From Prorocentrum cordatum (lineage: Eukaryota > Sar > Dinophyceae > Prorocentrales > Prorocentraceae): a stretch of 64,000 nt of DNA. Under the pieces are notes generated by a model. That model saw nothing but the letters and a program-made list of their open reading frames with translations. It made no database searches and was not told where the DNA came from. Positions 1 through 64,000 of the stretch are shown here, one piece after another; the first letter of the stretch is position 1; every line of letters starts with the position of its first letter. Both the position numbers and the translations under genes were made by a program. Where the stretch lies: positions 33,704 through 97,703 of the forward strand of contig CAUYUJ010001732.1 of the NCBI GenBank assembly GCA_963575745.1, read 5' to 3'.

Positions 1-322
1 CCGCGCTCCAGGGCTTCGAGGCGGCGCGCGCCGCCGCGCCAACTGCTGCGCCTCTCCGCAGGTCGCTGCGGGCCGCCGCCGCCGCCGCGGGTCGTCGTCG
101 TCATCGTCGTCGTCGTCGTCGGCGCCGCGGGTCGTCGTCGTCGGTCGGTGCCCGACAGCGGCGTCTCCTCGGGAGAGGAGATCGGCTGCGCGTAAGAGTG
201 ACCTTTGGCTGGAGTGGCCTTCGGCGGGGGCTCACAGGGGCCCCCCCAAGCACAGGCCTGCGCGCTTGGATTTGCCCCCTGCAGGGCCTCCCAGAGCCGC
301 GCACCCCAAGGTTATTCACGTA
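1..322. other. GC-rich unassigned stretch
   Basis: Very GC-rich sequence with a GTC/CGTC run at about 88-145. No start, domain or splice signal convinces me that it is coding. A frame running in from the left edge is open but dominated by Ala and Arg, as expected from composition alone. Confidence 0.4.
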
Positions 323-379
323 AGTGGCTTACGCCATTCCGCCTACCCCCACAAGGAGTAAGTGTTTGAGACGATCGCG

Positions 380-1050
380 GAAGGTATATCTTGGGTCAGG
401 AGCCTCCTGGATGAATCAGGTTTTTTGGGATGCCTCTCTGGGGCCTCTTGGAGTATCCTGGGGGCATGTGGGAGGATTTTGGGGGCCTCGTGGGGGCCCC
501 TGGGGGGCTTCTTGGGGGCGTCTTGGAGGCTTCTTGGGGTCTCTTGGAGGGCCCTCCGGGGGCTTCGGGAGGGCTCGAGTGACCATCTCGGTGGGAAAGA
601 CTGGATATTCCCGCACTTGTACTTTCTTGGAGCCCTTTGGGGGCTCTCCAGGGGCTGTCTTGGGCCGTCTTAGGGAGCCCCTGGGCTGTCTTTGGGCCCT
701 ATTGGACCGTCTTGGGGCCTTTTTGTAGGCATCATGGGCCGTCTTGTGACGATCTTGGGGGCCACTTGGGCCGTCGTGTTCGCTTGCAAAGCGTCAGATG
801 CGAATATGCTGAAAATGCAAGTTTTTCCCAGGGGATGGCCTGATTTTGGCCTCTTGGGGCCCTTTCGGCGATCCTCTGGAGGCGCATTTGGGCTGTCTTG
901 GGGGCCTCGTGGGCCATGTTGAAGTCATCTCGGATCATCGTGGAGCTCCCTTGGACCGTCATGACGCTCTCTTCGTCTTGGCGCTCTGTCTGGGCCCCGT
1001 TGGGCTGTCTTGGGGCTTTCTGAGGGCTCCGGAGGCCCTGGGGTTGCGTT
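380..1050 (+). repeat. G-rich dispersed repeat, copy 1
   Basis: A degenerate array of 10-12-mers of the type CTTGGGGGCCTC. It contains a more complex core at about 782-838 (anchor GCGAATATGCTGAAAATGCA). The core recurs in reverse orientation near 14922-14965 and, more diverged, at 59480-59525, so this is a dispersed family and not only simple sequence. The open frames over it are Trp/Gly/Leu-rich composition products. Related G-rich tracts lie at 37490-38340 and 18530-19010. Confidence 0.7.
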
Positions 1051-1051
1051 G

Positions 1052-1125
1052 ACGAGCTCGCCCCCCCCCTCCCTCCTCCCCCTTCCCTCCTCCCCCTCCC
1101 TGCTCCCCTCTACCTCTCCCCCTCC
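1052..1125. repeat. CCCTCC pyrimidine tract
   Basis: Nearly pure C/T run preceding the first copy of the composite dispersed repeat. A similar tract precedes the third copy at 29640-29762. Confidence 0.8.
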
Positions 1126-1130
1126 CCTCT

Positions 1131-1570
1131 ATCTACAATTACTCAATATGAATATACTCTCCCTCTTCCCCTGATGGCGTCCGGGTGATGGCCGCGCACC
1201 CTCCGCGTATTGTTTTTTAACACACAGGATGCCCGGGAAATCCCGGGAAACGACTCTCGCTGAGGCGCCGGCGTCATTTTTTCTCAAAATGCTGCTCTCG
1301 CGCCGGCGCCATTTTTTCCCAAAATGCTGCTCTCGTTGAGGCGCCGGCCTCATTTCTGCTCCCGAATCCTTCCCCTGATGGCGTCCGGGTGATGGCCGCG
1401 CACCCTCCGCGTATTGTTTTTTTACACAGGATGCCCGGGAAATCCCGGGAAACGACTCTCGCTGAGGCGCCGGCGTCATTTTTTCCCAAAATGCTGCTCT
1501 CGTTGAGGCGCCGGCCTCATTTCTGCTCCCGAATCGTTCCGAATCGTGCTCCCGCTGCAGCGTGGGCCTC
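1131..1570 (+). repeat. Composite dispersed repeat copy 1, module A (internally duplicated)
   Basis: Begins TCTACAATTACTCAATATGA, as copy 3 does at 29763. It carries an internal tandem duplication with a 204-bp offset: the block starting CTGATGGCGTCCGGGTGATG lies at 1171 and 1375. Short tandem units ending in AAAATGCTGCTCTCGTTGAG follow. Copy 2 (9700-10645) and copy 3 (29763-30425) have the same order of blocks. No coding content is recognised. Confidence 0.75.
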
Positions 1571-1668
1571 ATTTTCGGATCGGTGTTTGGCCTCCGTCGT
1601 TCAGGATGGCGTTCTCGCCCCAGCGCGGGCCTTTTTCTCGCGCGCCCATCCGCCCGCCACCACCGCGC

Positions 1669-1893
1669 CGCACCGCCACCACCACCACCACCACCACCAC
1701 CACCACCACCACCACCACCACCACCACCACCACCACCACCACCAGCACCAGCACCAGTACCAACACCACCACCACCAGCACCACCACCACCACCACCAGC
1801 ACCACACCACCACCATCACCACCACCACCACCACCACCACCACCACCACCACCACCACCACCACCACCACCACCACCACCACCACGACAACCA
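1669..1893. repeat. (CAC)n microsatellite
   Basis: About 225 bp of CAC/ACC trinucleotides with AGC interruptions, followed by a short (CACG) run. It sits where module B lies in the other copies of the composite repeat. The poly-His, poly-Thr and poly-Pro frames across it are artefacts of the triplet. Confidence 0.95.
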
Positions 1894-1984
1894 CGCACAC
1901 ACGCACGCACGCACGCACGTGCACCACCACCCACTACGCACGCGCGCGCGGAGCCACAGGTCCGCTACGACACGCGTCCGCGGA

Positions 1985-2066
1985 TAGAGAAAATCAGCGC
2001 CATGGTAAGGGATGGGAGGGAGGGGTAGGACGTCAGATATGACGCGAGCGCACCTAGCTTGCCCCC
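1985..2066 (+). repeat. Composite dispersed repeat copy 1, module D
   Basis: The block TAGGACGTCAGATATGACGC plus flanks is nearly identical at 10587-10645 and 30367-30425. In all three copies it follows a GATATC/GCCATG-type stretch and is the last module. It starts GGTAAGGGATGG, which resembles a splice donor, but I see no matching exon. Confidence 0.8.
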
Positions 2067-2102
2067 CCCCCTCGCTCTCCCCCCCCTCCACAATTACACC
2101 TC

Positions 2103-2120
2103 AAGCGCATTTGGGTCGAG
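2103..2120 (+). promoter_or_regulatory. Possible spliced-leader relic upstream of the LINE
   Basis: AAGCGCATTTGGGTCGAG can be aligned with the 3' part of the dinoflagellate spliced leader, allowing one inserted and one deleted base (about 14 of 17 positions). It lies about 100 bp before the first ATG of the retroelement ORF. The need for indels makes this weaker than the relic at 55169. Confidence 0.3.
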
Positions 2121-2217
2121 CTGCTTTCAGGCACTCGACCATATTTCCCTGGGCTGTACTTTGTGTTCGCTTGAGGGCCGATATTATTCGGCCAACGCAG
2201 GGGCCCGTTCCTACTTC

Positions 2218-2634
2218 ATGGTTTCCCCTCCCTCCGCGCTGCGCAATAGCAGCAGTTCGAAGCTATGGATCTGCAGCTCCTGCGGGTGCCGTCGCAACAA
2301 GGCCACGTGGTATTGGTGCAAACATTGCCGTGCCAAGCGGCCCGCGGAGAGTCCAGCACCGTCTCAGACCCCCGCATCCTCGTGGGGAGGGTGGAACCGT
2401 AACTGGACGTGGTACGACACGGACTACACGAACGACGTTTTCGCTGGCGACGGTCATGCTGGTGCTGACGCTGCTTGGCCTGCTCTCCCCCGTCTCCCTG
2501 GGCTTCAGTTCATGAGGCCGAAGGGTGCGATCTCCGCTCCGCCAAGCATCTCAGCCGACGCGCCGCTGGAGGATCTGCATTCGGCCGTCCAGTTGTTCGA
2601 CAAGCTGGGTGACGTCGGCTCTTCCCCGGCGTAA
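2218..2634 (+). pseudogene. LINE N-terminal zinc-finger region
   Basis: The frame starting ATGGTTTCC encodes a segment with the spacing W-x-C-x2-C-x4-N-x6-C-x2-C (WICSSCG then WCKHC). This is the pattern of RanBP2-type zinc ribbons, a small RNA- or protein-binding fold. A Trp-rich, then Ala/Pro-rich tail follows until the stop at 2634. A region in a neighbouring frame (2682-3420) has the Ala/Gln-rich, heptad-like look of a coiled-coil ORF1 continuation. It is the likely nucleic-acid-binding N-terminus of the retroelement. No intact continuation exists. Confidence 0.55.
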
Positions 2635-3599
2635 AAAAAATCCTCGCTTCCCGCCAGGCCTCGGCCCCAGCGGCCCCGCCCTTGCAGCGCCAGATCAACG
2701 ACGCTTTCCAGCAGGTTCGCGGGCTTGAGAGCAAGTTGGAGAAGGCAGCGTTCGGCTACAATCGGCTGGAGCAACAGCTTTCTCAGCAGCGTGTGTGGGT
2801 CGCTACGCCGCCGAGGCAGAGCACGCCCAGCTCGCGCGCGACCTCCGCCAGAGGGTTGCGCCGCCCTGCGCAGCGGCCGCCGAGCAGGCGACTGCGCCGC
2901 CATTTCCTTGGGGTCGCCCGGCAAGTTCGACAGTGAGGAGTACGATTTGTCGTCCGAGGCGTAGGAGGAGGCCGACAGGCGCCTGCTGCAGCTCCAGACC
3001 GAGCTCAAGGCCGCAGCGCAGTCCTCGTTCGGTGAATCTGCTGCCAAGGCTCGCCATGCTCGCGAAGATCACGCTCCATTCCTTTTCCGGCTCATCAAGA
3101 TGCGGCGCGCAGGCGCAGGTGTCGACGGTGCTGCAGCTGCTGCCCCAGCGGCGGCCCAAGCTGCTACGCCCCCTGCTGCGCCCCCCACCAGTGGGCCAGA
3201 GGCTGGTGGCGCCCCGCCCGCTGCTGCGCCGACAGATGCGTCCGCGTCCTCGAAGTCAGCGGCCCCGTCTTCGGCGTCGGCAGCTGCATTTACTGAGGCC
3301 GAGGCCCGTGCGGCCGAGGCCAAGCTCCGTGCAGATGCCGCTAGGATTTCAACGTCTCCCAATCCTGCCCCCCCCGCTGGCGCCAAGCCTGTCGCTGGCG
3401 CTTGGCGTGGGGTGCTCATTTGATGGCAGTGGCCCATGGGCTTCGCTCTCCTGTGGGGTCATTCAGTTTTGGCTGCGATTTCTCTGGATCAAGGCTTGGG
3501 CATCATGCGTCATTAGGGCCCCTTCTGGAGCCTCCCCAGATGCCCGTCTTCTTACCTCCTTCGGCCCTTCCCCTCGTGCTCTCCGGACGGGCCCAGGGA

Positions 3600-4134
3600 C
3601 AATTTAGCGCTTGCCGTCGAAGCGGCCAACGTCTCAGGGTGGGGCTTTGGGAAGAAGTCGTTATTGGACACTGTTGCTCATGTAGGTTTGATGCAAGAGC
3701 ATCACTTAGTTCCCTCCGATCGCATCAACGAGGCCAGCCAATGGTCCATGCGCAGAGGGCGGCGGCCCCTCTGGGGCCCAGCGCCCCCTGGGGGAGGGCA
3801 GGGGTCTCACGGTGGAGAGGCGATCTTCGCGGGAACTTTCCTGGGTCTCCGGGGGAATATGGGCGTTCACTATCGCGAACTGAATCGGCTTAGTTCAGGT
3901 ATAGTCTGCATCCCTGGCGACATCGATTTGTGCCTAGCATCGATTTACCTCTGTGACGGCCCGGGCATGTCTGAGTCGAATATTAAGTTGCATGCGGATG
4001 CTGGCGCTGCAGTTGGCCCCGCCCCCCTTCCGCGCGCGCCGCCGTCCGCGCTCCGCGGCTTCTCTAAAGAACTCAGCGCGCGTCTTCTCTTTCCCGATTG
4101 CGATGGCGCGTGTCGGACCGCTGGCGGATTATAG
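3600..4134 (+). pseudogene. LINE endonuclease (EEP) fragment
   Basis: The frame reads VEAANVSGWG near its start, then VGLMQEHHL at about 3690-3716. The Asn, followed by a hydrophobic strand ending in Q-E-H, matches the first two metal-binding motifs of apurinic-endonuclease-like LINE nucleases. Further on come GDIDLCLASIYL and a CDGPG loop, as in the next strand of the fold. The C-terminal catalytic SDH motif is not seen in frame. The enzyme would nick target DNA to prime reverse transcription. It is broken by a frame change near 4020. Confidence 0.6.
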
Positions 4135-5303
4135 ATGGGTGACTTTTTTTCACCTGCAGCCGCGGCCTCAGCAGCGCCGCGCAGGCGGTCTCTTGAGAGG
4201 GCGATCTGCGCGGTGCCGAGATCGCCCCGCATTGGCCGATCAGGCTCACCCTCTGGCTTCAAATCGGGAACCTTAGAGTCGTGACTTTGGCTGGGCCCCC
4301 CGAGATCCCCGCGGGTCGGATGACGGGGCCTACTGGCCCGCCCCCTCGTATGATAAGGTTCGGGGCTCGCTTGGTCGAGCCTTAGATGCTGCCCTTACTG
4401 GGGGTGGGGTGTCCACCCAATCTCCCCCCCCCCTTCGTCTTGCCCCCTCTGGGCTGCGGAAGCTGAGCGGGGGGTCGAGGAAGCGGCGGGAGTTGGCCTT
4501 CCCGTTCGCGGTGCTCGGTCCGAACCCCACCGCGTGGTCTGGCAATCGGTCTACGCTCGGGATGTTCAGGGCCCCGCGGTCGCCAGGTGGCTTTGGAAGA
4601 CTGCGTTGGCGCTTCAAGCTGTTATCCAGCACCCATCTCGCCATGGCCTGCAGCGAGCTATCTCGACTGGTTTGGCCGGCCCAACCGCCGCCCTGCGTCG
4701 TCGGACTCCTCGGCACCATCTGTTCGATTCGGCTCTGAAGCTGGCTCTCGACGCGCCCCGCGTTCAGGGCGCGCTCAGCCTTGGGCCCGGGGCTGCGGAT
4801 CTCCACTCTTTGGTCCAGCATGCGCTCAATGAGAGCCCTAGACTTGCACGAGCTGGCGCCTCGGCCTCCTGGCGGGCCTGGATTTTGAAGGGTTTTGACC
4901 AGGGTGCCAGGAACGCCCGCAAGTATACTGAACCTCCCGTTGCTTAGCAGACCCGCGCAGTTCTCGCCGGCGATGGACGGCTTGCCAGCGACCCTCAAAG
5001 CGCATTGGGCCACGAGGCCCGCAAGTTGAAGTCTTCGCCGGCGCCGCCGGCTCCAGCTTCCTCGTTGGTTCCAGCGGAGCCCTTTTCATATTTGGATCTG
5101 GCTGAGTTCCGCATGATGTGACTCAGCCGCAAGAACAATTCCGCGGTCGCTCATGACGGCTTCCACATGCGCCAGGTCGGTTGGCCGACCGGTGATAGCA
5201 TTTCGAAAAATTATGGAGATCTCGGGCTTATCCCTCGCAAGATAGCACGCGTGGTCCCCCACTTTTTTCCCCGAAGCTTCCTACCGGGGTCAGGCCGATC
5301 GGA

Positions 5304-5831
5304 GTGTTCTGCTCGCTTTGCCGCACTTGGGCCAAAGTTCGGCGCCCGATAGCTAACCAACGGGAGCTAGATTTCACCGGGCCTTATTTGGCTGGAGGTT
5401 CGGGGACTGGAGCAGGGGGCGCGGCGTGGAGACAATTGGCAGCTGCGACAGGGGAAGTAGCTAAAGACCAGCAGGCTGCGAATATGTTGTGGGATTTCGT
5501 GAAGTACAACGAAGCCCTCGGCCTTGCTCCCCTTGCGGCTACATGCGCTCGCTTTCGTTCCCCCCGTGGAGTCGCCCGTCTTGCCATCGCTGCATACTCC
5601 AGTGCTAGATCTATGGCCTTGGATGGGCTGCTCTCCTCGGCTGCTTATGCCGAGCCTGACGCCATTGCGGCCTGTTCGCTAGCCACCGCAATGATCAGAA
5701 TCAAGTGTGTGATAGTCTCACTGGCCCCCTGGTCGCCTCCTCCCCCAACCTGGGCATTGATGTCCGAAGTCGCTTCGGGTCCTGGGGCGCAGCTCCAAAG
5801 CGAAGTTCCGTCATCGCGCTGGGCAGGCTAG
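5304..5831 (+). pseudogene. LINE reverse transcriptase fragment
   Basis: The open frame contains WDFVKYNEAL (about 5491-5520), matching RT motif A with its catalytic Asp. After RLAIAAYSS and a DGL strand it has IAACSLATAMIRIK, matching motif B of dinoflagellate LINE RTs (usual form G-x-x-A-G-x-x-x-A-T). Motif C with the Asp pair should follow within about 60 residues but is not readable in any frame, so the copy is catalytically dead. Upstream frames between 4330 and 5100 may hold the fingers region but are too broken to assign. Confidence 0.55.
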
Positions 5832-6538
5832 AGCTCGGTGGGTCGGCAAATTGGCGCGCGCCGTCGGCCGTCGCGCCCGTCGCCTTTGGATTGCTGGCCC
5901 CCCTCCCTGTCATCAACTATGGGTTGGAGTGTGATGGGCCCCCCCCCGGAGCTCCTGGGCCTTCGGGGGTCTTTCGCCTCGGTGCTCGAGCCCCCCGCTG
6001 CTCAGAGGTCGCTGAGGGTTCTGTTGCTCCTGGAGAAAGACCCCTCCTGGCTCGCCCAAGTGGCTGGCGTTGCCCGCTGGCACCGCGAGGTGCGGGCCGC
6101 CCATGCTAGGATCCGCACCCATGGCTTCGCCCCCCCCAAAGCTGCGGCGGCTTTGGGGAGCGGCCAAGACTAAAGGTGTCGCCTCGCGGCGCACTGTGTC
6201 GGCCATGCTGGTGACCCTCTCCAGGATAGGTTGGCCCATGCCATCTTTCTGCCCCCTTCAGGACGTCTTGGGCAACGCCCGCGAGCGTTTCTCCATCTCC
6301 CCGTCCGTCTCAGGACGCACTTGAAACGTGCGGTCGTGAGTCAGCTGGGGAGGGACATCGGTGCCAAACCTAATTTTGTTCACCGTCTGTCATATGACGT
6401 GGCCAGTGCATGTCTCGCCTTGAAGAACCTCGCGCCCTTGGGGAAGGGCACGCTGCGCGCCGCTGCTGCGGGGGCTGCGCGGGCGCGGATGCTTGCCCGC
6501 GGTAAAAAAGGTCATGTGTTTCCAGCCGGCCGCGAGAA

Positions 6539-7043
6539 GTGCGCCCCCCCCCCCCCCCTCCGGACAGCGTGTTCCATCTGCTTTGGATTTGTCCTGAGTG
6601 TGACGACGTTCGCAGAAATCTCGTTCCCAGAGAGTTAGTAGACGGAGCCATCGAGTTTGCGCCCCAAGGTGCCGACAAGCTCTTCCTCCTCATTCATGGG
6701 GCCCTGCCCCTCTCAGGTTATCGCATCCCCCCTTCCGGCGCACATGGGCGAGCGGTCTTGGGGCGCCCATTGGCATGTTGACCCCCCGCGCCCTGAGAGT
6801 TTCCAAGGCCAGATCTTTGTTGACGGGTCTTGCACCCGCTTGCTTGCGCGCGAGATGAACCGCGCCCCGAGGAGCGTTGTCCTGCACAACGGGCAAGACG
6901 TTGTTTGCAGGGTTATGGGCCTTGTGTGGCCTCGCCCCCCTCAGACCCCGCAGGCTGGCGAATTTTGTGCTTATATTGCCGCTATCCAGCTTAGCACAGG
7001 CGAGAGTGACATACGCAGTGATTGCGATAATGTAGTGGACTAG
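6539..7043 (+). pseudogene. LINE zinc-knuckle and RNase H N-terminal half
   Basis: In one frame a Cys/His segment (FHLLWICPECDDVR) resembles the connector zinc motif that follows LINE RTs. A second frame then holds IFVDGSC (Asp codon at 6822), QAGEFCAY (Glu codon at 6960) and RSDCDNVVD (Asp codon at 7020). This is the Asp-Glu-Asp spacing of type I RNase H, which removes RNA from RNA/DNA hybrids. The frame stops at 7043, just after the third acidic residue; the next motif is one frame away. Confidence 0.65.
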
Positions 7044-7095
7044 CGCCCTCCCACTGGATGCACGGGCTTCGGATAAGCGCTCATGCGCAGGACAC

Positions 7096-7709
7096 TTGTT
7101 GCAGGCTCGCTCGCACCCGTCTTTCCGAATTGTCCAGAGTTTTCTGCATGTTCGTGCTCGCCAGAGTCCTGAGGGCCCTGACTTGTTTGCAGAGCTCAGA
7201 TTCTTGCGGGAGGGCAATGATGCGGCTGATCGGGCTGCCAAGCTTGCTCGTGCTCACCGCCCGCTGCCCGACCCCGAAGTCTCGGCGCAATTACATCTCG
7301 AGATCAAGTATGCAAGGACCTTTTGCCTCCTGAGTATGAAATTGCTGCCGCTTTGGCAGCCGTTGCGAGACTTCGGTCATGTTGAATATCCCCCTCTTCC
7401 CAGGGTGCCCAGGGCTGATGCGTGCACAACACCGCATGTATGGGGTTGTTTTGACACGCTTTGGCGTTGTAGTATATGTTGGCGCATCAGTAAGAAGCGC
7501 TGGCCCAAGAGACCACCTCCTGGGCGGTGTGCAGGCTCGGTTTCTATTGATTGCCAGGCTTTCGAAGAATTCGGCCATGATTTTATCCCATTGCCATGCG
7601 CCGATGGAACCGCGTTCATTGTGTGCACTAAGTGTCATGCGCACAGCTCTCACGGTCGGATAGTTTCTTTGAATGCTAAGCGCCCCCCCCCACACACACA
7701 CACACACAC

Positions 7710-7755
<46 letters not shown>

Positions 7756-8034
7756 CCCACCCCGCCCCCACCCCACGCGCGCACGAAGCTCGGTCAGGAG
7801 GCCCCAGAGCCCCCATCAAGAGCACCTTGTTCTGCGCTTCCCTCTGCGGCGGAGGAACAGCGCATAGCCGCCGCTAAAGTTGCCGCGCTCATCCATACTG
7901 CTACTAGAGGCTCGGTTTCGGAATCGGGTCCCTCGGCAGTCGCCCGTTCTTCCCTTCGGGGCGAGGAGGACTGCGCCTCTGTCGTGGTCGGTGGGGGGCT
8001 GGGGCGGGGGAGGGATTCTTCTGACTCGGACTGA
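7096..8034 (+). pseudogene. LINE RNase H C-terminus and tail with a microsatellite in frame
   Basis: The ORF opens with a strand ending FLHVRARQSPEG and then GNDAADRAAKLA, the C-terminal RNase H motif with its last acidic residue. Cys-rich segments follow (CSICWR, CTKCHAHSSHGR), typical of the zinc-binding C-terminus of these retroelements. A (CA)n microsatellite at 7689-7754 is read as His-Thr repeats without breaking the frame, which then continues to a Ser/Asp-rich end at 8034. The open frame through the repeat is probably fortuitous. Confidence 0.5.
7689..7754. repeat. (CA)n microsatellite
   Basis: About 33 CA units with one CG interruption, located inside the terminal LINE ORF. Confidence 0.95.
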
Positions 8035-8036
8035 TG

Positions 8037-8322
8037 ACGGTGAGACGCGGTCTCGTAGCGCGCTCGTCTTTGCAATCACTTAGCCCTGACCCCCCACCAT
8101 TCGGGGGGAAGTGCCTCGCTCTTGGGGCCGTCTCCTCACTCAGTGTCAGAGGTTATCAGCCACCTGCGTTGCCTTCCACGTGGGTCCAGCAGCGGTTGCG
8201 CCGCGGCCGTCTGCTGGTTAACATCAACATCACACGGCTGAAAGGAAAAATGATCAATATCACTACTACTACCTATACGACCACCCTTCGGGTGATAAGG
8301 AGTTTCGGGGGGGGTGGAACCA
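8037..8322. other. Unassigned spacer
   Basis: Follows the LINE ORF stop. A CCACCATTCGGGG block and ordinary mixed sequence; I see no gene, TSD or poly-A that would mark the LINE 3' end. Confidence 0.3.
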
Positions 8323-8507
8323 ACGTCTCATTCAATCGGTCTCACTATCGATCTCAGTATCGATCTCACTATCGGTCTCGCTCGATCTATCTCATTCGGT
8401 CGATCTCACAATTGATCTCACAATCAATCCCACAATCGATCACGCAAACGATCTCACATTCGGTCTCAATATCGATCTCACTATCGATTTCACACTCGCT
8501 TTCACAA

Positions 8508-8510
<3 letters not shown>
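8323..8510. repeat. TCTCACNATCGA imperfect tandem repeat
   Basis: About fifteen diverged copies of a 10-12-bp unit (TCTCACTATCGA, TCTCACAATCGA and variants) run directly into the ATC array. The AATCGATC core makes many self-complementary sites. Confidence 0.85.
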
Positions 8511-9345
<835 letters not shown>

Positions 9346-9590
9346 TCCTCGCGGGACACAGCGGGACACCGGCGGGAGACCGCGGGACACTGCGGGACAC
9401 CGCGGGACACCGCGGGACACCGCGGGACACCGGCGGGACACCGCGGGGCCCCGGCCGCCCGGAAAGGAATCATTTGGTCCGGCCGCGCCTCAGCCACACG
9501 GGACACCAGCGGGACACCGGCGGGACACCGCGGGTCCCCGGCCGCCCGGAAGGGAATTTGGTCCGGCCGCGCCTCAGCCACAGGAGACTT
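9346..9590. repeat. CGGGACACCG tandem array
   Basis: About a dozen copies of a 10-11-bp unit (GCGGGACACC), then two copies of a larger unit of about 88 bp that includes GGTCCGGCCGCGCCTCAGCC. The unit equals the interruption motif of the neighbouring ATC array. Confidence 0.9.
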
Positions 9591-9699
9591 TCTCTCGCCC
9601 GCCCACGCAGCTTCGCCTCGCCCGCACGGCACGCACGAACACGAAACCGAAATCGATTTCTCGGTAGGGGGGCTCTCCGTTCCACTTCGATCTCACCCC

Positions 9700-10645
9700 C
9701 CAACCTCCGATCCTCTCTCCCCTGGCGGCGTCTGGGGAATGTCCGGCCCCCCTCCGCGTACGGCTTTTTACGCGCGCGATTCCCGGGAGTTGGGTTTTCG
9801 TTCGTTTTTGTTTTCCTCTCCAAAATGCTGCTCTCACTGAAGCGCTGGCCTCCTTTTCGTGCTACCGCTCGTTCCGAATCGTGCTCCCGCTGCAGCGCTG
9901 GCCTCATTTCGGCGTTTCTGCTCGTTCCTAATCGTGTTCCCGCTGCAGCGCTGGCGTTATTATTTCGAGCGCCATGCCACGGCATGGTTTTCTGTCCTTC
10001 CAAATAAGCCCCAAAATCTAGAAAATGCCCCCCCGAGCAAACCATCAGAAGTGACTACACGTTCGGTGTCGATTCGTTGATTTTTTGGGCCGCGGAAGCT
10101 CCCCTCCACTTTGGGGCGTCGCCACGCCATGCTATGTCAGGCTACGCGTCCTCATTTTCGCGCTTCCGCGCTGAGTTGTTTCAAAATGCTATTCCCGCTA
10201 AAGCGCTGGCCTCATTTTCGGGCTATTGCTCATTCCGAATCGTGCTCCCGCTGCAGCGCTGGCCCCATTTCCGCGCTTCCGCTCGTTCCGAATGTTGCTC
10301 CCGCTGCAGTGCTGGCGTCATTATTTCGAGTGCCATACCCCGGTATTGTTTTCGCTCTTTCCAAATAGGACCCAAAATCTAGAAAATGGCCCCCCGAGAA
10401 AACCATTGGCTGTGATTACACGTTCGGTGTCGATTCGTTGATTTTTTGGGCCACAGAAGCCCCCCCACCTTGGGGCGTCGCCACGCCATGGTATGTCATG
10501 CTACGCGTTGATCTTCGACACCATGCTACGCCATGCAATGTTCTGCCATGCTACGACATCCGATTGTGCGAGGGGATCTACGCCATGATAAGGGATGGGA
10601 AGGAGGGTAGGACGTCAGATATGACGCGAGCGCACCTAGCTTGCC
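9700..10645 (+). repeat. Composite dispersed repeat copy 2
   Basis: Contains module A (9720-9960), then two tandem copies of module B starting near 10000 and 10362 (anchor TCGGTGTCGATTCGTTGATT), a stretch rich in CCATGCTACG, and module D at 10587-10645. Module B also lies at 29996-30110 in copy 3. The family is multipartite and internally duplicated; no protein is recognised. Confidence 0.75.
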
Positions 10646-11440
10646 CCGTCCCCGTCTCCCCCCCCAGACTGGCATTTTGACACCCGGGGGTGGGGAAAGG
10701 GGGATGGGGGACAGCCACATGTTCTGCACGCCTAGTCACCCCCAGCAAGCGGGGGTCGGCGGACTTCTTCTCCTACCCTAGTTTGCGTCCTGCTCACTGT
10801 TCCTCTCCTCCTCCGCCTCCACCTCTCCACCCTCTTTCGCGTCCTGTTCCATGTTCCTTGCCTGATCCTCCTATTCCTGCTCTTTCTCTCTCTCTCTCCT
10901 CCTCCTTTTCCTCTTCCTCTTCCTCCTCCTCCTCCTCCTCCTGCTCCTCCTCCTCCTCCTCGTCCTCCTCCTCCTCCCCCTGGGGCCTGCCTGCCTTCTC
11001 CCCCTCCCCATCCTGCCCCTTCCTCTTTCCCTTCCTCCCCCTCCCTCCTCGCCTCGCCTTCGACTGCCGGCGCCGCACCCGCAGCTATTTTGGTTCGAGC
11101 CGAACCCGAACCCGCCCGCTCGCAGAGCAGAGCCGCCCCCGCTCGCAATGGTCGCGCGCGCCCGCGCCTCAGAGCGGCACCGGCCCAGATGCGCACTTTC
11201 GGGTCGCGCGCGCCTCGTTTTCGTTGTGGGCCGCCCGATGGGCCATCGGTCGTCACGGCAGAGCGCGCCTTGGGAGGAGTCCAAAGAGCAGCGGTGTCTC
11301 TCTGCGTGCTTGCTATCCTCCCTTCTCCGCCACCGCCCTCCCCTGCCTCCTCTCCTGGCTTCCCTCGTCCCCTGGCTCCCTCCTTCCCCTCATCATTATC
11401 ATATAATGCTAGCCAGTGTGGGCACCAAACAGTGTGTTTC
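10646..11440. repeat. CCT-rich tract and unassigned GC-rich DNA
   Basis: 10796-11062 is a polypyrimidine tract dominated by CTC/CCT triplets. From 11063 to 11440 the sequence is GC-rich and non-repetitive; an Ala/Arg-rich frame is open there but no motif supports it. Confidence 0.6.
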
Positions 11441-11590
11441 TATCAGTCTCTGTTGTGCAATCTAGGGCAATCTACGTGGTGCAATATACGTTGTGCAATA
11501 CATAGTGTACAACATATTTCGTGCAATGTATGTTGTGCAATAGTTGTGGAGCAATCTATGTGGTGCAGTCTATGTCTTGCAATATGCGTG
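11440..11590. repeat. TGTGGTGCAATCTATG imperfect tandem repeat
   Basis: Eight to ten diverged copies of a 15-17-bp unit built on GTGCAAT, with TATGTTGTGCAAT and TACGTGGTGCAAT variants. Confidence 0.8.
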
Positions 11591-11868
11591 AGCAATGCAG
11601 AGCATGACAGAGCAGCGTGAAGCAATGCAAAGCAATGCAAAGCAATGCAAAGCAATGCGAAGCAAAGCAACGCAATGCAATGCAAAACAGCACAAAGCCA
11701 TGCAAAGCAATGCAACCCAATGCCATGCAAAGCTACGCAAATCATCACGAAGCGAGGCAAAGCAACGCAAAGCAACCCCATGCAAAGCAAGGCAAAGTAA
11801 TGCAAAGCAGTGCCAAGCAATCAACATCAACGCAAAGCAATGCAGAGCAAAGCAGAGCAGTCTATGTG
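11591..11868. repeat. AGCAATGCAA tandem repeat
   Basis: A 10-bp repeat (AGCAATGCAA) with substitutions fills about 280 bp. It shares GCAAT with the array just upstream, so one may derive from the other. A Lys/Gln/Met-rich frame is a by-product. Confidence 0.9.
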
Positions 11869-11875
11869 GTGCAGT

Positions 11876-12069
11876 CTAGCTGCGGCGACGAGCGGCGACG
11901 GCGGCGACGGGGCGGCGACGGCGGACGCACAGGCCCAGACGATGTCCAGCGACGAGGCGGAAACGGGGCGGCGACGGCGGCAATCTATCCGCCAGACCGA
12001 CGCACAGAACCCCTACGTGCAAGCAGTATTTGGGGAACATTCCCTTCCTTTTCTAGACATCCTCATTCG

Positions 12070-12135
<66 letters not shown>

Positions 12136-13350
12136 GACCATCACTTTCGCCGTCACCATCATATTCATCATAATAATCATCATCATCATCACCATCACCA
12201 TCACCATCTATCGTCACCACCATCATCGTCATCACCATCATCGTCATCACCATCACCATCATCATCATCATGATCATCATCACCACCACTATGATCATGT
12301 TCATCATCGTCATCCTCACCATCACCATCACCGTCATCACCACCATTATCATCATCATCAGCATCATCATCGTCATGATCATCTTCACCCCTATCATCGT
12401 CATCAGCGTCATCATCATCAGCATCATCGTCATCATCATCCTCATCATCACCATCATCATCATCATCATCATCATTCGCATCATCTTAACCACTATCATC
12501 ATCATTATCTTCATCGTCGCCGCTTATCATTATTGTCACCATCATCAGCATTACCAACATCATCCTCATCATCATCATCAGCATCATCATCAACATCATC
12601 ATTATCGTCGTCATCGCCCCCATCATCATCACCGACATCACCACCACCACTATCATCATAATCGTCATCATCAGCATCATCATCATTATCATCATCATCA
12701 CCACCACCATCGTCATCAGGAGCATCAGCAACACCACCATCATCATCATCATCATCATCACCGTAATCATCCTCATCATCATCATCATAATCGTCATCAT
12801 CATCGGCATCATCACCATCATAATCATCAGCATCGTTTTCGTCGTTGTCATCATTATCATCAACATTATCAAAATCACCATCAGCGTCAGCATCATCATC
12901 ATCATCATTATCATCATCAGTATCATCATCATCACCATCATCATCGCCACCATCATCATCACCATCACCACCAGCATCAACGTTATCATCATCACCATCA
13001 TCACCATCACCATCAACATCAGCATCATCAGCATCACCATCATCATCACCACCATCACCATAGCCATAACCATAACCGTCACTATTATCACCACCACCAT
13101 CATCATACTCGTCGTCATCATCATCATCATCATCGTCATAATCTTCACCATCACCACTATCATCCCTTGCATCAGCATCATCAACATCAGCATCATCACC
13201 ATTATCATCAACATCATCATGTTCGCCATCATTCACCATCCTCATCACCATCACGATCACCATCACCATCATCATCAGCATCATCAACATCATCATCATC
13301 GTCACCATCATCATCATTATCATCATCATCAGCAGCAGCATCATCACCCC
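11876..13350. repeat. CGGCGA repeats followed by a long (ATC)n array
   Basis: 11876-11990 has CGGCGACGG units. 12062-13350 is about 1.3 kb of ATC/CAT triplets with scattered GTC, ACC and TTC changes. All His-, Ile-, Ser- and Asp-rich frames across it are triplet artefacts. Confidence 0.93.
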
Positions 13351-13354
13351 GTTT

Positions 13355-13905
13355 CTCCTTCCTATAATGAGCGTTCGTTTTCTTCTCGTTTTGATGGAGC
13401 TGATGCGCTTGAGGTCCCTGTGCTGTTCGAGGATGGTGCTGATTTGCTGTCGTCGTTTGGTGCGTTTCTGTTGCCGAATGTGTTTCTGTATTACTTTGCT
13501 GATAGTCCCTCTGTTGCTCGTGTCTGCGTTTGGAATGCATTTGCGCTGCTCCACAAGGTTGCTGATGATGTCGTCGGGTCTGGTGGGGTCGTCGTATTTG
13601 TTTGTGCTTGTCGTAGTGGTTTGTGCGTCTCGGGGGGATGTGGTTTGCAGCGTAGCGTCGATCAAGCTATTTTCGATTGTTTTGTTGTGGTCGTCGGGGT
13701 CAGCTGGTAGCAACTCGGGTTGCAACTTGGAGCCCAGATGACGTCGATACGCGTTGGGGTCGGTGTGTCTTTGTTCCGGCTTGGTGGTATTTCTGGCCAG
13801 TCTCTGGTGTTTGCCTGCGTTGGGATCCAATAGTTTGAGGCGCATGTGCAGAGATACCGCTTTGTGGTCGGAATTGAGAGCAATTGCGTTGCTGGCTTCG
13901 GCGTT
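13355..13905 (-). pseudogene. LINE endonuclease-RT linker fragment
   Basis: Read on the minus strand, a frame that is not explained by the adjacent microsatellites begins with NSDHKAVSL (Asp codon at about 13867-13869). This is the C-terminal catalytic S-D-H motif of EEP nucleases in LINEs. About 170 residues of Lys/Arg/Gln-rich, helix-like sequence follow (for example IQKHIRQQKRTKRRQQ), the usual linker between endonuclease and RT. The frame then runs into the ATC array, so the RT is missing. Codon use differs from the GC-rich LINE at 2-8 kb, so this is another family. Confidence 0.55.
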
Positions 13906-14030
13906 CCGGCGGAGGAGGAGAGGAGGAGGAGCAGGAGGATTAGAAGGAGGAGGAGGAGGAGGAGGAGGAGGAGCAGAAGGATAAGGAGGAGGAGGAGGAG
14001 GAGGCGAGGAGGAGGAGAAGGATGGAGAGG
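13906..14030. repeat. (GGA)n purine tract
   Basis: GGA triplets with AGC and AAG interruptions, directly upstream (in minus-strand sense) of the LINE fragment. Confidence 0.9.
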
Positions 14031-14094
14031 GGCAACCAGGACCCAGCGCCGCCGCAGCACGCGCGTCGAGAGACACCCAAGACGCCCCGACCTC

Positions 14095-14420
14095 ACAATT
14101 CAGATAAGGGGTGTGCCGACATGGGCGGGGCGGCGGAATGCGAACCTGGGCTTTGGGGCTGTTGGTGGAGCTCCCAGTGGGGTTCGATCCGTGCGAGGAG
14201 ACAGTCAGCATACACAGGGGGACTTGACGTTATGCGATTCTTCCCACCAGGACCGCACGTGAAACTACATTCGTCTAGGGCACGATCCGCGTGAAGGGTG
14301 TGCCGATACAGTGTGAAAGACGCCATGCAAACTTTGTCCCTGGACCCGAGGCTCACGGGGGGGCTCCGTGAGGGCCGTGCCGAAATTGGTGGGGGGACGC
14401 TTTGTGAACCTTGCCTACCC
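14095..14420 (+). repeat. 90-bp dispersed repeat family, block 1
   Basis: Three to four diverged units marked by GGTGTGCCGACATGGGCGGG and GGTGGAGCTCCC. They are homologous to the block at 15530-16245 and, in reverse complement, to the 90-bp array at 41440-42620. Confidence 0.75.
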
Positions 14421-14735
14421 TGGGGCCGTAAGTCTCGGCCCAATCCACATGACTGATACCTTTTTACTTCCAGTTCTAGCCATGTGAATATGTGTCACTG
14501 CTTCAGTGGAGCTGTCTGTGACTGAATTGCACCACCCAGCGAGTGATAGTGGTAATGAGGAGGAGGAGGAGGAAGGAGGAAGGAAGAGAAATAGGTTCCT
14601 CAGAACCTTTCAGCTATTTCAAAGTATCTTCGCCCGGCTCGCATCTGAAAAGCTAAGATGGCAGGGCTCGGAGCAGACAGGGACTCCGGGGCTCGGTGAG
14701 GGCCCGCTGGCCGGGGCTGGAACACGCTCTCGGAT
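14421..14735. other. Unassigned
   Basis: Mixed sequence with a short GAGGAG run at 14559-14585. No gene or repeat recognised. Confidence 0.3.
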
Positions 14736-15290
14736 TTCCCCCACGACATGTTTGACCCCTTCGGTGGCCTCCCAGAGGTCACCAAAAAACGACCAGAGCG
14801 GCCTGACAGGGCCGAAGACGCCCGGATATTGTTTCAAGACTGCTCAAGAGGACCCGAAGAGTCGAAGGCTCCAAGATGCGCCCCGAGAGGGCCCCAGGAG
14901 GCCCAAATTGTTTCATCCCCTAGGGGGAAGGTGCATGTTTAGCATATTCGCACTTTGGGTCTTAACAGCGTCCCAAGCGGCCCAAGAGGCCCCACAGATC
15001 GCTCCAAGACGGCCCAAGAGGCTGCCAAGAGGGCGCCAGGATGGCCCAAGAGAGCCCCAAGACTGTCCAAGAGGCGCCCAAGACGGCCCACGAGGGCCCC
15101 AAGATGAGTCCAAGAGGGGGAACTCCAACTGACATTTCGAGCCTTCCGCCTCGAGCGGGCCGCCGAGGCCGCAGCAGGCACCCAAGAGGCCTCAAGGGCC
15201 CCAAAAGATACCCCAAGAAGCCCCCATATGGCCCACATTAGGCCACAAGAAGCTTCAAGACTCACTCCACGAGGCGCCCTAGAATCACGC
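14736..15290 (-). repeat. G-rich dispersed repeat, copy 2 (reverse)
   Basis: CCCAAGAGGCCCCAAGA-type degenerate units, the reverse complement of copy 1. The complex core (AGCATATTCGCACTTTGGGT) lies at about 14940-14960 in the same relative place as in copy 1. Confidence 0.7.
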
Positions 15291-15529
15291 CAAGAGACCC
15301 CGAATTATAGGTGTCCAAGGATCCTCTGGCCCAGAACTCAGGCACACTAGCGGTATGGGCCGAATGCCATAGATTAAGCAAGCAGTCGGTCTGGCGACGG
15401 ACCCATCTCCTTGCAGCCATGTGTAGCGCAGGGCGCGGGTCTCCCTTCATACACTGCGCGCCGCGGGGCAGTGCGGAAAGATGGCTGCTGCGGAGCACGC
15501 GTGCACGGGTGTGTTAAAATCCTGAGTTC
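15291..15529. other. Unassigned
   Basis: Non-repetitive sequence between two repeat families; nothing recognised. Confidence 0.3.
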
Positions 15530-16245
15530 TATGTCGGGCACGACCCGCGTGCCGCGTGAAGGGTGTGCCGAACAATTCGGACACCTTCGCGCGAACGCCC
15601 CCATTGAGGCCACAGGTGGGCCTCCCCCAGGTACGACCTGCGCGAGGCATGTTCCGAAATGGGCGGGGGCACGCCATGCGAAGCTGCCCATTGGTGCCAT
15701 AGGTGGAGCTCCTCCTGGGGCCTGGTTCGCGTGACAGGTCTGCCGACATGGGCGGGGGAGCGCTGTGCGAACCTTGTCTCTGGGCTTTCAGGCGGTGTTC
15801 ATTGTGGGCATGGTGCGCGTGATGGGGTGTGCCGCAATGGCCAGGGGGAGCGCAGTTCGAACCTTGCCTGTGGGGCCATAAGTGGAGATCCACGATCCTT
15901 GTGAGAGGTGTGCCGAAGTAGACGGGAGGGCGGGATGCGAACTTTGTCCCCAGCCTGTACAATTCCTTGCGGGCCACGATCCGTGTGAGAGGTGTGCCGA
16001 AGTGAGCGGGGCGACGCTATGAAGCTTCATTCTAGTGCCGCAAATGCAGCTATTTGCGGGGTACGATCCGCGTGAGGGGCGTGCCATTATGCGAACTTCA
16101 TGCCTGGGGACGTAGGTGGAGCTCCCTGTGGGGCGCGATCCCTGTGAGGGTTGTGCCGACAAGGGCTGGGGAACGCTAGCCAAGCCTGCCATTGGGACCG
16201 CAGGTGGAGCTCCCTGAGGGGCACGACCCGTGCGACGATCTACGT
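15530..16245 (+). repeat. 90-bp dispersed repeat family, block 2
   Basis: About eight head-to-tail units of 75-92 bp. GTGCCG-type anchors lie near 15558, 15738, 15826, 15907, 15991 and 16148. Each unit contains a GTGGAGCTCC segment. Divergence among units is high, so this array is older than the one inside the transposon. Confidence 0.8.
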
Positions 16246-16690
16246 TCTCCAATACCGACACTGGAGCTACGACCAGAGCTTATTAGAATCTAAGCGCGAG
16301 TGGTTCCAGTATACACTTTTATATTTACACAAATGTGCAGAACACGTGTCCAGCGAAAATTCCGTTTTCAAAACAAATTACCGTACATCCGAGTAATTAT
16401 TGCATATGCTTACGCTTCTGAACAAGCATGCGAACTGTTTCTAAGTATCCAGCGACATCCCAACCTTTAGAATGAAGCGCCTTCCGTCTGTGCAGCTGAT
16501 GCACAATTATATGTTTTCAGCGCGCAGTCTGATGCTCGTAGCCCCATTTTCTGACGGACTCGCCCTCCATCTGTGTAGATGGTGGGAACTTTTAAGACGA
16601 ATGTGCGCGCTTCGGCGAGAACCACAGTTTGGTGGAAGCGGGCCGCCCTCCATCCGTGCGAGGTTTGAAACAGCCAGAGGGGCAGCGAGG
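16246..16690. other. Unassigned lower-GC stretch
   Basis: One of the few stretches here with balanced base composition. It has a weak duplication around GCCCTCCATC (about 16562 and 16647). No ORF of interest. Confidence 0.3.
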
Positions 16691-16955
16691 AATTTGAGGT
16701 GAAGGGAGGAGGAGAAGGAGGACGAGGAGGAGGAGGAGGAGAAGGAGGCGGAGGAGGAGGCAGGCTCCGACCAGCCAGAACACTCTGCAGGTTCAAGAGG
16801 AGGAGGACGAGGAGGAGGAGGAGGAGGAGGAGGAGGAAGAGCAGGAGGAGCAGGAGGAGGGGGAGGAGGATAAGGAGGACGAGGAGGAAGAGGAGGAAAA
16901 GAAGGAAGAGGAGGAGGAGGAGGAGGAAGAGGAGGAGGAAGAGGAGGAGGCCTTC
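16691..16955. repeat. (GGA)n purine tract
   Basis: GAGGAGGA-type tract of about 265 bp. On the minus strand it reads as a polypyrimidine tract. It lies just upstream of the plastid-targeting-like exon. Confidence 0.93.
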
Positions 16956-16987
16956 TTCACCCTTCCCTCCGCCTTCCTCACCCAAGG

Positions 16988-17165
16988 CCTTCACCCTCCT
17001 CGGCTGCGCCGGCGGCGCCGCCGCCTTCGTGGCGCCCGGATCCCCTCAGTCCGCGCCAGCGCTCCGCGCCACGGCGGCGCAGGCATTTGCGGCTCCGCGC
17101 GCCGCGACGACGGCGGCGACGGCCGTCGACGAGGACGGCGGCGACGATGATGACGGCCCAGGTTC
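16988..17165 (+). CDS. Exon encoding a plastid-targeting-like region
   Basis: The frame after CACCCAAG reads a short hydrophobic segment (AFTLLGCAGGAAA) ending directly at FVAPG. An Ala/Pro/Thr/Arg-rich, acid-free stretch of about 35 residues follows, and then an acidic DEDGGDDDD patch. A signal peptide followed by Phe-Val-Pro-type residues and a basic Ala/Ser-rich region is the known form of plastid-targeting presequences in peridinin dinoflagellates. No in-frame ATG exists before the purine tract, so an upstream exon is needed. A plausible acceptor is CCCAAG at about 16988 and a donor CCAG|GTTCTT at about 17160. The mature protein is not seen. Confidence 0.4.
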
Positions 17166-17229
17166 TTTCTCTTCCGCTCCGTGCTGTCCCCGATTGATCC
17201 TCGTTCTCCGCCTCGTCGTTTGCCCCCGT

Positions 17230-17585
17230 CGTCCTTCCCCGCCTCCTCTTCCGCCTCTTGTTTGTCCTCTTCTTGGGTCCGCCTGTGCCTCCTCCCTCCT
17301 CCTCCTCCTCCTCCTCCTCCTCCTCCTCCTCCTCCTCCTCCTCCTCTCCTCCTCCTCCTCCTCCTCCTCCTCCTCCTCCTCCTCCTCCCCTCCTCCTCCT
17401 CCTCCTCCTCCTCCTCCTCCTCCTCCTCCTCCTCCCCTCCTCCTCCTCCTCTCCTCCTCCTCCTCCTCCTCCCTCCTCCTCCTCCTCCTCCTCCTCCTCC
17501 TCCTCCTCCTCTTCTTCCCCTTCTCCTCCTCCTCCTCCTCCTCCTCCGCCTCTTCCTCCTTTTCCTCCCTCCTGGTCCTCCTCTC
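17230..17585. repeat. (CCT)n tract
   Basis: About 300 bp of nearly pure CCT triplets with a few single-base slips that move the frame between poly-Pro, poly-Ser and poly-Leu. Confidence 0.95.
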
Positions 17586-17589
17586 ATGT

Positions 17590-17828
17590 TATTTTTTTTA
17601 TTGATATTCTTATCATTATTAGCATCGTTCTCATTAGTATTAGTAGTGGTAGTACTATTAATAGTATTATACATGACATTAACATTCTTATTACGATTAT
17701 TATTGTTGTTAGTAGCATGATTAGTCGGTTGTATTAGTATGGTTAATATTACTATATTTGTATTATTAGCATCATTATTATTATTGTTATTATTATTGCT
17801 ATTATTATTATTATTATTATTATCATCA

Positions 17829-17868
<40 letters not shown>

Positions 17869-17990
17869 GAATATCATTATTATTATCTTTATTATTTGTA
17901 TTATTATTAGTATTGTTATTCGTGGCACTATTATTGTCATTATTAGTAGTATCAGTATTAGTACTAGTAGGTTTCTTATCATTACCCTGT
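17590..17990. repeat. (ATT)n array
   Basis: ATT/TTA triplets with AGT interruptions; purest at 17775-17870. An abrupt switch from a CCT tract to AT-rich DNA occurs at about 17586. Confidence 0.93.
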
Positions 17991-18259
17991 AACGCCCCTA
18001 ACGGGGGTAGAAACCAAGCGTCGTGTTGTCTCCTCCTCCACTCGTGTTCTTGCGCCAGACGTCCACCCCTGAGGCTCTCGGAAGTTTCCACAAGGCTCGC
18101 AGGTGGTCAGAAAAATGCCCCGAACATCGAAGACTAAGTTATTCGAGGTTTCGTCTTCGACTCCGTTCCCAGAGCCCCGACGTGGTGTCTGTTCATCGGG
18201 TCGGCGCCCTTGTTGTCGTGAGATTCTCCTCGGAGGGCCTCTTTGTGACGCTCCCGAGA
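17991..18259. other. Unassigned
   Basis: Mixed sequence between microsatellites with no supported gene. Confidence 0.3.
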
Positions 18260-18520
18260 GAGGGGAGGAGGGAGGAGGGAGGAGGGAAGGAGGAGGGAGG
18301 AGGGAGGAGGACGGATGGGGAGGAGGCGGATCTCGCGCACGGCGCTATCGGAGCCATCGAGGCTACGGATGAGGTAGGAGGAGGAGGAGGAGGAGGAAGA
18401 GGAGGAGGCGGAGGAAGAGGAGAAAGAGGAGGAGAGGGAGGAGATAGAGGGGGAGGAAGGATTTGAAGCAGGACGGATGAGGAGAAGGATGACGACGACG
18501 AGCAGGAGGAGGAGAGGGAA
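18260..18520. repeat. GGA/GAGGGA purine tract
   Basis: Purine-rich triplets with one non-repetitive island at 18325-18370. Confidence 0.88.
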
Positions 18521-18529
18521 TGACGCCCG

Positions 18530-19010
18530 TCCTGGAGCCTCTTGGTGTCGCCGTGGCTCTCCTAGAGCGTGCTGGGGATCCTGTAGCCTGGTTGGGGTCT
18601 TCGGGGCCTCTTGGCGCCTCTTGGAGCCTCCTGGGCCCTCTGGAGCTCCCTGAGTGTAATTCAAAGTGGGTCCTCGGGGGGGCTCTTGAGATCTCGTGGG
18701 CTCTCCCTGGGCCGCCATGGGCCCTCCTGGAGCCTCCGTGGGCCCTCTAAGAACTCTCTCGCGGGGGCGGAATGATGAAAACAATTTCACGCATGGGGGC
18801 CTTTCCGTTGAGAAGGGGGGCGCGGTGCAGAGTGGGTCCTCCTGGGGCCCTCCGGAGGTCTCCTAGGCACTCCCGAGGCCGCCATGGGCCCTCCTGGAGC
18901 CTCTGGGGGCCTCTAAGAAGCCTCTCGCGGGGGCTGAAAAATGACGACAGTTTCACGGATGGGAGCCTTTCCGTTGAGAAGGGGAGCGCGGTGAAAGGTA
19001 ATAAAGTGAC
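18530..19010 (+). repeat. G-rich repeat with a 167-bp tandem duplication
   Basis: The block starting GCCGCCATGGGCCCTCCTGG occurs at 18711 and 18878. Each copy ends in TTTCCGTTGAGAAGGGG. The surrounding CTTGGGGCCTC units connect it to the G-rich dispersed family. Confidence 0.8.
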
Positions 19011-19189
19011 GACAGTGTCGCATTTGAGGCCCCAAATCGTCTTTGGGCACCTCGGGCGCGAATCCCGCTCCCGCATAGTACGGCGCGATTTCCCCTCCCC
19101 CCGCTGTCCCGCCGGACCCCGGGAGGGTGATTTTTGTGGTTTTCGCTTGTAAGAAACACTTCCCCCCCCCTGTCAACGGTGACGGAGGG
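19011..19189. other. Unassigned
   Basis: Non-repetitive GC-rich sequence with no supported gene. Confidence 0.3.
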
Positions 19190-19400
19190 CAGGCGGCGGG
19201 GGTGGGCGGGTTGGCGGGGTGGCGGGTTGGCTGGGGTTGCGGGGTGGCTGGTTGGGCTGGTTGAGCCGGTTGAGTTGTTTGGGTGGCTGGTTGGTTGGGT
19301 TGGCTGGTTGGGCTGGCTAGGGCAATTGGTTTCGATTTTTCCTCCTCTTCTTCCTCCTCCTCCTCCGCCCTCCTAGTCCTCCTCTTCTTCCTCCTCCAAC
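19190..19400. repeat. GGTTGGCTGG repeats and CCT run
   Basis: 19190-19320 is a G/T-rich array of GGTTGG and GGCTGGTT units with strong strand asymmetry. 19340-19400 is a short CCT run. Confidence 0.8.
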
Positions 19401-19409
19401 TCGTGGCCG

Positions 19410-20690
19410 TTCCATGGCTCAACGAGTGTTCATTAGCAGCCAGCATTCGGAACAGCGAAACGCCACTGGGCCGATTTGGTTCCTGGCGGCACGAGGGGGG
19501 ATGTGCTGATCGGACCCTCGCCAGCTGATGGCCTCGGCCCAGTGTGGCGGCTGGCGGTACGTCGCGTTTCTGGAATGGGGGCCGCCGCGTGCCGCACGCG
19601 GAGGAGGCGACGCAGGAACGGCTTGCATGGCATGGCGCGCTCGCGCGGGCGACGCGAGCGCTCGCGCAGCCCACGAGTGTTGGAGCGGGCGCGTTGCTTG
19701 ACGAAACGGAGTCGGGAGATGAATCAGTCAATTCGGTCAACCGTTCAGAATATTGGTTGGGCGCTGAAGCTGGCCTTTGGGCCTGGGCCATCGACGTTGC
19801 GCCGCGTCGGATACGAGGAGAGTCTCCCCCGCGGCGCCTGCCAGTCCAGCGCGCAGGAACCATACAAATGTGGCCGAGGCGGAGGACCGCGGAGGAAGAG
19901 CGATAGCGAGTGGCAGCGCTCCATGCGACCCGTCGGCACGTGAGCCAGGCCGCCAGGCGAACAGGGTATCCGTCTTGCCGAGTTCGGAGCCAGGTGACAA
20001 GGATTTGCAGGAGGTCCACAAGGGCACGTTGTCGCAGATACCATGTGCAGGGCGAGTCTGACGCCTCTGCTCAGGGAGGACGACGGTACGGCCAGGTTCA
20101 CAGGCGGCCACTTCATCGCGCAGAACCTGGCTAAGGGCCACTATTGCGAGGACGAGTTCGGCTTGATCTCATGCCCCGTTCAGGTATATGCAGACGGTGG
20201 GGCGCCATTCTTTCAGAACGTGAGTTCGATCGTCGCACGCAAGCGCGTCGCCGAGGGCATGAGCGGCGAGTGCCCGCGGACGCTCGTTAACAAAATCCTG
20301 GACCTCTCGCGCCCGCGTCACCCCTCGTCGTTCTTGCGCCGCGGGAGAAATCAGCGCGTCGACGCGGAGTTCTGGCTCAGGCCGGATACTTCCAGCTTGA
20401 ATTCCGGGTGGCTCAACCTGAGGAGCAAGCAGGGGAGTGAGTCGCCGACGCGGCAATCCAATACCATCGAGCTTGCTATAGACGAGGAGCTCGCGAAGCA
20501 CGAGGGTGGGCTGGTGGCCCCGCGCGTTAGTGTGGAGAAGGTGTACAGGGCCATCCTGAAGTACGAGCGTTTGGATGTTGCGGCAGGCTTCGCGATTGCC
20601 TTCGGCGGGGACAACCGCGCAATGCGCGCGTGCCCGCGCTGCAGGGCGGCCCCCCTCGAGCCGCGTGAGTGGGCGCGCTGAGCTGTGCCA
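19410..20690 (+). CDS. Unrecognised protein-coding candidate
   Basis: The last 213 codons (20043-20681) form a frame with balanced composition and ordinary hydrophobic patterning (for example FIAQNLAKGHYC, AILKYERLDVAAGFAIAFGG). It differs from the composition-driven frames around it. Upstream frames at 19476-19943 and 19777-20061 may be earlier exons or the same frame shifted near 20045. A CPRC pair near the end could belong to a zinc site. I recognise no family. A long minus-strand frame covers the same DNA but is Arg/Ala/Pro-rich and looks like a shadow. A decayed retroelement ORF is possible. Confidence 0.35.
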
Positions 20691-23440
20691 GCGCAGGAGG
20701 GCGATCCTGTGGGCGCCGCCGCCGGAGGCCATTGGAGGTGCGCGCGCAAAAGCTGCGGCCGCGGGCGGTCGGCGAGGGGCGCCGACGCGCAGGGGCGCGG
20801 CGCCGCCATCTTCCCGTCGCGCTCCATCGTCGAGAAGGGTTGCACGGAGCTGGCCAGCGACGGGGAGGTTGGGCGCGCTGAGCAGACCCGAGAGCACGGC
20901 CTGGGCGACCAGGCGGAGATGGTCAATTTCGGCCGCAGCATCCCGGAGCAGGAGGGCGCAGTTGACGGCGCCGATAACGGCCGAGCTGGCGTCCGCAATC
21001 TCCACCATGGCGGTTGGCAGATCCGCTTAGTCGGGCCGTTGGAGGGGGGGCTCGGCGCGACCGGGGGCGCCATCGGCCCCGGCGACGAGGCGACAATAAT
21101 TTCATCAAGCACGCGCCCTCTCTCTTGGGGGAGAGGATCGCCGCGGACATGCTCGGGGAGCTACCGGCCCGCGCTGACCGAGGACTCGTCGCGCCTTCTC
21201 CCGAGCAGTTTCACTGGCAACTGCCGCGCCTTCTGCCCGCGCGGGGGCCCGCCCCATTCCGGGCGCCGCACACTTGCGACGAGGCGCCTGACCACAGGCC
21301 GCCGCGCTCGGGCCCCGCGGGCAACCCGCGGATAGCCAGGGCGGGCAGGAAGGGAAGGCGGCTGGCCAGGCCGCGGGGGCGCGCGCGCGCGAGCGCCAGA
21401 ATGCGGCCGCAGAGAATCTGATCGAGCCCACAGCGAGCTCTGATCGAGGTCGGCGGGGCGCGCCGGGCGCTCGGGCAAAGGCAGCGGCGGCGCCCTGGAC
21501 GACGCGCCGGTCGGGGGCGCCGCCGTCGCGCAGACAGACTGGCCGCCGCGCGGCCAGGGGCAGCGCGCGGCCGCGAGGCGGTCGCGCGCCGCGGCCCCAG
21601 CTGGCCGCGAGGCGCGGGCCGCGCAAGAGGAAGCGCCTGCATCCGCGGCGCGGGGGCCCATATGGCCCATCGGGGCGGGGGCCTCGCCAGCGGAGGGTCG
21701 CGCGAGACAGCCGCCGCGAGGCCCGGCGTTATTCGGGCGCTGCGATCGCCTTTTGGGCCCATGTCGCATTTTGGACAGGTTGGCCGCGCGCGGCGGAGCT
21801 CCGGAGGGGCCCGGAGGGGGGCGCGCCTGCGGGGCGGCTCCGAACCCCGTCGATCTGCGGGCGCCCGCCCGTTCGCGCGCTGGCCCCTGCCGCTGCGAGC
21901 AGGGGGGGGGGCCCTCGCCGGGGGTGCGCGCCCTCGAGGGGGTGGTCCTCTGGGAGGCAGGCGGGGCTCCCGGGTTGCGCTGCGCCCCCCTTGCGTCTGT
22001 CTGGTCGTCGCGCGGTCGAGACTCCAGGATCGTCGCGCGACCCCGGCAAGGGGCTCCCGCCTGCGCCTGCCGGCGCGCCTGCGGGGTAGCCCCGAACCCT
22101 TGTCGACTGGTGGGCGCCCCCCGCCGCGCAGACGCCCGCCCGTTCGCGCGCCCTCCAATTTCGCCGCGGGCGGGAGGGGGGCCCTCGACGGGGGGGCGCG
22201 CCCTCGCGGAAGGGAATGGCCCCGCCGGGGGTGGGCGGGGCTTCGGGGCCGCGCGCGCACATTTAATCTGTCTGATCGCATCGCGGCCGGGGCAGCTGCG
22301 TCATCGCGCGACTCGCAGCCGCGCGCGCCATTTCGAGGGCCGAGGCCAGGCTGGCCTCCGGCAAGGCCCATTTGGAGGCGCCTCACAGGCCGCCCCTTCT
22401 CGTGGCACGCAGGCTTCGTTGCGGGCCGCGCAGGCAGTCGCATTCGGCGCGGCCCGCGCGGGCGGGCTCGCGGGCGCTCCGACAGACCCTCGCGGGGGGC
22501 GAGGGCGGGCGCGCTCAGGTCGCCAAAGGAATGGCGGCATTGGGGCGCCGAGCAGACCCCGGCTTCGAGCTAATCGGAGACAGCTCGGACAGGTAGGCGA
22601 AGGTTGCGAGAGCGGCCCTCAGGCTGATCCTCAAACTAAGTGTTGGATGGCACTGGGTCGCCACCTGAGAAATCAGGGGCGGGGGCAATCGGGCCCGCCG
22701 AGCGAAAGGCCAGGCCCGCCCCCGACGCCAGCCAGAATGGTGCAGCGCAGGCAGGGGGTGGCGTCGCAGGCGGGGGCCGCGCAGGATCGGGCGGGCGGGT
22801 GCCGGCGACCGCCGGGCGGCGAGGCCAGTCTCCCCACGGGGGAGCCTGGCACAAGAGCGCTGCTGCCTCGGCCCAGGGGGGCCGAGGATCAGGCGCCCCT
22901 CATTTCCAAGAGAACAAACGCATGAGCCGCCCCAGCGGAGGGGGGGCGAGGTCCTACAACAGCGGCGAGGCGACGGCGATTGCGGGCGGCGATGGGGCCC
23001 CGCGCGATCCTCCTTCGGGACGAGGGCCCCGACGCGCGAGTCTGGGCGGGCCGCGGCGCGGCCCTGGGGGCGCCTGGAGCCCGGGGCCGCCGCCTCACCC
23101 GCGCCCCCCGCCAACCGCGAGGGGCGCCAGCGGCGCCTGAGCCGCGGGCGCGAAGAGATGCAGGCGACGGCCGGCGAGGGCGAGAACAGGACGAACCCCC
23201 CGACAAATGGCAAGGAGGAAGCAGGCGCAGCCGAGGCAGCGGATGGGAACTACATTGGGCTTCTCCACGCCCACGCTTCCATCAATTCCGCAGAGCAGCC
23301 GCCCAGCCCGCCGCAGCCAGAGATCGCGGCGCCCCTGGCCCTTGGGCCACCGACTGCGCCGCCGTCCGAGGAGAAGCGGCAGCCGCGGCGATGTGGACAG
23401 CGCGGCGAATCATCTGACCCGCGAGGACAGTCGGGCGCGC
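20691..23440. other. Extremely GC-rich region with an internal duplication
   Basis: About 2.7 kb of GCGC-rich DNA in which all frames are long because stop codons are rare. A diverged duplication of 150-200 bp is present: the segment starting GCGCGCCTGCGGGG recurs about 250 bp later (near 21822 and 22074), including CGCCCGCCCGTTCGCGCGC. I cannot support any specific gene here. Confidence 0.5.
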
Positions 23441-24235
23441 CAGTTCGGCCAGACCTTTTTGAAATCTTTCGCAATTCTCCCTCGGCAAGTTTTTTTGGAG
23501 GACTTGTTCCAAACCCCCCCCAGCAATTTCCATCAGGAAGAGGCTTCTGGAACGCTTCACCCAAAAACCCATCAAAAGCTTTCATCAGGCCGGATTTGTT
23601 TGGGGGGGGCCCTCTGGAAACCACCCGAAAAGCTTCCCGCAATGCGAGTTTTGGCGGGTTTCTCCCAACGACCTTCCGCCTGGAGCTTTTTGGAAGGCTT
23701 CTTCAAAACAATTAATTCTCCGCCAAACCTTCCTCGGGATTTTTTTCCAGCAGACATCCAAGCACCCTTTCATGAAGGTTTTGGACGATTTCCCAACAAA
23801 TGTGCCAAACCTTTTCTCGGACATGTTTTAGCATGCTTTCTTCCAAACAAACATCAAAAAACCAGCCCAACCAAAGAACCTTTCGAACACTTTCCATATG
23901 CAGGTATGTTGGTCGGCTTTCTTCCAAAAGCCTTCCTTGAGGAGCTAATTAACAAGTTTCTCTCCAACATCTGCCAACGCCTTCCTCTGAGAGGTTTATT
24001 TGGGGGCTCCTGTCAAACAATCATACGAAGAGACTTCCGCAGGAAAGTGCGCGGAGGGTTTCTTGCAAAGAACATGCGACAAATCCGCCGGAAGGTTGTT
24101 CGAGGGCTTCAGTCAAAAGCGGGCCAGAAAAACCTTTCGTAGGAAGGCTTCTGGAGGGTTCCATTACAGAAAGACCGGTTCAACCATTTTTTTCAGGAAG
24201 GTTTGTGGAGTTTTCTTCTCCAGCCGCAGTCGGAG
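23441..24235 (+). repeat. Degenerate T/C-A/G motif repeat
   Basis: Diverged units with recurring TTTTTGGA, CTTCC and CAAACC words. The 311-aa frame across the area (23207-24142) is Phe/Pro/Lys-rich with repeated F-x-x-x-F and GGF patterns, as expected when a simple repeat stays open by chance. I do not call it a gene. Confidence 0.45.
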
Positions 24236-24279
24236 GGCACGCGTTGGGCCAGGCGGCAGGCAGGGGCCCCTTCCCGGCT

Positions 24280-24480
24280 AGCCCCGACGAGCCCGCCACC
24301 CACTCCGCCGCTACTGGCTCACAGGCGATCTGGTGCGTAGTGGTGTCCTTTCCCCGCCTTGCACCTTGACCCCGATGTGCCCCCGCAGACAGACCAAGCG
24401 CGGCATTCTTTGGGGAGGTAGACACCATTAGACTCCAGCCTCCAGCCACCGCCAGAGGGCACAAACAAGTCTGGGCAGGC
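24280..24480 (+). repeat. Dispersed repeat flanking LINE remnant, copy 1
   Basis: Shares GTGTCCTTTCCCCGCCT, CCTTGCAC and GAGGTAGACACC-type blocks in the same order with 25560-25720. The two copies bracket the LINE RT remnant. Confidence 0.6.
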
Positions 24481-24509
24481 AGACATAACCGCGCCCGGCT
24501 AAAGCCAAA

Positions 24510-25310
24510 TAGTATTATGAGGTTCGTTGGCGACGTCTTGTTGGTAAGCTCCTCCTTACAAGACATCAAAGCGATGCTGGCGGACGTTGCCAAAGAGTGT
24601 GCAACCTGTGGGCTGTCTTTGCACCGGGGGAAAGACGAAACTGATGGCGAACGTTCGGGCGAGACGTGGCGAAACTGTTCAACAATTCATCGGCATCGCA
24701 AACGTGAAAATTGAGCTGCTCAAGAGATCTGATTCGACAAAGTATTTTGGGGAAGATCTCATTTCAAAACGCACAATGCACAGAGATGGACAATCGCACG
24801 CAAGCTGCTTGGAGGAAGTTCCACGTTTTCGACAGCGAGGTCACGAACAACAGCTACCCGCTGCGGGCAAGGCTGCGCCTGCTCGAGAGCACCATCACAC
24901 CGCGCGCCCTCTACGGCTCGTCCTGCTGGGCGCTGACAGCGGAGATGGAACGAACCATGCTGAAGACGGAGAGGCAGATGCTGCATGTAGTGCTCAGGTC
25001 AGGAAGGCGCCGCAGGAAAATATGTGATTCTTCCAGCAGCAATGCCGATCAAGACGTGCACGCGGACGGCGAGAACGACGAGGTTGAATCTTGGGTTGAA
25101 TGGCTGGAGCGGACGACGCAGGCCATTGAGGGGCAGCTGGGCAAAATGGATATTGAGAATTGGGTTGAAGAAGTCGAAACAAGCTGGCTAGTTAGTGGGG
25201 AGGGGTACGTCTGAATGGTCTTTCAAAGTTTTGCTGTGGGAGCCGGGGCGGACGCAGAAAATGCGGGACCGCATCGGAGGGCCATCGAGGAGGTGGGAGG
25301 ATGACTTAAG
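24510..25310 (+). pseudogene. LINE reverse transcriptase C-terminal remnant
   Basis: The first frame starts MRFVGDVLLVSSS, which aligns with RT motif C: the usual F-A-D-D is here F-V-G-D, so the first catalytic Asp is lost. Helix IKAMLADVAKECATCGLSLH and a GK-T-K-L strand follow, and after two frame changes (near 24640 and 24735) thumb-like YGSSCWALTAEMERTMLKTER and QMLHVVLRSGR. The frame past the stop at 25214 gives GGPSRRWEDDLS, the usual LINE C-terminal GRP-x-x-RW-x-DD box. This is a 5'-truncated, inactive copy. Confidence 0.7.
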
Positions 25311-25439
25311 TTTGATTTGTGCACGATGTTTTGGAGACTAGCGACGGAAGTTTGAGGGATATTGTCGAAATTCCTGAAGTTTGGTCTGCTTCGGGAAGGT
25401 GATTTCAATATCCTCCAGCACTGAGAGCGAGCTACATGT

Positions 25440-25760
25440 CTCACCCGCCGCTCGGTGCGGGGCACCGCACCGCTGTAGCATGCCGCTCCTCCCTTGAACT
25501 GGGGCCAGCCTTCTTGGCTGAACGGGGCGCGAGTCGAGTCGAGAATCCAGCTATTGCATTGCCACTGTGCCTTGCGCGCGGCATTGTGGTGAGTAGGGTT
25601 GTCCTTTCCCCTGCCTGGGCCGCCTTGCACATTGAGCCCGATACTCCCTCGTTGGCAGGCTGGGCACAACCCCCCTAAGAGAGGCAGGCACCAGGCTCCC
25701 CGCAGGCAGCCCGCACCCACCTGGCTCCGACTATCACACCACCCTGCCCGCCTCGTCACC
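25440..25760 (+). repeat. Dispersed repeat flanking LINE remnant, copy 2
   Basis: Homologous to 24280-24480 but longer and more complete. It may be the LINE 3' region or an independent repeat. Confidence 0.55.
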
Positions 25761-26344
25761 GCTGACCTCCGCACTGCATTGCATTGCCGCTGGGCCTGAT
25801 AGGAGTCCTTTTGGTGAGTTGCGGCCCCCTCTCAGACAAAACCCGAGGAGCGGAGATGTTCCTTCATCCGTCCTGGAGCTCTTGGCCGCATCGGCGACCT
25901 CGAAAGACGGACGCAGAGAAGTCGAACTCCATATCGGAGGCGGACGGGGTCGAGGCGCATATAATTTACGGCGCCGTTTGGAGGCTTGTGGAGCGGATCG
26001 GGAGTTTTCGCCCGTTGTGCGGGTGGCGGGATGTGGTTTCGTGTTGGTTTTGTGGCCTCCCTGTTCTGATCGGATCCCTGGGTCAGGCCCGGTGATCTCG
26101 ACCAGCGGGCCATTTGCGAAGAGCGTTTGGCCTCACATGGTGCGCCTGGATCTATCGGCTCCAGTCGGAGGCCCGATGATGGGCGATCCGAGGATTTCAT
26201 CCCCCGTACCCGTCTAGGGGACGGTACGCGTTGCGTCCCTACGAAACGGCCGCCAAGTGATGTGAAGCTATGCTTGAGACGAGCATGTAGAAGGAAGGGA
26301 CTTTGGAGATGGGCATGCAGCTGAAAGAGCAAGAGAAAGAAATG
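25761..26344. other. Unassigned
   Basis: Balanced-composition DNA with short frames only. Nothing recognised. Confidence 0.3.
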
Positions 26345-26470
26345 GCCATCCTCTTCCTCCTCCTCCCCCTCCCCCTCCTCCTCCTCCTCCTCCTCCTCCT
26401 CCTCCTCCTCCTCATCCTCATCCTCATCCTCATCCTCATCCTCCTCATCCTCCTGCTTCTCCTCCATCCT
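26345..26470. repeat. CCT/CAT tract
   Basis: CTCCTC triplets with a central CTCATC run at about 26410-26450. Confidence 0.93.
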
Positions 26471-26999
26471 CCCGCCTTGCGCTTTGCGCCGCCCTCCCCC
26501 CCCCCCCCGGTCCGCCAGGCCGCCGCGCAGCCGGCGCCCGCGGCGTCGACGCCCTGGACGGCGGCCACCCTCGTGGGCGCAGGCCTGGAGCACGGGGGCC
26601 TGCGAGGAGGGAGGGAGGGGGGGGGGCTTCCCCTCTCCCCCTCCCCCTCCGTCTCTCGGGGGTGCAAAGACGGGGTCCGCAGGGACGGGGCCCTGAGGGC
26701 AGGAAACGGCCTCCTGGTGGAGTCTGCACCGTTCGGGGCCTGCTCCCCCTGGGGCGCCCCATCTTCGGAGTGCCAGCGCGCGCTGGCGCGGTCATCGCGG
26801 ACAATCCCGCTGCTCGGTTGGGAGGGGGGGGGGGGGGAAGGGGATCGGAGGACTTTTCCGTGCCCTGGATCCAGGTCTGTCGAACGCTCTTTGCGAAGCC
26901 CCGCGGCGAAAAGTAGCGTCATCCCACGCCCTCCCCCTCCCCCAGCCGTTTTAGCTCAGGCCATCCTGGCTCCTGCTGGGCTCGGTCTGTGTCGGCATG
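26471..26999. other. GC-rich, possible small exon
   Basis: After a C-run ending CGCCAG, an 80-base segment (26521-26600) encodes an Ala/Pro-rich stretch and ends at GGAGGGAGG. Its position between a pyrimidine tract and a purine tract resembles the two better exon candidates, but no family is recognisable. Confidence 0.2.
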
Positions 27000-27880
27000 T
27001 TCGACCTTCTCCGGGTGCGCCGGACGCCCCACTTCGCCCACCAGCGCCGGCCGCACCCTGCCCCCCGTCGATCTCTGCTGGGCGAGATCGGTACGATCGA
27101 AATGAGTGCGGCAAGAGAGGGAACGAAGATTGAAAGCAGTTCTCGCATGTTTCGAACCGGACTCGCTGTTGCTTTCGCCGCGGACGTTGTCTCTTTGAGA
27201 CAGGGTCGCCTGCCCAACAGCGGCCGCCCTCGGCTTTGGATGACGTTAGCTGTTAAGCATCCTTCTAGTTCTGTCCGTGCCCTCTTCGGGCGTGCCAGCG
27301 AGAAGGTGTGCCTCGAGTTTTGTCGGGCAAGGCCGTGCAGGACTTCCTTGTCGCGGTCGCGCCTCCATGACGGCAGCGAGCGCACCAGCTTGCGGACCCC
27401 GCTCAAGCTGTGGCAACCGAGCCAGAGAATGAGAACACATCGTTTCTGTTTGTATCGGGTTGACGCTTCGTCGATTTCGGGACTCTGCTGAGCCAGACTG
27501 ACTACTCATGATGTGGACGCAACATGATCTGGAAGCATTGCTCCAGCGCGTGTTGCAAAATGGCTGCGCACCAGCCACAGCGGCACCCAGCTTCTTCGCG
27601 CGCCTTTACACAGCGCGCCTGGCGGTGGCCAGGCGCGTCGATGGGCTTGAAAAGGGCGAGTGCTCGGACAGGGCGCTCAGTCCGTTTGAAGTGCCACTTG
27701 TAGGCCACCCAAAGCTCTTTTCAAGGCTTGGCCATGGAGTGCAATCCGCCCACGATGAAACAGACTTTAAGCCCTTTTGCAAAGGTGTAAATTCAAAGAT
27801 GCCCGATCTCAGCCTCAAAGCTGACGTCCCTCATGCCTCCTCCCCCTCCTCCTCTCCATTCGTCGTCAGCTCTCTCTGAC
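27000..27880. other. Two unsupported open frames
   Basis: Plus-strand frames at 26997-27491 and 27508-27879 have fairly ordinary composition (the second starts MMWTQHDLEALLQRVLQ). No domain or splice signal confirms them, and minus-strand frames of similar quality overlap. They could be exons of an unrecognised gene. Confidence 0.25.
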
Positions 27881-28130
27881 TGCTGGCCTGTGGCCCATCC
27901 ACCATGGTTGACGTTGGTAAACATCATTATCGTCCTCCTCTCGTCCTCCTGCCTCCTCCCCGAAGCCAGCTTGCACCCGAGCGATCTGCCAAGGTTTTGA
28001 CCTTCTGCCTCCTCCTCCTTCTCCTCCCCCTCCCCCTCCTCCTCCTCCTCCTCCTCCTCCTCCTCCTCCTCCTCCTACTCCCTCCTCCTCCTCCTCCTGC
28101 TCGTCCTCCTCCGAATGGAGGAGGCGATGG
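27881..28130. repeat. CCT tract
   Basis: CTCCTC triplets, purest at 28005-28110, with non-repetitive interruptions. Confidence 0.9.
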
Positions 28131-28646
28131 AGGGGAGGGTGGAAGGAGGTACCAGCTTGCATCCCGAAATGTGCCTGGCCGCACTGTGGCGCCCGCGATC
28201 CCTTTCACGCTTCATGCAGGAGCGTGGGCCCCCGCCCGTCTTCGCCAGGACACCTTCATCCCCGTGCCAGCACAGAAGAGAGCACAGCACATGGAACTCT
28301 TGTAAGGTGACCCGAGGCTGTTTCAAAATGGCGGGGGGGATCGCGTGGGGTGGTGTAGGAACGGGCTGGCCTTGGCGATTCGTGGGAGGGTTGGATCGCT
28401 CGAGGGGTTGTGTTCGGTGGGCGTGTGGTTTTTGGGGGGGGGCAGAACGAGTCGTCGGTCGGGGTGGCGTGGGCGGGATGTTTATTAAGCAACCGGAGTA
28501 GCCATCCTCGTCCTTGGCTTTCGAGGTCATTGGAACACGAGTTCCTCCTCCTGCTTCTCCTTCTGCCCTTCCCCCTCCCTCATTCGTTCGGTGCCCCGAC
28601 TTACTTAGGCGAACAGTGACCGTATCGCCAAACGCGATGAAATTAG
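28131..28646. other. Unassigned
   Basis: G-rich then CCT-rich short segments; no gene recognised. Confidence 0.3.
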
Positions 28647-28902
28647 GTGATGGTTTTCTTATTCGTTGTTTTGCCGATCTGCGCGGGCCCTCGTACCCCT
28701 CTCTCTCTCCCCCCCTAAGGAGTAGATCTTGGCTGTTTTGGCCCCTGTCTCGAGCAGGTGGAGTCTCTTTCCCATAAGACGCACTGTTACACTACAAACA
28801 GTCGCATCAAGCAGAGGGCCGGAGCCAGACTCCCCCCCCCTCCCCCCCTCCTTCCGCGCAATGTCGAAACGCCGAATAAGAAAACGTTCACTAAGAAGTA
28901 CG
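28647..28902. repeat. Inverted repeat, possible MITE remnant
   Basis: GTTTTCTTATTCGTTGTTTT at about 28653 is matched in reverse complement by the sequence ending near 28895 (GCCGAATAAGAAAACG). The arms are about 35 bp, imperfect, and 165-170 bp apart. No clear target duplication. Confidence 0.45.
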
Positions 28903-28984
28903 TGCAACAGCAGCAGCCGCAAAGTAAAAGCAGGCGACACAGTGTGGGAAAAGCGGAGTGGCCCTCAATGGCACCAAGATGCGA

Positions 28985-29215
28985 CGCAATCCTCCTCCTC
29001 CTCCTCCTCCTCCCTCCTCCTCCTACTCCCTCCTCCTCCTCCTCCCTCCTCCCTCCTCCCTCCTCCCTCCTCCTCCTCCCTCCTCCCTCCCCCCCCCCTC
29101 CCTCCCTCCCCTCCTCCTCCCTCCCTCCTCCTCCCTCCTCCCTCCCTCCCTCCCTCCCTCCCTCCCTCTCTCCCTCCTCCCCCCTCCTTCTCCTACCCCT
29201 CCTCTTCCATCTCCA
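28985..29215. repeat. CCTCCC tract
   Basis: CCT and CCCTCCCT units over 230 bp. Confidence 0.95.
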
Positions 29216-29639
29216 TCTCCCGCCGCGAGGGTGGCGAAGGAGCCTGGCGGTGGCCGCGCCCCGCGTGATGGCGGGCACACGGCGTCGGGGTCCTCGCCGT
29301 TCCGCTCCCCACCTTGTTTTCAGCACGCGGCTCTTCTTAAATCTTTCCAGAGCGGTCTTTTTGATTCCAATCCATCCCATCGGTTCGTGGAGTTGCCCAG
29401 ACACCGATCTGGAGGACGCGTGACTTGACTTGAGTTTCATCGGATGCTGCCCCTCATTGCCGTCAGCCCGCTGGGAACAAAAATGCGTTCCATCCGCTCC
29501 ACTCCTCCCTCCTCTTCTCCTGCGAGGAACCGCAGCATAAGAAGAGATGCCCCCTCGGAGGCGCCGGGCTGACGGCGGCGGCGGCGGGCAGGCGCGGAGT
29601 CGCCCGCAAGGCCGCGCCTTCGCACCCCTCCTCCGCCCA
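29216..29639. other. Unassigned
   Basis: Balanced to GC-rich sequence; no gene supported. Confidence 0.3.
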
Positions 29640-29762
29640 GAGTACTCCTCCTACCCCTCCTCCTTCTCCTCACTCCTCCACTCTCGTCCCTGCCCCCCTC
29701 CTCCCTCATTCTCCTCTCCCTCGTCCTCCCTAATCCTCCCTTGTTCTCCCTCCTCCTCCCCT
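29640..29762. repeat. CCT-rich tract
   Basis: Polypyrimidine run that directly precedes composite repeat copy 3. Confidence 0.9.
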
Positions 29763-30425
29763 CTACAATTACACAATATGAATACTACTCTCCTCTCTCC
29801 CTTGATGACGTCCGGGAAATATCCGGCCCCCCTCAGTGTATTTTTTGTTACACAGGATTCCCGGGAATCGGGTTTTCGCTTGGGCTTGTTTCCAAAATGT
29901 TGCTTCCGCTGAAGCGCTTGCCGCATTTCTGCGCCTCTGGTTGTTCCAAGTCGTGCTCCGGCTGCAGTGCTTGCTTTTTCGGTCCTTTCAAGTAGGCCCC
30001 AAATCTAAAAAATACCACCCCCTGGAGAAAGCCATCGGAAGTGATTACACGTTTGGTGTCGATTCGTTGATTTTTTGGGCCGCAGAAGCCCCTCTCAATT
30101 TACCCTCCGATGAACCTGGGCGCCATTCCATGACATTCTGTGCGGTGTTGTCTTCTGCTCCGCTGTGCGATGCCATGCTTTGCGTTGCAATGCTTTGTGA
30201 TGCAATGCTTCACTGCGCAATGCCACGCCATGCTATGGCATGCTACTCTCTGCCGTGCTCTTCTACGCCATGCCATGTCGTGCTCTAGCATGCATCGCGT
30301 ACCCTCTCGCGATCATTGCCCTGTTCGACATCCGACTGTGCGAGTATAGTGAGGATATCAACGCTATGGTAAGGGATGGGAGGGAGGGGTAAGACGTCAG
30401 ATATGACGCGAGCGCACCTAACTTG
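29763..30425 (+). repeat. Composite dispersed repeat copy 3
   Basis: The most complete and compact copy: module A (CTACAATTACACAATATGAA), module B (29996-30110), a stretch of diverged CCATGC/GCAATGC words (30110-30300) and module D (30367-30425). It runs about 660 bp end to end and may approximate the original unit. Confidence 0.75.
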
Positions 30426-31059
30426 TCATCCCCTATCCCTCTTTTCCTTTTTTGTCCAGGTTATCTTGAATATCTTGGGCCTCGCAGGCTTGCGGAGGCT
30501 TCTAACCTCCAGAAACCTCCAGAGACCTCTGGGAACCACCTCCCTCAGAGGCATCAAGAGCGTACATCGATAGCACACTTCAAGAACAGACACCAGCAAC
30601 AACTTTCAAAAGCAGTCATCACACGCATATAATGATGATATCCACCAATACCAGGCACCACACACATAGATCGAAGACACCTCCGGCGAGTCATCGCCGC
30701 CCCCTGCCTTTTGAAATCGCCCATGCGGCTTCTCGAGCCGTCTCGAGCCGTCTGGAGTGCTCTTGAGCCGACTCGGTGCCCTCTTGAACCGTCTCGGTGC
30801 CCTCTTGCACCGTCTTTGGGCGTTTTTGGCTCCGACAAAATCATGTGGGAACACGCCTTGGCATGAGGGAAGCCTCAGAAGTCAAGCGGCATGCTGGAAC
30901 ACGCCCCGGCATGAGGGATGCCCCAGAAGTCAAGCGGGAAGCCCTGGCCAATCAGGCCATCTGAGGTCCGGGCCCTTTTATACTCGATCGTTGATAACTG
31001 AGGACTCGAAGGACCCGAGGGCACTCCAATTCGTGCCTCAGGGCACGGGCTATGATGCA
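30426..31059. repeat. Short repeats including a 48-bp tandem duplication
   Basis: 30475-30550 has CCTCCAGAAACCTC words. 30720-30820 has CGTCTCGAGCCGTCT words. AACACGCC...GCATGAGGGA is duplicated at 30850 and 30898 with a 48-bp offset. No gene seen. Confidence 0.6.
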
Positions 31060-31150
31060 CAGATATATGTGTATGTGTGTATATATACATATGTGTGTAT
31101 GTGTATATATATATATATATATGTATACATATGTATGCGTGTATACACAT
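31060..31150. repeat. TA/TG microsatellite
   Basis: Alternating purine-pyrimidine run of TATATG, TGTG and (TA)n. Confidence 0.93.
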
Positions 31151-31525
31151 ATGCATTCATACATGAGTGCGGCATGCATACGATGCCCCTAATAAGATAC
31201 ACCACACACAAGCACACAACATATACATCGATAGTATGTGTTCTCAACACAACTTGGAGCATGCATATCGATGAACTGGAAGTCATTGGTGGGGATCGCC
31301 CGAAGCGGAATACTTGGTTTCTGTCTTTTTTTGTCGTAGTTCGCCAGGGTTCCTCAGCATCTCTGCGAATCTTAGAGGCGCGCCATCCGCAGTGCCTTCA
31401 TGGAGTCCACCAAAAGCCTCCCGCATCTCTCCTCGTTCTCCTCGTCGTTCCCCTTCTCCCCCTCCCTCCCCCTTCCTCCCCCCCCATCCCTCCCCGCCTA
31501 CCCCGCGTCTTCGATGTCATGGCAG
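31151..31525. other. Intron-like sequence with polypyrimidine tract
   Basis: Mixed sequence, then a C/T-rich tract at 31430-31505 that ends at the candidate acceptor of the LHC-like exon. Confidence 0.35.
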
Positions 31526-31596
31526 CTCAGGCCAAGGGCGGCGCCTTCGACCCCTCCGTGCAGGTCGGCGCCACTGCGCCCCTCGGGTTCTGGGAC
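31526..31596 (+). CDS. LHC-like plastid antenna protein exon
   Basis: In one frame the DNA reads GGAFDPSVQVGATAPLGFWD. The V-G-A-T-A-P-L-G-F-W-D segment matches the N-terminal part of mature light-harvesting chlorophyll a/c-binding proteins of dinoflagellates and other secondary algae, usually followed by P-L-G. Here Ala-Leu-Pro follows, so either the exon ends at GGGAC (a GC donor, allowed in dinoflagellates, would follow) or the copy is damaged. The upstream pyrimidine tract and CATGGCAG suggest a 3' splice site near 31525. No membrane helices follow within the window, so this is an isolated exon or a pseudogene fragment. Confidence 0.45.
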
Positions 31597-31619
31597 GCGC
31601 TCCCCCGCGCCTCCGGCCC

Positions 31620-31735
31620 TGGGTGGAGGAGGTGGAGAGGGAGAGGGACGGGGGAAGGGCGGAAGGAGGGAGGCGGACGGAGGATGCGGAGAGGGAGGGG
31701 GGGGAGGAGGGATGCTGAGCAGCAGGAGGAGGAAG
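31620..31735. repeat. GGA-rich purine tract
   Basis: GGAGGGAGG-type run directly after the LHC-like segment. Confidence 0.85.
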
Positions 31736-32204
31736 ACCAGAGTAGAAGGAAGTTGCGTCAGCGGCGCTGCGATGCGCCCGCCCGTCCCAAATTTCCTCCT
31801 CGCAGCTCCCAGAAGGGATTACTTCTCATTGCGGGACAGGCCCCCCTTGAAAGACGAGCACCCCCATGGTCCTGCTCGTGGCTACAGTGTCCTCAGGTAC
31901 GGCGACGAGGAAATATCATAAAGTCCAAGGAAGTGTCTATCGATAGACCCAGTTTGAAAATAGCTGCCCTGACAATAGCTGCCCTGACTTCGTGCACATT
32001 TTTCCGTAAGCGTCTGGTCATTCACCCAAAAGAAAGCTCAAGGGACAGTCCCGATTAGAAAGCGAGTCGGCTTCCATCCTTGTGCATGTTGCATTGTTTT
32101 TGATGTCGGGACATAAGGTTTACGGGAATCCCAAGAGAAATTCCACTACTCCCCAAACGCTGCTTGCACTTAGGGGTTCTTTGTTGTTTTCCAAGGGATG
32201 GGGC
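31736..32204. other. Unassigned
   Basis: Ordinary composition, includes a tandem AATAGCTGCCCTGAC (about 31960-31990). No gene recognised. Confidence 0.3.
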
Positions 32205-32425
32205 CAGTGTGCAGGTCTGGCGGATGCGTGCCCGTCGTCGCCGCCCCGTCGCCGCCTCATCAGCGCAGCCCGTCGCCTGGGCCTGTATGCCGGTCTGGCG
32301 GCTATGCTATGTGCCCGCCGTCGGCCGTCGTCGCCCCATCACCGCCTCGTCGCCGCCCGTCGGGGCCCGTGTGCCCGTCCAGCGGCTTTCTGCCCGCCGT
32401 CGTCGCCCTGTCGCCGTTCATCGTA
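32205..32425 (+). repeat. Tandem GTCGTCGCC repeat, about three units
   Basis: Three diverged units of 55-85 bp containing GGTCTGGCGG, GCCCGTCGTCGCC and CGTCGCCGCC. Confidence 0.75.
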
Positions 32426-32429
32426 GGTT

Positions 32430-35400
32430 TTCATGTCTGAGAAGGAATCAGGATCCACCACCGCCCCCCTGCCGGGATTATCGTTCTGCCCTGGGGATGT
32501 GTAGTTTACAGACGATTGTGCCCCATCGTTCATTGAACGTATGAATCCATACCATCCCAGCCAGGCCGGCCCCCCCATCATCTTCGTCAAACAATATCGC
32601 GCGCGCATTAGTCTATCAACAAACCTGTTTTTGCAATAACCCATATAGATACAAACGGGACGAAATGCACATGCGCGCGTCGTCGCGCGGGCATGCCGAA
32701 ATTATTCGACAATTTTAGGTTTCGTAGAAAATTCAAAATTGAGTACCGGTGAAAACTCTGAAAGCAAAACACACTTGGTTAGCAACACAGTTAAGACATC
32801 TGCGCGCGCTCTTGCGAATCCTCCAGGCAACCACCGTTTTTGTTATACATGTTCCTCACTTGCGACCGAACGGACCTCTCGTGCGCGCATGTCGAAGTCA
32901 TTCGAGCGCCTTTGTGTGCTGGGTGGGGTGGGGTGGGGTGGGCGGGCACGATCTTCGTAAAATAACGTCATGCGGGCCACTCGCGCGCGTCAGCCGTGCG
33001 CGCGTGCCGAAATCCTTCCAAAACCTTCATCGCCGACGCGTGGGCGCCGTCATTGTCGTCGGGGCGATCAGCATCGACGCCGTCATTGGCCTTGCCGTCG
33101 TCATCGCCATCGTCGTCACCAGCAGCGCTGCTCTCATCGTCGCGTTTACCGTTGTCGGCGTCGGCGTGATACCGCGCCCGCCTGAGCCTCCGACTCGCAC
33201 TGGAGCGCCCGCGCGCTAGCCCGGACTAGCAGTCGGCGCCATCGCGGCCGCGTCGGTCGCGCCAGACTTGACGGGCGCTCTGCGCGCGAACCTGCGCGCT
33301 TGCGCGGCCGCAGCGACGCGCCAGCTAGCGCCGGCAGTCATCGCAACCGCCGCCGCGCGGGTTTTGCAAACCAAGTTGCGGGTGGGTTGGCGGGGTGACT
33401 TCGCGAGAAGTGGAGTTGACAATTTCATGTTCGACAGGGCGATGTCTCCGCTCTAAGAAGGCTTTCGGATCTGCCCCCCCCCCCCCCGACTTGACCGCCC
33501 GCGCTTTTGCATTGCAGCTCGCGGCGGGTGTGCTTCTGTCCCATCGCCCATCCTGAATTCAAAAATTTATGCCATCCCAGGCCGTCCGTTATCCCCCCCT
33601 GATCGACTGCGGCGACTGTCATGCGCGCGCTCGTTTATCGCATGCAGAAAACGTGGGGGCGCGCCCTTGCGACATCAGAAGAGAACCATGTTTCCAAATT
33701 TCCATCGTGCTCGATCAAGCGGGCCACTCGCGCCGCACTCGAAATCATTCGAAGGCCCGATCGCGTTCGCTGGCGGCGGGGCGGGACGGGGCGCGGGGGG
33801 CGCGATCCGCGTCAAATAAAGCAGCGCGGGCCACTCGCGCGCGTCGGCCACGCGGGCGCGTCAAACTCCCTCAGGAGCCATCATCGCCGACGCGAGGGCG
33901 TCGCCATCTTCATCGGGGCGATCAGCTTCGGCGCCGTCGCTCGTCATCGCCATCGTCGTTCGCCATCACTGCTGTCGCCGTCGTCCGCCGTCGTCGACGT
34001 CGCCGCGACGCCGCGACCGCCCGAGTCACCGACTCGCGCCGAAGTGCCCGCTGGGAAGTCCTCGGCGGCCAGCGCCGCCGCGGCCGCGTCGGTCGCGCCA
34101 GACTTGTCGGCCGCTCTGCGCGCGAGCCCGCTCGCCGGCGCGGCCGCGGCGACGCGCCGGCAAGCGCCGGGCAGTCGTCGCCACCGCCGCCGCGTGGGTT
34201 TCAAAGCCAGCTTGGGGGGGAGCGGCGGGATGTTCTCGCGAGCAGTGGAGCTGGCGACTCCTAGTTTTACATAATTAATTGCACCGCGCAGATCCACCTT
34301 TCCCAAGGAAGAATTAGGATCTACCGCCCGCCCACCCGAGGCAGGGATTATCGATTTCCCAGGGGATGTGCAGTCGACGCCTGTTTATGGTCCTTCGCAT
34401 ATACTATATGAGAATTCACGCCGCCCCGGCCAAGCCGAGGCCAGTCCTCTCCATGGACCATTGCATGCAACAAACTGCGTTCGAACCCGTTTATCAACAA
34501 TCATCTGCTTCCTTCGACCAATCGCATAAACTGGACGAAGCGCGCGCTATTTCGCGCGCGTGCTGAAATCCGCCAATCACTTGCGGCTTCGCAATGAATG
34601 CGCCATCGGGTGGTCCGAAATGTATTAATATCACATGGTCTCGCCATGTCTGCCGCAGGTATGCACGCGCTAGTGCGAGTCTTAAGGCAGCCATAAATTC
34701 TCCAGCGTGTTCATCGGATGCGACCGCGCGGGCCTCCCGCGCGCGCTTCGAAATCGCTCGAACACCCTTGCGCGCGCTGGGGGGGGGGGGGGGGCGCGAT
34801 CCTTTTGAAATAACGTCACGCGGGGCCCTCGCGCACGTCGGCCGCGCGCGCGCGTCGAGGCGCCCGCCTGCAATTATCGTCGCCGACGTGTGGGCGCCGT
34901 CGTCGTCATCGGCGCAACGGCGCCGTCATTGGCCTTGCCGTCGTCATCGTCATCTTCGTCGCAAGCGCCGCCACTATTGGCGTCGCGCCTGCCGTCGTCG
35001 ACGTCGCCGCGATGCCGCGCCCTGTCGCCGATTTGCATTGCAGTGCTCGCGCGTCAGCGCGGCCTGCGAGACGCTCGGCGCCGCCGCGGCCGCGTCGGTC
35101 GCGCCAGACTAGGCGGCCGCGCTGCGCGCGAGCCTGCGCGCGCGCAGCGCGGCCGCAGCGACGCGCCAGCCAGCGACGGGCAGTCGTCGCAGTCGCAGCC
35201 GCGCGGGCCGCGCATATCGCGCAGCGGGCGGGCGGACGGGGCGTTTGCGCGAGCCAAGTTCGGCAGGGCGACTTCTGCGGCATACGTTGCGCCGCGTAAG
35301 TTTTTTATGGAACAAATGGAAATAGACTCTACCCCCCCCCCCCCCCCCCCCCGGATGACTCCGTGGTGGGGTAGCCCCCCACCCCCCCCTGGAGTCATCC

Positions 35401-37489
35401 GCTCATCTTGGGGATGGTGCAAATTACATGTGATTCTGCCCTATCGTTCGATCTGAAGATGAGTTATCACCATCCCAGCCAAGCCTGGTCCGACGCCCCC
35501 CCCCCCCCCCCCCGTCGCCCCCTGCAAAGAATGCGACGCGCGCGCTCGCTTATAGAAAACCACCCACGCGCAAGAATCCCGAGCGATAACCAAAACGAAG
35601 TGCACGCGCGTGCGTCGACGCGCGCGCGCGCCGAAATCCGCCAAGCACATCTGGTGTCGCGCGGGTTTCAAGACCGCGGCCCCCGCAACGTGTCAAACGC
35701 AAGTGGTGTTGCAACCCTTTCATGTTTCTTCGAAGACAGTTTGTTGTTTCAAAGGTTCGCGCGCGCTCTTGCGAATTCTTCGGGAAGCCATTGGTGTTTC
35801 AACTTTTTCACTCGACACGTTCATCAGATGCGACCAAACGGGCCTCTCGCGCGCGCGTGTCTCCATGATTCGAACGCCTTTGCACTCGCGCGCGGAGGGG
35901 GGGGGGGGCGGCGCGATCCCCGTCGCGCGATGCTCGCGGGCCACTCGCGCCCGTCGGCCGCGCGCGCGTCGAACTCTCCCTCCGCGGCCTTCGTCGCCGA
36001 CGCGGGGGCGCCGTCGTCGTCGTCGGCGCGATCGGCGTCGTCGCTGCGATTGGTCTTGCAGCCGCCGTCGTCGCCGTCGCGGCGGCGCCGCGCCCGCCCG
36101 ATTCACCGACTCGCACTGAAGCGCCTGCGCGTCAGCGCGGCCTGCTGGGCGCGCTGCTCAAGATAGCCATTGGTCTTTCAACGCGTTCGTCAAGTGCGAC
36201 CAAACGGGCCTCTCGCGCGCGCGCGTTGCAATCGTTCGCGTTTTTTGTTCGTTTTGTGTTTGTTTCTCTGTCGAGTTCTGCCGCGCGGGGCGCTCGCGCC
36301 CATCGGCCGCGCGCGCTCGTCGGCGCCTTCGTCGCCGATGCGCGGGCGCAATCGTCGCCGCCAGCTCGATCAGCGTTGGCGCCGCCATTGGTCTTGCCGT
36401 CGTCGTCGTCATCGTTGTCGCCGGCACCGCCATTATTTTCCTCGCGCCCGCCGCTGTCGACGTCGCCGCGATGCCGCGCCCGCCCGAGTCGCCGACTCGC
36501 GCTGAGGGGTCCGTTCGTCAGCGCGGCCTGCGAAAATCGCTTGGAAGTCCCTGGCGGCCAGCGCCGCCGCGGCCGCGTCGGTCGCGTCAGACTAGCCGGT
36601 CGCCCCGTGCGAAGGCTTGCGCGCGCCAGCGCGGCCGCGGCGATGCGCCGGCCAGCGACAGGCAGTCGTCGCAATCGCCGCCGCATGGGCCCTGCAAACC
36701 AAGATGAGGGGGCGTGCGGGGCGAATGCGAGCGCCCCCGCCGCGAACGGCAATTAGTTTTCTTCCCCCAGTCAAGCGAAACAGGATCCACCGACCCCCCC
36801 CCCCCCGAGGCCTGGATCGCCGCCCCCCACCCCCCCCCTCCTCCCCCGGGGGATCTTCAAGTGGCGCGCGATTCTGCCCCGTCGTTAGTTCTAAATGTGA
36901 AGTCGCATGGCCCCGGCCAAACCTGGCTTGACCCCCGCTGCCCCCGCGCCGCCCGCGGCGGCAAAGAATCGTGCGAGCGCGCCCTTCTTTCAGCGGCGGT
37001 CAGTTTGCAGGGCGCCCCCGCGTCGAGCGGGGCGACGTGCGCGCGCGCGCCGTCGCGCGCGCGCGCCAAGATCTTTCGAACATTTCAGGTGTAGCAAGGG
37101 CTTCGAGATCGAATGCCCCGAACACATATGAAAACCAAGGGGCTTTCCAGGCTAAGTTGCGGGCGGGCGGGGTGGTTGCGCGAGCAGTGGAGTTGAGAAC
37201 TCACTTCGAACCAAAACTACTTGCGCCTCATACGCTGTGCCACATACTTTGCGCTGCACATGTTGCGCCACGTTTATCTTCCTGCCTCGAAGAGGATTGG
37301 GAGCTACTCCCCCCCGACCCCCTCCCTCAGGATTATCCGCTCCCCTCGGGGGCGTGCAATCTACATCTGGTTATGCCTCGTCGATAATTTCTCGCGCGAG
37401 TTCATGCCGCCCCAGCCAGGCTGGCCCCGCCCCCCCCCCCCCAGCATCCTGTCTGCAAATAATACGAGCGGCCTCGGGCCCACCCCGCC
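32430..37489 (+). repeat. CGCGCG-rich 1-kb repeat family, neighbouring copies
   Basis: About five head-to-tail, diverged copies with boundaries near 33474, 34311, 35320 and 36780. A unit contains, in order, ATCTACCGCCC with a C-run, ATGCCATCCCAGCCAGGCC, TCGCGCGCGCGTG, GATGCGACCAAACGGGCCTC, CCGACGCGTGGGCGCCGTC, GTCGGTCGCGCCAGACT and GTGGGTTTTGCAAACCAAGT, and ends GAGCAGTGGAGTTGACAA. The Arg/Ala/Ser-rich frames are composition shadows. It is probably a non-autonomous mobile element or satellite-like repeat. One more copy is split by the large transposon. Confidence 0.8.
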
Positions 37490-38340
37490 ACCGCGCTTGG
37501 ATTGCGGGCCCGGGGCCTCGAGGGGGCTTCGCGGGGCTTCTTCGGGGCGCCTTCGATGGCTTCTTGTGCGTCGCGTTGGGGCGCCGTGGGTTGTTTCGGG
37601 GGGCTCTTGGGGGCTTCTTGTGGGTCTTGAGAGCCTTCTGTTTTTTTTTGTCGGCATCTCCTGGGGGCCTCGGGGGCCTCGCGGGGGCCTCTTGAGAATT
37701 TATGATGGCGTTCTGGGGGGCTCTTGGAGGTCTCCCGCGGCCCCCTCTGGTCGCGTTGGGGCCTCCTTTGGGTTCCGGGGGCTCGAAGTGTCCGTTCGGG
37801 CCCACCGCTCGGCCGCTTCTTCTTTGGGCCGTCTTGGGGCTCTCTCGGGCCGTCTTGGGCGCTGCTTCTGCCGCCTCGGAACCCTCTGGGCAGTCCCGGG
37901 GCCGCCTCGGCAGCCTGGGGTCGTCTCTGGGTGTTCATTGGGGCCACTTGGCGCCAAAAACGCGACGCGGCGCCGAGAACTTTCAAAACCAGAAATGATG
38001 TTGGCCTGCCGGGGCCTGCTCCGGAAGACCCCGGGGCGCCTTTTGGGGCGTCTCGGAGGCTTCTTGGGCCTCCTCGCGGCCATCTTGGGCGTCGTGCTTG
38101 GAGCGTTCTGCGGGCGTCTCGAAATCCTCCCGGACCGTCTCGGGGGCCCCGTCGGGGCCTTCTCGGGCCCGAAAAAGTCGCGCGGGGGGGCGCGCCGGAG
38201 CCCCGGCGGGCCGCGACGAGCCCGAGAAAATTCGAGGATGTGGGCCCTGGGCCCTGAGGGAATTCCCAGGGTCGAAGGTTCAAGCTCAGGGGGCGAGGCG
38301 GGGGCCTCGGGCGCGCCCGCCTCCCGCCCGGAGGCGCGGT
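37490..38340 (+). repeat. G-rich dispersed repeat nested in the CGCGCG-rich family
   Basis: GGGCTTCGCGGGGCTTCTT-type units interrupt a CGCGCG-family copy that starts at about 37310 and resumes near 38341. It includes a non-repetitive island around 37960-37990 in the place of the complex core of copy 1. Confidence 0.65.
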
Positions 38341-39034
38341 GGCGGACGCTGCGCGCGCGCTCGTTCATTAAGAACCGCCAAGTCGCAGGGGCCCCTGGCG
38401 ACGGAAGAAACGGGGCGAAGTCCAGGCGCGCGTCGTCGCGCGCGCGCCGATTTGTCGTTTTAGAACTTGGGTTTTGAGAGGATTTCAAAACCCAGTGCTT
38501 CGAAAACATTGGCAGCGCATGGCTTGGCAACGCGATGTTTCACGCTCGTCTTCGGGCTCGCTGGCGCCAATAATCAAGGACGCCGTTGTCTTTCAACGTT
38601 ATCATCACACGCGACCAGACGGGCCTCCTCGCGCGCGCCTGTCGAAATCATTTGAAGGCCCGTGCGCGCGTCGTTTGGGGGGGGAAGGGTGCGATCTCTG
38701 TTTACTTGAACCATGCGGGCCGTTCGCGCGCGCCGGCCTCGCACGGCTGTCGACGCCCTTCCAAACCCTTCATCGCCGACGCGCGGGCGCCATCGCCGCC
38801 CTCGGCGCGATCATCGTCGGCGCACTCGTTGGTCTTGCGTTGTCATTGCCATCATCGCCGCTAGCGTCTTTACGATCACCCCCGCGTCTGCCGTCGTCGA
38901 CTTCGCCGCGATACCGCGCCCGCCCGAGTCACCGGCTCGCACTGAAGTGCCCGCGCGCCAGCGCGGCCTGCGAGACGCGCTGGGAGTTTCCCGGTGGCCA
39001 GCGCCACCGCGGCCGCGTCGGTCCAGCCGGACTA
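38341..39034 (+). repeat. CGCGCG-rich family, left half of the copy split by the transposon
   Basis: Follows the family order up to GCGGCCGCGTCGGTCCAGCCGGACTA and then stops exactly at the transposon end. The missing right half continues at 57519. Confidence 0.85.
39033..39034. other. Target-site duplication TA (left)
   Basis: TA directly before the left terminal repeat, matched by TA at 57519-57520. Sister copies of the host repeat have a single AGACTAG at this place (35109 and 36592 area). Confidence 0.7.
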
Positions 39035-39069
39035 CCTGAAGGCCCTCGGCCTTACTAATTGTTAGCAGC
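39035..39069 (+). repeat. Left terminal inverted repeat
   Basis: Twelve bases pair perfectly with the right end. The next 23 pair imperfectly, sharing TTA, TAA and GTTAGC blocks in the same order (13 of 18 aligned positions). Confidence 0.85.
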
Positions 39070-39219
39070 ACATGTAAGTAGGTTATAAGTAAGTTGCAAC
39101 TAGGTTGCAAGTAAGTTATAACCATTAGTAATGTTTCTAAGTCGGCTAACTCGGGCGGTGCATTTGGAGGTAGAGAGCTTGAGTTAGCGAAGTTGCTAAC
39201 TTCGCTAACTTTTACATGC
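39070..39219. repeat. Left subterminal repeats
   Basis: AT-rich DNA with repeated GTAAGT(T), GGTTATAAGT, GTTGCAA and GTTAGC/GCTAAC words, for example AGTAAGTTGCAACTAGG. Such repeats inside the TIR are typical transposase-binding sites; binding is inferred. Confidence 0.6.
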
Positions 39220-39457
39220 TTACTTGAAAACAGAGCTGCTGCATCGGGTTTTCCTTGGATGTTGCCTCCAGAAACGCATGCATGTGTTTGGATTTTCGGG
39301 ATCACGCATATCGGAAATCATGATCCAGACTTGCGTGCGAACGCATTCAGAATATTGTATCGAGCGTTACAAGAATGTTGTGCATTGCAAATGCAACATA
39401 TCATTTCGAATTCGCAACCCTCTGTTGCACATGTTTTTGAATGTCACTAGAGTTTGG

Positions 39458-39479
39458 GCTCCAGCCGTTTGGGCGAGGA
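39458..39479 (+). promoter_or_regulatory. DinoSL-like relic upstream of gene A
   Basis: Contains AGCCGTTTGGGC. It matches 12 of 22 spliced-leader positions without gaps, concentrated in the AGCC-TTT-GGC core, and lies about 40 bp before the gene A ATG. Alone this is weak; support comes from the similar relics before other genes of the element. Confidence 0.4.
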
Positions 39480-39519
39480 TTGCTGCTGGCGCTTGTGGCG
39501 TCCTCCTGCACGCGGCGTG

Positions 39520-41217
39520 ATGAACGCCTCCCGTGAACAGCAGATCGCGGAGGTCCGCCCCAAGATGATGGCCATCAAGGACATGTACTTGCATCCTGAT
39601 GCAGCGGTGGTCTCATTACTTGAAGACGTATGCAGCATTGCAAGAGGCATAGACTGCCTGAGGGTAGAAAAAATACACTCGAAGTATATGATGGTGTGCA
39701 CAGAGAATCGTTACGGAGATGGAATCATTCCGAGCGAGGTTATGGATTTGATTTCCAAGATCTTCAAAAATGGATTCAAGAACTCAGCCCTCCAGAATCC
39801 AGCTTGCATGGAACTTCCACCAGTGGGCACGCCTGAGTACAAGACAATCAAGAACTTCAATTTCAAAATAATGGAGGACTCAGCGGGCCAGCTGCCGCAG
39901 TATGATTGCGATGCAAAGTTCGCATCCTACGCGTGCGGCCACACATCCATGGGTTTGCGTTGCATCAACGCAGGGGTTCCAGTACCCACGGTCATGCCAG
40001 AGCGTTTCGACAGAATCTCGCACCAAGGGAAATTGTCACTGACGAGGTTACGGGAGGTTCAACCAGACTACGCTAAGGCGTGTGACGAAGGAATTGAGTG
40101 GAAGGTCTTTCGGTACGAGTTCGTGAAGGAGTTCCCGTGGATTAGTAATCTTGCTCAGGAGGCTGGCAATGCAGGCCAACAAATTGCCAGATGCGAATCT
40201 CGCATGAGTCTCATGTACAAGATCGCAGCAATTGCCAACCGACACCACACGGGTGGCACCATGATCGATTGGGATAGTGTGATCCGCGAGGCGACTCGCG
40301 CAGGCTCTCTCTTTCCTGGGGAGATCGATGGCTTAGTAAAATATGTGAAGGAGTTGTCTGGCGGCCTCGGCAACCCGATCTTTCTGAACGAGCTTCGCGA
40401 CTTCTCGCGGCAGCTGACCTCCCAGTGCGTGGTCACGGGTTCAATGGCGAAGTCTCTCGCCGAGGTGCAGATCAAGCATGAGGGGGCCGCTGCGACATTC
40501 AAGCTCGCATGCATGAAGGCGATGACATGTGCGACGGGTAAGTTCGCGAGGGATGGCCATCAGATGCTTTTGAAGCCAGGCGACGTGACCGCCTTGTCGA
40601 GCGATAAGAAGTCTACGATTGTAATGGTGGCCGATGAATTTCTTCAGAAAGTGCGACAGATCGCATGCGGTGAGGGCATCACGGCAGACACGGTCGCCTA
40701 CGGCACCATCGTGGGATTGACTGACGTTCGCGTAGTTCATTTCGTTTTCAACAAGCCCGATGAGCGCTTAGGCACTTGCAAGACGCTGAATGACATCGGG
40801 GTCAGCTTCACCACCGCGTTGGCAACGCACGTTGGCAAAGCAGTTGCTAGCCCATGGAAGCAGATCGGTCGCGAGGGCGTATCCAAAGCCGTGACAGGGC
40901 AGGCGCGTAGCTCAGATGTGAAAGAGTACACCGCTTCGGGCAAGTGGTCGAACCAAGTGGATAAGCTCAGTGACAAGGGGTTTGAGGTTGGCGCCAAAGT
41001 CGCCTTGGCGAGCGACACCTTGGGTGAGAACATTTACGAGCTGATCTCCATCGACGCTGCGACTGGCGTGAAGTTGAAGCTTCAGGCCACGGGCAGTGCG
41101 ACATGCCACCCCATCGACGACTTCTTACGTGGCAAGTTCGTCGTGTCCACGATTATGAAGGACAGTCTTGCGACCTCGTCGCAATGCATGTGGAATGCAT
41201 ATACACCCCCACACCTT
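39520..41217 (+). CDS. Gene A, main exon: unrecognised large cargo protein
   Basis: The frame from ATG 39520 gives 566 residues of well-mixed composition, very unlike the surrounding repeats. It has regular helical stretches (LREVQPDYAKACDEG, EIDGLVKYVKELSGG, LGNPIFLNELRDFSRQL) and several Cys residues, and no transmembrane segment or signal peptide. No catalytic motif is recognised. The nominal stop at 41218 is probably intronic: a strong acceptor at 43441 opens a compatible downstream exon. The donor is not identified, but lies before about 41215. A role in mobilisation, DNA binding or host interaction would be a guess. It lies at the left end of the transposon and reads inward. Confidence 0.7.
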
Positions 41218-41439
41218 TGAAGTCTCGTTCGTCGTTCCCTCATCTCATTTGGCTCTGCGTCGTCATGTATCATTCCCAACCATCCTGTGGTGTTGGGTCC
41301 TCGTTTTGAAGAGACGTCGCCCCGCGTTCCTTCCTTCCCGCTGCCCCCTCCCTCCTCCCATCTTCATCATCATCGTCATCATCCCCATCATCGTCATCGT
41401 CATCATCATCTGTCGTCATCATCATTATCACCACCCATG

Positions 41440-42640
41440 TCGGCACACCCCTCACACGTTTCGTGACCCCATAGGGAGCTCCACCGAAGGTCCCAGTGCG
41501 TGTGCCCGCATGCGTCCCGCACACTCATTTCGGCACACCCCTCACACGCTTCGTGGCCCCATAGGGAGCTCCACCGAAGGTCCCAGTGGGTGTGCCCGCA
41601 TGCGTCCCGCACACCCATTTCGGCACACCCCTCACACGTTTCGTGGCCCCATAGGGAGCTCCACCGAAGGTCCCAGTGGGTGTGCCCGCATGCGTCCCGC
41701 ACACCCATTTCGGCACACCCCTCACACGTTTCGTGGCCCCATAGGGAGCTCCACCGAAGGTCCCAGTGGGTGGCCCGCATGCGTCCCGCACACCCATTTC
41801 GGGCACACCCCTCACACTCGTGGCCCCATAGGGAGCTCCACCGAAGGTCCCAGTGGGTGTGCCCGCATGCGTCCCGCACACACATTTCGGCACACCCCTC
41901 ACACGTTCCGCGGCCCTATAAGGCCCAACCGAAGGTCCCAGTGGGTGTGCCCGCATGCGTCCCGCACACCCATTTCGGCACATCCCTCACACGTTTCGTT
42001 TCGTGGCCCCATAAGGATCTCCACCGAAGGTCCCAGTGGGTGTGCCCGCATGCGTCCCGCACACCCATTTCGGCACACCCCTCACACGTTTCGTGGCCCC
42101 ATAGGGAGCTCCACCGAAGGTCTCAGTGGGTGTGCCCGCATGCGTCCCGCACACCCATTTCGGCCCACCCCTCACACGTTTCGTGGCCCCATAGGGAGCT
42201 CCACCGAAGGTCCCAGTGGGTGTGCCCGCATGCGTCCCGCACACCCATTTCGGCACACCCCTCACACGTTTCGTGGCCCCATAGGGAGCTCCACCGAAGG
42301 TCCCAGTGGGTGTGCCCGCATGCGTCCCGCACACCCATTTCGGCACACCCCTCACACGTTTCGTGGCCCCATAGGGGGCTCCACCGAAGGTCCCAGTGGG
42401 TGTGCCCGCATGCGTCCCGCACACACATGTCGTCCCACCCCTCACACGTTTCGTGGCCCCATAGGGAGCTCCACCGAAGGTCTCAGTGGGTGTGCCCGCA
42501 TGCGTCCCGCACACCCATTCCGGCACATCCCTCACACGTTTCGTGGCCCCATAGGGAGCTCCACCGAAGGTCCCCGTGGCGCAGTCCACATGCGTCTCCT
42601 TTGCCCAGTACAGCGTTACGTGGCCCCATATGGAGCCCCA
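41440..42640 (-). repeat. 90-bp tandem array, 13 units plus a partial
   Basis: Units start near 41450, 41531, 41621, 41711, 41799, 41887, 41976, 42071, 42161, 42251, 42341, 42431 and 42521. Most are exactly 90 bp and over 95% alike. Read on the minus strand a unit has GAGGGGTGTGCCGAAATGGG and GGTGGAGCTCCCTATGGGGC, so it is the reverse-oriented relative of the repeats at 14095-14420 and 15530-16245. As 90 is a multiple of three, frames stay open across it. Confidence 0.95.
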
Positions 42641-42650
42641 CCGCAGGTCC

Positions 42651-42985
42651 CAGCCAGCCAGCTAGCTCTCTTTGCTCCGCGCAGCGGGCGACCCGCGCGC
42701 GTCGCTGGGACTCCTCCGGGGCGACCTGCGCGCGTCGCGGGGGCTCCGTGCTGCGTTCCGCCCAGCGCCTCGCTCGCCCGTCGTCGCTCTGCCCAGCGGC
42801 AAGAGCCTTGCCCGCTATCAGCCAGCCAGCTAGCTCTCTTCGCTCCGCGCAGTGGACGACCCGCGCGCGTCGCTGGGACCCCTCCGGGGTGACCTGCGCG
42901 CGTCGCGGGGGCTCCGCGCTGCGCTGCTCCCGCAGCCTTGGACTTTTGAGTGCGCGGGCAAAGAGGGAGTAAAGGAAGGGGAGGA
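42651..42985 (+). repeat. 168-bp tandem duplication
   Basis: CAGCCAGCCAGCTAGCTCTC starts at 42651 and 42819, each followed by GCGACCCGCGCGCGTCGCTGG-like sequence. The second copy ends near 42940. Confidence 0.85.
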
Positions 42986-43289
42986 AGCGGGCGCGATCCT
43001 CGCGGGGGGGCGCGCCGACATTGGCGTCGCGGCGCGCGGGCGATGCCGTCGGGGAGTCCCGGGGAAGCTCCTTGCGGCGGCCACGCCCAGCGTCACGAGT
43101 ATTCAGAGGCAGTCGTTGTCAAACTATTGGCATTCATACACATTTGCACCACGCTTTGTCATATTCGCATTCATGCACGTAGACTCGCTCGCACGCAGAT
43201 CATTCACAGTCAGACGCACGCGCGCAGATTCACCCGCGCTCAGTCTCCCTACGTACTCAGATCAATCGTTTTCGTTCACTTTGTGTACC

Positions 43290-43350
43290 ACGCCACTCAT
43301 GTCGGCACGCCCCTAGCACGGTTCGTTGCCTCATAGGGATCGCCACCGAA
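43290..43350 (-). repeat. Isolated unit of the 90-bp family
   Basis: CACTCATGTCGGCACGCCCC and CATAGGGATCGCCACCGAA are a diverged single unit, in the same orientation as the main array. Confidence 0.65.
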
Positions 43351-43441
43351 AAAATGAATCACTATTGCGGTACTCGCACCTGCATATGGTTGGGTCCCTC
43401 GTCAGGCTAATCTTTTTTTTTTCCCCGCTGCTCCCCCATAG

Positions 43442-44076
43442 AGGAAACGATCGACAAGTTCGCTGATCATGGCCCCCTCAAGTCTGTCGACTACCAGTGG
43501 GGTATCGAGGCGGTCAAAATCAGGCTGGCCTTGGATGGTGTATACAGCCAGAACGGCAACTGTCTCAAGTACTTGAGTGGCGTGCTTACGCCTGTTAAGC
43601 TTCGTGCTCTCACCGTAACGCGTTCGTTTGAGGCTGAAGAGCTGGTGCTTGCCCCACTCTCTTCGGCAATCTACTTGAAGAAGCAGACTGATATAGTTCA
43701 GTGTGGGCATGTGTTCATGAAGACATACAAGGACCCCAAGGGATTGACGTTCAATATCGTGTTGGCCCCCAGTGGTGGCATCAAGATGCCTAAGGCTGAG
43801 ACGAACACTGGCGTTGGAGGGCTGAAGCAGGCACCGTCTTCGCTCGTCATCCCCTTCTGGCTCGTACAGGATTCAGGTGAGCACGGCACCCCCAACATGA
43901 AGCTCAAGACCGTCAAGTCTACAGCTGTCCCATCAGTGTATGTACCAATTTTGACAAACAAGTGCGCCATCAACAAGGGCGATGTCCTTAGCGCCCAGCT
44001 GGCATCGCTCATGCCCAAGCGCAAGGTAGACGATGTGCCTGCTGCGCCCGCGGCTAAGAAGGCCAGGAAGCGATGA
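43442..44076 (+). CDS. Gene A, last exon with nuclear localisation signal
   Basis: Opens after the best splice acceptor in the window (T-run, C/T-run, CCCCCATAG). The frame reads ETIDKFADHGPLKSVDYQWG, continues for about 210 residues with beta-rich patterning (TFNIVLAPSGGIKMPK, SSLVIPFWLVQDSG) and ends in KRKVDDVPAAPAAKKARKR. This is a bipartite basic cluster typical of nuclear import signals. No ATG start is available near the acceptor, and it lies collinear and in the same strand as the 39520 exon, so I join them as one gene of roughly 770 residues. Function unknown; nuclear location inferred. Confidence 0.65.
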
Positions 44077-44230
44077 GGCTCGCGTGTTGGCAGCATCGGT
44101 TACACATACCATGTGTCGTGGGGGGTGTTTATGAAATGTATGAAAGCATCGTCGGTATCGTTCCTCTGCAATCGTTGCATCATTGCGTCGACACGCATCG
44201 GACTCGTCTGCAATTGTCCATTGCATCGGC

Positions 44231-44246
44231 CCGCAGGCGTTTGGCT
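44231..44246 (+). promoter_or_regulatory. DinoSL-like relic upstream of gene B
   Basis: CCGCAGGCGTTTGGCT aligns to the first part of the spliced leader with one gap and about 12 matches, about 50 bp before ATG 44295. Confidence 0.3.
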
Positions 44247-44294
44247 GTGTCCAAGCGAGTGCACGCTGCATCTGCGCACGCACTGCAGCTGCAG

Positions 44295-44640
44295 ATGGCA
44301 GTGGGCGTGCAGCTCCGCACGGTCATCGAGGGGGGCGGCCTTAAGGATCGCGAGCCACGGGCCCCGAGGGCGGTGATGCATACGGCAGGGGGGCTCTTCG
44401 TGGAGCTGTCGAGAGCGGATAGGCAGCTGCAAAAATTTATATCTGTGCCCAACCCCACCAAGAGCCAATCGCCTCTGGCGACAACTTCGTTTTTCGATCA
44501 GATCTTGAAGATGCGCAACGCCGCTTGCACCGAGGCCATTTGGGGCCACTTGAAGCAGGCCGACCCATTGCTTCAGCAAGATTGCGACAGGGCCAGCGTC
44601 ATTAAGAACAATAGGAGTTCTCTGGATATGTCGCAATCGT
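44295..44640 (+). CDS. Gene B, first exon: unrecognised cargo protein
   Basis: The frame from ATG 44295 reads MAVGVQLRTVIEGGGLKDRE, then FVELSRADRQLQKFISV, FFDQILKMRNAACTEAIWG and LLQQDCDRASVIKNN. It has helix-like patterning and balanced composition up to about 44620, after which the frame turns into GGA-type sequence that looks intronic. An upstream ATG at 44073 in the same frame overlaps the gene A stop, but the sequence between is less protein-like. I choose 44295, right after CTGCAG. No family recognised. Confidence 0.5.
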
Positions 44641-45182
44641 GGACGCTTCGCGTATTCCCACCAGGGGAGGAGGACGGATAGGAGGAGGATGATACATTGG
44701 ATGATGAGGTGGAGTGGCGGGGGAGGGGGGCGAGGAGGAGGGGCTGAAACAGAGGGGGTTGGTGGAGGAGAAATGGGAGGAGGGAACGGGGGGGAGGAAG
44801 GGGCATAAGGATGACAAAAAAAGGATGAGGAGGAGGAATGGGAGATGCCTTAATTCGCTTGCGTGAATAGGCCGCTCTTGGACCACTCTTGGATCGATCT
44901 CTTGACCTTGAGACTTCTTGGGCAATCGTGGATCGCGTGATATCTTGGACAAGCTCGGGCAATCTTGGGTCGCGTGATATCCATGCCTGCATGTTGAGGC
45001 ATCGCGTGATATTGGGACATATCCGTGGACATCTTGAAGTATATATGAGCCCCTCTTGGAACCACCGTCCAGGCAAACCACTCCCCCAAGGGGATGAAGG
45101 GCGTAGAGGAGAACGCATTCTAGACATGTGCCCTAACGGGATGGTGGTCTACCAGAAACTGTCTCGATATATATGCCCGCAG
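44641..45182 (+). other. Gene B intron (inferred)
   Basis: GGA-rich 44660-44845, then repeats of TCGCGTGATATC(T)TGG at about 44932, 44970 and 45003, ending at ATATATGCCCGCAG (acceptor 45181-45182). Confidence 0.5.
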
Positions 45183-45772
45183 TCCAGTGCGACCATGGTG
45201 ATGAGCATTTGCATCACGATGCCGTTACCTTGAAGCTTCTGTTTGAGCTGAATGCTACTAAGAAGGTGTGGGTCGAATGTACGCCAGCGGGACTTGAGTA
45301 CATACGGGTTGCATCTATCGCAGCAGCGGTTTCATGCAGTCAGGAGGCAACACATCGCTTGCGGTCAGCACCAGCAGGGGTGGAAGGTGTGAAATGCGAC
45401 AAACGTCGCAGGACGGTGTTCATGGTGGTCGACGGCAAGCGTCTGCAGGGGCGAGTGGACGATTGGACTCCCGCGTACATCAACAACGCAGTCCAATCCC
45501 TTCGTGATCGCTTAGATAACGAGGCACGTGATGAGGCTGAAGCTGATGGGTCCGAGGAGTACTATGACCCGCCAGTCGCAGCAGGCGATGGCTCGCCACC
45601 AGGCGATGGCTCGCCACCAGGCGATGGCTCGCCACCAGGCGATGGTTCGCCAGGCGATGGTTCGCCGCCAGGTGATGGTTCGCCAGGCGATGGTTCGCCA
45701 CCAGGTGATGGGCCGCCCTCTGTTTTCACTCGCCGACGGGAGATGCGCCAGACGACGCTTAGCTTCCAGTAG
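45183..45772 (+). CDS. Gene B, second exon with GDGSPP repeats
   Basis: The frame after the acceptor reads VQCDHGDEHLHHDAVTLKLL, then KKVWVECTPAGLEYIRVA, a basic patch KCDKRRRTVFMVVDGKRLQG and helix AYINNAVQSLRDRLDNEARD. A low-complexity region of nine GDGSPP/GDGSP units (45590-45712, 12-15-bp DNA repeats) follows. The last residues are RREMRQTTLSFQ. The QTTLSF end resembles, but does not fully match, a PCNA-interacting peptide (Q-x-x-L-x-x-F-F); a link to replication forks is speculation. The exon joins 44295-44640. Confidence 0.6.
45590..45712 (+). repeat. GGCGATGGCTCGCCACCA minisatellite
   Basis: Nine in-frame units of 12 or 15 bp coding for GDGSP(P). Confidence 0.9.
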
Positions 45773-45846
45773 CTCCACTCCCTCTTCGCCTTCCCACCTC
45801 CCCTTCCCTCTCCCTCCAATCTCTATTCTATTTTTGCCTCGCGTGC

Positions 45847-46878
45847 TCAGTCCGAATCTGGCCCCGCTGGCGGCGGGGACCCAGTAACAGAACTCAGTTC
45901 AAGATGCGGAGGGCCATCGTCGCGCATGCCGCTGTTCGGCACATCGGCGTCCCTGCCCATGCTCATGCCCTTGCCCTCGTCGGGGCCCTTGCCGTCATCG
46001 TAGCCCCCGCCGCTGTCGAGGGCCGTCGCCTTGCCCTTACCACCGTCGTTAATGCTCTTGCCACCGTTGTAGCCCTCGCCATCGTCGTAGCCCTGGCCAC
46101 CGTCGTAGACCTTGTCACCGTCGGTGCTGCCCTTGCTACCATCGTAGCCCTTGCCACCGTCGTAGTAGCCCATGGCCTCGTCGTCGATGCCCGTGCCACC
46201 GTCGTAGCTTGTACAGCCGCGACCGATGCCATCAGCACCCTTGCCATCGTCGTAGCCCTTTTCGTAGCCCTTGTCGTAGCCCTTGTCGTAGCCATTGACG
46301 TAGCCCGTGTCGTAGACCGCGTCGTAGCCCTTGCTCGAGCTGCCGTACGGGTCGTAGCCTTTGTCGCTGCCCTTGCCGCCGTCGTAGCCCTTGTCGAAGC
46401 CCTTGCTCGAGCTGCCCTTGGCGCTGCCCGTGCCACCGTCGCCCTTGTCGTCGGCCTTGCCGCTGTCCGACATCATGTCCTGCAGCCCGTCACGCTGCTC
46501 CTTCGCCAGCCTGGTGTGGCCCTTGCCGCTGTCGCCGTCTTTGTCGCGGCCCTTGCCGCTGCCGTCATTCTCGCGGCCCTTGCCACTGTCGTAGCCCTTG
46601 CCCTTGCCACCGTCGTAGCCCTTGCCCTTGCCATCGTCGTAACCCTTGCCACCGTCGTCGTAGCCCTTGCCATCGCTGTCGTAGCCCGTGTCGTAGCCCT
46701 TGTCGTAGCCTTTGTCGTAGCCCTTGTCGTAGCCTTTGTCGTAGCCCTTGTCGTAGCCTTTGTCGTAGCCGCTGTTGTCGTAGCCACTGTTGTCGTAGCC
46801 AATGTTGTCGTAGCCCTTAATCAAGAGCTCGGTGACGTCGAGCAGCCTGTCGGTGATCCGCCGCTCCCGCTGGAGCTC
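45847..46878 (-). CDS. GYD-repeat protein 1 (minus strand)
   Basis: Read on the minus strand from the acceptor-like CCATACAG at 46878: ELQRERRITDRLLDVTELLI, then a tract of (GYDKGYD) and related units, a non-repetitive motif RLAKEQRDGLQDMMSD-GKAD, a second GYD/GKG-rich tract and an acidic end. Gly, Tyr, Asp and Lys make up most of the chain, as in phase-separating low-complexity proteins; I infer an RNA- or condensate-related role only by composition. No ATG is in this exon. A possible first exon with ATG lies near 47122-47050, separated by the CCT tract. It is the inverted paralogue of the gene at 47771. Confidence 0.6.
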   Translation of the reverse strand, partial: ELQRERRITDRLLDVTELLIKGYDNIGYDNSGYDNSGYDKGYDKGYDKGYDKGYDKGYDKGYDTGYDSDGKGYDDGGKGYDDGKGKGYDGGKGKGYDSGKGRENDGSGKGRDKDGDSGKGHTRLAKEQRDGLQDMMSDSGKADDKGDGGTGSAKGSSSKGFDKGYDGGKGSDKGYDPYGSSSKGYDAVYDTGYVNGYDKGYDKGYEKGYDDGKGADGIGRGCTSYDGGTGIDDEAMGYYDGGKGYDGSKGSTDGDKVYDGGQGYDDGEGYNGGKSINDGGKGKATALDSGGGYDDGKGPDEGKGMSMGRDADVPNSGMRDDGPPHLELSSVTGSPPPAGPDSD

Positions 46879-46894
46879 CTGTATGGAGGGCGAA

Positions 46895-46915
46895 AATCCG
46901 CCGACCTCCCTCCTC

Positions 46916-46947
<32 letters not shown>

Positions 46948-47045
46948 TCCTCCTCCTCCTCCTCCTCCTCCTCCTCCTATTCCTTCTCCTCCTCCTCTTC
47001 CTCCTCATCATCCTCGTCTTCCTCCTCGTCCTCCTCATCCCCCTT
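46895..47045. repeat. CCT tract between the GYD genes
   Basis: CTCCTC triplets with a C-run; on the minus strand it would lie in an intron of GYD gene 1. Confidence 0.9.
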
Positions 47046-47540
47046 CATCCTTCTCCTGTGGCTCTCACCCCAGCAGTCCTCGTGCAGGCGGCTCAGCGCC
47101 TCGGCGCCGTCATGGCACGCCATGGCCGCGCGCGCCACCGCGCGCGGCCACGCCCCCCTGGGAGGAGAAAGGGGTCCTCCAGGGGGCCTCGGTCCAGAAA
47201 CAGCAGCGCGCGCAAATGGGGGGAGGGGGGGGGGGGGTGCGATTCAGGTGAGGGGGCGATTCGGGTGAGGGGGCGTGGCTGCGCCGCGAATCGTTTCGCG
47301 CTGTGCACTCATGGGTGCATGCAGCAATGCATGCGTTGTTGCAGAGTTTACTTGGGGATGTGAACTTGAAAATGAGATGCGTTCACATCGTCGTCTGCGT
47401 TCGCTCGAGACAGCCTCACAATTAACAGCATCACACGACCTCACAATGCACTCAGTACCGCGAACCATGATGTTGGTTATGGTATGCCATGCAATGCTAC
47501 GCTATGATGTGAATATCCCTCCCCGACCTCATCCTCCTCC
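47046..47540. other. Intergenic region between divergent GYD genes
   Basis: GC-rich, includes a G-run at 47218-47240. It may hold the first exon of GYD gene 1 on the minus strand: ATG at about 47122, MACHDGAEALSRLHEDCWG, donor-like GGGTGAGAG. The phase with the next exon could not be settled. Confidence 0.3.
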
Positions 47541-47544
47541 GTTG

Positions 47545-47565
47545 CCACCGCCGTTTAGGCCCGAG
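47545..47565 (+). promoter_or_regulatory. DinoSL-like relic upstream of GYD gene 2
   Basis: CCACCGCCGTTTAGGCCCGA matches 14 of 21 spliced-leader positions without gaps, with the same AGCC/GCC-[AG]-TTT-x-GGC core as the other relics. It lies about 205 bp before ATG 47771. Confidence 0.4.
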
Positions 47566-47589
47566 CGTTGCTTGGGCCGCGACAGTGCG

Positions 47590-47770
47590 CGACCAGCTGC
47601 AGCGCTCCACGCGCAGCAGCTACCAGCGCTCCGCGCGCAGCAGCACCAGCTGCATCAGCACCGCCAGTGCATCCAGCAGCTCCACGCGCAGCAGCACCAG
47701 CTGCAGCAGCGCCACCAGTGCAACCAGCAGCACCACCCGCAGCAGCATCACCAGTGCAACCAGCAGCACC
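47590..47770 (+). repeat. CAGCAGCACCAGCTGCAG repeats
   Basis: Diverged CAG/CCAG units, including CAGCTG palindromes, in the leader of GYD gene 2. Confidence 0.8.
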
Positions 47771-49042
47771 ATGGCGGACGAGACCGCGATGACGCTGCTC
47801 CTGGAGGCGGCGGAGGATCTCAGCCAGCGGCGGCGCGCCGCGGCCGCCAAGGTCTTGCAGCCCACCAGCAAGGTGGCCCCTCGGCCGCCAAGCACGCCGC
47901 CGACGGCGAAGGTCTTGGCGAAGTACGATCGCTCGCGCGTGGCCGACGGCTTGCTCGATGATCTCGAGTTGGCGCCCGCGCTGGATCCCGAGTTGAACTC
48001 GTTCCAGGGCCTGCAGGAGTTCATGGGCGACGTCGATGGCGACGACACGGGCTACGACTACGCCAGCTACGACGGTGGCAAGGGCATCACCGACGGTGGC
48101 AAGGGCTACGGCGGGGGCAAAGGCAGCTCGAGCAAGGGCTTCGACAAGGGCCACGACGATGGCAAGGGCAGCGGCGAAGGCTACGCCATCGACAAGGGCC
48201 GCGACAAAGGCTACCACGGTGACAGGGGCGACGTGGGCTACGACGGTGGCAAGGGCGACAAGGGCTACGACCGCCGCTACGACCCGTACAGCTCCAAGTG
48301 GTATGACCACCACAGCTCGTGGTACGACCGCGACGACGATGACTACGACAACAGGTGGTACGACCGCAGGCGCTGGGGCGACTACGACAAGGGCTCGAGC
48401 AAGGGCTACGACAACAGAGGCTACGACAGCAAGGGCTACGACAAGAGTGGCAACTACCAGCGTGGCTACGACAACCGTGGTTACAACAACCGTGGCTACG
48501 ACAACCGCGGATACGACAGCAGTGGCTACGACAACCGTGGCTACGACAACTACGGCAACAGTGGCTGCGACAGCCGTGACTACGACCGCAAGGGCGACAA
48601 GGGCTACGATCGCAAGGGCGACAAGGGCTACGATCGCAAGGGCTGCGACGTCGGCAAGGGCTACGACGGTGACACGGGCTACGGCGGTGATCCAAGCTAC
48701 GACCGTGGCGATACAGGCTACGACAGTGGCAAGGGCATCGACAGTGGCAAGGGCCACGACGGCGGCAAGGGCGATAAAGGCTACGACGGCGGCAAGGGCT
48801 GGCGCGAGGAGAAGTCCCGCGGCGGGCGCCACATCAGGCTGGCGAAGGCCCTTGCCACCAAGGAGCAGCTGGACGGGCTGCAGGACCTGATGTCGGACCG
48901 CGGCAAGGCCGACTACGTCAGGTGGAGCAAGCGGACGCACTGGCGCATATGGGTGGAGGAAAACAATACAGATCTAGTTCTATCGGGCCCCCTCATCCCT
49001 CCTCCTTCAACGGTTCTTACCAAGGACGAGGGGGAAGGATGA
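47771..49042 (+). CDS. GYD-repeat protein 2
   Basis: 423 residues from ATG 47771. Residues 1-95 are ordinary: MADETAMTLLLEAAEDLSQR, a Lys/Pro region, then LLDDLELAPALDPELNSFQG. The next 250 are repeats of GYDxxGYD, GYDGGKG and YDRK, with a WYDRRRW patch. The end has RLAKALATKEQLDGLQDLMSD-GKAD, the same motif as GYD protein 1 and proof of common origin. The final residues after GKADYV may be intronic. It was chosen at 47771 because sequence before it is a Ser-rich translation of CAG repeats. Disordered, tyrosine-rich; RNA or condensate role is inference. Confidence 0.65.
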   Translation: MADETAMTLLLEAAEDLSQRRRAAAAKVLQPTSKVAPRPPSTPPTAKVLAKYDRSRVADGLLDDLELAPALDPELNSFQGLQEFMGDVDGDDTGYDYASYDGGKGITDGGKGYGGGKGSSSKGFDKGHDDGKGSGEGYAIDKGRDKGYHGDRGDVGYDGGKGDKGYDRRYDPYSSKWYDHHSSWYDRDDDDYDNRWYDRRRWGDYDKGSSKGYDNRGYDSKGYDKSGNYQRGYDNRGYNNRGYDNRGYDSSGYDNRGYDNYGNSGCDSRDYDRKGDKGYDRKGDKGYDRKGCDVGKGYDGDTGYGGDPSYDRGDTGYDSGKGIDSGKGHDGGKGDKGYDGGKGWREEKSRGGRHIRLAKALATKEQLDGLQDLMSDRGKADYVRWSKRTHWRIWVEENNTDLVLSGPLIPPPSTVLTKDEGEG

Positions 49043-49250
49043 GGGCCAAGAACTGGATATGTAATGTGTTCCTCCTCCCGACATCTGGGCGGAGGCGGCT
49101 GTTCGCCGCTGATCAGTAGCGCCAGACACCACTACCAAAGCGGCGCCGAAGCCGCCGCTGTCGCATTAATGTGCCGCCACCAGCGCGGCAGCAAGCGTGG
49201 AGTTCATTCTAGACCGCGCGCTGCCTCTCCTCCGTCGGGCATGATCTATT
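49043..49250. other. Unassigned
   Basis: Short non-repetitive spacer before the palindrome array. Confidence 0.3.
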
Positions 49251-49262
49251 ATGGTGGGGGTT

Positions 49263-49555
49263 GTCGTATGTAAGATTCTAACATACGACGCAGTTGTCGT
49301 ATGTAAGATTCTAACATACGACAAAGTTGTCGCATGTAAGATTCTTACATACGACACCGTTGTCGTATGTAAGATTCTAACATACGACGGATGTGTTAAT
49401 AGAATCCTTATGATATATAAGAGCGAGATGTCGTATGTACGATTCTTACATACGACAACGTTGTCGTATGTAAGATTCTGACATACGACAGATTTGTCGT
49501 ATGTAAGATTCTGACATACGACAGATTTGTCGTATGTGAGATTCTGACATACGAC
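49263..49555. repeat. Array of eight 27-bp palindromes at 33-bp period
   Basis: Units start at 49263, 49296, 49329, 49362, 49430, 49463, 49496 and 49529. Each has arms GTCGTATG and CATACGAC around TAAGATTCTAA or variants, so each unit is itself a hairpin or a two-fold site. Spacing is 33 bp, except one 68-bp step where a unit seems lost. Spacers are 6 bp. Changes within arms are few (one C for T, one T for A), which suggests selection or recent expansion. It lies in non-coding DNA inside the transposon. Confidence 0.93.
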
Positions 49556-50600
49556 ACCCAGGGTTTGAGCTCATGTTTAGCGTAAACTTCGAGGGTCTCC
49601 ATCTCGCTCGTGGTCGACGTTGCGCCTAGAATTGGCTTGTCTGCTTGGCTGCGCTGCCCGCGGCTGCGCTGGATCATGTTGATAAGTGATGCATGAGCGT
49701 GGCGTGAGCGAGAACAAGGGGAAGTGGGATGAGAGGAGGATGCGCGGGAGAAGGAGGACAAGGAGAAGGAGAGGGGGGAGGATTCTGAGGAGGAGGTGGG
49801 GGGTGAGGAGGAGGAGGGGGAGGGGAAGGCCCATCCTCCCCCTCATCCTCATCCTCCCCCTCCTACCTTTATCCTCCTCCTCCTCCTCCTCCGCCGCCGC
49901 CTCCTCCTCCTCCTCCTCCTCTCTCCTCCGCCTCATCACCCTCCTCATCTTCCCCCACCTCCTCCTCCTCCTCTGCCTCCTCTTCCTCATCCTCATTCTC
50001 CTCCTCATCATCCTCATTCTCCTCATTCTTACTCCGTCTCATTCTCACCCTCTTCATTCTCATCATGTCTCCTCCTCGTTCCCGCCGTCGCCGTCGAAGC
50101 CGTCGCCTGCGCCGTCATCTGCGCGCGCGGTGCAGGAGAGGGCGGCGGCCACCGTGACGACCACGATTGAACGACAACGAGGATGAGGAGGAGCAGGAGG
50201 AGGAGCACGAGGAGGAGCAGGACAAGGAGCACGCGGAGGAAGAGGGGGACGATGGGGAGGAGGAGGAGGAGGAGGAGGAGGGGGAAGAAGATGAGGAGGA
50301 GCAATTGCCATGGCGGCTGCGATAGCGACGGCGACGGCGAAGAGTTGGTGGCGACGAGTTGGCTGCGACGAGTTCGACGGCGGCGGAGACGACGGCGGGG
50401 GCGTCTCATTCTGCTCCTCCTCCTGCTCGCCCTCCCCCTTCTCCTCATCCTCGTCCTCCTTCTCCTCCTCCCTATCCCTCCTCACCATTCTCATCCCCGT
50501 CATCCTCCTTCTCCGTCTCATTCACCTCCACCGCCTAACCCTCCTCATCCTATTATTATTTCTCCTCGTCCTCATTCGTATTCGTATCATCGGTCTCTCC
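49556..50600. repeat. Alternating GGA and CCT tracts
   Basis: GGA 49735-49830, CCT 49840-50060, GGA 50180-50305 and CCT 50400-50570, with 100-bp islands between. Neighbouring tracts are complementary and could pair as long inverted repeats. No gene is supported. Confidence 0.75.
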
Positions 50601-50713
50601 GCAGGGTGCTTTATCGCGCGAAAAGCTGCAGCGAGAACCTGAAGGCTCGCATACATGCGTTTGCACGCACAACCCCAACGAGCCCCCATCTAAGTACGCC
50701 CCGACACCCACAC

Positions 50714-50926
50714 TCAGGCGGCGCATTCACCGATGCCCAAGGCTTTGCGCCCCCGCGCACGATCGGCAGCACCTGCCTCCACAAGGCGATTATTCGCCCG
50801 ATCAACCGCACCCTTACACATCTTGGCGTTGTCCAAGAGCAACGTGAAAGAATCCGCGGCCTGCTCCGCCTTCTTCACGAGCTTCTCCATCTTCTTGTAT
50901 GCAGCGTCTGCCTTTCGAGTGGGCAT
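50714..50926 (-). CDS. Small coiled-coil-like protein 1
   Basis: 70 residues on the minus strand: MPTRKADAAYKKMEKLVKKA then EQAADSFTLLLDNAKMCKGA and RLVEAGAADRARGR. The Ala/Lys/Leu heptad-like pattern suggests a helical coiled coil. A sequence AAGCGGTTGGGCGAA on the minus strand (about 50994-50978) resembles the gene A spliced-leader relic (AGCCGTTTGGGCGAGG), 50-70 bp upstream of the ATG. Function unknown. Confidence 0.45.
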   Translation of the reverse strand: MPTRKADAAYKKMEKLVKKAEQAADSFTLLLDNAKMCKGAVDRANNRLVEAGAADRARGRKALGIGECAA

Positions 50927-51069
50927 GGACGGGGTTCAGACGTGGCGTTGACACGCCGTTGCTAAGTGCGACCGTTCGCCCAACCGCTTGAGACCATGCG
51001 ACCGCAGTCGCAACGCCAAGCCATTACACAACCAATTTCACACCCTGACATCATGATAGTACATACCTG

Positions 51070-51250
51070 CGTGTCAACGCAACCGAACGCGCATGCATAC
51101 GACTGCATTGGGCGTTGCCTCAACGCCCCCCCCTCCCCCCCCCCCCCCATAGTGTCACAAGTGCGCCCTTCGACGCGAACTACTCGCAGCCGATTGCAAT
51201 GCGTTTCAACACAACCGAACATGCATACAACTGCATCGGGTGACGCCCAA
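51070..51250 (+). repeat. Direct repeat CAACCGAACNNGCATGCATAC
   Basis: Two copies of about 48 bp, near 51070 and 51205, with CAACNCAACCGAAC and CATACNACTGCAT blocks. Confidence 0.7.
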
Positions 51251-51254
51251 ACGT

Positions 51255-51476
51255 TTACGTTCTAACCAGCAAATATATTTCGACGTGAACGGATTGCAAC
51301 CACTTGCAACATGTCATGCATGAGATACTGGCTGCCTTGCGGTCCGCCGTTTTGGACATCTTCTGGCAATGCTGCTTGTGCCTGATCAGGGTGTCCAACC
51401 TTTCATTGAAGTGCTCCGTGTCCTCCTCGCGGTGCTTGGCACGCAGCGCCTTCAAGTCGGCTGACATGGCAGGCAT
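51255..51476 (-). CDS. Small coiled-coil-like protein 2
   Basis: 73 residues on the minus strand from ATG 51476: MPAMSADLKALRAKHREEDT, then EHFNERLDTLIRHKQHCQKM, and a Cys-containing end (ISCMTCCKWLQSV). The charged helical pattern resembles the other two small proteins of the element in style, not clearly in sequence. A weak spliced-leader-like CAGCCGAGTTGGTTGAG lies upstream on the minus strand near 51541. Function unknown. Confidence 0.4.
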   Translation of the reverse strand: MPAMSADLKALRAKHREEDTEHFNERLDTLIRHKQHCQKMSKTADRKAASISCMTCCKWLQSVHVEIYLLVRT

Positions 51477-51861
51477 AGTCGCGTACACACGCGCGCGCGC
51501 CGCAGCTTACAAGCTGCGTTCTCTCAGCCCTCAACCAACTCGGCTGCGTGAAAACGCATGTAGTCTGCGACGCGGTCGCATGGCATGAGTGCCAACCATG
51601 TGAACACACATCACTGCCCTACTCATACCCCCCCCCCCCCCCCACTACACGAACGCCGTGATCGGGCACTCCCGTTGCATGTCCACCCCCAGCCGCCTCC
51701 TCATCTCGACCCCTCTTCTGTTCACACCTCTCGCGCCCCCCCCCCCCCCAGCTTACTACATGTCGCCAACGATGGCGGGGCTGAACGTTTGGCAAACCGT
51801 CAGCAGCATTTGTGGTTCATTCGCCCACCTTTGCGAACCAGTTCACGCGTGGCTTACGCGC

Positions 51862-51881
51862 CCCCATTTGTGGTTCACGTG
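51862..51881 (+). promoter_or_regulatory. Weak DinoSL-like sequence upstream of small protein 3
   Basis: CCCCCATTTGTGGTTCACG aligns with the leader 3' part with one inserted base (about 12 of 17); a similar GCATTTGTGGTTCA lies at 51808. The start ATG is only a few bases downstream. Confidence 0.25.
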
Positions 51882-51884
51882 CCC

Positions 51885-52321
51885 ATGGGAAAATCAGCGA
51901 AGACGATCGCGATGGAAGCGCAGGTGCGCTTTGAGCTGCAGGATGAAAAGCAGGAACGCCAGCGGTCAGTGAAGACTGCCAAGGCGGCATTGAAGCATGC
52001 CAAAGCAGCGAAGACGCAGGCTGAGAAGAAGGCAGGCGGTTGTTAACTAACAACAACACAAGGGCCCCTCGAGGCCAGGGGGGAGGGGATGGGCTCTCGA
52101 GCCCACCCCCTTAGTCAATGGCCCCATCGGCGTCGCCAGTCCCACCCGCCTCCGTGCGATCGCCCCCCTCCCTCCCCCCCCGATAGGCAGAGAGGAGGTT
52201 CAATGCGTTTTTGGAGAGCAAGGACGCGTGGATGAACGCGCTGCTCGACGCGGATGATGCGAGCGCGGCCCACGTTCGGGCCGAGACTGAGCTGGCGCGC
52301 GCCGAGCGCGATGCCCGCTAG
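51885..52321 (+). CDS. Small coiled-coil-like protein 3 (two exons)
   Basis: Exon 1 from ATG 51885: MGKSAKTIAMEAQVRFELQD, then QERQRSVKTAKAALKHAKAA up to about 52035. Exon 2 from acceptor CGATAGGCAG (52189-52190): RRFNAFLESKDAWMNALLDA then AAHVRAETELARAERDAR and stop 52319-52321. Both halves are long amphipathic helices rich in Ala, Lys, Glu and Arg, so a coiled coil is likely. The intron has the C-rich content and strong C/T tract seen elsewhere in this window. The donor is uncertain (GCAGGCGG area). Function unknown. Confidence 0.5.
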
Positions 52322-53232
52322 GGGTGTGGGGGCGACGGACGACGGGTGGAGGGGTCAGAGAAAAAACCTGCATGCATCAATGCAAGATGAGTCTGGGATG
52401 ATAATGTCGGCATGATAGCGCAGGTGCCTCGTCCTCCTCCTCAGCTTCCCCCTTCTCCTCCTCCTCCCTCCTCCTCCGCCTCCTCATCCCCCCTCCCTCC
52501 CCATCCTCATCCTCATCCCCATCCTCGTCCTCCCCATCACATCATTCCCTCATCGTCCCTCCTCGTCGTTGTCCTCCTGTTGCTGCTGGTGCTGATGCTC
52601 TTGCCCATCCTACTACGCTACTAAGCCGTGCCCCCCCCCATCGCTCCCTCACAACTGCTTCGCACTCTGAATGGCATTGGTGCTATGCGTTTCCGCTTTT
52701 TCGCGTCATAGGATCATCCGACGCCTCACGATATCTGTAGGATGACGCAGCACCAAAACCCCAAGAGGAACCACATATAGAGCCCCAAGGCCGCAACGGG
52801 GAGGAGGAGAGGGATGAGGAGGGGAAGATGAGGAGGATGAGGCGGAAGAGGAGGAGGATACAGACTTTGGGATGCTCCCGACTGGTGAGGTTGAATCCAG
52901 AACGCCAGTTCTGTGAGTGATGTCTTGGACCGTCCCCTCGGCATCAGCGCGCGCGCACTTAACGAAAATGATGATGAGACATATGATGATAACAACTGCA
53001 GGTGGTCTGCGCTCTTCGTTCGAGTAGGATGGGCTGGCGGGGATACGCGACGCGGCAACACTTACATCGCCATATACGCGTCGGTTCTATGTATGCCAAG
53101 ATGCATGCAACCCGTTGCAGGTGGTAGACTCGCACTGCCATCCGAAACCAATCTTCGATGCGTGGGGCATTGCAAGTTGGCATCAGTTGGTGTCGGGTTC
53201 TCGTTTCGAATATAGATCACACAGGCCCGCGT
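52322..53232. other. Region with CCT tract and no supported gene
   Basis: 52428-52590 is CCT-rich and 52795-52860 GGA-rich. A frame at 52913-53215 begins MSDVLDRPLGISARALNEND but has no support beyond being open. Confidence 0.35.
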
Positions 53233-53254
53233 CGCATAGCCATTTGGGCTCGAT
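53233..53254 (+). promoter_or_regulatory. DinoSL-like relic upstream of gene C
   Basis: Contains TAGCCATTTGGGCTC. It matches 16 of 22 leader positions without gaps. The 14-mer TAGCCATTTGGGCT is identical to the relic before the transposase at 55173, including the same T-to-G change. Confidence 0.6.
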
Positions 53255-53264
53255 CGCGATCGTT

Positions 53265-53327
53265 CGCGATCTATCGCGAGGCGCGATCTTTCGCGAGGCG
53301 CGACCTATCGCGAGGCGCGAGGCGCGA
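53265..53327. repeat. 17-bp TCGCGAGGCGCGAYCTA repeat
   Basis: Units start at 53274, 53291 and 53308, exactly 17 bp apart, each containing the palindrome TCGCGA, with a partial fourth unit. Confidence 0.85.
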
Positions 53328-53367
53328 AGGTTCGGAACTGTCGTCTTATGACGACGGTTCCGAACCT
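53328..53367 (+). promoter_or_regulatory. Hairpin containing the gene C start codon
   Basis: Arms AGGTTCGGAACTGTCGTC and GACGACGGTTCCGAACCT pair over 18 bp with one mismatch around the loop TTAT. The ATG of gene C (53348) begins in the loop. In an mRNA this would hide the start codon region; control of translation is inferred. Confidence 0.75.
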
Positions 53368-54500
53368 CCGCGCGGAACTGCAGCACATGTCAGAGTGGGT
53401 ATCGACACAAATCGCATGTGGCCTGTGCCCATCAGCCGTGGCCCAGCACCAGTACGACAGCTTCCTCATGAAGATCAACAACCTGTCACAGATCAGTACT
53501 GACGAGGCGACAGCCTTGGTGAAAACAATCAGGGAGCACTCGCTGAACACTTGGACTCAAGAGAACATCGCACGCTTGTGCCAGAGCGTCGGGACCAAGA
53601 CAGGCAAGTTGCCAATGCCAAGCGGATACAAGCAATGGCAAGATATTAGCATTGCATCGAGGGTCTTCACGGCGAGCGAGATCAAATCGCTGAAGAGCGG
53701 CGACCTGAGTGAGAAGGCGTGCATACGCCTGGTCGCCGCTCGGTGCAAGCTTATCGGCGCCCACACGCTCTCCGAGAGCTCCAAGGGCAAGATGGCCGCG
53801 CTCGTGGCGTGGGGCAGCGGCAAGGGGCATGGGGCGATTGGCTCAGGCTCCTCGGAGAGGTGAAGGGTGCCATCTCCAAGGCCATCACGTGCAAGGGTTG
53901 GTCCACGCTTGGGTACGCCACGGTGTGGAACTTCGACCGCATCGAGGACATGTCGGCTGAGCCGTGGTGGACATCAGCTTACAAGGACGATGGGCCCGCC
54001 TTGGAGGAGATCCAGACGGACGCGCCAGACTACGCGAGGAAGTCGAGCAGGCGTTACGCGGCGAAGACCTCGCTTGCAGCTGCAGCGCCCCCAATGACAG
54101 CCCCAGACCCTGCGGCTGGCGGGCAGTTGCAAGTCATGCAGGCCCTGTTCGGTGCACCGCTGTGCGCGGCGCTCTTCGCCAACTCGGCGGCCGCGGCTCT
54201 CAGGCCGCCCGAGCCGCCTGCGCAGCCGCGCGTGGAGCTGGAGCCCCGAAGCCAAAGCTCCCGCCGCGCGAGGAGCCGCAGCAGGAGCCGAAGCTTCCGC
54301 CGCGCGAGGAGCCGCGCGATGAGCCGCGCGATGATGAGCCCGAGCCAGACCTGACCGACGAGGAGGAGAAGCTCAGGGCGCTCCTCGCCAAGAAGGCCAA
54401 GACCGCCAAGGCGAGGAAGCGCCCCTCCGCGGCCGGCGAAGGCGTCGGTGACGCCGAGGGCGGGGCAGGCGTCGAAGACGCCGAGGGGCTGTGCCAATGA
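53348..54500 (+). pseudogene. Gene C: unrecognised cargo gene with two frame changes
   Basis: Frame 1 (53348 to about 53820) starts MTTVPNLRAELQHMSEWVST and has mixed helical sequence such as EATALVKTIREHSLNTWTQE and ACIRLVAARCKLIG. Protein-like sequence then continues one frame over (DWLRLLGEVKGAISKAITCK to LEEIQTDAPDYARK, about 53820-54240). A third frame adds PKPKLPPREEPQQEPKLPPR, an acidic DEEEKLRALLAKKAKTAKAR segment and the stop at 54498. Either the copy is broken twice, or there are small introns or sequencing errors. Basic and Pro-rich C-terminus suggests a nuclear or nucleic-acid-linked protein; no family recognised. Confidence 0.55.
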
Positions 54501-54751
54501 AGAAGGCGCGGCCCCCTGCCATGCGGCGACCCGCGGCTGCCGTGCCAAAGCCCGCCGTGCTGCCCAAGCCGCCGACGTGCGAGTGCAACGCGCCGTACAG
54601 GCGCGGCTACGTGATCTACAAGCCTTCACAGAAGGTGTTCAGGGCCGTTGTGGGGAGGGCAGATCGCCGCGTCCGCTTCGACCGCAATGCGACGATGAAT
54701 CGCATTGAGGCTTGGAGCGCGGCGCTGGCGTGGATCGACGCCAAGTGTTAG
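54497..54751 (+). CDS. Gene D: small basic protein overlapping gene C stop
   Basis: 84 residues from ATG 54497, which overlaps the gene C TGA (54498-54500) in ATGA. It starts MKKARPPAMRRPAAAVPKPA, a Lys/Arg/Pro/Ala tail of the R-P-A-A kind, then a compact domain CECNAPYRRGYVIYKPSQKV, FRAVVGRADRRVRF and a final helix RIEAWSAALAWIDAKC. A basic tail plus small alpha/beta domain fits DNA or RNA binding, but I recognise no family. The lack of its own spliced-leader relic and the overlap suggest it is expressed with gene C. Confidence 0.5.
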   Translation: MKKARPPAMRRPAAAVPKPAVLPKPPTCECNAPYRRGYVIYKPSQKVFRAVVGRADRRVRFDRNATMNRIEAWSAALAWIDAKC

Positions 54752-54907
54752 GTGCTCGATGCGGGGAGGGGGAGGACCAGGGGGTTGTTGAGGACCATCA
54801 GGACTGGGAGCTCGCATCGCAGCTGCAGCGCGGCGGTGGGCGGCGCCACATCGACGAACTCCCTCTTGCTTGTATGGCGTTGCAACATGATGTCTAAAAC
54901 ACAAGTC

Positions 54908-55110
54908 TGTTGCGATCTTTTCATCGCAAGTCGCATGCATCAATATGCAACACTCCTTTCTGTTGCGAACTACCGTCGCACTTCGTATGCATCAATCTGC
55001 ACCTACAGGTCCTTCTGATGCGACGTCGTATCATGCCATATGCATCGATATGCAACGTGCACTTCTGTTGTGATCTACCGCCTCGCTGCATTCAGATGCA
55101 TCATGCAGCT
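54908..55110 (+). repeat. Four 50-55-bp tandem repeats before the transposase
   Basis: Units begin TGTTGCGATC (54908), TGTTGCGAAC (54961), TGATGCGACG (55016) and TGTTGTGATC (55066). Each carries ATGCATCRATATGCA or a variant. They are diverged and lie directly upstream of the transposase gene. Confidence 0.8.
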
Positions 55111-55168
55111 TGCCCCTACCATAACGCGACGCATGCATCCTATGATGCGCATTGGCATCGTTATCGAG

Positions 55169-55190
55169 TCTGTAGCCATTTGGGCTGAAA
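55169..55190 (+). promoter_or_regulatory. DinoSL relic directly upstream of the transposase
   Basis: 18 of 22 positions match the dinoflagellate spliced leader without gaps; the core is TGTAGCCATTTGGGCTGAAA. It ends two bases before the ATG at 55193. This is the best of the relics. Relict leaders in genomic DNA are known to arise when trans-spliced mRNAs are copied back into the genome. Confidence 0.7.
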
Positions 55191-55192
55191 CC

Positions 55193-57274
55193 ATGGCCGC
55201 GTCCGCCGCCAGGAAACGCAAGGCGGATGAGGCGCTGGTGGAGCTCCACAGGGGCTCATACCTGTCACAGCGTGCTCTGTCGGGTGTCCTAAACTATGTG
55301 CGAGACCATGGGTTGCCCGACAATATTTCACGGAGCTCACAATGCAGGGCAAACGAAAACATCATTGCCAAAGAGCCGAACGCATATGGGAACGTCTTGC
55401 GTTGCATAGACACGCCTTTAGTCAGTGGTAGAACTTTCGAGAACTGGGTGTGCTGTCCTGGGCCATTTTTGTATTCCTGCTGCAAGGCTGGCGCTCCAGT
55501 CAGGGAGATGTTTCGCCGCTCACTTCAGGAGCGCCCATGCAGCTTGGCGTCGCCGTGGCACATCATTTTATATTTCGATGGTATTTCACCGCGAGACCCC
55601 CTGGCGAAGGGGAAAGATTATCGGGGGGGTGATGCTGTTTACTGGTCGTTCGCTGAGTTCGACGAGTCCTTGGGTAACGAAGATGCGTGGTTCACGCTTA
55701 GCACTGCGCGGTGCGCAAAAATAAAAAGCATCCCAGGTGGCATCGGGCAGTGCATCAAGATGACCCTCAAAGGAGTTTTTTTTAATTCTGCTGGTGGTTT
55801 CAATTTTGAGACGAGCGGTGTTACATTAGACGTGTCAGAGAACGGCGACGCAACGTCGCACGCGACGATCGTCGCGAAGCTGTCGTGCGTCATAGGGGAC
55901 GAAGAGGCATTGCGGGAACTACACATGAACAAAGGGCACGCTGGTTCCAAACCCTGTGCGTTATGTCGCAACGTCTTGAATAGAAAGGTTGATTATTTGA
56001 CATATGGTGTATCTGGTTTCTTTGTGACAGACGCGTGCTTGGATGCGTCAAAGATACGCAGAAACGATGACGCGACAATCATCGCGATCCTGGAACGACT
56101 TCGACCCGATTGGGATAAATATCAGCGGGGGGAGTTTTCAGAGGGGCAGTTCACGACCATCACACAGCACAAAGGATGGAACTTCCACCCCGAACACATA
56201 GCGCTGGACCCAGGTTTGCGATATCTCCCTGCGTCATTCATTTGCTTTGACTGGATGCATATTTATTTTGTGTCTGGTATATTCGACAGAGAAGTAAAAG
56301 TACTTTTAGGGCATGCGCAGTTCAAGTGTTTGTGTGATGCAATGGAGTTGCATGAGTATTTCATGAAGTGGACGTGGCCGAGTAAACACCACTCAGCCGC
56401 AACTGTATGGGAGACTGGTGAGCTCCAAGCAAGTGCCTCAGAAGAGATCTCTGCGTTGCCTGTTTTGTGCAGGTATATTCGGCAAGTAATTGCCATGCAT
56501 CCTTCATCGGATCAAGTGGCCCCCCAGATCGCAAGTATGCTGGCATTGCAATATGCCGTTGACATAATCATCACGGCGGCGCGGCGGCTTCCAGTCACGA
56601 CCGCGCAGATAGAGTCAGCGATAGTGAAACATCTTCGGTGCCATCAGGACGCATATGGTGAAAGCTATTGGGTGTATAAGCACCATATGGCAACACATTT
56701 GCCTGAAATGTTTGAAAAACATGGGTCGCTCAGTTGCTTTGTCCAGGAACGCAAGCACAAAAACGTAAAACGTTTCGCCAAAGACCACATGTGCAAGAAG
56801 TGGCCAGAGAAGGCTCTCATGGTCCAACTCACTGCGCAGCACGCGCACGATTTAAAGACCATGCGTGTTTCACCTGGCTTAGTCGACCCAACGAAAGCAA
56901 CGCAGAAGCTGCTGAATGCGTTGAAACGCATGTGCCCTGGGACGCAGACAGCCGTCTCCAGCATCGAAGCCATGACAGATTTCGGCCGCATCAAGCGCGG
57001 TGATATCGTACTTCTGGGGTCGGGCGGGATGCATGCGGCAATGCAAGTGTGGTTTCACGTGAAATGCGACGATGGCGAGTCGCAGGTGCTTGTCCAGCAG
57101 CTTGCAACTAAGCATGTGAACGCCGCTGAAGGTTTTTCCAGACACATCTTTTTAGATGATACAGACCCTGTTCTGATGCCTCTGACCTCTCTGAAAGCTC
57201 CTGTGATTTACAGGAAAATAGAGAACGACATCACGTGCATTTGGCCAGTAGAATACAAATCGCGATGTTGCTAA
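55193..57274 (+). CDS. DDE-type transposase (CMC/Plavaka-like layout)
   Basis: 693 residues from ATG 55193 (AAACCATGG context). Motifs in order: IILYFDGISP with Asp129, the zinc-like pair KPCALC (Cys255, Cys258), FICFDWMHIYFVSG with Asp353, and HLPEMFEKHGSLSCFVQERK with Glu519 in an ERKHK box. Asp-Asp-Glu with a Cys pair after the first Asp and D-W-M-H at the second is the layout of large CACTA/Plavaka-type transposases. It should cut and join the element ends as a metal-dependent enzyme in the nucleus. It lies about 245 bp from the right TIR and reads outward. The frame is intact, so the element may be recently active. The exact family needs profile searches. Confidence 0.75.
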   Translation: MAASAARKRKADEALVELHRGSYLSQRALSGVLNYVRDHGLPDNISRSSQCRANENIIAKEPNAYGNVLRCIDTPLVSGRTFENWVCCPGPFLYSCCKAGAPVREMFRRSLQERPCSLASPWHIILYFDGISPRDPLAKGKDYRGGDAVYWSFAEFDESLGNEDAWFTLSTARCAKIKSIPGGIGQCIKMTLKGVFFNSAGGFNFETSGVTLDVSENGDATSHATIVAKLSCVIGDEEALRELHMNKGHAGSKPCALCRNVLNRKVDYLTYGVSGFFVTDACLDASKIRRNDDATIIAILERLRPDWDKYQRGEFSEGQFTTITQHKGWNFHPEHIALDPGLRYLPASFICFDWMHIYFVSGIFDREVKVLLGHAQFKCLCDAMELHEYFMKWTWPSKHHSAATVWETGELQASASEEISALPVLCRYIRQVIAMHPSSDQVAPQIASMLALQYAVDIIITAARRLPVTTAQIESAIVKHLRCHQDAYGESYWVYKHHMATHLPEMFEKHGSLSCFVQERKHKNVKRFAKDHMCKKWPEKALMVQLTAQHAHDLKTMRVSPGLVDPTKATQKLLNALKRMCPGTQTAVSSIEAMTDFGRIKRGDIVLLGSGGMHAAMQVWFHVKCDDGESQVLVQQLATKHVNAAEGFSRHIFLDDTDPVLMPLTSLKAPVIYRKIENDITCIWPVEYKSRCC

Positions 57275-57483
57275 CATGATGCGCTGCGGACCGTCGCGTT
57301 TGCCCCAGGAAGATAAAAACATCTGAAGGCCCCTGAGCAGATCCAAATCGACGAAGCGCCCAATCATGATGCCCCAATTTCCAACTACATGAGATGCAAA
57401 ATCATAACATAAACATTTAAAAAAACAGCTTCAAACTGGCCAAACCTAACTAGCTATAACTCCGTTAATAACAATTAGAAGTT
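57275..57483. other. Right subterminal region
   Basis: AT-rich DNA with words TAACTAGCTATAACTCCGTT and ATAACAATTAGAAG that mirror the left subterminal set in reverse orientation. Confidence 0.55.
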
Positions 57484-57518
57484 CCGCTAACTGTTACTAA
57501 CTACGCAGGGCCTTCAGG
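57484..57518 (-). repeat. Right terminal inverted repeat
   Basis: AGGGCCTTCAGG is the exact reverse complement of the left end; GCTAACTGTTACTAAC pairs imperfectly with the next part of the left TIR. Confidence 0.85.
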
Positions 57519-57520
57519 TA
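57519..57520. other. Target-site duplication TA (right)
   Basis: TA after the right TIR, followed in register by GCTGGCCGC of the host repeat. Confidence 0.7.
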
Positions 57521-57640
57521 GCTGGCCGCTTGTCGCGCGAGCTTGCGCGTGCCGGCGCGGCCGCAGCGATGCGCATGCCAGCGCCAAGCAGTCATCGCAA
57601 TCGCCGCCGCATGGGTTTTGCAAGCAATCTACCGCCCACC
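57521..57640 (+). repeat. CGCGCG-rich family, right half of the split copy
   Basis: GCTTGCGCGTGCCGGCGCGG, GCAGTCATCGCAATCGCCGC and GGGTTTTGCAA follow in the order seen in intact copies after the AGACTAG point. Confidence 0.85.
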
Positions 57641-57941
57641 CACCCGCCCGGTTTGATCGGTGCCCGGTGGCGTGTGTATGTGCAATGTGCATATGATTTT
57701 GCCCTTCGTTCATTTTAGATAGGAGTTCTGATCGCCCATGCCAGGCTGTGGTTTGCCCCCCGCCCTCATCTTTGTCAAATAGTGCGACGCGCGCGCGCCC
57801 GCTTCTCAAACATCACATGCCCACGCACCCATACACGACAAATTTGACAAAGCCCACGCGCGCGCATCGTCGCGCGCGCGTGCCGTAATCCTTTAAAGGA
57901 TGTCGCAATGATGTCAAAATCGAGTACCCCGACACGCACAC

Positions 57942-57973
<32 letters not shown>

Positions 57974-58690
57974 GTTTCACTTCTTGTTTTGCAGCATGGT
58001 CTTTCAAAAGAGTGAGCACGCGCGATATTGACACCTCTGGAAAGCCATGGCCTTACAAAGATTTCCTTCGGATGCGACCAGACGGGTTTCGCGCGCGTGT
58101 GTCGGAATCGTTCGACGGGCCCTTAAGGGCGTGCTGGGCGGGGAGGGAGTGCACGATCCTTGGCAATTAACGCAATGCGGGCCATTCGCGCGCGTCGGTC
58201 GCTCGCGCATGTCAGATTCCCTTCAAAATGTTCATGGCCGACACCTGGACACCATCATCGTCTTCGGCGTGATCAGCGTCGTCGCCGTCGTCATCGCCAT
58301 CGTCTTCACCAGCCTCGCCATCGTCGGCGACGTTATCATCGCGCCAGCCGTTGTCGACGTCGCAGTGATACCACGCCCGCCCTGGTCACCGACTCGCACT
58401 GAAGTGCCCGCGCGTCAGTACGGCTTGCGAAACGCGGTGGGAGGTGCCCAGCGGTCACGCCACTGGCAGATTTGCGCGCGAGCCTGCGCGCGCCGGCGCG
58501 GCCGCAACGATGCGACAGCAAACGCCCAGCGGTCATCGCAATCACGGTCGCATGGGTTTTGCGAACGAAAGCGCGGGCGGGTGGGTGGGATGATTGCGCG
58601 AGCAGCGGAGTTGACTACGCCAAGTTCGTCAGGGGGAATTGCACCACGTGTACTGCACCACGTAATTTTGGTAGACACGTGTTGTTTGGG
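57641..58690 (+). repeat. CGCGCG-rich family, further copy
   Basis: A complete diverged copy including GATGCGACCAGACGGGTTTC, GTCATCGCAATCACGGTCGC and GAGCAGCGGAGTTGACTAC, with a (TA)n run at 57944-57972. Confidence 0.8.
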
Positions 58691-59104
58691 GCCTAAGTTG
58701 ATTACTATTGAAAGGAACTGTTTCCCATCCGTGTACGAGTCGGAAGTTGTTGGGACGATTTCGCGCGGTTTGTCAGCATATCACATCTGAAGACACCCAT
58801 GTTCCCATCCATGTAAGTGTTGGACATATTTGCGATGTGATTGCGCGGCGAATGCGCGCAGCGCGCAGGCAAGAACCACATGTTGACATGTCCTTTCCAT
58901 TCGTGCAATGACTGGGAAGGTCCAGCTTCGGGGTCACGATTACACGCGGGAAAAGTCTCAGGCGAAACACCTGTCCCGCCCTACCGACACGTCCGGTGGT
59001 CAGACGAGGAGGGGTTTATAAATATTAACAGTGGAGGAACAGAGGGATATATAAATATGAAGAGGAAAGGGAGGGAGGACGAGAAGGACGAGGACGAGAT
59101 GGAT
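58691..59104. repeat. Short duplicated segment and unassigned DNA
   Basis: Two similar segments of 70-85 bp begin TCCCATCC (near 58725 and 58803), each with a GATTTCGCGCGG/GATTGCGCGGCG end. The rest is unassigned. Confidence 0.45.
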
Positions 59105-59144
59105 GGGGGAACATTATATATATATATATATATATATTGATATA

Positions 59145-59185
<41 letters not shown>

Positions 59186-59210
59186 TGGTGATATATATAT
59201 ATACACACAC
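59105..59210. repeat. (TA)n microsatellite
   Basis: Almost pure TA dinucleotides with single T or A slips and a final (CA)4. Confidence 0.95.
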
Positions 59211-59229
59211 ATAACGGCGCACCGGGTCC

Positions 59230-59870
59230 GGGGGCCCGGGGCCGGGACCTCGACCACAAATGTGGGCCCCGGGGGGCCCGGAGGCTCGTCGGGGCTTGCC
59301 AGACGCCTCCCCGGTCAGACAAGACGGCCCAAGAAGCGCCCAAGACGGCCCTAGAAACTTCCAAGAGGGCTCCAAGATGCTGAAGATGGCCTCCAGACGT
59401 CCAAGGACGCCCCCAAGAGGCCCCAAGAAGCCTCCAACATGCGTCCCAAGAGGGCCCCTAGACGCAAAACTTGGCCCATTCCCTTCGTAAAACGTACATT
59501 TTCAACAAAGTTGTCTTTTGGGCTTTCCGACGTTACAGGACGGCCCAAGAGGCGCCCAAGACCGCCCCAAGACGGCCCAAGCAGCTTCCAAGAGGGCCCC
59601 AGGACAGCCCAAGAGGGCCCCAAGACGGCCCAAGAGGCGCCCAAGATGGCCCAAGAGGGCCCCAAGACGGGCCCAAGAGGGGGCCCAGAGGGGGACCACG
59701 AACCGCAAGCTCGAGCCTTCCACCCCAAGAGGCCCAAAGGAGGCCCCGAGAAGCCCCAAATCGGCTCCAAAATGCTTCGAACCTGCTTCCAGGAGGCCCC
59801 CGACAGGTTCAGAGGCCCCCGAGAAGCTACGTCAAACTCCCAGCGAGCGGCCGGGCGAGGCCCCCCAAAA
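59230..59870 (-). repeat. G-rich dispersed repeat, copy 3 (reverse)
   Basis: CCCAAGAGGCGCCCAAGA units in the same orientation as 14736-15290. A diverged core (CGTACATTTTCAACAAAG) lies at 59491-59510. Confidence 0.7.
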
Positions 59871-59979
59871 AATCCCAAGGGGGTTCCAGTATTTGTATCC
59901 TTCAGCGCTCTCTGGCCTTCTTCCCCTTGCCCCCTTCCCTGCGACTTTCGTTGACTCAAGCTCGCCTCCTCTCCATTTC

Positions 59980-60116
59980 CTCTCTCTGCCTCTCTCTCTC
60001 TCTCGCTCTGTTTTTTTTTTGTTTTTTTTTTTTTTGTTTCTCCCTCTCTCTCTCACTCCATCTCTCTCTCTCTCTCTCCTTCGCTCTCTGTCTGTCTGTC
60101 TCTCTCTCCCTCTCTT

Positions 60117-60153
<37 letters not shown>

Positions 60154-60160
60154 TCCTTTC
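59980..60160. repeat. (TC)n microsatellite with T-runs
   Basis: CTCTCTCT dinucleotides with two long T-runs at 60010-60035. Confidence 0.95.
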
Positions 60161-60483
60161 AGATTCCGTGTCCTTGCGACCTTTTGCAGTCCCCGACGTC
60201 GCCACGGCTGGATCCGCTCGAGCGTGTCTTGTGATGTGCGGCGGTGCGAAGCCCGTCCCACTGATCAAGGCACAAGTACAAAATGACGGGTCCATCATTT
60301 CTTAAGTACTATCAGAGGCATCCGTAAGTATCCTGAGGGGCCCCGCGACTTCCGCCGGAGACTCTGACTACAGAAACTCCCTTCGTATTCCGGCCAGAAG
60401 CATCCAGAAACGATGTACATTAGCCCTGGCGGGGGGAATGATTGCGATGGTGATGTTCATGATGACGACGGTGACGATCCTAG
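60161..60483. other. Unassigned
   Basis: Balanced sequence, no gene supported. Confidence 0.3.
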
Positions 60484-60523
60484 CTAGAACCTAAGCCCGC
60501 GCGAAGCGCGCGCGTGGTTCTAG
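60484..60523. other. Perfect-stem hairpin
   Basis: CTAGAACC and GGTTCTAG pair perfectly and enclose GCGCGAAGCGCGC, itself a stem with a GAAG loop. A (TA)n run follows immediately. Confidence 0.7.
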
Positions 60524-60650
60524 TATATATATATATATATACATACACATGTAGAGGGAGAGAGAAAGAGAGAGAGAGAGAGAAGAGACAAAGAGAGAGA
60601 GAGACAGAGAGAGAAAGCAAACAAAGCAAAACAAAATAAAAAAGAGAGAG
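60524..60650. repeat. TA then (GA)n microsatellite
   Basis: (TA)8 followed by GAGAGA dinucleotides with A-rich interruptions. Confidence 0.95.
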
Positions 60651-60739
60651 AGAGGCCGAGGCCCAGGGTTGTGGGGGGACGGAGCAGGGCTGGCTGACAG
60701 GTGGAGAGAGGAAGAATAAGGAGAGGGAGGGTGGAGGGG

Positions 60740-61390
60740 TTCAAGGACCCAAGGACTCGCGAAGGCTCATCGCCAGCCTAGACAGCAGCACATGATAAGT
60801 GCCAAGCGCGACGCATGACAACGGCGCAGCGAAGCAACAACAACGAGAGATGGGCTGGGAGACCCCTGCTCACCCCGGCAAGCCTCGGCCCGCCTGCCCG
60901 TCGTCGCCCCCGCCCGCTTGGAAGCACCTGCACAGGCCAGCCGCGGGCAGCGAGCGGCGGAGGCCGCGCCTGGCACGAGCCTGCTCCCGGCGGTGCCTGC
61001 TGTGGCCTGGAGCAGCTCGGGCCTCGCTCCTGGCGCTGCCGGATCGCCTGGACGCCTCCAGAGCCCTCGATGCCCTCCGAGTCGGAGTCAACCGCCCCCA
61101 TGGGCCCAGAGGAGGAAGCCAAATTGGGCTCCAACACCGGGGACATCTCAGGGACAAGCGCTTGGGTCGATCAGAGCGGGTACGTACCCCTGGGCCTCGA
61201 ACGCTAATTGAAACTAGCAACGTCCTGCACAAGATCATGATCCACGGTGCTGCAGTCAGCACATAGGGTCGAGGGCCTGAAAAAGGCCGTCAGCTCGTCA
61301 GGAAGGCTACTGGAATCCACATGATCTGGATCAGACACTAGCCAGTACTCACAAGACAAAGGCCGAGACATACCGAGCCATCGCAGCACA
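60740..61390. other. Possible exons, unrecognised
   Basis: A plus-strand frame ending at 61204-61207 reads PPEPSMPSESESTAPMGPEE and EEAKLGSNTGDISGTSAWVD, which looks more protein-like than its surroundings. On the minus strand 61389-61204 reads LSCEYWLVSDPDHVDSSSLP and ADCSTVDHDLVQD, also protein-like. Neither has a recognised family and they cannot both be read without choosing a strand. Confidence 0.3.
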
Positions 61391-61690
61391 GGATGTCAGG
61401 AGGAGCGGCGAAGGAGGGAAGATGGAGGGAGGAGGCGGGGGGGCGGACGTGGGAGGGTTCAGGCAGGGAGGAGGGAGGAAGAGGAGGAGGATGAGGAGGA
61501 GGATGAGGAGGAGGAGGATGAGGAGGAGGACGGGAGGAGGAGGAAGGAAGAAGGAGGAGGATGAGGAGGAGGCGGAGCAGGAGGCAGGAGGATGAGGAGG
61601 AAGGGCAAGGGGAACGCAGAAGGAAGGAAGGACGGCAGTAAGGAAATGAGGCAGGAGGGAAGGAGGGAGGTAGGGAGGGCGCAGGGGGAG
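61391..61690. repeat. GGA/GGAT purine tract
   Basis: GAGGAGGATGAGGAGG type, about 250 bp. Confidence 0.92.
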
Positions 61691-62468
61691 GATGATGTTG
61701 GGGAGGCAGAAACTCCGATCACTACCGCGGTCTGGGCCGTCCTGGGGCGGGGTGGACCTCGCCGCTCTGGGTGGCCTTAACAGTGACGTGAGGAGCGTGG
61801 GTATGATCGTTGCACTTGTCGTGGCATGTGTGCTCACTCTGGCTCACCATCTACATGGCTAACGACCGAGCTGGATCATTTCGCCCATGTTTGAGCTGTC
61901 GAGTTTGGGGCTGGCAGCTGGACCGCTGACCGAAAACTAGATCGCCCAAACTTCGGAGTTTAAACAGCAACTACCCGATATGCACATTGAACACTAGTCG
62001 TCCATCCTCCCGCACCCTTTCCCCTTCCTCCTTCCTGTGCCGTCACGCCTCCCCCGTCGTCTTCCCTCCGTCGTCTGTCCTCCCTCTTATTTGCGGCATC
62101 CACGCCCACGACCGCGACCACCAAACGGATTGTTGCGACCACAGCCGCGTACATCCCGACGACCACGACGACGGCGACGACCACGACGGCCACGACGACC
62201 ACAGCCGCCTCCAGCGTGCGAATCAGGACGGGGGATGTTGCCGAGGTATCCGACGTCATGGCGTGTGTGTGGTGTGCCCCCCCACGGATCTCGATCCCAT
62301 CTCTGGTGCCAGGTTTTCATGTTGGCTAGCTCTTGATGACCCCAGAGCCTGAAACGGGCTTCAGAGCACCAGACTTGGATCAAACATTGACTCTGACTGT
62401 CTTTCCCCAAGCAGCCACTGCAATAGGGGCCCTCTTGGTACTATCAGAACCGGCTTCTGGGGTTCAGA
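61691..62468. other. Unassigned, with a CGACGACC run
   Basis: 62130-62215 is a CGACGACCACGACGG-type repeat. On the minus strand the area reads as a Gly/Arg-rich stretch, which may be composition only. No gene is called. Confidence 0.35.
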
Positions 62469-63215
62469 ATGCGAGAAATGTGCCGCCCGCATGCCGAGCC
62501 GTGCCGTGCTCGCGTTGTAGAGTGCGAGAATGTGCCGCCCGCGTGCCCGCGCGCCGTGCCTCAAGCAGTGGCGAAGCGTCCTGGCGTGCCTATAGCCCTA
62601 CCAAGTAGTGTTCTAAGAACCTTGTGTGGTTCCCGCGAATTGTTCTTAGATCATTTCTGGTTGGGACTGTCTTGTTTTCACACATCGGGTTAATGTTCGA
62701 AGATAAGTGCTTTTGTTATTCGAATATTTTGGGGTTCTAAGAACATTTCGTGGTAGGACTATAGGAATGCCGGGACCGTCGGTCCCTGCTCAAGTGCCGC
62801 TCACGCAATCTGGATCGCGAAAACTGTGCCGGCCGCGTGCTGTGCCGTGCCGTGCGCGCGTCCAGTGGCGTGCCTGCGTGCCGTGTCCACGTCCACGGTG
62901 TGCCGTGCTCGCGTGCCGGGCCGCGCCCACGTTGCAGGATGCGAGCACCGTGCCGTGCCTGCGTGCCGTGCCGTGCCCACCGCGCCGCGCCGTGCCCGCG
63001 TTCTGGAATGCGAGGCGTGCCGTGCCCGCATGGCAGAATGCAGCGCAGACGTCCTGCCCGCGTGCCGTGCCGTGCCCGCCGTGCCGTGCCGTGCCCGCGC
63101 TTTCGAGTGCGACAAGTGTGCCGAGCACGTGCCGTGCCGTGCCGTACACGCGTGGTGTGCCGTGCCCGCGCACCGTGCCGTGCCCGCGCATTTCGATGTC
63201 GATTCACGTGTGTCG
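62469..63215. repeat. CGTGCCGTGCC array with embedded longer units
   Basis: Repeats of CGTGCCGTGCCCGC with islands such as TTCTGGAATGCGAGGC and TTTCGAGTGCGACAAGTGTG. The array is interrupted by a MITE-like insert at 62593-62761. Confidence 0.85.
62593..62761. mobile_element. MITE-like element with about 30-bp TIRs
   Basis: Left end TAGCCCTACCAAGTAGTGTT continues to TCTAAGAACC; the right end in reverse complement reads TAGTCCTACCACGAAATGTT and TCTTAGAACC. That is 24-25 matches in 30. A TA sits outside both ends. The AT-rich inner part has a second copy of the right-end sequence near 62650-62682. It has no ORF, so a transposase from elsewhere would be needed. Confidence 0.65.
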
Positions 63216-63790
63216 TTTTATGCAGCTTTGGTCTTTAGGGTCTCCACGCCGGTGTAATTTTCGCGACGTCGGACGTCTGCTGGTTTTGTAAGTAAGCGAG
63301 GCAAAGGAGGAGCCCCCACAAGCCCGCCCACGCAAGGAGGAGCCTCCCCACGCCTTCGTGGATTGCGACCTGGCCAGCTTTCGTTAGTCGACGCATGCCT
63401 CTCTTCTGGGCCGACCGGGTTTCGTTCTTGACCCCATGCCTGCGTACAGCCCTCCTGCCTTCCAAGAAGCCTTCGCGGAAGCCTCCAGGCCCTTCGAAGA
63501 AGCCCCCCTTGCCTTGTCAGAAGACCGCCCCCTCGCTCCGCCCCCGTCCCGGGGCCCATCCTGGCCAGTTCTCCCAGCTGCGTTCCGCCGTGGCGACGAC
63601 GACGCCCTGGGAGGCGCAGCAAGAGTGAGAAGTGTCGGTGTTCCGGGAGGACCGCCCCCTCGTGCGTCCCGCCAGCCCTGGGCCGAGCCGTGTCTTCTCT
63701 CTGGCTCCGGGCGCGCGCGGCGAGGACCCTGCGGGCTTCTGCAGCGACGGCAAGGAGGAGACGTTTGACGACCTGCGCGGCAAGGACGCC
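63216..63790 (+). other. Possible coding region with a duplicated segment
   Basis: The frame from 63436 reads MPAYSPPAFQEAFAEASRPF and EDRPLAPPPSRGPSWPVLPA. A related segment (REDRPLVRPASPGPSRVFSL) lies about 127 bp later in another frame. It may be an exon duplication in a Pro-rich protein. The family is not recognised. Confidence 0.3.
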
Positions 63791-63990
63791 CGCGGGAGAG
63801 GGAGGGAGGAGGAGGAGGAGGAGGAGGAGGAGGAGGAGGAGGAATAGGAGGAGGAATAGGAGGAGGAGGAGGCGGAGGCGGAGGCGGAGGCGGAGGCGGA
63901 GGCGGAGGCGGATGAGGAGGAGGAGGAGGAGGAGGAGGAGGAGGAGGAGGGGGAGGAGGGGAGGGGGAGGGGGAGGGGGGGGGGAGGGGG
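63791..63990. repeat. (GGA)n/(GGC GGA)n tract
   Basis: Purine tract at the right end of the window: GAGGAGG, GGCGGA and GGGAGGGG sub-blocks. Confidence 0.95.
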
Positions 63991-64000
63991 TAAGTTAGGT

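What the first reader, a model, noticed from the sequence alone, without database searches (positions are those of the whole stretch)
39035..57518. An 18.5-kb TIR transposon that carries a multi-gene cargo
The ends (12-bp perfect inverted repeats plus imperfect extension), the TA duplication, the host repeat continuing in register on both sides, and a DDE transposase next to one end together define one mobile unit. It holds at least eight other genes or ORFs, some with introns. Cut-and-paste elements of this size with this much cargo are rare, and the cargo (genes A-D, GYD proteins, coiled-coil ORFs) matches nothing I can name.
Basis: partly seen in the sequence, partly recalled or inferred. 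Interest (0 to 1): 0.95.

Follow-up and report, generated by a model that had tools for sequence, protein, structure and literature searches.

The report
Multi-gene RAG1-like transposon in a dinoflagellate
This stretch is one copy of a large, many-copy jumping DNA element in what looks like a dinoflagellate alga; it carries a fixed set of about six genes, one of them a transposase that resembles the enzyme behind antibody-gene shuffling, and a second family in the same genome has the same genes in the same order.

Summary
In detail: 39035-57518 is one mobile unit with 12-bp inverted ends and a duplicated target; five uninterrupted host-repeat copies in the window show the empty site. The genome (4.13 Gb, probably Prorocentrum cordatum) holds many copies: 40 of 40 scored left ends are identical over 101 bp; 91 gene-E matches were scored. 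Nine aligned copies differ by 0.5-2.4%.

Corrections: the duplication is 2 bp, mostly pyrimidine-purine in a C-YR-G target (flanks equal in 18 of 20; 107), not TA-specific. The usual element is about 16.4 kb; 41274-43415 is a nested satellite absent from ten other copies (65). A+B are one gene, and C+D are one gene (18, 119).

The 'cargo' is not recent cargo. A second family in the same genome (transposase 56% identical, 14.7 kb) has the same order: AB, CD, Gly/Tyr-rich protein, coils, E, transposase, plus the same CCTGAAGG ends, 11-bp end repeats and a 29-bp palindrome array (117-140). The transposase has a predicted RAG1/Transib fold with a C-terminal BAH-like domain (44). AB weakly resembles ParB. 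Cut-and-paste movement and the roles of the genes are inferred.

The parts
39035..57518 (.). Whole element, this copy (18,484 bp; 16,342 bp without the nested insert)
39033..39034 (.). Left TA of the 2-bp target duplication
57519..57520 (.). Right TA of the 2-bp target duplication
39035..39046 (+). Left terminal inverted repeat CCTGAAGGCCCT; the first 8 bases are shared with family 2
57507..57518 (-). Right terminal inverted repeat
39071..39125 (+). Left-end 11-bp repeats (GTTATAAGTAG-like, up to 3 mismatches) at element positions 37, 48, 59, 70, 81; family 2 has them at 37, 48, 59, 70, 80 and elsewhere
39145..39210 (.). Four subterminal AGTTAGC motifs (element positions 111, 148, 161, 170), same positions in 10 of 10 fetched copies; a fifth lies near the right end
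39520..41160 (+). Gene AB, exon 1 (end approximate); weakly ParB-like fold
41274..43415 (.). Nested satellite insert (90 bp x 12.8 and more) in the AB intron, absent from the 10 other copies read
43448..44076 (+). Gene AB, exon 2 (start approximate)
44058..44650 (+). Gene CD, exon 1 (limits approximate)
45137..45772 (+). Gene CD, exon 2 (start approximate)
45847..47004 (-). Inverted GY-type ORF; no match in the family-2 copy
47771..49042 (+). GY gene: Gly/Tyr-rich repeats between N- and C-terminal parts that match family 2 (43% over 51, 50% over 44 columns)
49262..49556 (.). Array of eight 29-bp near-palindromes, spacing 33 bp except one larger gap; counterpart in family 2
51258..51506 (-). 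Coil ORF, 54% over 50 aa to a plus-strand frame of family 2
51885..52046 (+). Coil ORF, match in family 2 (39-46%)
53348..54751 (+). Gene E, frameshifted here; a 468-aa ORF in 5 of the 8 fetched copies in which it was found
55193..57274 (+). Transposase T (693 aa), RAG1/Transib-like; D128, D235, E518, C254, C257, H497, H501 (residue 1 = second codon)
56870..57232 (+). Part of T encoding the C-terminal BAH-like domain (model residues 559-679)

Best explanation
The locus is a recent insertion of an autonomous multi-gene DNA transposon. SHOWN: defined ends; a 2-bp duplication in a C-YR-G target; many near-identical copies; a gene order AB-CD-GY-coils-E-T shared with a second family at 56% transposase identity; shared end repeats and a shared palindrome array; a predicted RAG1/Transib fold with the D-D-E, C(2)C and H(3)H residues and a BAH-like C-terminal domain. 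INFERRED: T binds the CCTGAAGG ends, cuts the element out and joins it to C-YR-G sites; one or more of AB, CD, GY and E are the element's own helpers that bind the end repeats or the palindrome array, pair the ends or control expression; the BAH-like domain steers T through chromatin. Single copies decay after insertion and can be served in trans.
Against: No excision and no polymorphic empty allele was seen. Among family-1 copies the changes look nearly neutral (pN/pS T 0.97, A 0.92, E 1.61), so the recent copies show no selection on these genes. T is open throughout in 3 of 9 aligned family-1 copies (two of the nine have N gaps in it). Only one family-2 copy was read in full, and 2 of 10 others did not show AB or the left end where expected (132). 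E matches family 2 only over its first 235 residues by BLAST (117). No protein is shown to bind the palindromes or end repeats.
Confidence: 0.85

Rival explanations
1. One reading: a transposon that has captured host genes as passenger cargo.
For: No Pfam family reaches its cut-off in the ORFs scanned; gene E has only two hits in the protein collection, so its distribution is narrow; family 1 has an extra inverted GY ORF.
Against: Content is constant in nine aligned copies apart from gaps and satellites, and the order is shared with a family at 56% transposase identity.
Confidence: 0.08
2. An integrated virus or Polinton-like element that integrates with a DDE transposase.
For: Size and multi-gene layout; a phage ParB-type protein is the first, weak hit of the AB model in BFVD.
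Against: No viral family in Pfam above its cut-off (the two virus-named rows, CoV_nucleocap E 0.12 and VP4_helical E 0.15, are far below cut-off); no relative of T in viral contigs (17 pattern matches, none confirmed); 2-bp duplication.
Confidence: 0.04
3. The palindrome array acts as RNA hairpins (for example 3' of the GY transcript), not as a protein-binding DNA array.
For: It lies about 220 bp (family 1) and 260-270 bp (family 2) past the GY stop, and two of 14 pair positions changed on both sides between the families and stayed paired.
Against: Equally expected for a dimer-binding DNA site; only two lineages; one pair position is mostly unpaired in family 1.
Confidence: 0.35
4. A segmental duplication or assembly artefact rather than transposition.
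For: C16033 and C2558 share a 30-base left flank; four of ten copies are cut by runs of N.
Against: 31 of 32 left flanks distinct, equal 2-bp flanks in 18 of 20, empty paralogues.
Confidence: 0.02

Closest known systems
CMCT clade of DNA transposons (EnSpm/CACTA, Mirage, Chapaev, Transib, Plavaka, ESTA, Lanisha) with RAG1; PMC12730594 (passages and section 16 seen)
   [quoted passage not shown] RAG1-like; TSD within the 2-5 bp reported for the clade.
   Different: Ends are CCTGAAGG, not the CA..TG that the paper gives for most cases; no Pfam match; BAH-like C-terminal domain; multi-gene set with conserved order; host looks like a dinoflagellate.
ESTA (EnSpm-like with TA TSDs, from the same paper on fungi)
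   Same: RAG1-like transposase, 2-bp duplication, at least one further gene aboard.
   Different: Target is mostly YR, TA in 5 of 32 left flanks; no TET/JBP among the ORFs scanned.
RAG transposons / ProtoRAG and Transib (PMC4411706, passages seen)
   Same: Nearest solved folds to T.
   Different: 5-bp TSD and CAC ends in those (recalled); no RAG2 match; BAH-like domain in the transposase itself.
En/Spm two-protein system, TnpA/TnpD (recalled)
   Same: Subterminal repeat motifs and further proteins beside the transposase.
   Different: More genes, other ends, no sequence match; a helper role is not shown here.
ParB-CTPase fold proteins (PMC12704722, passages seen)
   Same: The AB model's first BFVD row is a phage 'chromosome partitioning protein' (E 2.1e-3), and four of 50 VIA rows are ParB-type chains; the element holds a palindrome array.
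   Different: Scores are at background level; the GxxR motif was not located; no binding data; no ParB family in the Pfam scan.

Membership tests
CMCT / RAG1-like DDE transposases | D-D-E with C(2)C and H(3-4)H between second D and E | tested here: met
   D128, D235, C254, C257, H497, E518 invariant where covered, H501 19 of 20; H497-H501 is H(3)H
CMCT / RAG1-like DDE transposases | RAG1/Transib fold | tested here: met
CMCT / RAG1-like DDE transposases | 2-5 bp TSD | tested here: met
   2 bp, 18 of 20
CMCT / RAG1-like DDE transposases | CA..TG termini (stated for most cases, not strict) | tested here: not met
   CCTGAAGG in both families
ESTA | TA target duplication | tested here: not met
   TA in 5 of 32 left flanks
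ESTA | TET/JBP dioxygenase aboard | tested here: inconclusive
   no such family in 17 proteins or ORFs of the two families; not every frame was scanned
Tc1/mariner | TA-specific target | tested here: not met
Polinton/Maverick | Family B polymerase, integrase and capsid genes (recalled) | tested here: not met
   none in 17 proteins or ORFs scanned
Cargo transposon | Passenger genes that vary between copies | tested here: not met
   nine copies, same content apart from N gaps and satellites
ParB-CTPase fold (gene AB) | ParB fold | tested here: inconclusive
ParB-CTPase fold (gene AB) | GxxR motif and NTP binding | not tested
   no residue-level structural alignment was at hand
BAH domain (C-terminus of T) | BAH fold | tested here: met

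The most novel reading that the evidence does not exclude
A eukaryotic multi-component transposition machine: a RAG1-like transposase with a built-in chromatin reader, a ParB-like clamp protein (AB) loaded on a conserved palindrome array that acts like a centromere or loading site, a Gly/Tyr-rich disordered scaffold and a DNA-binding helper (E), kept together as one inherited unit over long divergence.
Probability: 0.2. Interest if true: 0.93.

Novelty: new variant of a known kind. Interest (0 to 1): 0.78.

Why it matters
Most eukaryotic cut-and-paste elements carry one or two genes (recalled). Here two families in one genome keep about six genes, their order, the end repeats and a palindrome array, which suggests that transposition or its control needs them. 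It adds a lineage to the group from which the antibody-gene recombinase came, with a BAH-like domain in the transposase where RAG uses a PHD finger on a second protein (recalled). With some 90 or more young copies it is a handle on how this large genome grows.

Tried and rejected

Considered and rejected: TA-specific element; recent passenger cargo; segmental duplication; virus. An earlier count said 19 of 21 matching flanks; the recount is 18 of 20 and is the one used. In one search the value for B is void (wrong frame), that for D is unreliable (the majority sequence leaves the frame in its repeats), and C was counted in three frames without known exon limits.

Literature: searches (nine of ten allowed), seen as listings with titles and the start of abstracts; some searches listed only part of their matches (19 of 20, 10 of 108, 8 of 9, 8 of 84, 8 of 18). 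None of the listed entries describes this element as far as those lines show. Passages seen: PMC12730594, PMC4411706, PMC11453091, PMC10666404, PMC12704722; section 16 of PMC12730594 in full. The library holds open-licence papers only.

Full report
WHERE. The window is part of a 4,128,499,153-base, 21,875-contig assembly (C1732:33704-97703). Size, contig count and the window's 60% GC fit Prorocentrum cordatum CCMP1329 (4.15 Gbp, 22,724 scaffolds, 59.7% GC; PMC10666404, passages). That name is my inference.

THE OBSERVATION. The joined flanks align, with small gaps, to five uninterrupted paralogues in the window; two carry GACTAG with one TA, two read GACTTG and one has a gap at the site. This is a direct view of the empty site.

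OTHER COPIES. The left 101 bases have 178 candidates in the genome; 40 were scored and all 40, the window included, are 101/101 identical. They are the best-ranked ones, so this does not show that the other 138 are identical. I read ten others over 20 kb each. All ten start at the same base and all ten lack window 41274-43415. The window and eight of them were aligned (C14808 and C14669 were left out because runs of N cut them early): pairwise divergence is 0.53-2.42%, and content is the same apart from indels of 20-60 bp, N gaps (C16033, C14266) and a satellite near the right end of C14988. Both ends were read in 20 copies: 18 have equal 2-bp flanks, and the other two differ by one transition (C13999 CG/CA, C14367 TG/TA). 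Left dinucleotides in 32 copies: TG 10, CA 7, CG 6, TA 5, AA 2, GA 1, GG 1; base -3 is C in 24 of 32; the third base on the right is G in 18 of 20. Of 20 right-end stretches asked for, three lay off the contig, and 3 of the 17 returned had no right end. C16033 and C2558 share their left flank, so 31 of 32 are distinct.

GENES. A and B are one gene: eight relatives of 755-807 aa cover both in one ORF, and the intron is about 140-150 bp in the three other copies printed. C and D are one gene: a single 288-aa ORF of family 2 matches both, 38% and 32%. Gene E is a 468-aa ORF in 5 of the 8 fetched copies in which it was found, broken in three of them and in the window. In the genome 91 E matches were scored, at 76-78% to P0042; 85 have no in-frame stop. 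E has only two hits in the protein collection, itself and P0042 at 76%.

SECOND FAMILY. Searching the genome with P0003 gave 65 matched stretches: 60 at 78-100% (a second family) and 5 at 58% (family 1). Forty-two of the 60 are nearly full length; 33 of these have no stop. One copy was read over 20 kb: 14,690 bp, ends CCTGAAGG..CCTTCAGG, CA/CA flanks in C-CA-G. In order and on the same strand it has AB (44% to A, 39% to B), CD, a Gly/Tyr-rich protein with matching end parts (43% and 50%), coil ORFs, E (38% over the first 235 residues; the C-terminal likeness is by eye) and T (55-56%). One coil exon is inverted between the families. Ten more family-2 loci were sampled at fixed offsets: AB in place in 8 of 10, left end in 7, right end in 9. 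Six of 7 with both ends have equal flanks (TG, CC and four CA); C20527 has CG/CA. C15550's left stretch ran off the contig; C6747 and C14655 showed neither left end nor AB at the expected place.

PFAM. Eight further proteins of the two families, intact E, family-2 AB, CD, GY, E and T, window C and the minus coil, gave no family above its cut-off.

CIS SIGNALS. AGTTAGC occurs 5 times in the two terminal 200-bp stretches and not in the other 63.6 kb; a best 7-mer count of 5 or more arose in 15 of 2000 dinucleotide shuffles. Eleven-bp repeats lie at positions 37, 48, 59, 70 and 80/81 in both families; 1000 mononucleotide shuffles of the family-1 end gave a mean of 0.26 and a maximum of 3 hits against 6. 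Family 1 has eight 29-bp near-palindromes 220 bp past the GY stop, found eight-fold in 8 of 10 fetched copies (none in the two cut early by N); family 2 has six full ones 260-270 bp past its GY stop. Two of 14 pair positions changed on both sides between the families and stayed paired; one position is mostly unpaired in family 1. These are two lineages, not fourteen independent events.

AGAINST. Among family-1 copies the changes look neutral (pN/pS near 1, E 1.61), so selection is inferred from the two-family comparison, not from the copies. T is open in 3 of 9 aligned family-1 copies. No movement was observed. The ParB reading of AB rests on background-level scores.

MECHANISM. Shown: insertion mostly at C-YR-G with a 2-bp duplication, fixed ends, shared gene set. 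Inferred: T cuts and joins; AB, CD, GY and E help or regulate; the palindromes and end repeats are their sites. The rival use of the palindromes as RNA hairpins stays open.

Noticed in passing
window 41274-43415; also C14988, C14266, C14669 loci: A 90-bp satellite sits in the AB intron here; arrays that match it at 72-88% lie in or beside three other copies, as if the satellite itself spreads.
   Followed up: partly
window 32853-39034 and 57521-58562: A host repeat in several diverged copies, the target of this insertion.
   Followed up: partly
window 45847-47004 and 47771-49042: Two GYD-rich ORFs in opposite orientation; only the plus one has a counterpart in the family-2 copy.
   Followed up: partly
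window 51258-51506: A coil exon on the minus strand whose counterpart in family 2 is on the plus strand: a local inversion inside the element.
   Followed up: no
family 1 versus family 2, genes AB and CD: The family-2 copy has AB and CD as single ORFs, while family 1 has an intron in each: intron gain or loss inside a transposon.
   Followed up: no
C13999 and C14178 loci: Two copies have the same right flank, apparently the same kind of satellite unit; C13999 has unequal 2-bp flanks.
   Followed up: no
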